From: Nereocystis luetkeana
Taxonomy: Eukaryota; Sar; Phaeophyceae; Laminariales; Laminariaceae
Assembly (NCBI GenBank): GCA_031213475.1
Contig: JARUPZ010000019.1
Span: 6,932,870 to 6,996,869 of the forward strand
Direction: 5' to 3'
DNA length: 64,000 nucleotides
Made by a program: the position numbers and the translations under genes. Shown here one piece after another: positions 1-64,000 of this stretch; positions within the stretch are counted from its first letter, which is position 1, and each line of letters begins with the position of its first letter. A model generated the notes under the pieces. It did no database searches. It saw only the letters and a program-made list of their open reading frames with translations, and was not told where the DNA came from.

Positions 1-1385
1 TTCCGGACAGGCGGGCGGGCTCGCCATGGGACAGGGGGCGGTGGAGGACGTATTCATTTGTTGCAGTCTTCGAGTCATCTGATCATTGACAACGCACAAC
101 GTTCGAGAGGGAGCACCGTTCCTACTCCTAAGATAGACACCTCCAACATTTGGGCGCTCACTACGTTGTTTCCGTGTGTTAAGAAACTTTTTGCTAGTAT
201 TATCCCCTTCCTGTTTCGCGACCTGTGGCCACCATCTATCTCCTAGGATAGCGATCGTTTTCTCGCTGCTATCTAGTGTATCAAAACTCCTCCATGTCAC
301 ATTTGTCTATTTTCTTCATCTCTTCAAACACAATCCCGTTCCTCCTTGTACATTTTACATTTTCCTATATACTATGTGAGTTTTTACTCTCTATTGCTTT
401 ACCACACGGCCATATCTGTGCAAACTACTTCCTCCTCCCGGCTACTGGTATACCTCTTTCTTCTTTGTGGCAGGTCCAGCTCCCCTACACGAACTCGCAG
501 TTTCGGCGTTTTCGCGAACTCCATTGGGCCGTGCGAATACGTTTTCATTTCTATCCCTTCGCTCCACCCCCCGTATATCTGGAGGGGGGGGGGAGGTTTG
601 GATACGGCGGTGCACCGGTAAACTCCGGTCGAGGGAGCTCATGCGTCCTCTAGGGCGTCCGGAGGTGCTGGGGCCAATGCGCGTCGCGCTATGCTCAGGG
701 GTGCCGGCAGCCAGCTCATCCGATAGTCGGTTGCGCCTTCGCCTCACCGAGCTCATCCGAGAGGTTTTCCGGTATTGGACCGTTGTAGGATTTGTTATTC
801 GGGGTTGATGTGGGAGGTTGAGTACTTGGCGCGGCAGCCTCCGCGAAGATCCAGGCGTTGCTCGAGTTTGCACCTCGAGTGCGTCGGAGTAGCTCAAGCC
901 GGTATTATTGCCGGTAACCTACCAGGCATGTAATGTAACACAAGGTACAAATACAGTCACCTACGTCGTCGCCGCTTGTTAAAACGTGCACAGAAGGAGG
1001 ATGCATGGCCGCACGTTGCCCCAGGAACCCCACTAAGATCTTGTCACCCTGCTTCGTGGGGCACATTGTCGGGAGGACAGGATTTGCCCTCGTTTGCTGG
1101 GAGCGGGCGGCCAAGCTCTCTAGATGTGTCTCACGTGGGGATATTTGTTTCGCGGCGAGGTCGGACGAATTCTTCGCCTCGAGGAGAGACGTGGCGCTGT
1201 ATGGGGCGGGCGGCGATTGGCCTCGTTGCAGTGGCACCAGGCCATCATTATCGAGGTTCGTTTCGAGCCCGCAAACGCGACCAGACCCAACAGCGGCGAT
1301 TGTCGTGCGCACGCGCGACGAGGCCTGGGGGGACGCATTCCGGTGTAGGAGCAGGCGGCAGCGCCGTCACTCTCACGGAGTTGAC
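1..1385. other. GC-rich stretch, no recognised gene
   Basis: Overlapping open frames exist on both strands, the longest being minus 442-897 (151 codons) and minus 905-1312 (135 codons). None shows a recognisable domain and none has clear splice sites. The minus 442-897 frame is Arg/Ser/Pro-rich and could be the remains of a mobile-element protein, but this is not demonstrable. A run of ten G lies near 583-592. It abuts the palindrome-ended element that starts at 1386. Confidence 0.4.
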
Positions 1386-1630
1386 GTTCTACGATAGAGG
1401 TTCACCCTAAAGTTTCTGAGGCTCCTCCACTTAAGCAGCTCCATACCTCACCCGAAAACTGCCTTCAGTAAAAAATCAAATTGCACCCCCCGATGAATAA
1501 TCCCATGTCCCAAGTATACAAAAACGTCATTTTTCGAAAAAAGGATTGGCATCCCGATGATTTTGGGTTAAGGAACCCCGTCATTCAGAAAAACAAATGC
1601 GGAAATGTGCTACCTCTATCGTAGAACGTG
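1386..1630. mobile_element. MITE-like element with 20-bp terminal inverted repeats (family E), copy 1
   Basis: The left end reads ACGTTCTACGATAGAGGT and the right end is its near-perfect reverse complement (ACCTCTATCGTAGAACGT). The roughly 245-bp interior has no coding capacity. A second, diverged copy lies in opposite orientation at 48246-48492, inside Rab5 intron 2, sharing the ends and interior blocks (for example AAAAACGTCATTTTTCGAAA). Two copies with matching ends and unrelated flanks mark it as a transposed non-autonomous element. No target-site duplication is obvious. Confidence 0.7.
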
Positions 1631-1639
1631 GGTTTATTC

Positions 1640-1930
1640 GACATTGCCGAGAGGCACCTCCCTGGCGTTGTGTCGGTACGGTAACGAGGATGGGGTGTGG
1701 ACGTACACGGAGGCCCTCGGGGCTCTTGCCCGGTGGTAGTGAAGGCAGGAGATGATCCCAGCGAAAAACGCCCTCCACTCATCGCGTATCGGTGTAGCCA
1801 CTACGCTGGCGGCCGAGGGGGAAGTGCTGCAGAGGATGATCCATAGATACGGTAGATGGAAGTATTCAAAGTCTTCCAAGGCACACACCCGCAAAAACCC
1901 AGAGGACGCGGCTATATATCTCGTACACTA
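1640..1930 (+). pseudogene. Tyrosine-recombinase (Crypton/DIRS-type) C-terminal fragment
   Basis: The plus frame at 1752-1900 reads ALHSSRIGVATTLAAEG, then MIHRYGRWKY, then AHTRKNPEDA. This matches the catalytic C-terminus of tyrosine recombinases: the H-x-x-R motif (HSSR), the I-x-R-x-GRWKS-like segment and the YTR region. The position where the nucleophilic Tyr is expected carries His (AHTR). Upstream homology (GVWTYTEALGALARW at about 1698-1737) lies in another frame and runs into stops. The fragment is therefore broken and cannot be active. Such recombinases are carried by Crypton and DIRS-like elements. The family assignment is inference from motif order. No complete copy is present. Confidence 0.6.
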
Positions 1931-2046
1931 CCAAATACGGGCAAAACAGAGCAGACGCAGCCAGGCCAGGGTACCGTATGGGGCCAACCACCGTAGTATC
2001 TACCCGACCTCGGGGTTGGGGTATGTCGATGGTTGTTGACACAGTG

Positions 2047-2190
2047 TGTGTTAGGGTCCCGGCCAGTCGGCTGGGGGGGGGGGGTTCTCGGGTACTGGCA
2101 GTACGATAGGGAACGAGAAGCAGCGAACGGTGCCACGGGTCTCGTACCACGCCGACGGAGCCCCCCCCCCCCGACGTCATAGAGAATAAT
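2047..2190. repeat. Local direct repeat, copy 1 (about 150 bp)
   Basis: It starts with TTAGGGTCCCGGCCAGT, passes through a G tract and TCTCGGGTACTGGCAGTACG, and ends with a C tract. The same order recurs at 2694-2830 with small substitutions. The G tract near one end and C tract near the other could pair into a hairpin. No coding content is seen. Confidence 0.7.
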
Positions 2191-2693
2191 CATAGCATGA
2201 CCATTCGAAGGACATACATCAAAGAATAATATTTCCAAGTCAAGCGTACAGAAAGTATACACTAGGTTTGAGGTTTGTTGTCAACCAAGCGAGTTCATCT
2301 TTTTGATAGTCGTGGACTCTAGCGACGTGTGTATACTGGTAGAAGGCAAGGGCGACGGAAAGAGGGGGCCACCCTCGAGTACTTCTTGCTTCATGTGCAT
2401 AGCTGAGCGTGCAGAGCAGAGGCACGCGAGCGGACGGGACGACACTGCCCGCCGCCGATTGATAGGTCTAGACTAGGTCTACTGTTGTGGTTTTGACCGC
2501 CCGCTCGCCCCTTGTTTCCTTCGAAGGTGGGTGAAACGGAGCGGCCATGCACGTACAGTGCCGGCCACACCGTATTAGATATTTATTATTGTTTGCGATT
2601 GACTGGTAGCAAGTTCGGGCTCACTATTACAGCAGAATGGGGTACGTCAATGGTTTTCTGCCATTGGGGGTCTCGGTCTTCCGAGACAGCGTG

Positions 2694-2830
2694 AGTTAGG
2701 GCCCCGGCCAGTAAGGCTGGAGGGGGGGGTTCTCGGGTACTGGCAGTACGATAGGAAACCAGAAGCAGCGACGTGCCGCGGCTCTCGTATCACGCCAGTG
2801 GAGCCCCCCCCCGACGTTGCAAATAATATT
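2694..2830. repeat. Local direct repeat, copy 2
   Basis: This is the same block as 2047-2190, in the same orientation and about 650 bp downstream. It shares TTCTCGGGTACTGGCAGTAC and AGAAGCAGCGA and the closing C tract. Copies differ in tract length and scattered bases, so the duplication is not recent. Confidence 0.7.
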
Positions 2831-5152
2831 AATAGTATGACGAATTTTAAAAGATAAACAACAAATAACAATGACAATAATACTAATTAAAAAAACAATA
2901 ATAAGGCCCTAAATCGTCGGCGGTATTGTCACTTTCCCCTTCAGCACCTCTGATGGCTAAAGAGGTTAACTAACACGGCTGCTGCTGCTGCTGCTGCTGC
3001 TGCTGCAATTATGCGCTGCTCTCGTACAGCGTCCCAGAAAGTGGAGAAAAACAAAGAGTCGCTGGTCGCTGCAAACGCTATTTATTTGCTGTGCGTGCAA
3101 AAAAAAATGCTACCAGTACCTGGTACAGGAGTAGGCACATACCCTGGTACGTATCATACATCCTCTGAAGAAAAACATGCGCAGGAACCACTTGATAATC
3201 CCCCAACTTCCTCCCGACCGCGACGCCATCGTTCTTCTCTTTTAAGAACAAACATCAAATGATAGCGATGAATGAGCCCCTGCCGATCTCGAGCCCCCCC
3301 CAAAGGGTCGGAGGTAGGGTTAGGGGTAGAGGTAGGGAGAGGGTCGGGCTTAGGGTCGGGTTGGGTATGGGCGAACGTGCGAGATAGAAATTCATGAAAA
3401 AAAAACAGGTGTTGCACGAGCACAAACACGGTGGTGCTGCACACAAGGGGGCATCATCATGGGGTTTTTTTTTTGGTTTTACAACAGCACGTACATAGCA
3501 GTAGCAGTGAGTGGCAGGGATATCTCCGTGACGCTTGGAAATTTGAAATTTGAAGGGACGTACGGCGTACCACAATACATACGCAAAACACACGAGCAAC
3601 ACTTATCACATCTGCGAAAACGACCGTGTCTGAAAGCTGCGCCGTGGGCATTGTACGAGTCTCATACGTACATACGTACTTGTGATATATGCCTGGTATG
3701 ATATAAATATCTGCTTGTGGCTTGTGACTGCTCGCGCTCGTACGTAAGGATCTGGCAGAGTGTAGCAAACATAAACAGCTCGTGACAAACTGCAGCGTAA
3801 AAAACAGAAACGAACGACCAAAGTCTCATGGAAAGAAAGCAAAGTACGAAGTACCAATGGTACGACACGTCACAAACATGACACATCAATAAAAAAACAT
3901 CCCGGACGTTGGTGTGTCTGGACGCTGGTGCGGGTACAAAATAATGTAGAAATAATGTCGAAATATGCCATGCGAGACGACAAAGTTGACATTTTTTTTT
4001 TGTTTATCATCCCATTTATTATCTTCACACATCTTTTTCTCTCTCTCCTTCCAACTCGTAACTCAGATCCGGGGTCACATAGCGGGCTCTTCTACCCCCT
4101 TCCCGCTACGGTACGTGCCTTCATTTTTATCGCGAGAAGATTTCAGCCTTTTCTTCCCTCGTCGACTCGCATCGAATTGTGCCTACCAGGCATTAATACC
4201 AGGTATCATACACACCAGCGATACAGCAGATTAGGTCATGTGCGTAGATATCCCTGTTCTGCATTATGTACGAGGTACGGTAGCGGTCTCTCTGTAGTCT
4301 CGGTTGCCTGCAATAGTTCCTGTGGAATCGCTTGGCACAGACGGGATCTACCCGTGTGGTACAGCAGTGTGCGGAGTAGTGCCGGTCGACGCCATCATAG
4401 TGCCGTTGTTGTTGGCTGGCGCATGTCACACCGGCACTATAGACGGACCACTACTGCTGTATCGCGAAAACAGCGCTTCCCGGGGCGCAAGGAGAATGTC
4501 GCCACCCCTCTCTAGTGTAGGTTTAGTGTGAGTAACTCCCGGTGTTGTACAGCACGGGCCCACGAGCTAGAAACCACTCACCGCATCACACGTGCCATAA
4601 AATCATAAGACAACACACCCCCACGGACGAAATTCGGAGCTACTGTTAGGGCTGGGACTGGACGACGAAAAGTGCCCAAAAAATGGCGCATCTATTCGAC
4701 GAAAACCGCCAAAAAAACCGAAAAAAGATTGAAGATGAAAAATGTACCGCCACCATATTTACTTGGCTTGAGACTGCATTATTGGTTGACCCGCAATGAC
4801 AAATTGCTCGACATAGGAGACGAGTTGGATCTTGGGATTCAACAGACACGTGTAACCAGTGTAAACGGAGGGGAAGGCACATCATTCAGAATTTTCCATT
4901 AGATTTTTACGTCTAATTGGCCGGAAATGTGCGGGAAAACTCGTGTTTTATGCTTATATTCGTCTCTTGCTCTATGGGGAAGAAGTACTGCAATTGAGTA
5001 TGAAAACAATACGTGCCCTCCTCTTCGCCGAGACTTGGCGGAGACAACAAATCAATCCGTGCTTGAATCCAGTAAATAGCCGACGAGAAATTCGCGATCA
5101 AACTTGGCCCTATTGAGTCATTCTGGCAGTGATCGCGAAATATCAATCAGCC
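2831..5152. other. Gene-poor stretch with microsatellite and telomere-like repeats
   Basis: I see no supportable gene. It holds a (CTG)9 microsatellite at about 2980-3006, a degenerate telomere-like run (GGGTTAGGGGTAGAGGTAGGG type) at about 3308-3362, long A and T runs, and the first TACCTGGTA-type motifs (3117-3125, 4197-4205). Short open frames on both strands show no domain or consistent codon pattern. Confidence 0.5.
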
Positions 5153-5921
5153 ATGGGAAACTCAAAAAAACCTGAGGGCACCGGACGAAAAGGGAAAAAA
5201 AAGAAAATTGTCCAGAAGAACCAAGAGGCTTATCTGGCGCGTACCGGGACTACAGTCGCAGACGCGGGCGTGGCTGCACGCCGGGCGCTTGCCATCCAGC
5301 GCGGCGGTCTCGAGGCCGCCGAGGGCATCCGTAACCGGGCCTTGAAGCAGCGCGACGAGAGTCGGGCCGAGACCGCTGAGGCAAAGTCTTCACTGCAAGC
5401 TGTCTCCCATCAGTTGTTCGAGCAGAAGGGCAAACTCAACCTGGAGCAGGACCTCAGGCACGAGTCGGACGCAGCCTTGGCCCATGAAGAAGGGGTTCGT
5501 CAACCCCGCAGTCACGGCGAGGTGCAAGATGTGCAACACACAGCCGATCCGATGGGCGAAGATGGGGGTATCCTCTCTAGCAGCAGAAGCTCCAGCAGCA
5601 GAAGCTCCAGCAGCAGCAGCAGCAGCAGCAGCAGAGAGGTCAGCACCTCCGCCTTCGAGCGTGTCCGACACGGGATGCATTGGTCTGCTGTCAGCCATCG
5701 TGCCGGAGGGCCTACCAGACGATGTGGCCCACTCACTTAAGCTGGCCGCTGTGTACGCTTCTGCGCGTGGTGTGGTGCAGCAGCACCTCGAGCAGCAACA
5801 CGCAGCAGCAGCAGCAGCAGCAGCAGCAGCACAAACTTTTTTTCACACTCAGCACCTGGCCACGCTTCTACTTTTTTGCGGCACAGCAGCAGCAGCGGCA
5901 CAGCTTTTTCTATACGAATAG
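5153..5921 (+). CDS. Unrecognised protein, reading frame broken near 5470-5490
   Basis: From ATG at 5153 (an in-frame GTG lies at 5129) the frame encodes a basic N-terminus (GRKGKKKKIVQKNQ) and a charged, helix-prone segment (residues 35-110, rich in Ala, Glu, Arg and Gln). After about 5480 this frame turns into Ser-rich sequence translated from a CAG run. A second frame, 5484-5921, then looks the more protein-like: it has a CxxC pair (RCKMCNTQ), an Ala-rich stretch encoded by the CAG run, and IVPEGLPDDVAHSLKLA. The simplest reading is one gene with a one-base frame change, either a frameshift, a sequence error or a missed splice. The domain is not recognised and no function is proposed. Two CAG microsatellites (5577-5633, 5802-5830) lie inside it. 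Confidence 0.4.
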
Positions 5922-8551
5922 ATTTTTGTTGATGACGTGGGTCCTTTCCCCCCATCGCTGATTGGTTGATTTTCTAAAGATTTTTTTCCCCAGAGAACGA
6001 CATGGGACATTTTTTTTCCAAATTCTACGTCTAAAAAAATTATAGTCCCACACCTAACTGTAGCACAATCGAGGACGGTGTAAGCGCCGAGCGATACGTC
6101 AATGAAAACATCTCGGGATCTTACCAAACCCACATATGTTGTGGTGGTGTATGCCCCCCCTGGGTTTCGAGAATCTTGGCTCCGGAAGTTGTCTCAGGGG
6201 GGGGGCGGAAACATAACGATCGTTGGAGCGCTTCATATTCATGTGTAAACCCTCCTCATATTGCATATTTCCGCCCAGAGTTGTAGACGAATACGGTATT
6301 ACAGCACTATATACGTGGCGTGCGGCTCATTTGTTTTTTTGGGGGGGGGGGGGGGGGCTCTACGACCAGTAAGAAATTTGGATAAAAAAATCGTGCCCAG
6401 CGGCAAGAGCACCACACTAGCCCCACGTATACATATAGGCTGTGCTCAAGGTTGGTCAAGAACGGTGCAGCAACAAGGTTGAAGTTCCAACGCTCGCCCA
6501 GATGTGGTGTTTGTGGTTGGCCGGGCCATACTGCTGTACCAGTATATTTTATTCTTCGTAGGAAGTAGTATACGTAACGTCCGGTATTGCGCCGCGTCCT
6601 GGATCGTGTTCTTGTCGCGCTCTTGCCGCGGCGAGCGAGCACGGGCCGGGCGGCGCGATGCTCCATTTTTCGGCCGTTATATTATCCACTCCCCCCCCCC
6701 CCGACCCTCTAAGCCGGGGCCGAGACGTCCCAGGACGGTGCATCCGCGAGACCACACTACTCCTAGTGCGAGTGAAGAGACATCCAACAACACCAACTAC
6801 AACAACGACGACGAAACAACAACAACAACAGCAACAGCAGCAACAGCAACAAAGCAACAACACAAGCAACAACAACCACAACAGCAACAGCAGCAACGAC
6901 AAAAAACAGCAACGACCACGACAACATCAGCAACAACAGCAACAAGGTCAGCCTTCCGTTTTTATGTGCCAGGTACACAGATAACCACCGTGAAGATGGT
7001 ACATACCTGGTATGTACTACAGGTATGCCACTATAGGGGGTACGATATCATGCGTATTGATATTATGAACGGGATACAGTCAGCGGTATGAGGATACTGC
7101 ACATCGGACACATGTGCCAGCGGGTAACGTACGTCAATGGAACATCGAATTTTTAAAAAAAAACTCGGATGTGATGGAAAAGCATGACTGGGAAATTCTC
7201 CGATCATCTGGGAATTTCGAGTTTACGCAGCGGGGGCGGGGGCGAGTGCAGGGGGCGGGGCGGGGGGCGGGCGGGACAGGACGGGGATAACAAAACGACC
7301 TTTACAACTGTCCAACGACTTGTCGTTCGCTACAGGAGATGTCGTGGTCGTTGTTGTTGTTGTTGTTGCGTTCTTGTCGTCGCTGGTTCCCGTACATAAG
7401 ACATGTCCGACGGGCCTTAGGTACAGGACTGAAGGAAAGACGCACGAGGATATCGCTACAAAACTACCTGGTGCGTGGTAGCGCAAAATCGGCAGCAGCA
7501 GCATACCAGGTATATGATATCAAGATATGTATCGTGGTTCCACACCCGGTATTATAGTAGACGTTGGAACTGGACACGTCTGCGAGCTGTTGCCTGCCTG
7601 CACACCTGTACACCTAAGATATGAACAGCTAGCTCTTCGGCAGTATCGATGTCGACAGACGGTTCGTGCGCTGTATTCGTAGAGCTTTTTGAATCGGAGG
7701 GACTATTTTCCCTGTTGTTGGTCGTGTTCTACATCGCCCGCCAAGGATACAGACCGGTGACGAGTGTTGGATATCGTATTTAAAAAAACGATGTATCGTA
7801 CCCGGATATCAAAATATTCCCCGACATATCAAAATATCGAAATAGCGACAAATCGAATGTCCGATACATCGCTTCGAACGCATTTTGCCTTCAATCCCTG
7901 GCATCCCCATATCCCTTTTGTTCTTTACCTCGTACCAGGTACTACTGTAGGCTGATACTGAACGAAAAGTGTTGACACACATATTATATATATGTATAAA
8001 TATGCGTACCGATTACGTACGATATCGAACAAATTTCGATCTTAGTTCATGTATATCGATATCGTACGCGTATCGATTTTGATCCTGCTCGATATCCATT
8101 ACACTCGGTGATCCCCCGGGGTACTTTTTGCGGTTCTGCAACAGCAAAGTGACCACGTATTGTTGAACGTTGAGTTTTTGTCCCTAAAGGTTTTAGAATT
8201 TCCCCCATCATTTTACGAACAACCTGAAATAAAAGAAGGGCGTTTGGATTGTGTTATGCAGGTAGTAGGCTACATACTGGAACCTGCATTGCTTTCTCTC
8301 GTATTTCGGTACGTTTAGGATATACTGGTATAGAGATAGAGTAACACCGTTCGCCGGGAACTCGCTCTACAGCTGGGTGCTCGCAACCGTGGTCAACACC
8401 GCTCGTGTGCAGCTGGCGTTTTTACTCGCAGAAACGTAAACGTTTACTCTGCGGAGATTTTCGGTTAAACGGCCCAAACCTCCGACTTCCCACTTTCCAT
8501 ACGTGGGGTATTCGGCTTCACCCACAGCGAAAAAGTAAAAACAACTGTCAG
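5922..8551. other. Gene-poor stretch, microsatellites and homopolymer tracts
   Basis: No supported gene. It contains a G tract of about 16 at 6341-6357, a C tract near 6691, an A/C-rich CAA/ACAACA array (listed separately), a short GTT run near 7350-7368 and TACCTGGTA-type motifs at 7004, 7504 and 7933. An AT-rich segment with repeated ATATCG-like words lies at 7780-8100. The open frames over the CAA array are artefacts of the repeat. Confidence 0.5.
6782..6945 (+). repeat. Degenerate CAA/CAACAG microsatellite
   Basis: About 160 bases consist almost entirely of CAA, CAG and ACG triplets, with CAA dominant. It is open in several frames (poly-Gln, poly-Asn, poly-Thr), which explains the long apparent frames here. 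There is no sign that it belongs to a gene. Confidence 0.85.
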
Positions 8552-9083
8552 GGGTCAGGAGACAGCACTATTTCACCCCTTGACAGACAGAAAAATCTCT
8601 GCGCTGTTCACGGGTCGAGTCAAACCTCGCGGGTCAGTTCGTGTCGGGTCGGGCAAGGGTGACCCGACCCGTTCTGTGAGAGTTTGAAACCCTCCTGACC
8701 TGACTTGACCCGACCCGACCCGACCCGACCCAACCCGACCCAACCCGAAACCCGACCCGTGATATTTTGAAACGTCCCTGACCTGACCCGACCCGACCCC
8801 AAACCGACCCGTGAGACTTGGAAAACCCGACCCGCGGGTTTTTGGTTGGGGTCATGATGACCTGTGAAGAGCCCTGCACACTAGTCTGTATTTGCCTTGA
8901 CTGACACGAAAAAAACTGCTAACCACTCCGGGCGGCAATACTAGGACCATTTAGACATTAATACTTACCCCCAGAAGGGTAGACTTTTAGCGCGGAACAC
9001 CCGGCCCTATACACTCACCCTTGACGGCGCACGTTTCCCCTACGTAGACGTAGAGCTTGATATGTCTCCTGACATATTCTTTG
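8552..9083 (+). mobile_element. Palindromic MITE-like element (family D), copy interrupted by insertions
   Basis: The left end (GTCAGGAGACAGCACT ... TTTCACCCCTTGACAGACAG) and the right part (TTTTAGCGCGGAACAC ... GACGGCGCAC ... TGATATGTCTCCTGACAT) match the compact copies at 16293-16450 and 62191-62343. In this copy the two halves are pushed apart by a GACCC-rich array (about 8630-8850) and further sequence near 8920-8975, so it records nested insertion. The ends are complementary (GTCAGGAGACA and TGTCTCCTGAC). Confidence 0.6.
8630..8850. repeat. GACCC/GGGTC tandem array
   Basis: Degenerate repeats of GACCC and GACCT dominate this stretch. It ends with TTGGTTGGGGTCATGATGAC and GTGAAGAGCC, and the same tail follows the related array at 56400-56585 (GGTTGGGGCCATGACCCGTG). 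The shared tail shows these are copies of one dispersed element rather than independent simple repeats. Confidence 0.75.
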
Positions 9084-9437
9084 CCAAAAAAGAGGCGCCT
9101 GTGTTTAACACTATTGGCGCATACCAACCAACTCAAACCCGCTATCTACCAACATGGTCATGCAGTCGGTATCATCGCTGGATTCACCGGTAGTGGTGTT
9201 TAACCAGGCACCACTCTATCGCCTCAGAATGTAAAGACCGTCTGTGTATGTACTATTCAATCCAAACGATCCTCATATTTCGGGGCACACGTAGAGGTAC
9301 ATAGTTAGGCTGGTCCTGTAAATTATACCAGCAAATCGCTTCGCTCTTATAACCCTGACTACACTGCTGAATAAAAAATCCCACACTAACTCCAAGCAGT
9401 AAGTCTCCCCCCCCCAAAACAAAATGTTGCGGTTCTG

Positions 9438-9547
9438 AACCCTTTTAGGACTCCAGTCCCGTTTTGGTGACAAACTACTTAGAATTAGACTGGTTTGTCC
9501 CCCCAAAACGGGACTGCGGTTCGACTGTAGAAGGACTAAGGGGTTAA
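9438..9547. mobile_element. Palindromic MITE-like element (family B)
   Basis: It opens with AACCCTTTTAGGACTCCAGT and closes with the complementary ACGGGACTGCGG ... GGGTTAA. The arms carry the family signature CCCGTTTTGG and ACAAACTACTT / GGTTTGTCC. About 95-110 bp, non-coding, able to fold into one long hairpin. Other copies: 12393, 37881, 39530, 53091 and 60245. Confidence 0.75.
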
Positions 9548-9633
9548 CTACTGTTCAATATCAAAACCCTCTCTGAGGACCCCATGAAAAACATCCAGAA
9601 AAACGAGAACGACCTCAGTGCGAGCTGCCCATT

Positions 9634-9744
9634 CCGGGGGGGGATAGTAAATAGGGCCAAATATTGTTCGTGAAAACGGGTAAAATATCTATATTTTTGT
9701 CTGTACCGTAGGCCCTACCTGGTATTTACTATGGTACCCCGTAC
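9634..9744. mobile_element. Palindromic MITE-like element (family A) carrying a TACCTGGTA insertion
   Basis: It matches the family A pattern: GTAAATAGGGCC on the left, GTACCGTAGGCCC and TTTACTATGGTACCCCGTA on the right. Other copies read GGTCC-TA-TTTACTATGG at 9712-9730, but this copy has TACCTGGTA in place of the TA. The ends are more worn than in other copies. Confidence 0.7.
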
Positions 9745-10819
9745 TAGCAAAAGAGCGTGCTGATGCGGCACGATTGTGGGCATGCGGCGCGCGTGTCGCA
9801 TACGTATCATGGCCCCTCACGGTGCAGTTCGAGCACATCCCCTCCCTACCACAGCAGCAGTGGCTGCTTCGTTTGCTGTCTCCGCGTGGCGGAAGCTGTA
9901 ATCGAAATGTGACTCCGACACGTTCTTCCACCTTCAAGTCGAGCTAACATTACAAGTAGGTCCAACAGCAGGATGCGGCTGTATAGTCTGCACCCTGTCC
10001 TGCTGCTGCTGCTGCTGCTTCTGCTCGTCTTGGCATTGCCTGCCCCAAGCGGTGACATTGGATGTCCGCTCATTAAAGAAGAGCAAACGGCACAACCGTA
10101 CGTACTCTACTACTGTACTTACAACTTGCCAAGCACTACTAACTACCAAGATTATCATCTCGAGCGGATGCGAGTTACTGTTTTATTTCGGCGCCAAAAA
10201 ATAGGGAGCCCTTCCGAGATGGCTGAAGTCCAAATGTACTATTAATAGCTTCTAGATATAGGATAGGGGTGCTACGACCGTCGAAACCTACAACCGACTG
10301 AGATCTTCGAAAATGACGAAACTAGCTTCCACCAACGCACGCACGTTGACGACAGTGACAAATATCCTCCTGCGGCAGCTATCGACACGATTACGGGATG
10401 TAGCACGCACCGAATGAGGAAGAGAGAGGCAGGCGCCTGGGAAAACAAAAAGGCCCCCTGAGCGAATGAAGCCGCTGCATGTGCTCGTTAGGACAACACT
10501 AATCAATGCCCCATACCCGTCGGGCTATGTCAGGCACGTGGCCCTATAAATAGTGGGCTGTGCTATACCACCAGGTCTGTACCTACTACATACAGTACAA
10601 TACACCTACTAGCGTGCGGAACAGGGCACTGCTGTAACAAGAAACAGGACACTGCCGAATTAAGAAAACAGGAAAGCTGGCCCAGGCTGGGCTTCTCACT
10701 TGAAAATGGGTGCATTCTACACGATTCAGTGCAACAACTTCGGAATCTCCAATATTTGCCCCCGGAAAAAAAAATCCCAGCCTCTGGCTTTCTTTGCGCT
10801 TGTTTTCATAGTGTGGATG
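9745..10819. other. No recognised gene; one short signal-peptide-like ORF
   Basis: A plus-strand frame at 9973-10245 (90 codons, ATG start) begins MRLYSLHPVL followed by a run of ten or so Leu and LALPAPSG, which looks like a secretory signal peptide. The Leu run is encoded by a CTG microsatellite (10002-10020), so the resemblance may be accidental. The rest is unlike any family I know. The short block GGAAAGCTGGCCCAGGCTG at 10671 recurs in diverged form near 46300. Confidence 0.3.
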
Positions 10820-10896
10820 ACTCTGGCCGGAAATATAAGCCCACGTTGGACTCTGATGTCAAAACAAAACGGATGTAATATTTCCCGGCCAGAGTA
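10820..10896. mobile_element. Palindromic MITE-like element (family C), short copy
   Basis: ACTCTGGCCGGAAATATAAG at the left end is mirrored by TAATATTTCCCGGCCAGAGT at the right. It is about 77 bp and non-coding. The GGAAATRTAAG core links it to the copies at 37571, 42228, 42343, 49029 and 61993, whose outer bases read GGTACCACT-like. Confidence 0.65.
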
Positions 10897-11378
10897 ACTC
10901 CATAGGCGAAAAAGGGACAGGGGAAAAAACGCCTACGTATATACGTAAAGCATCGGCCTCACGCAGCAACCCGGCCCGGCCTGTAGGTGACGGGACAGGG
11001 GACGATACTCTTAACACCGGAACCGCGCTTCAGGGAGTTGTACGTATGTATTCCGGGGGGGCATATGTCGTAATAATCAGAACCCACGATGGACCCGAAA
11101 AAAAACAGGTACGTACGAGTACCACCTTATGTTTACACACCATATATACCAGGTATATATATTGTGTTCTTGTGTTCCCCTTAATAGTTGCACACCTCGG
11201 ACAGATCATACAGATCATACAGATCATGACATATATATCTATCTGTATATGATCTAGTTCCTCACCTGCCGTTGTGAGAGGTTGTGCAGCATCTGCAACA
11301 GTACAGATCCTAACCAGGAAATATGAACTATATATATTAGTATACAGATTTTACGGGTCCCACCCGGCAAAATGAGCT

Positions 11379-11487
11379 ATTACGGGGTACCATATTATAT
11401 AGGACCTACGGTACGTACAAAAACCTATGTATTTCGTTATTTTTGCTCACAATATTTGGTCTTATTTACTATGGTCCACCGTAATAG
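11379..11487. mobile_element. Palindromic MITE-like element (family A)
   Basis: ATTACGGGGTACCATATTAT at the left and TTTACTATGGTCCACCGTAA at the right form the terminal inverted repeats. The interior AGGACCTACGGTACGTAC and CAATATTTGGTC match the family. Left-arm mismatches break the perfect stem. Confidence 0.8.
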
Positions 11488-11759
11488 ATCATAAATACAA
11501 TATCGGGAATAGATGATCTATCTGCCTGCCTTGAAAGATCTAGATCATCAAACAGTGGGAAACGATGATCTATTTGTCCGAGCTTTGAACGGTTGTACAA
11601 CACGTGGCGTGACGTTATTGATGTGGGGGAACAAAACGATCAGAACCAAATGTGGTAGGTGAGCATGGGGGAGATACACGATGACCTTCGTGTCCATAGT
11701 GGGTTCTGATTGCCGTGCCCTCCCGGTAGAACTGTTATAGATCGCTTGCCCTATTAATA

Positions 11760-11866
11760 CTACGGGGGCCAGGACAAATAGGACCTACGGTACACACAAA
11801 AACCTATATATTTTGCTATTTTTACCAACAATATTTGGTCATAGATACTATGGCCCCCCGTCATAG
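11760..11866. mobile_element. Palindromic MITE-like element (family A)
   Basis: It begins CTACGGGGGCCAGGACAAAT and ends ACTATGGCCCCCCGTCATAG. The interior AATAGGACCTACGGTACAC and CAATATTTGGTCATA are diagnostic. It is preceded directly by CTATTAATA, a motif over-represented in this window. Confidence 0.8.
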
Positions 11867-12392
11867 TACACACTCCTTGAATTCTGCGGCTTCAGATTTC
11901 ATCTTCCTTACACAGGGAATGTATATCCTGCATGAGGTCATGTAAAACCCATAGTACGCACGATCGAAGCATCACACACAGCTTGCGAAGATAAGTTTCG
12001 ACAAAATATTCCTCGTCTCACAGCTGTTGTTTTAACAATTGTATAAATACCTCATTCAGTTTAGGCCTGGCAACAATAAATACTTAATCTGAGAAAGCCC
12101 TAGGACCGATCTTATCGGAGAGCTTCTCTTTCTAGAATTTCCAGAAAATTCTCTTTCTAGAATTTCCAGAAAATTTTGGATTGTTTAATTTGTACCAACA
12201 CATGGAGGCGTTCTGTCACAATTAGTGAAAACTAACAAAGGGAAACATATCAGGGAAGTGTAATCTTACATAGTAGGAAAAAAGAAACAAAAAAAAATCC
12301 GAAACATAATAGAGTTGCGCAACCCCCCCCCCCACCCCCCCCTTGAAGTCCTGAAAAATTCTGGGAAAAAAGCTCTCCGACAACAACGTCCC
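11867..12392. other. No gene seen; short tandem repeat
   Basis: AT-rich with no supported gene. TTCTCTTTCTAGAATTTCCA is repeated twice in tandem with AGAAAATT (about 12122-12178), preceded by TTATCGGAGAGC, a block that recurs at 15725. A poly-C tract lies at 12320-12342. Confidence 0.5.
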
Positions 12393-12489
12393 TTAACCCC
12401 TTTAGAGCCGCAGCCCCGTTTTGGGGACAATCCACTCAAATTGTAAGTAATCTGTCCCCAAAACGGGACTGCGGTCCTAAAAGGGTTAA
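12393..12489. mobile_element. Palindromic MITE-like element (family B)
   Basis: TTAACCCCTTTAGAGCCGCA at the left and TGCGGTCCTAAAAGGGTTAA at the right, with CCCGTTTTGGGGACAA and TTGTCCCCAAAACGGG facing each other inside. It is a nearly perfect 97-bp hairpin. A detached half copy (GTTTGTCCCCAAAACATGAA) lies at 12920-12955. Confidence 0.85.
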
Positions 12490-13026
12490 AACCTCATTGT
12501 GACACCAAATTTGAGCAGCCTTGATCGTAGGCTATTGCATACATGCCTGGCAAGGTGTAGTGTCGTCTTCTTCGGCTGACGGCGGCCACCACCCCGACCC
12601 GGAACCCCAGCCCTGACCCTTCACCTAACCAGAGGCCTACGTATTGTAGTTGCTGTGCCAGCTGGTCGTTGTGCTTGGAAAGGCTCTACTTGCTGTTGGG
12701 GCGTTCGGGCACATCTAAGAAAGTTCGCCTGAACGGGCAGACATACCCAAACGCTTGGTGAGAGTGCATGCACCTTATCAATGTTTTGGTCGTTGCAGCG
12801 TGAGCTTTTCGAGAAGCGTTATATCGCATAACCTTACCACCACTTTTTTTTTGCCAAGAACTGCATAAAATTATTCCAGCACTCGGTGCTAAATAGTTTT
12901 TTTTTCTCGGAAAAAAATGCACCTCAAGCGGTTTGTCCCCAAAACATGAACTGCCGAGTTAGAACACCGCAACGAAACTACTCGTACAAAGAATACACCT
13001 ACAAGGGTGTTGCTGTGTACATGAGC
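12490..13026. other. No gene seen
   Basis: No open frame here has recognisable protein content. Contents: a half copy of family B at about 12918-12957, several poly-A/T runs and otherwise unique sequence. Confidence 0.4.
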
Positions 13027-13030
13027 TGAC

Positions 13031-13094
<64 letters not shown>
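13027..13094 (+). repeat. (CTGT)n microsatellite
   Basis: About 17 uninterrupted CTGT units. This explains the apparent minus-strand frame with repeated Thr-Asp-Arg-Gln. The following 80 bases still contain scattered CTGTGTCT words, suggesting a decayed extension. Confidence 0.95.
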
Positions 13095-13096
<2 letters not shown>

Positions 13097-14145
13097 GCTA
13101 TACGTTGTCTGGCATGTATCGGGGGTACTAGAACTGTGTCTATCTGTGCGTTACCAGGCATGTATCGCTCGGTGCTGCTCGGTATTCCAGCTGTGTCTGT
13201 ACGTGATTGGGCATGTATCGGGCACCTAGAGGCTGTGTCTCTCTGGGCGCTGTTTGGGCATGCACCGCTACGAAGCTACCCGGTAGTAGAGCTGTTGCTA
13301 GAGCTCTACGCTCCACGGGTGCTCGCCCTGCAAAAAAAAAAACGTGACCGGACGGTCGTGACGCCGTGACGGCCCATCTCAAGCCGCCCAGCAGGTGCAA
13401 ACGGTATTCCGAGTACGTGCACCATCGGACGGATGCCCGAAAAAAAACAAAAACACAAAAATTAATAAATTAAAAAAAAAATACCAGGTACAAACAAAAA
13501 AACAAAATACACCCACGACAACTCCACGGCGCCACAAAGGATACCAGGTACCTGGTACAGCAGTACTTCATTCTTTCACTGTATTGTTTTCTTTTTTCCA
13601 TCCCATTTATTATCCTCGCCTTGCTCGCTGCTCTCCCTCGTGCTGCTGTGGTAATAGTCGTAACTCAGATCCGGAGTCACTAAAGCATGCTCGTTTCTCC
13701 CCCTCCCACTACGACACCTGATAAAGGACAAAAAAAGGTGCGATTCCTTCGCGTGATGCAGCCTGTTGCGAGCAAATCTACGTACTGGTGTACACGACGT
13801 ATGTATACTCGTGCGTATACGTAGCTCATAGCCACCGGCAGCAGACATGCTTCACTCTGTTCGTCCTACATAAGTGTTACAGCAGCAAATTGCATGACCA
13901 CAGGTATCATTCCACGTACATACAATTGAAACCAGTTGCCCGCGAAGACAAAAACAAACTTCTCCCCACTTACACACACCAATTTTCTTGTATGTATGTG
14001 CGAGGAACGAAGGAATGACTTCAAACTCGTTGAAAAAAAGCCTCCGTACCGGACAGGGGAAGAATGGTTAACTAAACAATGCTGTCATTTTTCTACGATG
14101 GACAACGAGTCAGCGCGGATCGCGCCGTTAGCTCGACAACCATGG
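13095..14145. other. No gene seen
   Basis: Unique sequence with A-rich runs (13436-13500) and three TACCAGGTA/TACCTGGTA motifs, two of them overlapping head-to-head at 13542-13557, directly followed by TACAGCAGTA. Short open frames lack any domain. Confidence 0.4.
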
Positions 14146-14460
14146 TTGACGCACGCTGTGTACCAGACGGAGATAGGTACACACACATATATATATATTA
14201 CATATATATACCTTGATCATGGTTGGTTGCGTTGGAGGTTAGGGTTAGGGCCAACATTTGCGCCCCAGCGCCATGCTCCAGCTAGGACACCCTCTCGAAC
14301 CCCCGTGCTCTCGGAAGGTGGCGCCAGCAAAGCTTACCTCCCACTGGACAACTATGGTTGACGCACGCTGTGTACGAGACGGAGATGGGTACACAAACAC
14401 ATATATACCCTAACCGTTGTCGGTTGCGTTGGGGGTTAAGGTTAGTGCCAACACATTTTT
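14138..14460. repeat. Two direct copies of a roughly 110-bp block ending in telomere-like repeats
   Basis: GGTTGACGCACGCTGTGTAC at 14144 recurs at 14353. Each copy continues with GAGACGGAGAT, an AT dinucleotide stretch, GGTTGCGTTGG and then GGTTAGGGTTAGGG (first copy) or GGTTAAGGTTAGTG (second copy). They are about 208 bp apart in the same orientation. Confidence 0.75.
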
Positions 14461-14687
14461 TTTTTTTTTTAATCCTCCGGCGGTTTGGTAAAAATAAAGC
14501 TCAAGCTCACCACACGTCCACGTTCTAATCTCGTGTCGTGTGTCAATTTAACCTATACGTAGCTCCCTTTGCAACATCAGCACAGGCACGCCGTTGCCAC
14601 TGATTGCATTCCGTCTCATACACAAGTAGTAACCCTCAACCACCAACCAGCAGAGCTGACCACATATTCGAGATCTGCTCTGATTGG

Positions 14688-14752
14688 CTCAGGGTCAGGG
14701 TCAGGGTTACCTTGATTGGCTGAAGATTAGGGTTAGGGATAGGGTTAGGCTT
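14688..14752 (+). repeat. Interstitial telomere-like TTAGGG/TCAGGG repeats
   Basis: GGTCAGGGTCAGGGTTA is followed 20 bases later by GATTAGGGTTAGGGATAGGG. Other TTAGGG runs lie at 14237-14250 and 19429-19449. TTAGGG is the telomere repeat of many stramenopiles, including brown algae, so these may be interstitial telomeric sequence. They are too short and too many to be a chromosome end. Confidence 0.6.
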
Positions 14753-14821
14753 TGTTATATTCGTCTCGCACACAGTGTGTATCAACCATCTTCTCGAAAA
14801 ATGAAGGTCGCCCCGGTGGTC

Positions 14822-14928
14822 TATTACGGGGGACCATAGGGAAATAGGACCAACTACTGCTGGTAAAAATAGGTCAATATATAGTTTTTGTGTGTACCGT
14901 AGGTCCCATTTACTATGGTCCCCCGTAA
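14822..14928. mobile_element. Palindromic MITE-like element (family A)
   Basis: ATTACGGGGGACCATAGGGA at the left and ATTTACTATGGTCCCCCGTA at the right give long inverted repeats. The interior has AATAGGACCAACTACTG and GTACCGTAGGTCCC. This copy has ACCATAGGGAAAT where others have ACCATAGTAAAT. Confidence 0.85.
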
Positions 14929-15180
14929 GAGTGGTTGACCCTCGAAAAAAAACTTAAGGTCGAAGAAAAGAGTTTCGAACCCCGCGCCATGTTGTGGGGT
15001 TACTGTTTATCTTGATTTTTTTTTTAAACCGAAATCGACTGCAGAAAGCGCCTAGCGTGTGTATGTGCCAAATTCCACGCGAGTCGGCGAAGAAGGGAGA
15101 AAAAGTGCTGTTCCCTTCTCGCTATTATAAGCAATGAGAGGCACGGACCCTTACATCGTGGGGGAGGGGGGGGGGAGAGC

Positions 15181-15287
15181 CTACGGGGAACCATAGTAAA
15201 TAGGACCTATGGTACATACAAAAACCCATATATTCACCTATTTTACTAACAACATTCGGTCCTATTTACTATGGTCCCCTGTAATAG
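15181..15287. mobile_element. Palindromic MITE-like element (family A)
   Basis: CTACGGGGAACCATAGTAAA opens and TACTATGGTCCCCTGTAATA closes the element. The interior AGGACCTATGGTACATAC and CAACATTCGGTCC fits the family. It lies only 250 bases from another copy, same orientation. Confidence 0.85.
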
Positions 15288-16292
15288 TTTGTCAACCCGG
15301 ATCTTGAGTTACGAGTATTTAGGAGGGAGATAGAAAAAGGGCGAAAGTCGTAAAAGCAGCGGCGAAGAAAAGCAAAATGAAAAATACCATGTACGTGTAT
15401 CAACAGCAGTGTCGACCAAAGTGGTAATCAGCGTTGTGTCTACGGCAACCATGGTTGGGTTAGAGACAGGGGTGTTCCACGACTTGGCCCCAGCTCCGAC
15501 CAAGTGCCTGATAGCCCATACTACGAATATATCCGTGTGACAACGTTACAACTTCCTCATTTAAATATTTCTTCAAGCGAAATTTCCCGGGCGGTTGATG
15601 CTCTAGGGAACGCGTGGCTGTGTCCGTGCCGTGCCGTTTATATTTTACACCTGCTAAAAAACTCGGGATAGGGCTATTATTTCTTATTTCGACGCATTGT
15701 AGGAAAGTAGCTCAGGCTCATTCATATCGGAGAGCTTTTTTTCCAGAATTCCAAAGTTAGGAAACACTTGGAAGATATGTATCAAGATACGGAGGCGTTC
15801 TGTCACTATTCGCGAAATTCTCCAGAAGCAAAAATCAGGTCTGTTAAATTTCATATATTTGGGGAAAATCAGGAAAATATGAAAGATTGAAAAATTGCGC
15901 GGAGAAAACATAGAAATTATGGGGAAAAAAACCCAAACGACCATCCAGGAGAGCAAAAACACAACGTAAACTCCAAGTTCGACCGTTTTGGCTTGTTGTA
16001 AATTCGGGTACTATTGATAGCAGCACAGTAGAAAAGGCAATGGTACCTTGGGAAGGCAACACACGCCGGCAATAACTTCACTTTTCGGGCGGATTGAGTT
16101 GTTGTACCAGGCAAAATGACAGCGCATATCTGTAAGCGTACAGCCTACGCACCTCTTTGTAAACGATCGTCGGAGAAGAATTTCCCTGCATTCACGCACT
16201 GAGGACTTCGTTATTGACCTATGTGTCGGGTAGGATCTTCTGGGGGTCGGGCTATTCGTTGTTCGCGGGCAAGGGAGCACTTCCTGGTACAG
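15288..16292. other. No gene seen
   Basis: Mostly AT-rich unique sequence. A block beginning TATCGGAGAGCTTTTTTTCC at 15726 resembles 12112-12135. The minus-strand frames at 15684-16280 show no domain. Confidence 0.4.
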
Positions 16293-16450
16293 ATGTCAGG
16301 AAACAGCACTTTCACCCCATTGGCAAACAGCAACTTTGACTTGACGCACCTCGACTGACACCAAAACTACTAGGTTTTAGTGTGGAACACTCGGCCCTAC
16401 ACCGTCGACAGCGCACATTTTGCATGGCTTGACATGTCTCATGACATATT
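16293..16450 (+). mobile_element. MITE-like element (family D), compact copy
   Basis: GATGTCAGGAAACAGCACTT at the left and GACATGTCTCATGACATATT at the right are inverted relatives. The interior TTTTAGTGTGGAACACTCGG and GACAGCGCACATTTTG matches 8990-9030 and, in reverse, 62215-62260. Non-coding, about 158 bp. Confidence 0.7.
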
Positions 16451-18178
16451 TGCTTCCTGGTGAAATCAAGGTACATACGGGCGTAGGCCCAACCCGACAC
16501 CCAACCCCTAATCCTGACCCCAACCCGGGCGAAAAACGGCCCAAAAACGAGCGAGAAACGCGGCTGCGCCGCTTTCGCATTTTTATTTTTTTCAAGGAAG
16601 ATAACCAAAAAAAGGTACACCTGTTATTCTGAGAGTCAAAAACAGGTACAGTCTGAAATCGAATCTAAACGCACCCCACGACCCATCACGAGATTGGTTG
16701 GCCTGAACACACATATCACATATACTCGTCCGTGAGGGACAATGACACAATCTTCCACAAGTACGCTCGCGGGGAGCAATTCTTATTCCTCGACGTATCC
16801 AGGTTCATTCAGTTTGGACGGCTCAGGTCCTGGTGATGCCAGATCTGGGTTGGATCAGGGTGCTAAAGTGGGAGCAGGGTCTCAGAAGCAGAAATTCTGG
16901 TGGCAAGCGCGTGTTTTTACTCGGCTTCACAGTGTAGCCGTGTCGTACTCTGCAAAAAAAAGAGTGTTACGGCCGGCTATACCGGTACGCGATACATGGG
17001 CTGCATGGTTTGTTTGTGCGTACTTGTGCAAACGTGCAGACGCACCTGTCCAGGTGCGCATGATGTTCGAACAAAACGTGAGATGACAGTGAGTGAAAGG
17101 TGAAAGCGCTTGGAAGAGCGCGAAAGAGCAGACAAGCGGCGGAGGCGGCAGCAGCAGTGAAACACAAAGTACACCATAGGCAAGTGAATTATGTGGCTGT
17201 TGCAAAAACAAACAACCAAGAGCGGTTGAAAAGCCAGCCATGGTAGCCATATATCCAGGTGTACCTGTATCACCACGCCTCAAAAACAGGTGCGACGTCG
17301 CATTCGGCCAATCGCGTGGCTCGTGGGGGGTGTTTTTCACTCGGTTTGAGTATGTACCTGTTTTCGAGGGAAAACGGACTTGGTACACCCGATTCTGGTT
17401 ATTGACGCTGAAAAAGAGTGGTTTTTCGTCAGTTATGACCAAAAACGACGTTGGACGTACTATTCTGAACGGAGCATGATCTCGTAGTATTGTGAATAGT
17501 ATAGGAGGTTTTACCCTCAGCGAGTGGCATGCTTGGACAAAAGCCGTCGTAACAGGCGTCGTCCCTTTCCCCCCCGGGTATACACATTATTGCGATCATT
17601 TTTGATCGGGCAGAGAGTTCAGCATTCCCACTGCTCATCGATTGGCATCGACTTGCCAGGTCACGCTCTCGCGTTTTCGGTGAAGGGACAAGACTCAGAA
17701 AAACGTCTTGCTGTGCACGAATAAACTCATAAGACGAGGTTCGAACCCCATGCTGCTCGATCTACAAGTCACAAATCACTCAATAGGTGCCTACTACCTA
17801 TACAGTACAGCCTACTATTAATACTTGTTTATTGCTACGGCACAATGCGCACATGCCTGGTAAGCCAAGACGTATAATATCATGCGACGCGTGCTGTGTT
17901 CTTACGTGTTTCGAATTCACTTTTCACGTAGTAGCACATTAAGTATAGGCCTAGGAATAAGAGCAAGCCTGATAAGAAAAAAGGGTCATTTTGGGTAGAA
18001 GTTAAGAACCTAGCCCTACGAAAGGGACTTCGTTTTGGCGGCCCAGATAAGAAAGAGCAATACAAGAAAGAGTAACACACGGGCCGAGTTTCAACAACAA
18101 ACAGGCATTTTTTGCTTTCGCATTGATCTCAATAAGAAACTCGTGCCGGGCCCTTACACTTGTACTGTACTACTGTAC
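16451..18178. other. No supported gene; one weak open frame
   Basis: A plus frame from ATG 16742 to about 16900 reads as a Ser/Gly-rich peptide (MTQSSTSTLAGSNSYSSTYP), with GSQKQKFWWQ further on. It could be a first coding exon, but there is no confirming domain and no following exon that I can identify. The rest, including the frames at 16927-17442, shows nothing recognisable. Confidence 0.3.
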
Positions 18179-18287
18179 TATTACGGGGGACCATAGTTAA
18201 TAGGACCAAATATTGTCAGTAAAAATGCTTAAATATAGAGGTTTTTATGTATACCACAGGTCCTACTAACTATGGTCCCCCGTAATA
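18179..18287. mobile_element. Palindromic MITE-like element (family A)
   Basis: ATTACGGGGGACCATAGTTA and TAACTATGGTCCCCCGTAAT are exact reverse complements at the two ends, so this is among the best preserved copies. The interior has TAGGACCAAATATTGTCAGT and ACCACAGGTCCTA. Confidence 0.9.
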
Positions 18288-19428
18288 CTGTGCAGCACAG
18301 TACACTACATACCTGGTACAGTACAGTGCAGTACAGCACAGTACCGCTTCGTCACCAGCTGACGATGCACTTTTTCAACATAACGGACCCGGGAGGTCGT
18401 CGCTGCGGATATCGCTGGCGTCAGCTTCGATCTTGCACCTCCGCCTCCAAGTGGTGATCGCCCCGACTCCACCCAAAATTTTATTATCGCGCAGGGTCTG
18501 GGCGTGCACGTCAACCACGTGTCGCCATCTTTCAAAGGCGTGCTTCGGCGTGCGCCTGAAGCCTGCGCTCGGCGCCACCGCTGGTGCGCCCGTGATGGTG
18601 TGGGATGGCAAGGGCCTCGGGTGCTACTAGAAAGTGCAGAGAGATACAAGCGCCGTGGTAACAAAAAACTACCACACAAGAGGTACTACTGTACATTGAT
18701 ATGCAGTGAGCAGAGCGGACAATATCATGCCATATTCATCGTACTGGAAATGACAGTCGCGACATACACATCCTATGACATAGAGAGAAGTTCAAAAGAG
18801 ACAAGAAAAAATCAAATCGAAAACGAAAAACAAAAAAAAAGAGTCGTGCCCCGCCCCCCCCCGAAGGAAATGTGGCAGACAGTACAAAAACAACCAAAAG
18901 AAACATTACCACCACATATAAAACAGAGCGAGATTTAAGCACGAGAAAGAACAGGCAGACTGAAGCACAACAAACAAAGAGCGCCCTCCAGGTAGCCGCA
19001 GCAGTGTGTGGTACGCGTAGCACAGACAGGTTCTACCTAATAGTCGGCCTGGTACCTTGCTACTCTGTCTGCCATCTCCTTACTGCTTTCGTCAACCGAG
19101 CCCCACCCCCGGAGACAATGCGTCAGGCAATACAAAACAAACATGAAAACAGGCTCGTCATACACCCACGAAGCAGAATTTCTTTCATAAGGACAAGAAG
19201 GAAGAAATATCATAAAAATTAGAGAAATTCACGGAGGATCAAAGCACGAAAAACAAGAAAAAGAAGAGAAAAGAGAAAAAGAAAAAGAAATATCGCGTTT
19301 GAAGCAGCTGCAGCAGTTGGCGGTACGAGTAGCGTGGAGGTGTCCCACCAGCTACAGTAGTCGGCCTGATGCTTGGCTACCCTGTCTGCCGTCTCTTTCC
19401 TCCTTCCGTCCACCGTGGTTTACGTTCT
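18288..19428. other. No supported gene
   Basis: A GC-rich block at 18390-18640 is open in several frames on both strands and might be a decayed coding fragment, but no domain is recognised. It begins with a chain of TACAGTACAGTGCAGTACAG words (18300-18345). From 18780 to 19300 the sequence is strongly purine-rich (AAAGAGACAAGAAAAAAT type), with no gene. Confidence 0.4.
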
Positions 19429-19449
19429 TAGGGTTAGGGTTAGGGTTTA
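19429..19449 (+). repeat. Telomere-like TTAGGG run next to the LINE 3' end
   Basis: Three and a half perfect TTAGGG units. The minus-strand LINE runs out about 100 bases away at about 19560, so in LINE orientation the downstream side reads CCCTAA. Whether this is a retrotransposon tail, an insertion preference or chance cannot be decided from one copy. Confidence 0.7.
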
Positions 19450-19559
19450 CTTTCTACTCCTCATATTGCCCCCCCCCTTCCCGCATTCCCTTGGTCGGGT
19501 TTCCTTCTACTCCTCCTGTCGCCCCCCCTCTCTCCATTCCCTTGGGCACCACTCACAAC

Positions 19560-22320
19560 AACGGATGCGCGGCGCTGTCCACTCAGATTTGCCTCGTCCT
19601 CATGCCACTTGACCATGGGCCGTTCGGTTGCTTCGAGGCCCACCCGGTACTGCTGACCCGCCTGTAGTGGGCCACAGCTCGGTCTCAACTTCAAACACCG
19701 AGGGGGAATTTCCCGTTGATCCCTCTGTGACTCGGTACTCTATGAGGTCTTCCACTAACCATCTTTTTGCCAAGTCTTATTATACTGTCCGCCAGGTCTC
19801 GGGTTCTCCCCACCAGCCATCGTGCCGTACACTGCCCGACTGGGTAATCGCTCCTTGTTTAGCAGCGCCGCGGCCCCCGCAAAACAGAGCCACCGTTTAC
19901 GGATGGTCGTTTCGGTGCTCTCGCAGCGTATCATCTTGAGGGGTTTAGTGTACGAGAGGATGGTGTCGTCGATACGAACTCGGCGGTGGAAGCCAATGAC
20001 TCGCAACAGGACTTGGTGGTGAGCCGTTCGGAGCTTGGCGAAGTGTCCCACTCTGAGGGTCCACGTCACACACCCGTACAGCAGGGTCTCAATCACCTCG
20101 GCCGTCAGCATGCGTACTTTCAGGCTAAGCGGGGCGATCGTCCTATCGTATGACTCCGGGCCGAATTGTTTGAGGCAGGTTCGCAAGAGACGGACGTCGG
20201 TCAATTTCGAGCGAGAGGTCACCGTTTTCGTAGGTAATGCTGCTAGGCATAAGTACTGGGCCGTCTGTTTATACCTCTGGCCTGCTGCTTCGATGACGAG
20301 AGGTGGGGTGAGGGTTGTCTGGACCGGTGTTCGTAGCAGCATCGCCTCTTGTCTTCTTTTTCGATACCGTGAGGCCTGCTGCTTCGAAGACTGCCACGAT
20401 GACTATCATCATTTTAGCGAGGCCTTCAGCCGACTTCGAGACACTTCCTGCATCATCGGCGCAACATGCCCCACAAAGCCCTTCGCACGCATACCAACGG
20501 CTCCTGCTTCTCTCTTCCGACTACTCCAACCTCGTTGAGGTGAACCGAATCCCTTTCGAAGGATTCGTCTCGGCTTGAATATAGTACGACGTGTAACGCA
20601 GCAGCGAAGAAGACGTTGGGCAGTAACGGTGATAGCACGCAACTTTGCCGCAGCCCCTGCGTGACATGAAACCATTCCGAGTGCTCGCCGTCGTCCGTAC
20701 GCCCGCGCATCCGCATGCCTTCGTGGAAATTGCGGATGATTGTAAGCATCTTGGTTGGTACGCCAGAGCGTGAGAGTACCTCCCACAGTAGCTCTCGGTC
20801 GTTGTACGCTTTCTGAATATCGATGAAGTATATGAACAGGAGCTCAACGAACAGCATATCGATCGTTGATCGAGTCGGACGGAAGCCGCACTGTTTCTCC
20901 GGGGGGTATTCCCTCAGCCTCGCAGCAGCTGCTAAGGAGGGACGCGACGATTTCCAACAACGATTTGCCTGCGTGGACAACAAGCGAAATCCCTCTGCAG
21001 TTGTTGCAATCACCTCGATCCTTCTTTTTTATGAAGAACCATGATTATCACATATTTCCATTGGTGGGGAAAATCTCCCGTTACCCAGACGTTGACAAGG
21101 GTGTTGTGAAAGGGCACTGGACGAATACGAGGTGGTCGAGTTTTAGGAGCTCGGCCGGGAGAACATCTGGACCAACGGCTTTCCAATTCGACATTCTCTT
21201 CAGTGTTTGCGTCACCTCGTCCATGGAGGGTTCACCTCCGAGCGACAGTTTAAGCGGTCGCTATGGCAAGAGGTCGATGCTCGTGGGATCGAGTTTCAGC
21301 AATTCGGTATTCAAGAGTTTGTGGCAGAAGCTTGGGCCATCCTTCACGAATTCGCACCTTATCCCGCAATAGCATGCCATCCTCGTCCCTAATGAACTCT
21401 GCTCGCTCCTAGCTTTTTGCTCTCTTAATCCCACCGTACTCTTCAGGTGCTCATAGAATCCTCTCTCTGTCTCTGGTCGTTACTCGCTAGGGGTCTCTCG
21501 GTTTCGGAGAGGTACTCTTCGGAAAATACGCGTGTCCTCCTGCGGCAATCACCTCCTGCAGATTCATTCGCACACGCAGGTCTCAGTGTTTTCCACACGG
21601 TTCTATCCCGGGGGTGAGCACGCAAGAATTGGCGCGCATCCTCCCTCGCTGTCCATGCTACTTTGAATGCGGCCAAGGTTTCGGCAAGTTCACACCATCC
21701 ATGCCTGCGGTGGCGACGTGGCGGGGTGGTACCCCTTTTTCAACCGCATCGACAATAATCGTGGTAAAAAACTCAACCATACCAGACGTGTTACGGGGCT
21801 GGATAAGTTGGTTGAGAGTGGAAACGACCCTCACGATTACTCGATGGCTACACTTTTCATCGGACATAAAAAGCTGAATGTCGAATTCTCTGCGCTTTGG
21901 GGGTTTTCGCATTTTTCTGTTGGGCACGAAGTGACCACTGAGTAGGACCTTGATAGACACAATGTTGTGGTCTGAGCCGACCATAGCTGGGGGCAGAGGC
22001 TGTGGGACGACTTTAACCAAATGTGCTCTAGGTCGATGGGCTTGACGAGTGAGGATGTACAGGTAGTCAACCCGCTTACGGTTATTCGGGCTGATGCCGT
22101 TGTGTGAATACCCTGCCTATGCTGAAAAACGTGTTGGTGAGAGCTAGCTTGCAGTTGGTGCGAACGACAGGAGTCGTTTGTCTGTATCGGTACGAACATC
22201 ATGTCCGTATGCTCCAAGTACTCTACTTTCATCATCACCGCATCATCTGCCCAGTTCGCGCGTTAGCATTCCATCAGTATAAACACACCCTCTGTCGTTG
22301 GAATCTGTTCCATTAAGCCC
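19560..22320 (-). pseudogene. Degenerate LINE-type non-LTR retrotransposon (endonuclease plus reverse transcriptase)
   Basis: Minus-strand fragments occur in the order expected for a LINE ORF2. An apurinic-type endonuclease C-terminus lies at 22090-21950 (KRVDYL in one frame, then VGSDHNIV, the conserved S-D-H motif). A reverse transcriptase core lies at 21013-20453 ([38 protein letters not shown]). A post-RT C-terminal region lies at 20342-19755 (LLYGCVTWTL, LLRVIGFHRR). The pieces sit in different frames with stops between them. At the catalytic Y-x-D-D position (minus strand, about 20455) a small deletion shifts the frame and creates a stop. The copy is therefore dead. The exact ends are not defined; 5' sequence beyond about 22320 is not recognisable. 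Confidence 0.85.
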
Positions 22321-23800
22321 TCCAACTGCCAGAACATACGTTTCAGTCCAGCTTCCTTGGTACAGTCAGTTGGAGCATACCTGGTACGCAACAACCAAAT
22401 TATCTGCCTCGCACTGACCGGCCAGCTCAATGCGCATGGACATGAAGCCGTTCGTCAATAAACTGCTGAATGCACACAGACTTACTGCATAACGATTCCT
22501 TGACAGCTAGACCTACTCCGTACAGACCTTGCCTGGCGTCTGTTTTTTCCTGACCTACCCTACCATAAACACAACGTACGCAATACGATAACTTCCCTTG
22601 TGCGGAATAGAGGTTGAGGTTCTACACCCCCCACAAGAGGTGGGGGGGTGGGGCGTGAGCTGATGGTGCCTCTCGAGCGCGACGGCTTCGCGGCCGAACC
22701 CAATTGAGCGTGAGGCATACCGCAAACGGCTATATTGTGTTTCGTTCCAAGTCCATAGTATCTGGTAGTTTGTTGCTGGTGGCTGCAGGGGGCAGTCTTC
22801 GTGTGCCACTCCCAGCACTCGCTGCCATGCATGGAGAGGAGGCAAGGGGCGCTCTTTCCAAATGTACAGCGCGAACAAGAAAATAACATACTTTCGTAAG
22901 AAAACACGTTTCAATCAGCACCTTCGGTGCATAAGAAACCGGGTACACACAGGAGAGTGACCTATTGGTAGACTTGAGCAACGAGATAAGAGTCTGAGGC
23001 TCCCTCCAAATACACAGGGAGGTTATTACTAATAGTGTTGCCGGGCCTTTACTACTACCTGGTATATACTGTTTTCACCAGTAGATTCCTCCGCGAAAAC
23101 ACAACTCTACCGCCGCACGTGCTCTGTATATACGAGATCGTACAGCACGTAATGCTCTTCACCGCATGTGTCGTATCTGTGGGTACATTTTTCAGAGAAC
23201 GCCACGTACAAATGGTATGCTGAGAGTGCTGGGTTCTGCAGAAGTCACCGTCGCGGGCGAACACATGGAAAACCACAACGTACTGGATACCAGGTATACT
23301 GCTGCTGCAGGACGAGCTGGTATTATTAGTATAAATACGGGTATTATTTTCGAAGCTCAGTCTATCTATTCCAAGAGAGAGAGCGGGGAGTGGCATCGAT
23401 CGGACTGCGCGAGATGCGAATACATGCCGGTACATGGTGGCAAAATGCAGAAGAAGAAGAGAGTTTTTGAACATACAGCGGTGACTTCGTCGTACATACG
23501 AAAACACATCCTCATCTCGGGCTTTTACTCTGTAGTGCCAGGTGCCAGGTACTTGCTATGCTGCTGTATGATACCTGGAAAAATCATGTGCAGACCAGAC
23601 CGAAGAGGAGAGAGGCACTATTAATAATCACCCCGCTCTGATTGCTTGTTATGAATCAAACCATCAGAACACGGCTTGCTCGAAGGGTGAGCGTGCGGTA
23701 GTACGCAAGAACGCACAGCTTGACGGGAAACGCACAAGCAAAACAACCCTCCGCCCCCCTGCTCCGCAACTCTACGCACACTGCACACACGCGCACCCAC
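22321..23800. other. No supported gene
   Basis: Unique sequence with TACCTGGTA-type motifs at 22378, 23056 and 23288. It could hold introns and later exons of the minus-strand gene whose first exon ends at 23801, but I find no exon that continues its domain. The open frames at 22555-22914 and 23055-23507 look random. Confidence 0.4.
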
Positions 23801-24318
23801 CTCCCCTCGTAGGTGGCCCCGTTCTCCGTTGGGAGCGTCCACATGAACAGATCGTGCTCCGGATCCCCCAGAGTAGAGTACGCCACCAAAATCGCTTCTC
23901 TGTACGGCTCGGCCAGTTGCTTCCAGGGCGACCAGACCACGGCTGGGTACAGGTTGGAGGAGGTGAAGGAAAGGGGGGATGCGTCATCACTTTCTCCCAA
24001 CAACTTCTGGTGCTCCTGCTGCTCCTGCTGCTCCTGCTCCTGCTGCTTTGACTGCTGCGACGCCGCGTCGGCCTTGTCAAAGCTGCCTCTTCCAGGTTCG
24101 CTCACCTCGCCGCTTACTCGCGGCGTAGACTCCTCGACGGGCGCGCTGTCGTGCCACACCGACCGCGATCTTGCGTCGGTTGCATGCTCTGTAGAGTGTG
24201 CCAAAGATGCAGAAACCGTGGCCGCTGCTACTACTACCAGCAGTACCGCTGCCGTTACCAACTTGATGGTCACGCGTCCTGGTGCGAATCCTGATCCTCC
24301 CTTCAGGTTGCTCAACAT
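23801..24318 (-). CDS. First coding exon of a signal-anchored membrane protein, possibly a stramenopile tyrosinase-like protein
   Basis: From ATG at 24318 the exon encodes 172 codons plus two bases and ends at a good donor (GGGGAG|GTGGGT, minus strand). Residues 1-16 are basic (LKGGSGFAPGR). About residues 17-38 form one hydrophobic segment (KLVTAAVLLVVVAAATVSAS), consistent with a signal anchor. A Ser/Gln/Glu-rich linker follows, with a Gln/Glu run encoded by a CTCCTG repeat. Then comes a compact domain with SPWKQLAEPYREAILVAY and HDLFMWTLPTENGATYEG. This WSPW..L.EP.R pattern followed by a W-containing beta strand resembles the Ig-like region that, as I recall, precedes the copper domain in stramenopile tyrosinase-like proteins. 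That assignment is memory-based inference. Downstream exons are not found, so the gene is partial. An in-frame GTG nine codons upstream is a less likely start. Confidence 0.6.
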
Positions 24319-25920
24319 TTTTGAGACGAGAGGAACACCCACGCCACCTGTGCTCTATCTTTTCGAGCTTGCGCGAGCTTTTGGGGTGGTTGGCTCCAAG
24401 CAACAACGAGCAAACCTGTCTCGATAGATGGGCGCACAATATACGCTGAGGTGAGCGAACGGCTTGCGTTTGGTACACGAGGTTGAGCTTAGAGTGCCTC
24501 CCAATCTCGCAGTACGTTCGACTGGCGGGGTCTCCAGCCAGATCAAATTGCGGTAAGCGTGACTGGGGAACGGGAAAATTACAAAACATTACATTTTTAT
24601 TGGCCAAGCCTCTCAAGATGCCGAGAATTCGACCAACGAGCACTCTCCCTTTTCTCATCGAAGATTTTTCGTAGAAAATGTTCTGTGGCCGACAAAGGCG
24701 AAGAAGGTGTCAACTACCTCTCACAACGAATACATATCACCGCACGAGCTATCCAGGCGCATACGTTTGTAGTCACGGCTAGCCATTCAGTCATTGCGCC
24801 TAACAGCAGCAGTGATGCAATGATGCAGTGGATGGATGGATGATCTTAGCGTTCTGGTGTTCTGGGAGCTGTGCTCTGGTGCCTGCTTTTGTATCTGTAG
24901 ATGCCACGCTTCTGCCGACTGTTGCGGCTGCGCATACATACTCATATCCCAAACACAATATCATACCAGTACCAGATACATACATACCAAGTGCCGGTAC
25001 GTATTATAGTACTCGTATACGTACAAAAACTCTGACCACAAAACTGACTGGTGTTCTGCTTACACCGCATGGTCCCATATGGCTGTGCCCAAATTCTTTC
25101 AGGATTTTTATTGTAGGCACAATCGACTCTGAACACTTGAATCTATACACCAACAGTAGTATAGTGTGCCAGGTAGTGGAGTAGTTTTGCAGCCAAGACT
25201 TCGCAGAGCCCTACGTAGAGCTAGAGCTCTAGAGCCCGAGAGCTTTAGGTCCTACTGTAGGCCTGTACCCCTGGTGATATGGATCTAGAGATCAAGGGCT
25301 AGGCTAGAGAGCTCTTCCACTATTAATAATAAAAGAAGAGTAAGGGGAGGGGGGGGAGGGGGGGGGGGGGGGGTGAACTCAGGTGCGGACAGAAAGGCAT
25401 ATAACACGTCAGCAATATATACGAGGGGTCAATTTCAAAGCACAACACAAAGCAACAACAGCAGAGCGCGAACCGTCTGTACGCCGCAAACGACAACTGC
25501 TCTCCCCACCCCTCCAGAAAGACTGCAAGGCACACATAAATCTATACCTCGAAGATAGATCGTTTTCGACGGACAAACTTTCAACGCGACGGCTGAGCGG
25601 GCTACGGCCGGACTCCACCACACCAGCCCATCCCCGAAAGCCGAGGCGCTCGCGCCACTACGAGCCGTGATCTTCTGGGGGGGGGGCGTTAGACTTCGCC
25701 AAGCCGTAGTTTCAACTTGTTTGTTCACCAGGCAACCCTCTCTACAAAATCATCCACAGATATCTCCAGACCCTTTGCGAAACCAGTAAACACTGAACTA
25801 CTGGTGGTTTGTTTGCGGGGAATCTACTGTACACCTACCTGCACCTACCTGCACCAACCTCTGCCTACGGCTGACTGCTGACGGACGACGCACCACCTAC
25901 CTCTACCTCTACCTCTACAG
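24319..25920. other. Upstream region of the signal-anchor gene; otherwise no gene seen
   Basis: The 5' flank of the minus-strand gene occupies the left part; no core promoter element is identifiable. A G-rich tract (mostly G, with an A or two) lies at 25345-25373. A plus frame at 25383-25670 is rich in Arg, Ser and Pro without a domain. CTACCTCTACCTCTACAG-like repeats at 25895-25920 form the pyrimidine-rich acceptor of the next exon. Confidence 0.35.
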
Positions 25921-26377
25921 GGTGGGGCGCAAGTGCTGGAAAACGATGGACAGCCCACCTCTCCTGGGTGAAGGGGATATTAGGGAACTGGACCTCCTCC
26001 GGACGTTCGAGACAAGGTTATGGGAGATGGATGTCCCCGTGAACGGTATAAAATGCGTCCGTTTTGGCTTGACAGGTCCTCCGTATTCGCCGACGAGCGA
26101 GAGTAGCAAGTACAGCGCTTTGGTGTCCAGAATTGCCGCAGCGGGTATTGTTCTCGTGATGGGAGAGCAGCAGAACGAGCAGTGTAGTAGCGTCTCTGGC
26201 GCCACCACCTTGTTAGTAGAAAGAGTGGGGACCGAACTCGTCGATCTCAGCATTGTGAAGCTCCAAACGCGCGAGGCAATCTTTGACTCGCCCATGCCGA
26301 AAGCGGACTTGGACACCATTGTCCTGTTCATGCTCTCGTACAGTCAGTGGTGCGGTCAGCCCCAGCCGCAAAATTGA
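25921..26377 (+). CDS. Possible terminal exon of an unknown protein
   Basis: A strong acceptor-like tract (ACCTCTACCTCTACAG) ends at 25920. The frame from 25922 then stays open for 151 codons to TGA at 26375-26377. The translation has ordinary amino acid balance with alternating hydrophobic and charged segments (IRELDLLRTFETRLWEMDVP, SALVSRIAAAGIVLVMGEQQ, TELVDLSIVKLQTREAIFDS), unlike the random frames nearby. No family is recognised. If it is an exon, it starts with one base completing a codon from an upstream exon that I cannot identify. An internal ATG lies at 25946. The minus frame over the same bases is taken as a shadow, though this is not certain. Confidence 0.4.
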
Positions 26378-28089
26378 TACGTACGTACGTACGTACGGGG
26401 TACGTACGTACAGATATATTACGGTTCCCGATGGTGTCGGTCAAATCGTTCGTTTGTTTTATCATAGACATCAACGGTTGGTGAATCGCCTCGGTGATGC
26501 GCGAACTATTAACAAATATGGCAACACAACGTTCGTACGGTGTTACTATAGTGAGAACGTTTGCACCTACATCCACGGAGGAGGTGGTAGAAGAGAGGGC
26601 ACGAGGGGGGGGGGGGGGCGGGGGGGGCACATCGTTTGAATTTATATCTCCAACAAGGATTGTTGGCTGTGTTCGGTTCTGCGAATTATCTTGCTGGGGA
26701 TGTGTGTCGTGTGCGTGCCTGGAACCGGATTGATACTCGATCGTAGTCGTGGCGCTCGGCAAGTAGGGGATCGACAAGCGACATTTGATAGAGAAGTCGG
26801 TGCATGCAGGTGTATATACTCATTTCTTGTTTGAGCTCTACCCATCAATCCATCTGTCACATTCATGTAAGTAGGGGAAGTACAATATGTTTGTGGGAAA
26901 GCTTGTCGCTTTCGTTCTTTTTGATTGTGAACCAAGTCATGATATGGGCGTAGAGTTCCGCGCAGAGTGCATAGCGTAGAGCAACGTCCCTTGCTTGGCT
27001 TGTTAGTGCACTTGGTGTTCTTAGTTATTGCTGTTTTCTCTCTGTTCCCCGTTTGGGGTGCAGTATTTGATCACCGTCACGCGTTTCTGTGTCGGTTTTT
27101 AGTTTTGTTTCCTCGTCATGATGTTTTGGTTCAAGGGTTAACGGCAGCGGGAAGTACGAATCCTCCTGGCGGAAACCCACATTATTTGGTCGGCAGCCAT
27201 GGGGAAAACAATGACATCCGTTCAAATATAAGGGCGTGGATGGACACGTCAAACAGCAATGGCACAATGAGCGTCTGAACCCGAGGCTAAACCGCTGCTT
27301 TCGGGCTTCGGCAAGCACTCTTCTTGTCGTACTACGCTTTCGTTTGATTTCAATACATCGCATACGGTCCAATGAATATGTATGACACGCTTGCGTGATA
27401 TTGGGCGGCGTATATTGCCTGCATACGCGGCTTTCCCTTTCGTTCCACATCATCATCCTTATCTAACTTCCCATGCTTGCAGACCGTGGAGGTGACCGCC
27501 CCGTTTTCAACCAGATAGAGGGGGTTGCGCCGTTTTTAACGTAAAACGATATCATAGCGCGCAAGCCAGCTAGCCGAACGTTCTTTCTTGACCCCTCTAC
27601 ACAAATGTTTGTTTCTACGGTGCACAACCTGCTAGAATGCCGTACTCTAGGCGAAGTGGTGCAACTGTTGTACCATCGCATCCACGACAATACACAAGTA
27701 CCACTATCACGTGCGGCAGGTCCTGCGTGTCTCACCCCTCTTGGTGCCGCTGGCTTAGCTATGCGGGGTAACCAATGATCCACGCAAGCAAGGTGTGGAA
27801 CGCACGAAACGCACGCAAGTATGGAAACTGGGCGAGACAATGCCAAGGGAAGAAAATGCCCCGTGAATATCATAGTTTTTGCGCGTTGCCCCAACCAATG
27901 GGCAGGGTGGCTAGCTCGCGAACGGAGACAGAACGCAAGCCTAGCTATACACAAGAGTAGTACAGAGAGTAGGAGTGCACGTGTTTTTTTCGTCCAGACA
28001 CAAGGAAAAAAAAACACTGTCTCAATTTTCTGTTATAGCCTGTATGTCCTGTAGTCTAGGCAAGAAAATCACCCTCACATCGGCGCATT
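26378..28089. other. Between-gene stretch with ACGT repeats and weak open frames
   Basis: Begins with a (TACG)n run (26379-26410). A G-rich block sits at 26606-26630. A plus frame at 26967-27278 (103 codons) has a hydrophobic stretch (LLVHLVFLVIAVFSLFPVWG), and a 77-codon plus frame at 27546-27779 contains STVHNLLECRTLGEVVQLLY. Neither has a recognisable domain or convincing splice sites. The overlapping minus frame at 27463-28017 is probably a shadow. The stretch also covers the 3' flank of the minus-strand ankyrin gene. Confidence 0.3.
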
Positions 28090-31032
28090 TTAGCCCCTCG
28101 ACAAGATGCCCGCCGGTCCCCCTGTCCCGCTCGTGACGGCGGCTCCCGACTCGCCTATATCCCGCGGAAGAAAACTAGCTACGCCCGCCGATGGAGTGTG
28201 TCCACTCGCCTCGTTTTTTCGCTGATGCGCGATGGGCTCCAGAGCGGACGGGAGCCCTCGTTCCTCCATGCACAGCGGGTCGGTTGGGTCCAGCCTCGCG
28301 CCGATACCAACCTTGTTATCGCTCGCGCTTCTACTGACAACATCTCTGGCGACACCTCTGACAACTTCCCCGCCGTGACCCTGAGCCTGCGCTCCCGATT
28401 CTACCCCGTCCGACACAACCGCCGCCTGTCTTGAACGCCTTCTGTGCGCGCGGTCCGAATCCGCCGCGGGGCTGCTGAAGAGGCACCCATCACTATCGAC
28501 GCCGTTGACGCCTCCCTTTGGTCCGAGGAGGGGCCCTCCCGGCCTGGTCCAACTGCCACGCCTCGCAGTTGCATCACGCTGTCCGTGACCGCCGCCCTGT
28601 TTTTTCACCGCGCCAAGTTTTTCAGCTTCCGACTTTTCCCTTCCTGATGAATCTTCGGACCCCGTGCCCTGCCCGGTGCTCTCCTTTTCAAAGGCAGCGC
28701 TGCTAGGAACGCTCCTACTGTGGCCGAGGTCGAGTGCGGGAAGCACGGGGCCTCCCGTGTCCACCTCCAAGGTAGACTTACCCAAGTCCGTGAGAGAGTC
28801 CACCGGCGGTGAGTCGGGCAGCGACGGTAGGGTTGGCAGGGGTATCGCCAGCTTTGCACAAGCCGAGGGGCGCTGCTGCTGCGCACGCAGCCTCGACTCC
28901 CGCTGTCCCCGCGTGAGAGCTTGAGATACGTGATTTGTCGCAGATATATCGGCGACCACATCCATGGGTTTCAGACCAAATGCGTCCTAGAGAGCACAAA
29001 GAAAGGCGCAGGCGATCCGGTCGAGGCCCCGTAAGAAAACTGTACTGAGTCTCTATCTGGGCACCACAAGGCGCATTTTCGGTTTTCGCTCGACCCGTCG
29101 CTCGGTCAAAGATTTAATCACTGACAAATAGACTGCTTTACGAGCATAAAAACGATCTCTGGCATGTTCCATACATCTGGGTCGATGCCCCGTGAAACAA
29201 GTGGGTGGCGGCATGGGCGAATTCATTGGTGAAATGCGGCCACAGGTAGAGCGCCGAGGTGTAGGTGGCGAGTTGTCTGGCACAGGGCAAGTTTTTGCTC
29301 GAACGTGGCCAAGTAGCGCGTAATTCGTTCACCACAAGAGAGCAATGAGACAAGCCTTTCGAAAACTGGCTGACCGCCGTCATCAAGAAGCGCACGCTGG
29401 GGAAAATATTCCCCGAGAAGCATGACCGCTATGCTTCAACAGCGTGGCAGCGTATCGTATGATCGGTACGACCCTATTCTGGTCCGAAGTTCAAAAATAA
29501 AGCATCGTGACATATGCCTGGTACAGCTGTACACTCTATTAATATTGTTACGTACTGCCGTACGATATTCACGACAGTGTCGCCGAATCCAAAATGGTAA
29601 AACTACACGCTTACGGCAACGTACATACTCCTTCGAATAATACATAATTATGTTTCACATACGCACCGGGTACGCATTACCAGGCGTATCACATCGTATT
29701 GCCATAATCGTAGTGTGCTTTCTTACCTCCGCGTCGGTATCCGCCCCAGCGTCCACAAGGATTGCGCAGCAATGAGCGTCTCCGGCGGCTGCCGCACAGT
29801 GAAGGGGGGTCCAGCTGTTGTGCGCCTCATGCCGCACATTTCCCCCAGCCTCGATCAGCTGCTCCGACGGCGAGCGGGAAGTCCATTGTATTACATTGTG
29901 TAAGTCTTGTTGAACGAGGGTGCTCGTGATGTCGTCAGTAAATTCATGCCGGGCGAAAAAAAAAATCAAGAGAAGACAGCGCCGAACTCTCAAGGCTAGG
30001 ATACACACTACACAGTTCGTGGTCGTTATACACTCGACTGGCCCTACGTTCGTGGGGCAGCCCCCCTTTTCACTTCCGCGTTTACGCCAATCGGGCGAGT
30101 GGCTCTGTACCTTACAAGAAAAAAAACTCGTTTTTTTTTTCGTCCATCCCATTCATTACGCTCGCCTCTCCCGCTCCCTCCGAGAGGTAACTCAAAACCC
30201 GGGGTCATATAGCGGGCGCTTCTCTCTCCCCCCTCTCTTCCCACTTGTGGTACGTGCCTTGATTTTCATCGCGGGAATAATTCGGCATGTTCTTCCCTCG
30301 TCGACTCGCGTCCGACATATTATAAATAGGATCATATTTTGTCGGGGCAGAGTGACAAAACAATCCCATGGCCGGTACATATAAAGCGAAAACAAAAAAG
30401 GCTTTTAAATTATTCGAGTTTTTCAAGACTTGCAAAGGAGCGAGGTAGTCACTCGGCGCCGAGTGGCTCTGACCGGCTGAAAAAATGCGATGTATGTACC
30501 AGGTACACACGAACCGCTCTACCGTGGCACCAGTCGTGATAACGAGGGGGGCTCTTGTTTAACCGCTCTACAGCAGTAGAGCCGCACCTACGTTCTGAGG
30601 GGACGACACTGCTACTCATACTATTTGTAGCGTGGGAATTACTAGTGTGGGGTGATATTTGGAGTGAAAAAAAGCAACATGGACGTCGTTCCGAACATTT
30701 GTTCTGTACGTACGTACGTACGTACGTACGGCCCTTAGGCGTATCCCCCCCTTTCTGGTACATACCGGTACACATTGCGTAGATATCGTACACCTACCTG
30801 ATCCAGGGCTCCCACCCGCTTCCACGTGGCTGCTCGATGGAGAGCTGTCCGTCCGTCACGACTCTCGACATCCACGCTTGCCCCGGCTGCCAGCAAAGCC
30901 CCCACGGCCAACTTGTGCCCACGGCAGCAGGCGTGCATCAAAGGAGTCCACCCATTCGCATCCTGAGCGTCCAAAATCGCTTTTGCCGCTGTCAACTCTC
31001 GGATTATGTCGATTTGCCCAAGTTGGGCCGCC
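28090..31032 (-). CDS. Ankyrin-repeat protein, three exons seen, 5' end missing
   Basis: Exons on the minus strand are 31032-30798, 29858-29727 and 28986-28090. Joined in frame they give about 420 residues. Exon 1 holds an ankyrin repeat tail (AAQLGQIDIIREL) and a full repeat (NGWTPLMHACCRGHKLAVGA) plus DGRTALHRAATW. Exon 2 adds LIEAGGNVRHEAHNSWTPLH and AILVDAGADTDAE. Exon 3 completes the last repeat with DAFGLKPMDVV and then runs for 290 residues of low-complexity, Ser/Gly/Pro-rich, probably disordered sequence to TAA at 28092-28090. Donors are CAG|GTAGGT and GAG|GTAAGA. Acceptors are GAGCAG|CTG, CTCTAG|GAC and a weaker GTGAAG|GGC beside a G tract; the last could be wrong by a few bases. Ankyrin repeats bind other proteins; the partner cannot be inferred. 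Earlier exons were not found. Confidence 0.8.
29055..29430 (-). pseudogene. Decayed coding fragment inside an ankyrin-gene intron
   Basis: Within the intron 28987-29726, one minus frame (29423-29223: EYFPQRALLDDGGQPVFERL, then CGERITRYLATFEQKLAL) stops. Protein-like sequence then continues in another minus frame (29230-29138: HFTNEFAHAATHLFHG). The switch of frame at about 29225 suggests a broken gene copy or an unused exon. The source family is not recognised. Confidence 0.35.
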
Positions 31033-31375
31033 CTTCACCCCCCCCCCCCCCCCCCACCAGAGTTGTTGCAAAGACGGGTACGCGGAATCGGATTTCGACC
31101 AGGTCAGTTTCATATATTGGTACAATATGGGATAACAGATAAGGCTACTCTCAAATCTCGGATAACGTTGAGTTGCCCAACTTGGGCCGTCCTTCAACCC
31201 CCCCCCCCCCCCCCCCTCAGGGTCTATGGTCATACGACTTCGGTCATGTATGATATCGAGCACACACCTCGCTCCCCCCCCTTCCCCTCCAACCACAATT
31301 GTTGCAATAAATGATACGCGGAAGCGAAAACCGACGCGAGTCGGTTTCGTGCGATGGGTGGTACATGTGGGATAC
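31018..31375. repeat. Tandem duplication across the 5' boundary of the first visible ankyrin exon
   Basis: The block GCCCAAGTTGGGCCGCCCTT plus a long C tract at 31016-31054 is repeated as GCCCAACTTGGGCCGTCCTT plus a C tract at 31174-31217. The flanks also match: GAGTTGTTGCAAAG ... ACGCGGAA ... GGGATAACAG versus CAATTGTTGCAATA ... ACGCGGAA ... GGGATACCAG. A dispersed block (GGTCTATGGTCATACGACTT, 31221) interrupts the second copy. Part of the repeat is coding in the proposed exon. Confidence 0.6.
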
Positions 31376-32669
31376 CAGGTGAAACTGCTGAAGATTTTTT
31401 TTGTTTTTATTTTCGGAACTCGAATACGATCACCTAAAAATTATTACCGTAGGTAATTCGTTTCGAAATTGCCCGTACGCATGGCTTTTCTCTGCTTCTG
31501 GGGGTGATGCTACTGTACTATAACGCAACAACAACCCCCCCTTGGATCCGATCGATTCACGTCGTACTAATAAATGGTGGGAGGTTTTATCAACGTTCTT
31601 CCAGTCGGCAAATACGACGAGCAGCACCACAATTTTGGCTCGCATTTTTGGGTCGATCGATTCCGGGACACACTACGGGACATACCTGGTAGACATTATT
31701 ACGAGTACAATATTGTCGTAGGTGTGGGTGTTGACTGCCATGTGTGTGTGTTTGGTCGCGCGATCGGGTGTTGTTACCGCTACTTACAGCAGTGTACTGG
31801 TATTGATCAGTGTGGCGAAGCAAAACAAAAATGAATGTGCACCACCCGTGAGGAACGACGTGATATATATACGTACCTCGTAGCACTATACACAGGAGCA
31901 TCGGTGACTACGATACCCTAGGTCAGAGCTTGGCGCCGCGAGCGGTATGTTCTTGCGCAGTGTGCGGCTGCATTTTGATTTGTCCTCACGACTTGTCCCG
32001 CGACTATACGCCCCCAGCTGTTGTTTTTTGTCACGAGTTATGTACGTACCAGGTACCTACAGTAGTACGAGATTGTCTCTGAGAGGTGAAATACGCGAGG
32101 GAGGCACTTCCCCCTTGGGTTCTTATTTCACCAACTCGTGCTCACATCGTATTTCACGAATGCTGCCATTCTGTCTGTCTTTTTGTCTGTATTTGAATAG
32201 CGTGATCCAGAGCGCTTAATCCCCGCCTTGCCCCATGGGTAGGGAAGCTGGACAACTATCACGGTGACCCCTGATATATAGGCCCGAAACGGGGAGAAAG
32301 AGGCTGAGCAATGAACTTCTGAGGAAAAAAATGCATGCAGCATCGCTGGAAAGCCTATCAACAACCGCGTACTTGCAGTAGACAATATTTTCAATTCACC
32401 CGGTGGTTCTCGAGATACAAAGCACGAAAGTGGGTGCTGTGGCGCTTATATTGGGCATATTTACTATGGGGCTCCGTGATAGCAGAACACCGGGTCCCAT
32501 GCCGCGCCGAGGCGCGGCCGTGGAACAACCCCGAGGCAGTTCTAACAGTCATATAACCAGCCTAGCTGCTGACTCACAATTTTGAATAACCATTCTTGCA
32601 GCTAAACGCGGTCGGCCAAATCTATGCCAGAGGCCACTGGTTCTTTCTACAGTAGAACATTGGTGCTAA
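31376..32669. other. No supported gene
   Basis: Unique sequence upstream of the visible ankyrin exons; earlier exons might lie here or further right, but no ankyrin signature is seen in any minus frame. TACCTGGTA-type motifs occur at 31683 and 32047. Confidence 0.4.
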
Positions 32670-35400
32670 ATGGAGCCCATCGAGGTTCGACCACACCCGT
32701 GCAGGATAAGGTACCATCCCCAGATCATAAATCCCTCCATACGTTTACAACTCCTGTTGGAATATACACAAGACCGTCACGTGTGTTCTTATATTTTCCG
32801 ATGTCTTTAGATCTACGATGATCTACGATCAAATTGTCGGCAGAACATTCATTGTAGAGTACATGTTATGATACTGCTTTGTATGAGGTTGAAAGCCACG
32901 AGCGTGGTCTCAGTCTCCGTCGTGCACGAAAGGAATAAAGCTACTCTTCTATCTCTAAGCGAACAACAACGTGAGTATCAACGAGCACCGTCTTAATGGC
33001 CAGACCTGTCCAGGGATACAAAGTCTCCCGCTGTCGGAATTCTTAACATACAACTACTCGTAGCATATGGTATCATAGGATACTGGAGTACAGGGGTACT
33101 GGCGTACTGGCACATTATCATACCATGGGGTCATGTAGAATAAGTCATCCACGACTTATCAGGGTGATCACGCCAGTTGATCGTACCAGAGATGGGGGCC
33201 CCACTAGCTCACTCTCCCACACCACTCTCCGTCACCGCTCTCTCGAGCTCGGCCACATAAGCGCCACCTTTCAAACTGTCTCTCTCTTTTCTGTTTTATT
33301 GAACAACGCGAGTGTATCTCACGATCACTGGGTGCCAACACCCATATCTCACGACCACTGGGTGTCATCATCCATCTGCGAGTCTCTTCACGAGACACAT
33401 CATCATCAGCTACATTTCATCTACTCCGATCAGCCGGGGAATAGAACGGCGATCCCCCGGGTCGAAAGCGCTCCACATGGTGTGGAAACCCCACCCCCAT
33501 CGCCTGATCACTGCTCGGCTGAGGCTCAAGGAGCCAGCGGCATCCGGGGACGATAGGGCCCCACCCCTGGATAATAAGTTCCTCCATGCATAGTCCCTCC
33601 ATGCATCTACAACTCCAACAACCCGGGGACGGAAAAAAACTTCCCCAGGGAAGATACCGCCCCGCAAGGTGTGGAAAACCCAGCCCTGCTGGCTGATTTA
33701 TGGTTGGCTAGGGCTGATGGATCCAGCGCGCGGTGAGAACAGCCCATCATGGCAACGACGAGGTCCCGCCGCACCCGGGGACAATAAGTTACCGTCCCCG
33801 GATCAGAAACCCTCTGACACATCTACGACTCCAACAACCCGGGGACGAAAACGGAGTTCATCCGGGTCGATACCGCTCCGCAAGGTGTGGAAACGCCACC
33901 CCCATCGGCTGATTGCTGATTTGGTTGGGGCTTAGACCCATATATATGCCTTTGAGGCGTGCCTGAACGAATGCCTGAAATACGTTGTCTGAAACAGCGT
34001 GCCTGAACAACCTTTTCGTGTTTATCTTGCCCATCTTTCGTAAGGCACTCAAAACGGCAAAAAAACACCCAAAATAACGCGGTTAGGTGGGAACTCCCAA
34101 AACTAGGGGAGGGGGGGGGGGGGGTTCTACGTTTTATTTTCAAGCCCCCACATGCTCATGCGTTTAAGGCATGCCTGGAATAATGCTTGAATGAAAAATT
34201 CTGAAACAGTGGCCCTGAACGCCCTTTTTGTGCCTATCTTGCCTGTCTTTCGCGAGGCACTCAAAACGACAAAAAAACGGCACTAAAAAATCACGTCGTT
34301 AGGTGGAAACTCCCAAAAACAAAAATCTTGCGTATTCTTTCAAAGATATGTGTTGGGCGAGATAGGCATTTCTGCCTGGAACCCTAAAATACTTGAAATT
34401 AGTGTAGGATGTGCCATGGCGAACTCATCAGGTTTCGGGTACGTCTAGGCATTCTTTCAAGCACGTTTCAGGCACGTTCTGGCCTATCTGGCATTTGCCT
34501 TCCATAGTGCTATTACCTAGTTTTTCGCCTGCGGTTCGCCTATCTCCATGTGCCTATATGCGCCTGCGGCGTGCCTTAAAGGTATGGAGGACCATGAAGC
34601 CAGCGCACGCCGAGGAGTGCCCCTCGGGACAACGTCGAGGTCTCGCCGCACTCGGGGATGATAAATGTACCATCCCCGGACCAGATATCCTTCCGTACAA
34701 CTTCAGCAACCCGGGGACGAAAATGGACACCCCCCGGGTCGATACCGCCCCCCAAGGTGTGGAAGCCCCAACCCTACTGCGTGATTTATGATTGTCTGGG
34801 GTTCATGGAGCCAGCGCGTGGCAAGAACTGCCACTGCGCCACTGCTCGCCGGGGCGACGGCGAGGTCCCACCGCACCCGGGGAGCAATGAGGTCTCATCC
34901 TCTGATAATAAATCCTTTCATACGTCTACAAATCCAACAACCCGGGGACCAAAACGGAGTCTACCGGTTCGATACCGCCCCACAAGTTGTGGAAACCCCC
35001 TCCCCATCGACTGATTGCTGATTGGGCTGGGGCTCACAGAGCCAGCTTGCGGCGACAGTCACACCTTGGGACAACGCCGAGGTCTCGCTACTCCCGGGGA
35101 TGATAAGATCCCATTCCTGGATCTGAAATCATTCCATGCAACTACAACTCCAACAACCCGGGGACGAGAAAGGACATCCTGTTGTGGTAATTTGAATGAG
35201 GCTGAAAGACACCGCCCGGAAGGTGTGGAACCCCAACCCCACTTGACTGATTTCAGGTTAGACTGGGGCTCATGGTGGATGTCCCGCCGCACCCGGGGAT
35301 GATAATACCCCATGCCCAGATCATACTTCCATACAACTCCAACAACCCGGTGGCAGAAAACGGACACCCCCGGGATCGATACCACCCCGCACCGTGGTTC
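32670..35400. repeat. Satellite-like tandem array, unit about 210-250 bp
   Basis: A unit is recognised by GGTGTGGAAACCCCACCCCC, then CTGATT ... TGGGGCT, GGAGCCAGCGC, GCACCCGGGGA, a GATAA ... ATCCCCGGATCA block, TCCAACAACCCGGGGACGAA and GTCGATACCGCCCCGCAAGG. Copies or partial copies start near 33480, 33670, 33885, 34600, 34755, 34995 and 35215, with an isolated fragment at 32690-32760. The interval 33940-34350 holds two copies of a different block (GAAACAGCGTGCCTGAACAA / GAAACAGTGGCCCTGAACGC ... AGGTGGGAACTCCCAAAA). Open frames through the array are by-products of the repeat. Confidence 0.85.
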
Positions 35401-35550
35401 TCACATTTCGGCGCAGAGTAACAGCACACTGCAAGTACTATTAATATTATTATAGCACCATGTACTTACAAACTACTGCTGTAATACAGTATCGGCAACG
35501 CAGGGCTAGCGCGACGGGCGGAGCCGTGGTTGTACCGCTACATACAGTAG

Positions 35551-35660
35551 TATTACGGGGAACCATAGTTAACAGGACCTATGGTATACATAAAAGCCTA
35601 TATATTTAACAATTTTTACTAACAATAGTTGGTCCTATTAACTGTGGTCCCCCGTAATAG
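35551..35660. mobile_element. Palindromic MITE-like element (family A)
   Basis: TATTACGGGGAACCATAGTT at the left and AACTGTGGTCCCCCGTAATA at the right. The interior AGGACCTATGGTATACATAA and CTAACAATAGTTGGTCC is close to the copy at 39202. This copy shows the uninterrupted sequence CCATAGTTAA and CCTATATATTT against which insertions in the 39202 copy are judged. Confidence 0.9.
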
Positions 35661-35876
35661 TACAAGCAAACGCTCATATTCATTTTATTAATACACACAT
35701 TGTCATAATGCCGTACAGTACGCCGCACGAACCGTGGTCGAGATTTACGCATACAGCTTCTACGTGGGATATACCGCTGTCGTTGGTAAATACGGTAGTT
35801 TACTCGAAGCTTTACGATATTTGTTAACAGCAGATTCACACATTCACACGGTGCACCGATCAGCCATGAGAGACTG

Positions 35877-36085
35877 CTCTGCGGGGGCGGCGTCCCCGGT
35901 GGCTTGGTAGGTGGCCCGCGTGCCTATCAAGATCAATTTCGTGGGTTCAAGTCTCACCGAGTGCATGCTCGTGGGTTTTTTTTCTGCGGGGGCGGCGTCC
36001 CCGGTGGCTTGGTAGGTGGCCCGCGTGCCTATCAAGATCAATTTCGTGGGTTCAAGTCTCACCGAGTGCATGCTCGTAGGGTTTT
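35877..36085 (+). repeat. Tandem pair of tRNA-like (pol III promoter bearing) units
   Basis: A 105-base unit occurs twice, almost identical (starts at 35881 and 35986). Each contains an A-box-like TGGCTTGGTAGG and, 44 bases on, a B-box-like GGTTCAAGTCT within a good T arm (GTGGG/CTCAC around a 7-base loop). Each ends in a T run that could stop RNA polymerase III. The A-to-B spacing is that of a tRNA. However, I find no convincing acceptor or anticodon stem, so this is more likely a tRNA-derived SINE head or tRNA pseudogene than a working tRNA. Confidence 0.6.
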
Positions 36086-37570
36086 TTTCTTGCATAAGGA
36101 AATTAATTCTTAAATAGCGGAAAGCGCGAGAGCGTGAGTTAGCTACATTCGATGAAAATCGACGAGCAGTGGGAATGCTGAACCCTATGCGCGACAAAAA
36201 ATAAAAGCACGAACCGGGGGGGGGGGAGGGTAGACACCTGTGACCACGGCTTGTCCAGAAGTTTGTAGAGGGTAAAACCTCCTACGAGTACGAGTTATAT
36301 TATTATGCTGGAAAGTAAAAGTGATGATTAAAAAAATAAAAAAATAAAAATGGTGCAATGATGGGCCGCGCAGCAGCCCGCCATCTGCTGATCGACACAC
36401 ATTACCATACGTACCCCGCTTGCAAAACATGGTTCTCCTCTCACCAATGCAAGCATGTCATGCCGTCAAGGTCGCGGCGGTTCACGATGGCAGGATTCTT
36501 GACGTAGCGCCGCACCACCGACACGTCGCCAGTCCTCCCGGCCGAGTGAATCGGATGCGTCGAGTTCCCCTGGCCCATTGCCGAGAACGATGCACGGGAC
36601 GGACAACTGCTCTCCAGGACACAGGAACATTTGGTGCATCGACAACCCGGATGAGTGTAGCAAACTGCTGTCGGTGGACAGAGAAGCGCGTCTTGATTCT
36701 CGAGTTCTCGAGCTTCGAGCTTCGAGCCTCGAGTCGAGTCCGAGCTTCGTCATGTTACGGTTCGTCTGAACGGAGGCAATATACGCCGCTTTGCTGAAAC
36801 GCAAGCAGAAACCATCCCCATAAAACCATCCCCAATCCCCAACCCCCAACAACCCCAACCCAGACCAATCCATCATTTCTCGATGATTTTTTGTCCGATT
36901 TTTTTGTGATGTGTCTCATTCCCCGTCAAATCCGTAAGCAAAATGACAGAGGCTTGACTTCTTGACTGACTGCACACTTTCACTAAATATGGTATGTTAA
37001 TAAGGACAAAACAATCCTTGACGCGTCTACAATAAGCGGTCTCCTCTAGGGTCTTTGTTTTCCCAGGCATCGCTTTTTTGGTCACTCTCATCACACAGGC
37101 TTCGGAAGCAGCAGCAACAGCACCACCTTCTTCTACGAGTCAACACGTGAGTGAGATTCCTGCGTGCGGTAGGTTAATCGGCCTGTGTCTCAAAGGCCAA
37201 GGGCTTACCCCGAGACCCGTGCTGGCGTCTTAGGTATGACAGCAGTGCTCTAGCGGAAGGCTGGGACTTGTAGTTTACAGCAGTCTATTATCCCCTGTAC
37301 GTACCCGCTTCATAGATCACACAGAGTAGTGTAGACATCCCTTTGAGCCGAGGCGAAACAGCGCCGACAGCAATCGCTGCGATGCGCTACGACGGGTCTG
37401 ATCCAAGGCGAACACACTGCTGCAAGGCTTGGATACCCCCGCTCCCGTGACTTTCGCTTCGCCCTTGCTAAAGAACGCGTTGCAAGAGTCCGAAATGCCG
37501 CACACAAAGACCCCTTGCAACAAGCAAGTACAAGTTGGAGTGCTACAAGCGGGTTCGTACAAGGTATTTG
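36086..37570. other. No supported gene; unrecognised open frames
   Basis: GC-rich blocks at 36466-36876 and 37317-37577 are open on the minus strand (136 and 86 codons). The second has ordinary-looking content (LQGVFVCGISDSCNAFFSKG), but neither shows a domain or clear splice sites. A CTTCGAG/CTCGAG short repeat lies at 36700-36750. An AT-rich run sits near 36320-36350. Confidence 0.3.
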
Positions 37571-37658
37571 GTGCCACTATGTACGGTAATATAAGAACCG
37601 TTAGAATTTTTGTATTGATACTATAACCATCCTTACATTCCCGGACACAGGGTGGTAC
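37571..37658. mobile_element. Palindromic MITE-like element (family C)
   Basis: GTGCCACTATGTACGGTAAT opens and TTCCCGGACACAGGGTGGTA closes it. The inner arms AATATAAGAACCGTTAGAAT and AACCATCCTTACATTC pair. About 88 bp, non-coding. Confidence 0.65.
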
Positions 37659-37880
37659 AGGTATGGTTGCTCCCTCTGACTAATTTGTCCAGAGAACGGG
37701 CACGAGAACGTGCCTGTCCCGTCCCCCCCAGACCCCGCGCCCGAGGGAGAACGATTTTCCCGGAGGTATGGGCTCAAGGACCCTTCCCGCCCACTAGTTC
37801 CCCAACAGTTCAGTACTTTTCTCGCCCCCCCCCCCCCCCCCTCGACCCTCCAGTGCTGTGCAGTGCTCCACGTAACACTT

Positions 37881-37975
37881 TAACCATTTAGTCCTGCAGC
37901 CCCGTTTTGGGGACGAACCACTTGGAATTAGGCTGGTTTGTCCCGAAATCGGGACTGAAGTACTTAGGTACTCTG
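37881..37975. mobile_element. Palindromic MITE-like element (family B), right arm worn
   Basis: TTTAGTCCTGCAGCCCCGTT on the left faces TTTGTCCCGAAATCGGGACT on the right; the closing AAGGGTTAA is lost. A C tract of about 17 lies just upstream at 37826-37842. Confidence 0.7.
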
Positions 37976-38571
37976 TTACATACAAATACGTATTTAGTAC
38001 CTGGTAAGACTATAATAAATAGTACAGCTATCCATTCTCTTGTGAACTCCAAACTCTTCTCGGCGCAGGTTATCGTAAATTGCTTCATCTTTGTTCTCTG
38101 CTCACAGCAGTGTCTTTGCGACACGCGCAGCGCGTCGTGTCGCCGTTCGATTCGTTTACAGCCACAAGTAGACGTATGTATTCGACCGCTGTTGATCCTC
38201 CCTTCGCTTATGTTGTGATACTTGTGCACCAACCTGATCAGCAGGTGGCCACACGCAGTAGCAGCAGCAGCAGCAGCAGCAGCGAGGGGTTGCTTTCTTA
38301 CTGTGGGAATTGGGGACTTGGGGGGGGGTGTGTGCTCCAGGCTCTACAGCAGCAGCCTCAAGCCTCATCAAGCCGAGTCTACGTACGTACCTGGGATATA
38401 GGTTCATCGCATCAGCGCGGAGAGTCTGGCCCTCGGCCTTGCTCCCTCGGTTACCTCCGCACGCTTTTCAAGCCAAGCTACTGAGCCGAGCGGGGTCTCT
38501 GCTGCCCCTTCATAAATCTTCTTGATAAGAGCCGCCCAGCGAAGTAGACAGCAGTGAGTGGGTCAAGCAAG

Positions 38572-41500
38572 ATGACATCGGGGAGAGTGTGCCACTTCAA
38601 GCTGGTTCTGCTCGGAGACACGGCGGTTGGGAAGTCTTGTCTCGTGGTGCGTTTCGTGAGGGACGAGTTCTTCGAGTACCAGGAACCTACGATCGGAGGT
38701 ATGATACTCGTACATACCATATGGTACTCAAAAGTATAATACCCTGGTGGTACTCGTAGTGTGATGGATGACGTGATGTTGTGCTCACATTATTAATATT
38801 AATACCAGGTAGCTTAAAATATAAAATCCTGCATGTAGACTATGTAGACACGGAACAGGCTGTATCAAGAATGCATCTCGATTGAAGAAAACGAACATAT
38901 GACAAGTGAAATAGCGCCCACGACAGTACCATACCAGACCTTAAGGGAAACGGTACCAGCGAGCTGTGGTATATCATCCCGTATCCCGTACCACTTGCAA
39001 CCGAACAACACCAGGAGCACATCCATGATATTATATCTACCCTCGAACAAAACAGAGCCGGAAGAAGAGAAAAGAAAAACACGAAATGGATTAAAAATAC
39101 CAAACAGTTTGTACGAGTACCTATTATACCAGGTATCTACGAGTAGTACAATCCGTACGAGTATCTATCGTAACAGGTACGAGTAGTACACATGGTAATG
39201 TTATTACGGGGGACCATACCTGGTAGTTAATAGGACCTACGGTATACATAAAAACCTACCAGGGTATATATTTAACCAATTTTACTAACACTATTTGGTC
39301 CTATTAACTATGGTCCCCCGTAATAGTACGCTGTAGCACATACAAGGGGGGCTTCGCCGTGGGGCAGCTGACGCCCGCCTGCGGCTTCGCGCTTTCCTGT
39401 ACCGTAATCGTCGAGGATGGCATAGATCAGAGTCTGTAAATGCGACGTTACTGCCAAGGGGGGCATTCAAATATATCAATGTTATGTTGTCACAGCAAGC
39501 ATCACTACAGGGCCCGGTGTTAACGCTTTTAGGACTGCAGTCCCGTTTTGGGGACAAACCACTCTAATTACAAGTAGTTTGTCCCCGAAACAGGACTGCA
39601 GTCCTGAATGGGTCGAGAAAGGTTTGTTCGATGCCTTATTTTGTGTGTTTATGTAACTTATCATCAGCAGGTACGCCTTCAATGTCATGGTCTTCCCTTT
39701 TTCCCGGCCACTTTTCAACCGCTTTCAGCGTTTCATGTTTCTTACTTTCGCGTGTACATTCCGCAAGAACCGCGTCTCACGTACATGTAAAGAACACAGA
39801 ACACCTCACTCATAAATGTTGACCGCACGGGCGTACTGGGTGTGTGTGTTTGTGTTTTTTGGAAGCAGGGGAGACGACACCGAACGGACCGTTAGCGTAT
39901 TCATATTGCATACGAGTACCAGGCAGCAGTCTTCTTGACGGCAACACCGATGGCAAAAAATGTTGTGATTTTTTGCGTGTACGTATGAAGTGCCATATGC
40001 TCCGGATCGGCCGCGTTGCTCATCTTGGGTGACCGTCGATCGCTTCTGTTTCTTATACGAAGCATGTATGTTTCTTATGTTGCTGCCCATTTTGAGCCGT
40101 GTTTCTTAAACCCCATTTCCTCTACGTGTCGACAATTTAAGCATGGTCTAGTTCACTTCTTAAGATAGTATTCCCGTGGGGTAAATTTGTGAGACGGGGG
40201 ATTTGTTTTGTGTGGTGCTTCTCTTTGTTCAGGTAATCAAGTGATTGCTCCAAACAAGGTCAGCTGTGAGAAATCGATTTTTTGGGAGAGGAGGCAGCTT
40301 TGTTGGGTGCCTGATGCGGCCTTGGGAGGTGTTGGGGCAATTTCTTATTCTTCAGCGCCGTAGTGCTTTCTGACAGATGCTCAGGTGCCGACCCCATTTC
40401 GCTTCTCGATTTATACATAGACATTTTCTCCTTAATAGTCGACACAAATGGTTAGTTGTAACTTTTATGAAACGTAAACAATCAGGGCTTGAATCAATTA
40501 GGGGACTCTGGCACCCTCAGGAATGCGTCAAGTACCCGCGCATGTAGAAACGACCGGGAATTGGACTAAGGAATTTGCAACCAAGATCCGTATTTCGTAC
40601 GTACAGTAGCTGTGGAATAGTTGATGCAACTATGGAAGAATCGTGAGTTTTTCTGCCCTTTCTTGCCTTGTTTCGGGCCCAATAACTTACTATTAATACC
40701 ATCATGGGAACGTAATATTGCCTCCCGCAACATGTTCGGCGACGACTACGAAAGAGATAGATCATCCGTCTAGAACAGCAATAATTTGACGAAGGCCATT
40801 TCTTCATCGGTGATGTAGCCATTGCGCCATGCTCCCTGGCGTGAAATGAAACACTTTGCGAGCGTTTTGCGAGTTTTTTGTGCTCTATACTAGTTTGCAA
40901 CTTCGAATACACGAAAACACCTCTTGAATCGTTTCTGGTTGCCTACGACTGCCGTCTGGCGCACCCGACGCCCTCACGCACCCCATCAGAAGCATCCCTC
41001 CATTTCGCGGGCTGTAGTATCCTGTGAGGAGCTGTAGCTGTCCGCAAGTGAAGTGCAAACATTCCGCAGTTTTTTTTTGTTTTTGTTTTAGTTTTTTCTC
41101 ATTTCGTGCGCCCCAATTTTCGCCCAATTTCGACCACTGGAGTACCTCTATGTCGAGATGTGGGCGTCTGTTTGAGTATCTGCGGGAGATCAAGGTCGAG
41201 AGGAACACGAGCTGCTGTGATGGAACTCGTTCACGATCGCTCACGGGTAAAAGCACAAACCAGCCGAAGTTCTAAACCCAGCGTGTTAAAACATCGTTTT
41301 CTTTCTGTCCCGATAAAACACTGAGGGATTAAAGTGACCGGAAACCCGGGCACCAGGAAACGCTTGGGTGCCAGGGTGGCCTTTTTATAACACCCATGCT
41401 GCCGCGTACTGACTGGGTATACGTGAATAACGTACGTCAGAGGAGAGCAGGTGTCTCGCGACGGGCAAAACAGTACCGGCAGACTTCCCCGTACGTCCGC

Positions 41501-44500
41501 TCATGGAACTCTTACTATAATTTGAAGTAATACACGGGTAAACGTACTACTGTAGACTTCGAATTGTCATCGCTCACTGCTTCTGTTGTCTTGCAAGCCT
41601 CCAAGTCTTGGCCAACAAATGCCTGGTACGAGCGCGTCCCTGTCTTACCACACCGTTAACCCCTCTACCAGGTAGGCCTTAAGGACTGCACTCCTGTTGT
41701 GGAGATGAAACTCTTGGAATCACAGCAGAGTCAGGTTTAGGTACCCTCTTTTTGGGCCTTGAGGGCTGCACTCCTTGTTGTGGGGACAAAACACTTGGAA
41801 TTAGACTCGGGTTTAGGTACACCCTTTAGGCCTTAAGGACTGCCCTCACTCGTGTTCTGGGGGCAAATCACTTGAAGCTAGACTCAGGTTTAAGTTGCTA
41901 CAGCAGTGCACTGCTGCGCCGGTTAAGCAATACCTGCGTCTCCTGTCTTACCTGTGCTGCCAAAAACACACTTGGTGTAGACTAGTTGTACACGTTTCAC
42001 CCATCTGGAATGACGAACGCTGAACACGTTATATAATGAAAACATCGTACTACTGTATTAGTAGTACGTACACACGCACCCACTGTCAACATACCTGGTA
42101 CCCGGTACCACTCTGTCCCTGTATATATGCACTACCCGGCACCACTCTGCCCCTGTATATATGCACTGTTTTTATGTCCAAACGACCTTACATTTAGGGA
42201 CAGAGGGGTACTCGATACTGGTACGGAATACCACACTGGACGATAATATAAGGAACGTTTATGAATTATGATCAAGAAAAATTGACCCGTATATTTTCAT
42301 ACGGAGTGGTATGATAGTATTTCGTTTACGCATAATTTGCCTGGTTCCATTTTGGGCGGAAATGTAAGGACCGCTGGGGTATTATAATAATATGTACATC
42401 AAAACAGTCCTTATATTTCTTCCCGAAGTGGGACCCGGTACTGCTGTACCCGTAAATGGTAAATACCTGTGCCCGCCGCCAGCATGGGCTCGTCGCATCA
42501 CCGCATCATGCGCCTCCTCTCTCGCTCACCCTGCGCGGGTATCTCGGCCACGTCCGTGTTTGCCCGATTTTCCGACATAAAAACGCGTACGAGTAGATAC
42601 TCCGCATGATATGCTGTCTGCTGTGCATGGTGTGATGAGATATGCGTGTAACACCCGTAAGTTTCGTGTGGAGAAGTCGATACCACTCAATACTGATGCG
42701 GATAGTACTGCAGCACTCCTGTACAACAAACATCACGAGTACGAATACTCCACCAGTTTTCCCTTTCCGTGCCATTCGGCAGGTTCTTATCGCAGCGTTC
42801 GTATTTTTGTCTGTAGGATATTTGGTGCCAGGTATGTGGTATGTATGTGTTGATATTGCACACGACGGTTAGGGGTAGGGATGTGCTATCGATACCAGGT
42901 ACAAGGTATGTGGACCGTGGACGACGCGCAGTCATCCCTATCGTCAGGCAGGGCAAGCTGCACCCTGCCTGTGGACGCCCGAAACCTTGAGCTCCTTGGC
43001 CGTTTACGGACACCCGGCCTGGCGCATGGTATAATAGATGTCGAGGTGTTTTGACTCCTCGAAAGTTATCAACATGCTAAGCGATGATATGCTGCATGCA
43101 GTCGTTGTTGATCTCGCATTATTAATAGAGCGTTGCCACTATCTAGTTTGAAGAGCACATCGAGTAGGTTTCAATATATAGGAAAATCAAAACGAGAAAA
43201 ATCTAAGTCGGTGTACCAGAATTACAGCCAGCTCCGCTCAACCTTTGGTGGGGGTCTTAAAGACTGTACTATTATAGTAGTAGTAGCCTACCTATTTTTT
43301 TCGTGCTGTGTGGACTTCTTACCCCCTGGTACTGCTGTTCAGGTTGTAACAAGTGCAACTTACGCACAAACTTTATACCTGGTACGATCGTACGGAGTGT
43401 ACTGAAGCGCGGATCTTCTACTGCAGTATTAGGGTCCTAGACCCCTGCTGTGCGTACTGGAGCGGCAAACAACCCGCAGAAATTTCTTCCCCAAAGGCTT
43501 TCTGAAGAACGAAAAAAGCATGGTACACAGAGGCAGCTTCGACGTAACCGATATTACTGTAGTATAAATCGAGTATACCTGGTACCTGGTACCTGGTGGT
43601 ACATGATACGAAAATAGTATTATTATAGTAAGGAAGTATCTCTCCCCCCACCCCGCCCACCAACCACCCCTCCTCCACCCCCGCCACCTCTCCAACCCCA
43701 CCACTCCTCCGCCTCCATCCCCAGCCCCCCTCTACCCCCCCCCCCTCAATGTCTGCCTGGTCGGTGAAAACCCGACGCGCTCCGTCCCGGCATTGTAGGG
43801 ATGCGAGGGTCTATGGTCATACTTCGTACGACAACGGTGCATGACGATGAGTACACCCTCCGCGCCCACTCCCCCCACCCCCCCTCACCACGCCTCCAAA
43901 CATCCAGCGGAGTTACACGGTTGCCACAGTCCAGGCCCATTGTAGGAACGTATCCTTTATTTCTATAACCTCTTGCCTCTTGCGGCAATCCCCGTCCGAA
44001 GACGTGCCAGACGACGGCACATCCCGCCTGCGGCTTTCCACCTGCTTTGTGCTGAACATCCAGATGAACACCCATAAAAATCATCCGTGAGCATCCGTGA
44101 ACGCCCGTGAACTCTCGAGGGCGTTGCCTGCGGCCACGATTTTTCTCCCTCGCGGCATGGAGGAATGTTTACGTTGAATGACCTCGTCACATCCCTCGTG
44201 CCTGCTTGCAAAAAGTCCCTCGTGCGAGTATTGGTACGCACACCCTGCAACGGATTTGGTACCAAGACTGGTGGCGGAACCGTTGCTGTAGATTGCAGGA
44301 CTTGTTCAGAGTACGCATGTTATCATACGAGTACAGCAAGCAGTGAGAAGCGCACACCGTTCGGGTACCTTGGCCCGTTCCCATACTAGTTATGTACTAC
44401 AACGCGTATGAGCCGCTTGGGTAGCGTATAAGCCGCTTGGGCGGATGACCTGTGACTGCTGACATGCCGACGCCAAACCCCGCCGCCGCCGCCGCCGATG

Positions 44501-47500
44501 CCCCCCCTAAGGCGTATGCTGACCACAACGTGTTATTTCTTTCTTATGAAACCGTAGACGCTTCGCCAATCAAAATGCCCCGTCCGCAAGCAACACACGA
44601 ACTACCACGACCCACCTACCAGCAGCGTGTAGGATGCTGGCTTACTGGCTGTTCTGGTGAAGGAAAATCGACTCTAAACTTGGAATCACGGTCGATCAGC
44701 AGTAGCGGTAGCTGTAGGGGTCAAATACGCCTACTCCTTTTGCATTGTTCGTATTTTATTTTTATTCTTAGTCGCCAGTCGCCAGGAAGACAATCGTCAT
44801 CAGGGATTCTGTGAAATATCGTGGCAAGATCTTCCATGGTTGATGGCCACGGTCAGCGGCCACAATGCCTTCAGGGGACTCGCCGTTAGTTTTTCTCGTG
44901 AGGTGGACGCTGGTACAAACGCCTGTACAGCAGCAACAACAGTAGTATGAATACTTCGAACCGTAGTAGCAGTACTGTAGTAGAGTCAGTAGTACTGGTA
45001 GTCGTAGCAGTCGTAGTAAGCACTACTGTGTACTTCTATTGATACTACGACTACTGATTCCACTATTACTACCGTACTGCTGCTACTGCCTGTGTCATAC
45101 TCGTACGTATAATCTTATCACGATGTTTCAGTTGATGCCGTGACTACAGATAGGGATGATGGGGAATCCTCAGAGTCCTCAAAAAGAAGATGCGATGTAT
45201 TTATGCGTTGCCGGAGTTGGGAATCCGACCAACGTGCCCGTGTACAGGTGTCGGCCCCACTGGTGTGGAGAGGAGGTGTTGACAGCAGTGGCAGTAAGCA
45301 GGCCAGAGGGATAGTTGGAATCGCCGAGAAAATTGAAACCAGGTACCAATCTGGACGGAAATGTAAGGAGGAATTGATCTTCATGTTGATGTTTAAACGC
45401 TCCTAATGTTTTCGGGAGAGAGTGGTACCTGGTATGTATGAGTCTTGATCCGTAGGCACAAGGCATGCTTAGGAAGCTTTTTTTGGCAATCTAGATGTTC
45501 TTCGTATAAGTTACGATCAGACTGGCACCATATACCAGGTACGGTTATATATTTTTTGTGACGATAGGCCTATCGATGCCGCCGGATCGTGGGCGGAGAG
45601 GGGTACTCGGACGAGTGGGAGATGCTGACCGTGGCTCGCCCCCTGCCTCGAGCCGTTTGTGTGTCGAGCCGTCCGTCCACCGTTCAGCCGGGCGGGCGCT
45701 TCGTAGACCAGGGCGCAGCGTCTCTGTGTGATACGGGCGTGAACAGTTAGCGGATCGTACGCTACGCAGTTTGAGGCATCCGGTCCTCATGGTTGGACCA
45801 CTGCTGTTGTACTTGTTGCGGGGGCATAGGTCCCGACGCTCTTCCGCCCCTTTGTTCTGAATGCCAGGCCCACTTTTTTTTGGGTCATGAGTGCACCGCG
45901 CTTGGCACGCTCTTCTGTTCCTTTTGAGGGTGCACTTTGTGAGTGTGACGCGCATACCGACACACCCCGCTCGTGGCTGGTTGTCGGTCTGGTGCTTCGA
46001 CGGGGCCGCGTCGCGGCGGCGAAGGCCGGGTCTATCGGTGACCGACCACCTGTTGGCGCTGTCCCAGACGAACCGTTCGTTTTTCGCCATGATCGCCACG
46101 CAAGTGCAAAGCGTGAACACGGAGCCATTTGTCGTGGATACACACACATAGATAAACACGTCTAACAAATACTGCACACAAGCTACAGCAGGACGGCATG
46201 TGCCTGTTACGCACTGTTGTCGTACACTATTAATATCTACAGCAGTATGTTGCTTTCGTACACTACTGGACAGGACTCCTCATGAGAACCAGGAAAGCTG
46301 ACCCAGGCTGTCTTTTTTCTTATTCAAGAGAATGGCCGCGTTCTATTCCAACTTCGGTATGACGACTTGCGAGTTTCTTATTTTCCTGCGAATCTCAGCC
46401 CGTCTTTCTCTTTGCTCGTTTTCTTAGTGTATACCAGGTAGGTGCTCTGTACTGTACCGTGTGTTGCGTCTCTGTACTGTACAGTATGTTGCGTACTACG
46501 CCTTGTCGTGCGTAACGTCTGATCGTGGTCCGGGTCCTCCTGCTGGTCCTTGCCCTGCTCCTGTCGCTGCTGTTGTCGCCGCCGCCATTGCTCCGCCCCA
46601 CTATTATCTGTTGACGTTGCGTGCGCGCGTTTGGGACCCACCAGCGGCGTTCCTGACGCAAAAGGTGCAGCTCGATGAGGCGACGGTGAAGTTCGAGATA
46701 TGGGATACGGCCGGGCAGGAGCGATACCGCAGCCTGGCGCCCATGTATTACCGGGGGGCGGCCGCCGCGATCGTTGTGTACGACGTCACCAATAAGGCAA
46801 GCGTTAGCTGTAGCCCGGGCGAGGCAGACTCGTACTCGGAGCTGGAAAGGATTTTTGGTTGCGCCGCCGCACGCCCTTTTTTTGGCGCGAAAAAGCGCCG
46901 GGCTGTCCTGGCGCGTTCTCCTCCTGAGCAGCCATGTTTTGCGCTAATATAACCCTGCTGTATATGTGCACCCTTTGCTTACTACAGTGCACTTTGTACC
47001 CGGTAGAGGGAAGGGGGGGGGGGGGGCACTGCTGCTGTGTCTGTGTGCCCCCGACCTTTCCTGGCGTCGCAGTTGTTCCTCGTAGTAGTGCTTTTTTCTT
47101 TCTTGCTGTTGTCGCCCAATAAAAAACTCGAGTTGTAGGCACGGGTATGGCCCACTCGTTGTTGGTTTCTCGGCGGCAAGTGTACTGCTGCGCCTGTAGA
47201 TAGACCCACCCCGAGGATGAAATTAGCATAGCTATGTTAATATATGGGAACAACGGAATGAGCGCCCAGCTGTTGGAGCTGTCTCTAGTAGGAGTAGGAA
47301 TGGTGCTACGTCTCGAAAGGGATGCGTGGTCAATGGCCAAATCACTCAGGCAAGCAACAAATGAATACGCCCGGGGTTGCGGCTAGACTGAGGACCGTTC
47401 ACTGGTCTATTCGTCCCGTGTGGTTTGAACGCTCGAACTACTGTAGTGTCGCCGTACACTAGCGGCGTCGAGAAACCCGGGCTGGGGTGGGGGCTATAAA

Positions 47501-50070
47501 CGCCCGCCCGCCGCCATCTGGGACCCGTTCTGAGACGAAATGCCTGCAGCGTGGGGAAAAAAACGAGCGGAAGGTGTATCCCCTATAGGACCGCCACCTC
47601 TGACAGGTCATCTTCAGATAGACCATCTACAGATAGATCATCTAGATCTTGAGCTGTCGTTGTGCGTTGTTGCTGCAGGATCTGTACATTACATATGCAG
47701 GATCTGTACAGTACAGATCCGAACCAGCAAACGTATGCTACTGTAGAACCTGTAGATTATACGGCTTCCTTCCTTCAGGCAACACGACCTACCGTATATC
47801 ATTGCAGATCAGGTATCTACCTGCCCGGAAATATTTAGGGCGTTGGGTGGGAATCGATGAGCAGTTCGAGGAGTCTCATACTTGGAATCGGTGTGGAATA
47901 AGGTTTGCAGTGTACCTGGAAGGCAACAAGGTCAAGCAAGCCCCCCCCCCCCCCCCCGTTCTTTTTTTTCTGGTTTCAGAATTCTGAACAGAATACCCCT
48001 GAATTTTCCGTGGGTTCGGTTGCACGTTCTGTGTAGAGGAGGAGCTGGCATTGACGCGGGTGTAATGCACGTCGCGATCTGCGGTTTTTGCTGCCGCCAA
48101 CCTCGTGTAGCCGCCGGGGGGGGGCGTGAGTCTTGCCCAGCCCCCGATGGCCTGCACTCTATGTAGGGCCTCGAGCTTTAATGCCACATATGTGGTCTTT
48201 TATTAATTCCACAAGGGGTAGGGTGCCTGTTATATACATGCCCGGACGTGTTCTACGATACAGGTAGCACATTTCCGCTATTTTTTCCTGAATGACGGGG
48301 TTCCTTAACCCAAAACCGTCGGAATCCCTATTCTTGTTTCGAAAAATGACGTTTTTGTATGCTCGGGTCACGGGATTATTCGTCGGGATGCAAATTCATT
48401 TTTGCTGAAGTCGTTTTTCGGATGAGGTGTGTAGACTCCTTGAGCGAGGAGCCTCAGAAATAATAGGGCGAATCTCTGTCGTAGAACGCCTCTCCGGAAA
48501 ATGTATGGACCGTTTCGCGTTTTGGGTATCCATATCAATATGTTAATACGGTGCATTTTCGGGTACAGTGATGTGTATTTTTCGTGTCCATTTTCAATGT
48601 GCATTTGTATTTACACTCGTACCTGCATTTGTATTTTCGTTTGTATTTGCATGCGCCGTAGCCGCCCTTGTGGTCCATTCTTTGTGCGATGCTCTGGCCC
48701 GAGGTCAGTAGGTAGGCCTCCCCTCTCCCCGCCTGTGAATACCTTGCTTGCCGCAAAAAACTGTGTTCGAGTTACCCTGTAGCGCTCGTCAGCCTGCGTC
48801 GAGTTGCGCTTTTTGATGTTCACGCCGGGAAGTTTCCGCGCGTGTTCGTTTTTTTATTTTCGACGCTGGCCACGATCTTGCAAGAAACACGCAACGTGCA
48901 CGATAGAATCGCGTTCCTTTCTACCTAGAGATTGCAAGTGTCATCATCCCCACCAAATGCTCTAGAACCCCATCACCAGGTAGTTGGTTGCTGCCACCAC
49001 AACACCGCTTGGGTGACTAGCACATAGCACTCTGAACGAAAATCTAAGGACCGTCCATACATTAATGTGAAGACCAAGCGGTCCTTGTATTTGCAGCCAG
49101 ATTGGTACTTTGGTGTGGCTGTGTCTGACAACCGACGTGTCAAAACGACGCGGGCTTAATATGGTATCGAAAAAATGTGAGACCACCACCACTACCACCA
49201 CCACCACCACCAACAACAACAACACCACCACCACCACCACCACCACCTCCACCACCACCACCACCAACAACAACAACTGCTGTATCTCCCTTTAGTATTG
49301 GTAACTCCCGCATTCGTGTGCTCCACATATGTTTTGCCCCTCCAGCACCGCGATGCGCCGGGGATTAAGAAATTGATCGCCCCCTCTTTTTTCTCCCGTG
49401 CGATCACCTCCCGCTCCCTCCGAGTACATGCACCCCTTCCGACCTCTGATGTAGATGTGTAGCTCCGGTACACGGTAAATTAGTCACTATAGTTATGCAG
49501 TCTGCGAAAATGGAAGTCGTCGCGACCCTACCTTTGGTGGCTCTATGGCACTCCGTATTCCAAAGGGCATCGCGCACGATAATTATACGGCTGAAGTTGT
49601 CGCAGTCCACGCACGGGTCAAGAGAGATTCACGGAAGACGGAATACGGTTTGTTGCTGTGGACGCTGCATGCCGCGCCTGGTTGGCTTGTCACGTCTGGG
49701 ATGTACTGCTGTAGGATGTTTTGCATTTCGTACTATTTTTTTTGCCTCGCGTTTAACTTGAAGTCACTACCCGCTAGCCCACTAAGCAACTAGTTACTTG
49801 TGATTCACGCGGCTTAGTAGGCAGTGGGTAATGCCGTACAACCAACACACGTTGGGTCGTGAGTACGATTGATCACAGACTTCAGTATTCATTCTTTGGC
49901 AGGTTTTCTTGGTACCTACCCCTCCTTACGTAGTTCCCGTAAAACCCACGTATTTTCCCCCTTCGAGCTAAGTGCCGGGAAGCCCTAAAAATAAATTCCC
50001 CCCTCCCTACCTCGCCCCCCTCCCCCCCCCACCCCGCCCCTCTTTATGTACCTGGTATATATATATCTGG

Positions 50071-50109
<39 letters not shown>

Positions 50110-52533
50110 GGTTGGGTTGGCGACGTTAGGCGACGACGCTGTAAAACACGCCTCTCACTGCGTGAGCTAGACAGCCAGGGTACCGTGTTTTTTCTTCTTT
50201 TTTTTCGCGATCACCACGGCTGGCGGTCGAGTTAGATCATTTTTGTGCGGCGAGGACCTTAACTCCGCGCAAGGGGGATGATCGCATCACGTAGAGTGTA
50301 TTTGGCAAGGCACCCACGAGGCAGTCACACAGCAAACCCATTGCTGTCTCTGGAAGTGGCCACATCGGAAAATAATTCAATTAGTTGGCGCTGTAGTCCA
50401 TATGCAAGAAAACCCGCCTCAAAAAACGGTTCTTATTAGTAGTAGGATGCAGCTCACTCTCCATGCGACTCGCCCAACGCCTCACGGTGCTGCGCTCCTG
50501 GCGCAAGCATTGCCTGCCTGGTCGGTGAAACCCCGACGTGTTCCGTCTGGGCATTGTGGGGATGAGAGAGTCTGCGGTCATACGACTACGGCCATGCATT
50601 ATGATGAGTTCCCGCCCCTCTTTCCTTCTGTACCCCTACCCCTCTTCCTCCTCCTCCCCCTCCTCCTCGGGTGTTGTTTAGGAGTCGTTCAACGGCGCCA
50701 AGTCGTGGGTGAAGGAGCTGCAGCGCAGAGGAGACCCGAACGTGATTATCGCGCTAGCGGGTAACAAGGCGGATCTGGAACACCGCCGGTAAGCGCTTGG
50801 GGGCTTCTAGTAGTAAACTTGTCGTTACTTCGTATAATTCGTCGGTACTATATTTCGTAAGCTCTTAGGAGTGTAGGGCATGGGTGGGGGGGATTATTTA
50901 AGCAATGACTTGAGTTGTTCGTAGTGTGAATTCTTTATTCCCTACCGGTAGGTTTATCCTAGGGTATCTATGGCGAAAACTCCTCAACCTGTCTGTCTGA
51001 CCCCCGCCATCCAGAAGCTCCAAGCTACGGCATTCCCCCCCCCCCCCAAACGGCAGCCAGAATCGATATATAGCCGACACGCATACAAGCAGTCTGGGCC
51101 AACTTTCGGCTCCAACGGCGCCCTGTGCCTTGAGCTACGCGACTCGCCCGAACATGCCTCGTACTCACAACCATTGTTATGATCATACTGCTGCTGGTGC
51201 TGCCTGCTGCTGGTGGTGGTGGTGCTGGTGCTGTACGAGCATCGTTTGCAACTTGTGCACAGAGCATCGCAGCGAAAATCGATACCTGACACAGGTGCAA
51301 GTAAGTCTGTGCCTATTTCCGGCTTCTCCGGAGCCCTGTGCCGGAATTAGACGACCCCCCGAACACCCCTCGCACACACACCACAGCATGACCGATGGGC
51401 GTTGTGGTAAATAATGTGGCGTTTGTTGGCACGGTGCTACTATCGCTAGTATGAATCCAAGTACATACGATGGGAAGCCCTACGTACGTACAACAACCAT
51501 CGATCGTGCTTGTCGATACGAGCATCGCTCGCAAATGGTGCACAGACCATCGATCGGAACAAGCGGGGTTCTAGCCGTGGAGAGTTCTGCTGCCCAACGA
51601 GATTGTTGCCCTGCCTTGTTAAGGTCGTAGCCCTCCGCTTGGAGCGGATCCCGCGTGCTGGCTTCAGCCTGCAAACACGTGCATCCACCCAACGGGTGTT
51701 GTAGTACATACAGTAGGTGGCGTTTTTTGTAGGGAGGGTGGTACGAACGCTGTTAGATGCTTTGCTGTTCTGCTGGCAGCGACATCAAGCGGGGCAGAAT
51801 CTCACAGCCAGCCGAGGGGACAGCAGTAAAGTACGTGCTTCTGCTGTCGATGTTCGCCTACACCACCACCACGCACCGACTGTCGTACTGCTGTTCGAGA
51901 TATTTTTGTTGCTGCTACTGTACGAGCTACCTGGTTATGTCGGTTGTTCCCGATCGCGATCTAACTTTCTTTGTGTGTTGTAGATGCTGCACTGCTGCCG
52001 CCACAGGCAGCAGCGAAAAACAGAAGCGGCAGTGGGATATTCCGCAACCGGCCGTGATGGCAGCAGTTGGTACGAGTACGCCTCTGTTGTTGCCATCGAT
52101 TGCCTACATCACGCACTTTGCTGGGTACCTTGCTTGCTGCACAAAGCAGCGCTGTTGTCGGCAGCAGTCCGTACAAAACAAAATGGATCGAAAAGCTCCC
52201 AACTGTTTCATTGGCACACAGTGGACCCAACAAAAGCTCCGGCGCAGCCCTCCGCGGACAATTGACAGGACAATAGCGCTAGTAGTAGTCCTGCTGCAGT
52301 AACAGCAGTAGGTTCCGACTGTCGTTCTTTGCCTCTGCGCTACACACGGTGTATATCTTCTGCTGTGAAACGCTTCAGCCGCGGTATGTGCCCGGATCTA
52401 AGCCACTATGGACGGTGCTATCGGTATATACTGCTGTAGTAACCGTATTGCTCAAGGGTTTTGTATTTACGGCTATTAATAGTACTGGCGATCCGAGCGG
52501 CACCACTTCCCACCACCGCTACTATCAAGCCTA

Positions 52534-52567
<34 letters not shown>

Positions 52568-55500
52568 GCACCCCCAGAAAAAAACGCTGGTACAAATGAC
52601 AGTTCCAAGTTAATTTCACGTCAAAAGGACGAGCGTCGAATGGCACAGCGAAATAACCAACAGGACGGATGCGACGTGTCTTTCTGTTTTGTCATCATAC
52701 CGCTGTACGTACTCTGCTTATTATTGGTAATACCTGGTACTCCTGTACTGTACGACACCTACCAGTGATATCAGATGTACGTACGTATGCACACAGGTGT
52801 ACTTATGTACGTCTGATACGTACGTACAGCAGTTACGCAACTGCACCTGCTTGCTCTTGTTATTCACCTGCCCCGAGACTGCCCCTACTTACACGAACCC
52901 CTGATGTGCGTCTGCACCTACAGCTGCGGCTACTGATGCTGATGTGCCTAGTGCACCTACCGCTGCGTTTGTGTACGTTGGCTATATATATCCACGTATA
53001 AAGTTTAGTCTGCGCGATTGTCTGTTCTCAAAACTCCAAAAGCATTCGTCCGTCCGTCCGATTCGTAAACAAAACCATACCTGGTACACCTTAACCCCTT
53101 TAGAGCCGCAGTCCCGTTTTGGGGACAAACTACTTGAAATTTGAGTGGTTTGTCCCCAAAACGGGACTGCGGTTCTAAAAGGGTTAACCCTATCACAGAC
53201 CACCTCCCTGGTCACCATGCACGCATTAAGGTTACACCTACAGTAGGGAACAGGACGGCAACGCATATCGTTGTCGTGTTCTACAGTTGTCACCAGCGAA
53301 TGCGAATTTGTACTTTGGAAGACGCCAAAGAAATAGGGCCCCCGTAAAAAATGCTTGATTCCCCCGCCGTGAGGTTTGGCAGTATATGGTGAGGCATTTT
53401 CTGAAAAATCCAGAGGGTTTTGTTTCCCCCGGTTCGAAGCTTGAAAGACCAAAGCTAAAAACAACACGAGCAAGCACGGGGTATCGATCAAACGACAAGC
53501 AGCTGAACAGCGCCGCCGCTGCTGCGCGCCCAGAGCCGCAGATGGGAACCACCGCAACAGCGTTTCTGGGCTCCGTCCTGTTGGTGTGATTTTTGTTGTA
53601 CGATTTCTCTTTGCAGCCTCGACCCAAACACTTCGTCGGGAGCACAGCTCCAACTGCAGCAACAACGGCAGCCCGCTGTTCCTAGTTTTGTTTTATCCCA
53701 CTCAAGTTCGACGCCAAACTCCAGAATGATATCGTACCAGTACTGTGCGCACGTATGTATAGCAGCATGATGCATCAGTTGTGCTGCTGTTGCTGTGTAG
53801 TACTACCATACGAGTACGTCGTACTACTCGTAGACGACACAGCAGTAACTAACGTATCTGAGCCTGATCCCCGATCCGGACGTCTTCTCTCTTTCGTTCG
53901 GTACTAAAGCAGTAGTAGTAGCGTATTGAAGCCTGACCCGATGTCTTCTGCCTTGTGACCGAACACCAACCACAACTGCTTTTACAGCGAAACATATTTT
54001 GCAGTGTCGACGAAACAACAACGATGACTGCTACAGCACTACCACCGCCTACCATCCAGCAACGCACACAAATTGACGACAGTTGTAAATATCTTGCTGC
54101 GCGAGTTCCTAGCGACAACTACTTCGAAGTATACTATCTTTTTATTTGATTGAAAAGACGGCAACCCCGGATTTTTTTCGGAAAATGATGTGTAGTGAAA
54201 ACTTAAGTGTATTATCAACCATTTGTCGAAGCTGAGCCCAACTTGTGAGCCCTGTTGGTGCCAGGTCCAAACGCACTGCGGTCTTCCATTCCGCAGGCGC
54301 CCCAACAGCAGTGGGGTTTTGATGTATATTCTCGAGCGTATTTTCTTGCTGCACGCCGTTTGTTTTTTTTTCCCCCGGCGCCGTTTTCTTACCGTCGGCC
54401 GTTTCAGGCAAGTGCAGTTCGAGGAGGCGCATCAGTACGCCGAGGATAACGGACTGATCCACATGGAAACTTCCGCAAAGAGCGCGCAAAACGTCAAGAG
54501 CATCTTCGTTGAGATCGGTGAGTGCGTGGGTGTCTTTGCCAGGCGTGTCGCGTCGCCTCATGTGCGCGCGGCACTCGCTGCCCTTTCTTTTTGGCGGATT
54601 GGCGTGGAGGGGCCAAGATAGCGGCATCGCACTGCTGCCAACGAGGAGGGGGTGGAACGTTATAGGATGTTTGCGATACTCCAATTTGGTTGGGTTGTCA
54701 AAGTGTCTGAAAACGACAAACCTGAGGAGCTGATTGGTTAAAACATGTGAATCCGCAGGCGCTACGTAGCCAATCAGAAGTTGCTCCACCAGCCCACAGT
54801 GTTACCCAACCCAAGAATGCTTACAGTGGATTTAAAACGTCATTTTGGTCACTTTTACCACCACAATTGAGTTTTGGTCGGTTGAGATTGCTAATATATA
54901 GGAAGCAGACTACGAGAAATCCAACTCAACCATTCCCCCCCCAAAAAACACCCTATTGACGATAGCTATAATAGGGTAAATAAATGAGGGTTTGCCAAGG
55001 GAGAGAGGTGTAAGGAGGAGCCTTCAGAAAAGGACAAGTGGGATACCAGGTATTTTATATTTTGTTGATTCAAAGTGACAGAAGGGAGACTACATTCTGC
55101 TGCGCGAGTTCCTAGCGACAGTTGTACAGTCTTTAGTCTTAGCCTCGGCCAGATGTTTCTGACCGGGAGGACGGTGACTCCTATTTTTTAGGAATAACAA
55201 CGCCTCCATGTCAAATAGAGGTGATAGAGGGGGTACCATATCGTTGGGAGGCTGAGGCGTGGACTAGGCGTAAGTGCCATGTCACGGCATGAACACTGGG
55301 CCGCGTCGGCCTCTGTGCGAAGAGGCTTTCGAATGGCAGGAACAAGTTGCTTCTTGCATCTACTGTAGTAGAGTGTATTTGGTGTGTTGTCATGTTGGTG
55401 TCATTCACGAGGGGTGTTTTTTTTTGTTAACTGTCTTGACGTAGATACCCTTGGGTGTGATGAGGGAGCTTCTTCGTTTAGGGTGCTTATTAGTTTTCGA

Positions 55501-56017
55501 ATCGTTTTGCTTCTGTTGCCATTTTGGGTAGTGGTAGAACCTACGCCAACGTCGTTTCGTAGGTTGTGGCTTTGGCTTCATTGTCATTCCGCCCACAGTT
55601 AGTAGCACAACAGCTGTATTAGCTTCCTGCTCGTGCACCCCCCTCCCCGCAAACGCCTCGGGGCGTTACGGTGCTAACCCCGATCAACACCCTACCAGTA
55701 TGTCCTAATTTCTGACACTTTTAACGGTCCTACATATGAAATCGAACGAAGTGATATCTACAATACTGTGGCGTACACCAAGTCCGAAATAACCATTGAT
55801 CCGTCCGTGATGAGAGTCCCACCGAAGTATCCATTGACCCGTTCGATGACGAGGACCCCATGACTGACCCCTCCCCCACCCTACCCCCCATCCCCCTACC
55901 CGCTTGCCCGGCACGCACCCCCCAGCCCAAAAGCTGCCGAAGGCTACGGTGCAGCCGGAAAGGGAAGCATTTCCGATCATGCGGCCTAGGACGGAGAAGA
56001 AATCCGGCTGTTGCTGA
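38572..56017 (+). CDS. RAB5: Rab5-family small GTPase, five exons, 195 aa, complete
   Basis: Exons are 38572-38698, 46645-46796, 50682-50788, 54408-54517 and 55926-56017 (588 bases). All junction phases agree, and the joined frame ends at TGA 56015-56017. Rab5 is a GTP switch of early endosomes that recruits tethering and fusion factors. Visible motifs: P-loop GDTAVGKS (15-22), effector region EPTIGAAFLTQ (38-48, typical of Rab5), WDTAGQE (62-68, catalytic Gln67), YYRGA, guanine-binding NKAD (121-124), ETSAK (149-153) and the C-terminal Cys-Cys that is geranylgeranylated. The N-terminus is shorter than in animal Rab5 (about 215 aa). The first ATG in frame is used; an upstream GTG is not a likely start. 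Introns are about 7.9, 3.9, 3.6 and 1.4 kb, so coding sequence is only 3% of the gene. Intron 2 begins with GC. Exon 5 is tiny and easily missed. Confidence 0.95.
39202..39326. mobile_element. Palindromic MITE-like element (family A) with two micro-insertions
   Basis: TATTACGGGGGACCATA at the left and TATGGTCCCCCGTAATA at the right. Compared with the copy at 35551, this one has CCATA-CCTGGTA-GTTAATAGG (39213-39231) instead of CCATAGTTAACAGG. It also has CCTACCAGGGTATATATTT (39255-39272) instead of CCTATATATTT. Both extra segments sit at a TA and end with a second TA. Confidence 0.9.
39530..39613. mobile_element. Palindromic MITE-like element (family B)
   Basis: TTAACGCTTTTAGGACTGCA opens; AACAGGACTGCAGTCCTGAA closes. 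TCCCGTTTTGGGGACAAACC faces TAGTTTGTCCCCGAAACAGG inside. It lies in Rab5 intron 1. Confidence 0.8.
41658..41893 (+). repeat. Three head-to-tail units related to one arm of family B
   Basis: GGCCTTAAGGACTGCACTCC recurs as GGCCTTGAGGGCTGCACTCC and GGCCTTAAGGACTGCCCTCA at 41675, 41755 and 41829, each followed by GTTGTGG/GTTCTGG, ACTTGGAAT/ACTTGAAGC and CAGGTTTA. Only one arm is present, so the units are not palindromic. The first unit carries TACCAGGTA where the third has TTTA. Confidence 0.7.
42228..42313. mobile_element. Palindromic MITE-like element (family C)
   Basis: AATACCACACTGGACGATAA opens, TTCATACGGAGTGGTAT closes, with ATATAAGGAACGTT and GACCCGTATATT inside. A worn half copy (GACCTTACATTTAGGGACAG) lies just upstream at 42184-42206. 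It is in Rab5 intron 1. Confidence 0.6.
42343..42436. mobile_element. Palindromic MITE-like element (family C), best copy
   Basis: GGTTCCATTTTGGGCGGAAA ... TGTAAGGACCGCT on the left pairs with AACAGTCCTTATATTT ... CTTCCCGAAGTGGGACC on the right. It is about 94 bp and non-coding, in Rab5 intron 1. Confidence 0.7.
43753..43853 (+). repeat. Dispersed repeat (family F), copy 1
   Basis: GCCTGGTCGGTGAAAACCCG followed by GACGCGCTCCGTCCCGGCAT, GGGATGCGAG and GTCTATGGTCATAC. A related copy lies at 50515-50608 in Rab5 intron 2, and its right part alone at about 31221-31260. Nature unknown. Confidence 0.65.
45545..46177 (-). other. Long unrecognised antisense ORF in Rab5 intron 1
   Basis: A 210-codon minus frame; an internal ATG would give [20 protein letters not shown] as the N-terminus. 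The region is GC-rich and open in other frames too, and the sequence is rich in Arg, Pro and Cys. No domain is recognised. It may be a decayed element or pure chance. Confidence 0.2.
48246..48492. mobile_element. MITE-like element with terminal inverted repeats (family E), copy 2
   Basis: GTGTTCTACGATACAGGTAG at the left, CTCTGTCGTAGAACGCC at the right. The interior in reverse orientation matches 1386-1630 (ATGACGGGGTTCCTTAACCC, TCGAAAAATGACGTTTTTGT). About 245 bp, same length as copy 1. Confidence 0.7.
49029..49108. mobile_element. Palindromic MITE-like element (family C), worn
   Basis: AACGAAAATCTAAGGACCGT on the left and GCGGTCCTTGTATTTGCAGC on the right form the arms; AGATTGGTAC closes it. 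Confidence 0.55.
49178..49275 (+). repeat. CCA/CAA trinucleotide microsatellite
   Basis: About 95 bases of CCA units with blocks of CAA and a single TCC. It accounts for the poly-Thr, poly-Pro and poly-Val/Gly frames on both strands here. Confidence 0.95.
50515..50608 (+). repeat. Dispersed repeat (family F), copy 2
   Basis: GCCTGGTCGGTGAAACCCCG, GACGTGTTCCGTCTGGGCAT, GTGGGGATGAGAG and GCGGTCATACGACTACGGCC align with 43753-43853 at most positions. It lies about 75 bases before exon 3. Confidence 0.65.
50789..54407 (+). other. Rab5 intron 3 (3,619 bases)
   Basis: Starts GTAAGC, ends CCGTTTCAG. It contains a local direct duplication (51085-51560: GTCTGGGCCAACTTTCGGCT versus GTCTGTGCCTATTTCCGGCT, and GAGCATCGTTTGCAACTTGT versus GAGCATCGCTCGCAAATGGT), a CAG run (52543-52570) and a family B copy (53091). 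The open frames at 51757-52302 and 52982-53665 have no recognisable domain. Confidence 0.85.
53091..53187. mobile_element. Palindromic MITE-like element (family B), near-perfect hairpin
   Basis: TTAACCCCTTTAGAGCCGCA and TGCGGTTCTAAAAGGGTTAA are almost exact reverse complements; GTCCCGTTTTGGGGACAAAC faces GTTTGTCCCCAAAACGGGAC. Five bases before it lies CATACCTGGTACACC. Confidence 0.9.
54518..55925 (+). other. Rab5 intron 4 (1,408 bases)
   Basis: Starts GTGAGT and ends CACCCCCCAG after a C-rich tract (55860-55925) that is a good pyrimidine tract. No element copy is clear. TACCAGGTA occurs at 55044. Confidence 0.9.
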
Positions 56018-56399
56018 TTGGTCAAACCATTCCTTCCATAAATATAGCATACCTACGTTATACAGGAGTTCTGCAGCAGCAGCAGCGGTGCGGTGCGGTG
56101 CGGTGCGGTCCCGTGTAGCACGCCCCCACCCAGCTTTCGTCTCGCAGCCTCCTCCGTCTCGCAGCCTCCTCCAAGGTCCATTGCTGTACCCTTTGTTGGT
56201 CCGTGTAGTACCTTTTGTTTATCCGCTAGTCTTCCGTTCCTCCCTCGCCCACGGCGTGTCGTGAGGATGATGTGCTGAATGCTGCCGTAGGCATTTGAAG
56301 ATGCTATTATTGTAGGAGACCGCGGGTTGACCCCTTGATTGACCGTCCTATTCTCAAAGTAGTATGTTAAGATCAAAAGAGGCCTTGACCCACCCAAAA

Positions 56400-56585
56400 T
56401 AACCAGGGTTGTTCGCGGGTCGGGTCGATCCTCGCGGGTCGGGTCGGATCGGGTCGGGTCAGTAACGGTGACCAGACCCGACCGGCGATAATGTGAAAAC
56501 AGTCTGACCCGACGCACCCGGACCCGTGAGATTTCGAAAACCTCCCGACCTGACGTGGGTTGGGGCCATGACCCGTGAAGAGCCT
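56400..56585. repeat. GACCC/GGGTC array, second copy of the 8630-8850 element
   Basis: GGGTCGGGTCGATCC and GACCCGACCGG-type units, followed by CCCGACCTGACGTGGGTTGG and GGCCATGACCCGTGAAGAGC. The tail matches 8835-8875, in the same orientation. Confidence 0.7.
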
Positions 56586-56725
56586 TAAAAATAACCGGTC
56601 TCAAGTAGGTAACAGCGCCGATGAGGTTGGGGGAGTGGAAATGCCTCTTGGGGGGGGGGGGGTTGGAGAGGTACCGTGTAGCGTGCGCCTGGCCGTGTTG
56701 GACGATCCGCTTTTAATGGCACGGG

Positions 56726-56864
56726 CATTCAGGGGTTGGACGTGCTCAACCTCTGACTTGGAGGTTTTCTGGCTTTCAGGGGTTGGACGTGCTCAACCTC
56801 TGACTTGGAGGTTTTCTGGCATTCAGGGGTTGGACGTGCTCAACCTCTGACTTGGAGGTTTTCT
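56726..56864 (+). repeat. 47-bp minisatellite, three units
   Basis: Units starting at 56726, 56773 and 56820 share TCAGGGGTTGGACGTGCTCA and ACCTCTGACTTGGAGGTTTT. Differences are one or two bases per unit, so the duplication is recent. Confidence 0.95.
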
Positions 56865-59393
56865 TTGGGGTAAGGGAGGTTGCGTGCAGGGGGCAGGGCA
56901 GGGGCGCGGGTGGTACATGCCGTGGATGCGCCTCGATGAAGCCTGCGCCGAGGGGCTTCTGTTCTTCGTTCTCTTTTTGGTGATTTCCCAGGAGGTTTGA
57001 GAGGGCGAGGGTGGGGTTAGTAGGACTTTTGTTTAGAGTTTTGCTGTTGCTGGTAGAGCGACAACAGGTGGTGGAGTAGGCGCTGGACCCGCGCTTGGCT
57101 CCGTGTTGGTGCGTCGGCCTCGGGGGGTCGGCGACGTGAACGAGGACACTGCACGCTGGCTTGTGCTGTGTCTGGTAGTTGACACCCCTGCGTTTCCCTC
57201 CGGCCCTGCCCCCTACAGCAGCAAGGATGTGCGCACTCACGACAACGAACGGGAGAGTTTTGCATGTAGCCCACACAAACCAGCCGAGACAGGGGCATAT
57301 GTTCCGTTTTGTTTTTGCCCCGTTCTGCCACTACTACTGTTGAGTAAGTGTGATGAATGCTATAGCTACAGCTATAGTTTTCGTACCATCAGTAGGCACT
57401 CCGTGTTGTCCTTGGCTTGTTTGTTAATACGTACGCTATTAAATTGCAGTAGCAGGCACCGCGTGTGGCATGCCGGGTGGGGCGGGGGGGTGTAGTGACA
57501 CGAGCGGGGTGCCGAACCCATTTTTTTTGTTGCGAGGACGCTGGGCTTTTTGGTTGGGTGAATCCTCCTGCGTTACCTTGAAAAAAAAACGTGGTGAAAT
57601 CGAATTCAATACCTGGTACACTCTGTATAAGGGAAACGGAATTTTCCCGCGTACGTGAATTTGCTGCAACTTGCGAAGTTTCGAAATAAATGTGAACGCG
57701 TGCGGCTGTAAAGACCCCTCGGGCAGCGAGCAAAAGATGATGAGTTTGACGGTCGGCTTTGCTTCATGTGTACTTGGTACTGACATGCTTGAGTTACCGG
57801 CGTGCTGGTTCTTGGTATGACATGACCAAGGGGCAGCACCGATCCCCTTCCGTTAGTGGCGAGCCGCGCTACACATTCTTTTTGTGTATTCTAGTTCCTA
57901 TTGCTGCAGCTGGTGCTCCTTTGTACCAGCGAAGTGTATAGGGTAGGGGGGGGGGTGATCGCTGGTGTTTTGCACGGATCGTGTTCTACTGCAAATATAT
58001 GTCTCTGTAGCGGCACATTTGGTTGATTGATTAAGATAATACGAAAAACACTTCGTGCCCGCAGTTTTCTGATTGATCCAACAGCAGTATGCACCCTGCG
58101 ACTATGCGTACTTATTCGTACGTACCGGGTATAATCTATATTACCATGGTATGTGCGTCCGTACGTGAAATATTCGAACCTCCTTTCATGTTTTTATAAG
58201 AAACTAAAAGAGTACGTCAGAACTGGGAAAGGGTTTTCTTGTTTTCTTGTCCGATCGATTTCGTGTGCCCGAAGACGGAAAATAAATAATTACCTCTATT
58301 TCCAGTACGAAATAATTAACGTCTCCCCGAATTCGGAAAATAAATAATTACCTCTATTTCCAGTATCGATATCATTAAAAAAGATCTCAGGTACGTATCA
58401 AGAGTCAGTTTGTACTTTGCTTTCGAAGTTGTATTCTCGTATATTAATGCGCAACCCCCCGCCCTTCGATTTCCCTGGGTAGAAAAACGTCCGATCGATC
58501 CGATTTTTCTCCCTCGAAAACCAGAGGGTGTATCATCATCAGGGGCACAGAAGGACGGCAACGTGAAAAAAAGCTTGACGGCGGGCATGCATGCATGGCG
58601 TGGCATCTTATTAGACTACTGTATACCATGGTATACTCGTATGTTCTCGTTTTTTGTCTTGAGCCGGTCTTCTATCTATTAATATCTATATATGGGTGGG
58701 CGGTGGGTGTGCGGTGTCGCCGTTCGTAGTAAATCTTCCAAGGCACGCGACATAAGAATGCTGGCTGTGGCTTGCTTCTTTGAGGGAACCAAAGAAAGCA
58801 GTCGACGCGAGGGGTAGGGTCGTAGTATATTATGTACTCGCACGAGCTCTGATAGCCTGGACAACAAACAATGACCAGCAAAGCAACAACACATCATGGC
58901 CCACTCTCGACTCTCGAACACATGGCACACGCTTGCACAATTATCTGGTATCTTTGAAGCTTCTGGTACAATTACTGAGATTTCAAAGGTAAGGTTTCGC
59001 ACCTCCGATCATTTCCTTACTATTTTATCACTACATTGTCAAGTAGTTTGCCGGATGGGAGATGGGAGCCATAAACATATAAGCATGTTCCCTAATTTGT
59101 GTGTCTATACTTGACAAATCTTGTGAACACCTCAAAACGGCAGTTTAGAATATTCTACGATGTACGAGCTGCGTAGTTGGTTGTAGATCGTGGGTCTCAT
59201 CACCAACCAACCGGGCACACGCAGGCAGCAGAGCACAGCAGCGGCAGGTTAGGCTGCACACAAAAATATCAGGCTCCGCACGCCCGGGCTATACACGCCT
59301 GTGTACTCTATACGAAAACTATGCTTTTGTTTGGACCATCAGATCATCGATCATCGTGTACCTTGAGAGCTTGCGAGAAACGCTTGCACGACA

Positions 59394-62300
59394 ATGTCTC
59401 CCATGGTGTCCGCGATGTGCCTTTCGTTGCTGGCTGCTCCCGGCTTCGCGTTCGTCCAAACGCCTTTCCTCGCCGAGCGAGTGCTCCGCGCGCCGGCGGC
59501 AGCCTCTCGCTCCACAAGCAGCTCACGTACTTCCACTCGCATGACCGCAACATCCGACAAGGTCGCTACCGGAGTCAAGCGCAACGAGAACTTCGCCAAG
59601 CTGAAGGTGCGTTCTCGCTCTGCTTCTGGTTGCTGTGGTGGTGTCAGCAGCAGTATCGAGTGTTTGCGCATCTAGACGGATATCCTAGAGACATGGTTTG
59701 CTGATGGAAATTCGTTCATATATGTATGTCATGTTTACCTTGTGACGTAATGGTACTGACTCCTGTACATACAGACAATAGTATTCCTCGTAGCACGAGC
59801 AAGTTCCTGCCTGGTTCCTGATTCGAACCCCGATAGATGAACGAGTGCTGCATGGTACCGATCAACTGGGACCGCGTCGTCAACACGTATTTTCGTTGTC
59901 GCTGCCGATTGTGCGGTATTTGTTCTTATGCATGTACGGCTTACACCTGATTCGCACGCAGAACTTACTGTCATTCTGCGTCCGGCCCTGTGGTTGGACA
60001 GGATGATTCATCAGCGCGAACACTCGGTGCGCTGAAGTAGACAACGTTAATAGGTCCTGCTGTACCATGGTGCCGGTATGCCGTCTGGTACATAACATGA
60101 GTGCCAGGTACCAGGTACTCGTACCTGGTACGAATTGGTTTACCTCTGTGGGAGCAACTACAACCTGCACAGGTTGACGTTCAATGTGGAAGACAGCAAG
60201 CACATTTCATATGCAACTACAGTACCTACAGAGGCACCACACTATTAACCCCTTTACAACTCCAGTCCCGTTTTGGGGGCAAGGCACTCAAATTCCAAAG
60301 TAATTTGTCCCCAATTGTCCCCAAAACGAGACTGCAGTCCTAAAAGGGTCAACAAGACCACACCCATCAGGAAAGTAGAAAGAGTAAAAAGTATCGTAAA
60401 TAATGTTTCCTACTCGTACCTGGTACGTATATACGACGAGTAGGGCTGCGAGTTGACTGGACTTGACGAGTTGCTAGCCATCCAACTGTTTATTCAGCCG
60501 ACTCTTACAGTCAGGCGAGCGAAGCGAGCAAGAAAGAGCTCCCCGGGCGAGGGGGTCCCGCGGGAGGCGCCCCTCCGAGGTAGGGCACGTCGGGGTAAAA
60601 TAATCAAATGTAGCTGTGATACGTGTACGAATTGGGCTTCGTTTTTACACCCTACCAGTACGATAGAACCAAAGAAGCCTTCATGCCAACAAGGAAGCTC
60701 AAACACTTGGATGGCTCGCACCGCTACATCTATCCGCTGTTATCCGACTACCGTATTTGGCGTAAGGTACCACGCCTCGCTTACTGTAGATACCACCCCA
60801 CCACAGAAAGCCACCCCCGGTGATGGAAAAAAGGCAAACCTTATTTAAGAAAATACAAGGTTCATCACCGGTGGTACATTCGATGCCACTCCCCTGAGCC
60901 ATAAAAGCTACTTTTGCACTGCATTTATCTACCTGGTAGTATGATTGGTCACCATGACTGACTACCACCAACTAGTAGTTCAGAAAACCCGGTACCGTGT
61001 AGTTGGGTGCGCAGGAATCAACGTATGTAGCCAAATGAACGTTTGAGGGAAGGAGTGCCTCGGAAGTACCCCACCTCCGTGTCATTCGTTGCTGAAGCAA
61101 GTACCGGCTACTGGCTAGCATCCCCGGGGTTTAAACTATCAGGAGGCGTTACCAGGTATCATGACCGATATATCTATACCGTAGTGCTGGTATGATATAT
61201 AACCCATAGTATGAGGACAATGGGGGCATCAACAATTTCAGAGCGAGTGACATGCCAGCCCTACGGGTACCGTAGTGCTACACGTTGTTATCAGCCCCTT
61301 GTTATCACCAGCCCTGGCTATTTCAGACCAGGTGATAACTGATATGCACACAGTATCGGTATTTATACGCGATGCTATCACCCCCCGTGCTACCACCCCC
61401 CCCCTGATTGCTGTCTGGAAGCGTCTAAATGTGCCAACTGTCGTGGCTTGCGGTGTCACCCCCCCTGTTATCACCCCCCTCAGCGGCCTGGCGGGTGTGC
61501 CAACTGTACGCAATCTTACCCCCCGCCGATATCACCGCCCACGCGAAACCGCCCCCCGGTGATGAAAAAGCAAAACTCGAATAGGCCATGCCCACTATCA
61601 CTTGGGTACGTTAGATACCACCCGACTACAGGAAACCACCCCGGGTGAAATAAAATGCAAAATGCGTCAACAACGGCTTTTCAGCCATCTCTGGAGTCGT
61701 CTATATTATTTTCTGTCTTGAGTTATGTATAGTGCGATACTCTTGCTGGCTTTGTGTTACACTTACGTATATACCAGACACCTGATGCTGTGTTTTCGCA
61801 TGAGCGAGAACAGCCCCGGCGGTTGCCCGCGCGGCGCACGTTACTTTTCGCCGGGATGGCCCTTGATGCCAATCGGCTCGTTAGTCGTCATTTTTTGTGG
61901 TATTTTTTTACTCGTCAACAAGAGATTATTCGATATACGCAGAGCGGCCAAAGTTGACGGCGGGTACGTTTTTTTTTTGCTGTCTCTTACATCACTTTGA
62001 GCGTAAATGTAAGGACGGCTTGGTCTCTATACTTGTGTATAGATGGTCCTTATATTTCTGTCCTGAGTGGTAACCTTTTTAGGAACGAGAGAAGTCGACC
62101 CAAAAATATATGTTGGTGCGTACGAAATACTTCGAACTACCTGGTACCTGGTATATATGTTGTGTTCTCAACCGCGTACGAGAAGCTTGACGTCAGGAGA
62201 CACGTCAAGCAAGGCAAAACGGTGCGCTGTCAAGGGTGTAGGGCCGGCTGTTCCGCACTGAAAACTAGTAATTTGGTGTCAGTCGAGGTATGTCAGGGCA

Positions 62301-63022
62301 AAATTGTTGTCTGTCAAGGGGTGAAAGTGCTGTCTCCTGACATCTTTGACGAGAAATAAGAGTGAGCACGAAGCAAAAGACGAGTATAAAGCGTACCAGG
62401 TATATGGAATAATACTGCCTGCGCCTGTGTCGGCACGACTCCTCCCTCGCATTGCAGTTCGGACACCTCCAGGTCTATTAAAAATTCCCCAACCAAAGCA
62501 GTGGCCGATGCTGGAATCGTTTTATTTTTGCTTGTCGTCCGTAATTTGATCTCACTGAAGCGCCAGAAGGATTTCTTAACCCTTTTTTGGGCAAACATGG
62601 CGAAAACATGTGACGACTATTTCAGCTTCGGCCGCGCAAAGCCACCCGGGCTGCTGATGGTTTTCGTCAAAAGTTTCCTAACTCGAATGCGAGGAAACCA
62701 TTACGATACGCGTGCGCGACCACTATTAATACGTGAGGTGTACCAGGTATACTCGTTTTCACTGACGCAGAGCCATTTCATCTTTTTTTTCAATGCCTCT
62801 TAAGCTCTCAACCTCACTCCCTACGTTCGTCCTGATTGTGCTGTTGGTCTCGCCGCTCCAATCAACCCCTTCCGATCCTTCGCTTGTGACCGATGTGTCT
62901 GTTTTTGCTTGTCTAAGGCGGGGTACTTGTTCCCCGGCATCGCTAAGCGCCGAAACGCCTACCTCGAGGCTAACCCCGACTGCCGAAACATCATCTCTCT
63001 GGGCATCGGCGATACGACTCAG
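59394..63022 (+). CDS. dapL: LL-diaminopimelate aminotransferase, plastid-targeted; first two exons only
   Basis: Exons are 59394-59606 and 62918-63022, both phase 0 (donors AAG|GTGCGT and CAG|GTGAAA, acceptor TCTAAG|GCG). They encode 106 residues; the gene runs past the window. DapL converts tetrahydrodipicolinate and glutamate to LL-diaminopimelate, a step of lysine synthesis in plastids. Residues 1-19 form a signal peptide ([19 protein letters not shown]). It is followed by FVQTPF, the Phe-at-plus-one motif of heterokont plastid import, and then a Ser/Arg/Thr-rich transit segment ([13 protein letters not shown]). The mature N-terminus has [20 protein letters not shown] and [10 protein letters not shown], matching the conserved start of DapL, where GIGDTT lies at the substrate pocket. 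The PLP-binding lysine lies in later exons outside the window. Confidence 0.9.
60245..60353. mobile_element. Palindromic MITE-like element (family B)
   Basis: TTAACCCCTTTACAACTCCA opens and GACTGCAGTCCTAAAAGGGT closes. In the right arm TTGTCCCCAATTGTCCCCAA shows a 10-base internal duplication. Confidence 0.8.
61993..62070. mobile_element. Palindromic MITE-like element (family C)
   Basis: CACTTTGAGCGTAAATGTAA ... GGACGGC on the left pairs with ATGGTCCTTATATTTCTGTC ... CTGAGTGG on the right. Loop about 20 bases. Confidence 0.65.
62191..62343 (-). mobile_element. MITE-like element (family D), reverse orientation
   Basis: GTCAGGAGACACGTCAAGCA at the left and AAAGTGCTGTCTCCTGACAT at the right. 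On the minus strand it aligns with 16293-16450 (TCGACTGACACCAAATTACT, CTTGACAGACAAC). Confidence 0.75.
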
Positions 63023-64000
63023 GTGAAACGCAACTGTTGATGTCAATATTCTTATTGTACGAAGTACGCTGGTACCTAGCAAAATATTAAATACGTGGAT
63101 CATGTCGTGTTGATGGGAGCTGCTGCTCGGAGAAGTCGTGTGTTCTGCTTCATGTCTGGTGCTCATGGAGTTGCACGACGGTGGGGTGTTTTTCTGCTGC
63201 GTTTCTTGCGGCACCGAGTGCAGGTGGCTTTTTTTTCGTGTTTCGCGGTGTATGGCGGAATGTGTGCCACGAGTAGCAGTACAGCGAAGCAGTGCAGAGC
63301 CTTCTTTACTATCACTCTGTCCCTAAGCATAAGTTTTTTTTTAATTGAATGTTGGTATACAAACCAAACTGTCTTCGTATTGAGGGATGGAGTGGTATGC
63401 TGGTGCAGGGGCGCCGAGCCAGCAGGGTCTCGCCGCTCGCTGGCGTGCTTGTTTCTCCTCTGCAGACCTGCCCACTCTGTCGGCCATCGATTGGTTGGAA
63501 GAAAGATTGGTCTGCCGTATATATATAGACTATTTTTGCGTTTTATGAGAGAAAACCCGCGGCTATTATGAGGAGGCCTTTTCCGTATCAGGTGCCTGGT
63601 ATAGAATATGTGATGGCTTTGGAGTTACTTTGAATTATTTCGTTTTCTTTTTCAGGTAACTCGGACAATTTTCCAAGGTGATTTTTCTCGACGATGGCGA
63701 TTGCGCAAACGCCGAGCGATGTGTCTAATAGTGGAATAGGGGTGGATGAAAATAATGTGTTCGTTCCTTGAGCTGTTAGCAATGTGGATAAATTACTTTT
63801 GATCAAAGAGGGAGAAAATTCTTGACCAGCCGAATGCTGTTGTCGTTCGCCTTGTCGGCTCCTGTCGGTTATTTTGCCCATATTCGGTGCAAATTTGGAA
63901 GCAGGGCATGACGAGCTTTCAGTAACGGGAGAATAAAAGTGGTCGTTCTGAGCCAATTTTTTGTGATGCGCATGCGCATCACTGTAGCAAGTATCGAATC
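63023..64000 (+). other. dapL intron 2, start; no further exon in the window
   Basis: I looked for the next DapL segment (the PLPK/AMSKYA-like region) and did not find it before 64000, so the intron is at least 978 bases. A minus frame at 63588-63956 (122 codons) looks somewhat protein-like (LGVCAIAIVEKNHLGKLSEL) but starts without ATG and has no known domain. Confidence 0.6.

Follow-up and report, generated by a model that had tools for sequence, protein, structure and literature searches.

A highly over-represented TA-flanked 9-mer as a probable excision footprint of a Tc1/mariner-type transposon

The 9-mer and family A in the window

The window, that is, the whole 64-kb stretch of DNA analysed here, is eukaryotic, judging by a Rab-like exon. 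A TTAGGG-type telomere lies at the start of contig C1 of the same genome, ten contigs of which measure 12.4 to 21.9 Mb, and a reverse transcriptase fragment matched Ectocarpus with 54% identity, this being the only named eukaryote among the best 120 of 215 matches. The source may be a brown alga.

Dispersed over the window are copies of TACC(A/T)GGTA, for which TACCTGGTA and TACCAGGTA are the same 9-mer read on opposite strands. We counted 24 TACCTGGTA and 20 TACCAGGTA, which confirms the approximately 44 exact copies reported in the first-pass annotation, against a Markov-3 expectation of about 0.9. The core had been written there as CCWGG; both forms are indeed present, but CCAGG and CCTGG are one sequence on opposite strands and therefore the W stands for orientation. 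The sites are the following (lines without a sign have no strand assigned):

3117..3125, +, motif copy
4197..4205, -, motif copy
7004..7012, +, motif copy
7504..7512, -, motif copy
7933..7941, -, motif copy
9716..9724, +, TACCTGGTA in a partial family A copy (9645..9745, limits approximate); paralogues have TA only
11147..11155, -, motif copy
13482..13490, -, motif copy
13542..13557, inverted dimer TACCAGGTACCTGGTA, copies 13542 and 13549 with TA in common
18310..18318, +, motif copy
22378..22386, +, motif copy
23056..23064, +, motif copy
23288..23296, -, motif copy
30497..30505, -, motif copy
31683..31691, +, motif copy
32047..32055, -, motif copy
37998..38006, +, motif copy
38791..38811, compound site TATTAATATTAATACCAGGTA, two TATTAATA and motif copy 38803 with TAs in common
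39127..39135, -, motif copy
39217..39225, +, TACCTGGTA in family A copy 39202-39325 (first arm); TA alone in the paralogues
39257..39266, +, TACCAGGGTA, 8-bp variant insertion in family A copy 39202-39325
41666..41674, -, motif copy in a tandem unit; empty site at 41822-41847
42092..42100, +, motif copy
42893..42901, -, motif copy
43376..43384, +, motif copy
43576..43591, +, direct dimer TACCTGGTACCTGGTA, copies 43576 and 43583
45426..45434, +, motif copy
45533..45541, -, motif copy
46432..46440, -, motif copy
50049..50057, +, motif copy
52731..52739, +, motif copy
53078..53086, +, motif copy
55044..55052, -, motif copy
57610..57618, +, motif copy
60109..60130, compound TACCAGGTACTCGTACCTGGTA, motif copies 60109 and 60122 flanking a TACTCGTA
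60411..60425, compound TACTCGTACCTGGTA, includes motif copy 60417
60930..60938, +, motif copy
61150..61158, -, motif copy
62138..62153, +, direct dimer, copies 62138 and 62145
62394..62402, -, motif copy
62741..62749, -, motif copy

The 9-mer count that had been proposed as a check came out in its favour in the window: the 9-mer has the top enrichment among the 9-mers with at least 8 copies, and its single-substitution neighbours have 0-5 copies each, with the exception of TACCAGGCA (n = 10). Elsewhere in the genome, in stretches with no overlap with the window, there are 73 copies in 210 kb, and a later sample of 80 kb, also free of overlap, contains 25 copies against 0.7 expected. This gives 142 copies in all the DNA examined (354 kb), and the 9-mer is among the most over-represented short words of the sampled DNA. 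Regarding the orientation, the single sites in 344 kb comprise 61 CCTGG and 60 CCAGG, so the orientations are equal; the core is symmetric except at its centre, and both properties fit a Tc1/mariner footprint. The target was R-TA-Y at 83 of 117 motif sites (274 kb), compared with 34.8% of all TAs.

The elements of family A have inverted repeats, a length of 109 bp and the form TA-TTACGGGG...CCCCGTAA-TA. In 354 kb the family has 15 complete copies; 11 measure 108-111 bp, and most of the 15 have TA at both limits. Being short, with inverted ends, many copies and a TA duplication, it has the characters of a TA-type MITE. The patterns of family A and of family B were found in 0 stretches each of IMG/VR. 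The predicted excision footprint of family A, TA+TT+AA+TA, is TATTAATA, of which family A is the likely parent on sequence grounds. In the window we found:

2827..2834, TATTAATA, predicted family A footprint
9645..9745, family A, partial, contains the 9716 insertion (limits approximate)
10240..10247, TATTAATA
11378..11486, family A, mutated ends
11752..11759, TATTAATA, beside family A copy 11758..11865
11758..11865, family A, mutated ends, adjoins a TATTAATA (limits by eye)
14822..14930, family A, complete, 109 bp
15182..15286, family A, shortened left end (limits by eye)
17816..17823, TATTAATA
18179..18287, family A, complete, 109 bp, left TA preceded by TAC
23619..23626, TATTAATA
25321..25328, TATTAATA
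29537..29544, TATTAATA
35439..35446, TATTAATA
35551..35659, family A, complete, 109 bp
35686..35693, TATTAATA
39202..39325, family A, complete, 124 bp, carries two micro-insertions
40691..40698, TATTAATA
43120..43127, TATTAATA
46228..46235, TATTAATA
52474..52481, TATTAATA
58677..58684, TATTAATA
62724..62731, TATTAATA

TATTAATA matches the family A ends in sequence and the family A sites in target, as expected of a footprint that would derive from the element's own ends. Both have the target preference TAC-TA: the bases preceding the TA of family A ends were T in 12, A in 14 and C in 12 of 19 each, and those preceding TATTAATA were T, A and C in 57%, 55% and 52%, compared with 28, 27 and 21% for all TAs.

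Insertion at TA

The alignments of paralogues show how the 9-mer arises: exactly 7 bp are inserted at a TA, which is duplicated. This had been claimed from four comparisons between repeat copies, all of which are present in the sequence, and the claim is supported in several unrelated repeats. Relative to many family A copies, 9716 and 39217 carry insertions of exactly 7 bp, whereas 39257 is an 8-bp insertion at TA (TACCAGGGTA). If the insertion is removed from the site at 41666, the resulting empty form aligns gaplessly with 41822-41847 (26 bp, 92% identity), and a sampled locus adds a further case (L013:2623 compared with L017:6281-6333, 94%).

A gap scan blind to the motif, covering insertions of 5-20 bp in 344 kb with L001 excluded, found 172 insertions, 34 of which duplicated TA. 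TACCAGGTA was the exact insertion in 3 and lay within a longer one in 2, and TACCAGGGTA was found in 1. Other TA-bounded micro-insertions included TATTAATA (4 sites), TACAGTA, and TACGAGTA together with its dimer.

In a directed paralogue test, 9 of the 142 motif sites could be aligned. Three were exact 7-bp insertions, 2 were longer insertions containing the 7-mer and 4 were imprecise or ambiguous (L014:3808, L019:8093, L025:2874 and L028:3602); none of the 9 had a filled paralogue. Where paralogues aligned gaplessly over the motif, they differed at 5 of its 9 positions. The same test on TATTAATA found 3 of 8 testable sites exactly empty in the paralogue, and one site differing by a single base with no gap (L017:254, 67% identity). 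An earlier and laxer test of 116 motif sites listed 19 with empty-type and 12 with filled-type alignments. Many of these alignments were short or AT-rich; our conclusion relies on the stricter directed test and on the motif-blind scan.

Variants, decay and the search for a parent element

The longer variants TACCAGGGTA and TACCATGGTA occur 6 and 4 times in 354 kb, compared with 0 for both TACCTGGGTA and TACCTAGGTA. These counts fit ends starting CCAG, and thus the variants suggest, from sequence, a parent whose ends would begin in this way; none of the four recurs in the later 80-kb sample. The observed numbers over 354 kb exceeded the expected ones for TACCGGTA (15 vs 5.8), TACCAGGGTA (6 vs 1.1) and TACCATGGTA (4 vs 0.4). 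Of the dimers, 4 are direct and 3 inverted. Same-site pairs numbered 7 against 1.2 in permutations, and 0 of 500 permutations reached 7.

Single-substitution neighbours are in excess (162 vs 69.5 expected, alongside 141 exact copies), which implies a decay of roughly 7% per site, and the substituted forms are in excess at all motif positions but the last. This decay looks neutral and indicates accumulated relics, being no proof of current spread; the active spreading of a tiny sequence suggested in the first-pass annotation is therefore not borne out.

Minos, a Tc1-like element, leaves the footprint TA-CGAG-TA, with a core of 4 nt. Its counterpart here, TACGAGTA/TACTCGTA, is abundant (77 vs 11 expected in 354 kb), but only 2 insertion cases were found. 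In the directed test of 17 testable TACGAGTA sites, 1 was exactly empty and 1 carried two insertions; at 10 both paralogues were filled, and 5 were neither. Judging by these alignments, this class is weaker as an insertion case.

Regarding the full-length element with motif ends whose search had been proposed, no element with CCWGG ends appeared among inverted pairs starting TACC[AT] within 8 kb (274 kb), among TACCAG-ended pairs up to 9 kb apart (354 kb), among TA-ended inverted pairs up to 3 kb apart whose first 8 bases are the same (264 kb, L001 excluded) or among TA-starting 14-mers present in at least 4 loci (274 kb). The best TACC[AT] pair, L013:2485-8521 (TACCTCGCACAA), lies in another dispersed repeat with more copies in L008, L017 and elsewhere. 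TACCAGGCA was considered as an end sequence, but the sequences extending from it have only a few bases in common and are not repeated further out.

Interpretation of the 9-mer

By analogy with family A and TATTAATA, TACC(A/T)GGTA is probably an excision footprint, left by a cut-and-paste DNA transposon of the Tc1/mariner type with specificity for TA. Excision of a larger TA-targeting element had already been mentioned as an alternative, and we judge it the best reading. Such an element would insert at TA, preferably R-TA-Y, and duplicate it. On departure its enzyme would make a staggered cut inside the element's own ends, so that each flank would retain a few terminal bases, and the gap would be sealed by end joining. 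Ends beginning CCAGG would leave 5-nt 3' overhangs, and CCAGG over CCAGG would form four standard pairs and a central A-A mismatch, whose repair toward either strand would give TACCAGGTA or TACCTGGTA in equal numbers. The scars would accumulate as neutral sequence and the elements would not, because every jump would leave a scar and need not add an element. In favour of this reading are the exact insertions with TA duplication in unrelated repeats, the equal orientations, the R-TA-Y preference, the parallel of TATTAATA with its likely parent, the longer variants, the dimers of both kinds with their excess of same-site pairs, and the neutral-looking decay.

The statement that no described system of this kind is known was too strong, as a passage of PMC3878927 gives the Sleeping Beauty and Frog Prince (Tc1/mariner) footprint as C(A/T)GTA after TA, which is of the same design: TA duplication, a core symmetric but for a central A/T, and an origin by end joining. 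A passage of PMC2874221 prints the Sleeping Beauty footprint otherwise, as TAG(T/A)CTA. TACAGTA in the motif-blind scan is the Sleeping Beauty form of PMC3878927, as excerpted, and counts for the footprint reading. Nevertheless, the core here has 5 nt and that of Sleeping Beauty (TA-C(A/T)G-TA) 3, and here there are tens of thousands of copies by extrapolation, with no parent found in up to 354 kb. The footprint of Tc1/mariner is given as 2-4 bp in a passage of PMC7913693; the 5-bp core lies outside this range, and therefore we claim that the 9-mer works like a Tc1/mariner footprint, not that it is a proven member. Family A resembles the Stowaway-type MITEs with mariner transposases described in part of PMC4561436, which employed an excision assay in laboratory yeast for Stowaway elements, in its length of about 109 bp, inverted ends, TA duplication and short predicted footprint derived from the ends. 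This genome also resembles that of Ectocarpus, with almost 12,000 copies of Tc1-mariner MITEs according to sections of PMC12477816, in being rich in short non-autonomous elements of this kind; the word "footprint" is absent from the main text of that paper. Among the matches listed, we noticed no report of genome-wide footprint accumulation, and the 20 listed of the 217 papers with the motif letters included none on this subject by title and start of abstract. Footprints as such are known; the copy number, the length and the missing parent are unusual.

Several observations count against the footprint reading: 142 scars and yet no CCWGG-ended element in up to 354 kb, more retained bases (5) than in the part of PMC7913693 cited above, the divergent Sleeping Beauty footprint printed in PMC2874221, the 4 of 9 imprecise or ambiguous sites, only 3 of 8 TATTAATA sites exactly empty, the weak TACGAGTA class and the longer variants absent from the later 80-kb sample.

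It is unlikely that the 7-bp unit itself spreads, as a micro-insertion made at TA by a transposase or templated end joining with no parent element at the site. A reaction by which a fixed 5-mer would be inserted is not known to us, and this counts against it. The unfound parent (in up to 354 kb), the uniform core and the compound and clustered copies exceeding the permutations would agree with such spreading, but the TATTAATA class has the same anatomy plus a matching parent, and TACAGTA equals a known transposon footprint (PMC3878927, in the passage cited). We give little credence to TACCTGG being inserted directly at TAs by an enzyme or repair without any full-length element, which would make a TA-flanked pentamer the smallest known mobile unit.

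Relics of interrupted gap repair, or of internal deletion of small inverted-repeat elements rather than clean excision, are a very improbable source: they would agree with the presence of variants whose core has 4 or 6 bases, in numbers above expectation (TACCGGTA, TACCAGGGTA, TACCATGGTA), but the dominance of the 5-base core (142) points to a fixed cut and not to random deletion end points.

CCWGG is a known methyltransferase target. This, the extreme enrichment and the near-palindromic shape would suit a functional word (a protein-binding site, methylation site or HIP1-like motif) that arose by point mutation and is kept by selection. The chances of this are slim, as the 9-mer arises by insertion in repeats, is substituted in excess at all positions but the last and differs at 5 of 9 positions in gapless paralogues; an origin without insertion together with conservation, as in HIP1, is not what we found.

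Finally, it is scarcely credible that the motif is ancestral and the empty copies are deletions between two TAs, the outcome named beforehand as fatal to an insertion, since, although TA repeats could mediate such deletions, the arm-TA is unfilled in 28 of the 30 arms of the 15 complete family A copies and filled in 2, which sit in opposite halves of this near-palindromic element.

If the excision footprint is the right reading, every transposon family here would have marked its departures with scars that are orientation-neutral and can be counted. The lifetime excisions of a family could then be measured from a single assembly, which copy counts do not allow, and the scars would bear witness to the earlier activity of a family that may have no elements left. 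With 5 nt, this footprint would also widen the range quoted for TA-type elements. There is a caution in this as well: the short words with the strongest enrichment in a genome can be scars of repair instead of binding sites.

Abundance of the motif

The motif TACC(A/T)GGTA is real and far beyond chance. TACCTGGTA was counted 24 times in the window and TACCAGGTA 20 times; each is the reverse complement of the other, therefore they are a single 9-mer on both strands. The first-pass annotation, which had put the copies at about 44, was right in this, against an expectation of 0.5 to 0.9 (Markov orders 1 to 3), and the motif was the most enriched of all window 9-mers with at least 8 copies. Its boundaries are sharp at both TAs and the more distant flanks are diverse.

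Regarding the rest of the genome, we sampled 10-kb stretches (labelled L) at round coordinates of contigs C1 to C10, none overlapping the window. The first 21 stretches had 73 copies in 210 kb, and the next 8, serving as a fresh test, had 25 against 0.66 expected. All stretches taken together thus had 98 copies in 290 kb, a density of 0.34 per kb that varies widely from one stretch to the next (0 to 9 copies each). Adding the window brings the count to 142 in 354 kb (including 2.5 kb of N), where order 2 predicts 3.6 and order 3 predicts 2.7. The ten contigs sum to about 154.5 Mb, where around 50,000 copies are extrapolated.

Insertion at TA

The motif arises through insertion at TA. The four comparisons between repeat copies from which the first-pass annotation had claimed this were all found in the sequence. 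The motif at window 41666 has its empty counterpart (TA alone) at 41822-41847. The cleanest test is family A, an inverted-repeat element of about 109 bp with TA at both limits in most copies. In 354 kb there were 15 complete copies, which we aligned; each has two near-identical arms with TA at the matching place. A tally of filled and empty sites gave TACCTGGTA in 2 of the 30 arms (window 39202 and L028:3204) and its absence from the other 28. As their partner arms show, the two filled arms are in opposite halves of the element, and therefore the insertions are independent. In the family A copy at L017 93-208, CCTGGTT is inserted at the TA corresponding to the one where window copy 39202 has CCAGGGTA; it may be a scar that has since decayed there.

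A motif-blind scan of aligned repeats (344 kb) for all gaps between 5 and 20 bp found 172 events, 34 of them duplicating TA. The 3 exact motif cases among these support the claimed duplication.

Insertions duplicating TA in the motif-blind scan (n=34)
TACCAGGTA, exact: 3
TACCAGG inside a longer insertion: 2
TACCAGGGTA: 1
TATTAATA: 4
TACGAGTA: 1; TACGAGTA dimer: 1
TACAGTA: 1
TACCGGTA: 1
TACCTCGTA: 1
TACGACTA: 8, all in one dispersed repeat with identical surroundings, probably one shared difference
Single or telomere-like forms: the remaining 11

In a directed test, 9 of the 142 motif sites had alignable paralogues: 3 insertions were exact, 2 were longer and contained the motif, and 4 were imprecise or ambiguous; none of the 9 had a filled paralogue. 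A laxer test (274 kb, 116 motif sites) gave empty-type alignments at 19 sites and filled-type at 12, many of them short or AT-rich, so that we discounted all except L013:2623, which is empty at L017:6281-6333 (94% identity).

Support for the TACGAGTA class is thin: among 17 testable sites, 10 were filled in both paralogues, 1 was exactly empty and 1 was a double insertion. At L028 6894-6908 there is a double micro-insertion, TACTCGTACTCGTA, where the paralogue has a single TA. Further TA-bounded words, with six core bases, are TACAGCAGTA and TACAGTAGTA, which occur 29 and 22 times in 354 kb where 0.9 and 0.6 copies would be expected.

Probable excision footprints and their likely parents

For the sister motif TATTAATA, 17 copies were counted in the window and 74 in the whole 354 kb, against 2.0 (order 2) or 5.0 (order 3) expected. 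It is very likely the excision footprint of family A, which starts with TA-TTACGGGG and finishes with CCCCGTAA-TA; two bases kept per end would give TA-TT-AA-TA, that is, TATTAATA. The bases preceding TA at 19 family A ends (274 kb) were T in 12, A in 14 and C in 12, a TAC preference matched upstream of TATTAATA (57, 55 and 52%, versus 28, 27 and 21% for all TAs). Besides the 4 sites where the motif-blind scan found it inserted, it was exactly empty in the paralogue at 3 of 8 testable sites, while the other 5 were either imprecise or aligned without a gap, showing 1 or 3 differences.

By analogy, TACCWGGTA would be a footprint left by a different TA element. The motif is balanced in orientation (61 and 60 single sites), and its target is R-TA-Y at 83 of 117 sites, versus 34.8% of all TAs. 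The occurrence of direct (4) as well as inverted (3) dimers speaks against simple tandem slippage. Among the longer variants we found TACCAGGGTA (6) and TACCATGGTA (4) and no TACCTGGGTA or TACCTAGGTA, a pattern that, in small numbers, points to parent ends starting with CCAG; none of the four occurred in 80 kb fetched later. Two 5-base overhangs CCAGG, one per flank, would pair apart from a central A-A mismatch, which repair could resolve in either direction.

Sleeping Beauty leaves a footprint given as C(A/T)GTA in PMC3878927, with the same logic but 3 bases, and printed as TAG(T/A)CTA in PMC2874221. PMC4561436 describes end-derived footprints left by Stowaway-like and mariner elements, repaired mostly by end joining, and PMC7913693 quotes 2-4 bp for the superfamily, less than the 5-base core found here. 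No element with main-motif ends was seen in up to 354 kb searched, in contrast to the 15 complete family A copies there, perhaps because the parent is rare, extinct or large. Of the causes suggested at first, excision footprints from a larger TA-targeting element are the best reading: given the equal orientations, the R-TA-Y target and the analogy with TATTAATA and family A, the motif is best explained by mass accumulation of transposon excision footprints. This is a known process, and what is unusual is the length, the number and the missing parent.

Neighbouring features, clustering and age

Other features of the window and stretches
Window 38571-38699: exon of a Rab5-like GTPase gene, read by eye
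Window ~46647-46805: further exon of that gene, Pfam Ras match; the apparent intron is ~8 kb, the joining judged by eye
Window 12393-12489, 53091-53187, 39519-39613 and others: family B, a repeat ~97 bp long and near-palindromic, TTAA limits in the best copies
Window 20453-21013, - strand: reverse transcriptase fragment, Ectocarpus being one named match among the matches listed
L014 3424-5162: large inverted repeat of AGCTAGCTG-rich units, arms TA-bounded

Family B looks like a piggyBac-type MITE, which would leave no scar on excision.

Same-site motif pairs numbered 7, versus 1.2 in permutations, and neighbouring pairs up to 1 kb apart numbered 74, versus 58.9; in both cases 0 of 500 permutations were as high. 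This clustering may reflect nearby re-insertion, or simply gene avoidance, a factor outside the permutation model. Regarding age, the excess over expectation was about 92 for single-substitution neighbours and 138 for exact copies (344 kb), which, taking the neighbours as decayed copies, corresponds to about 0.07 substitutions per site. The scars look neutral and accumulated, without maintenance, and not necessarily recent.
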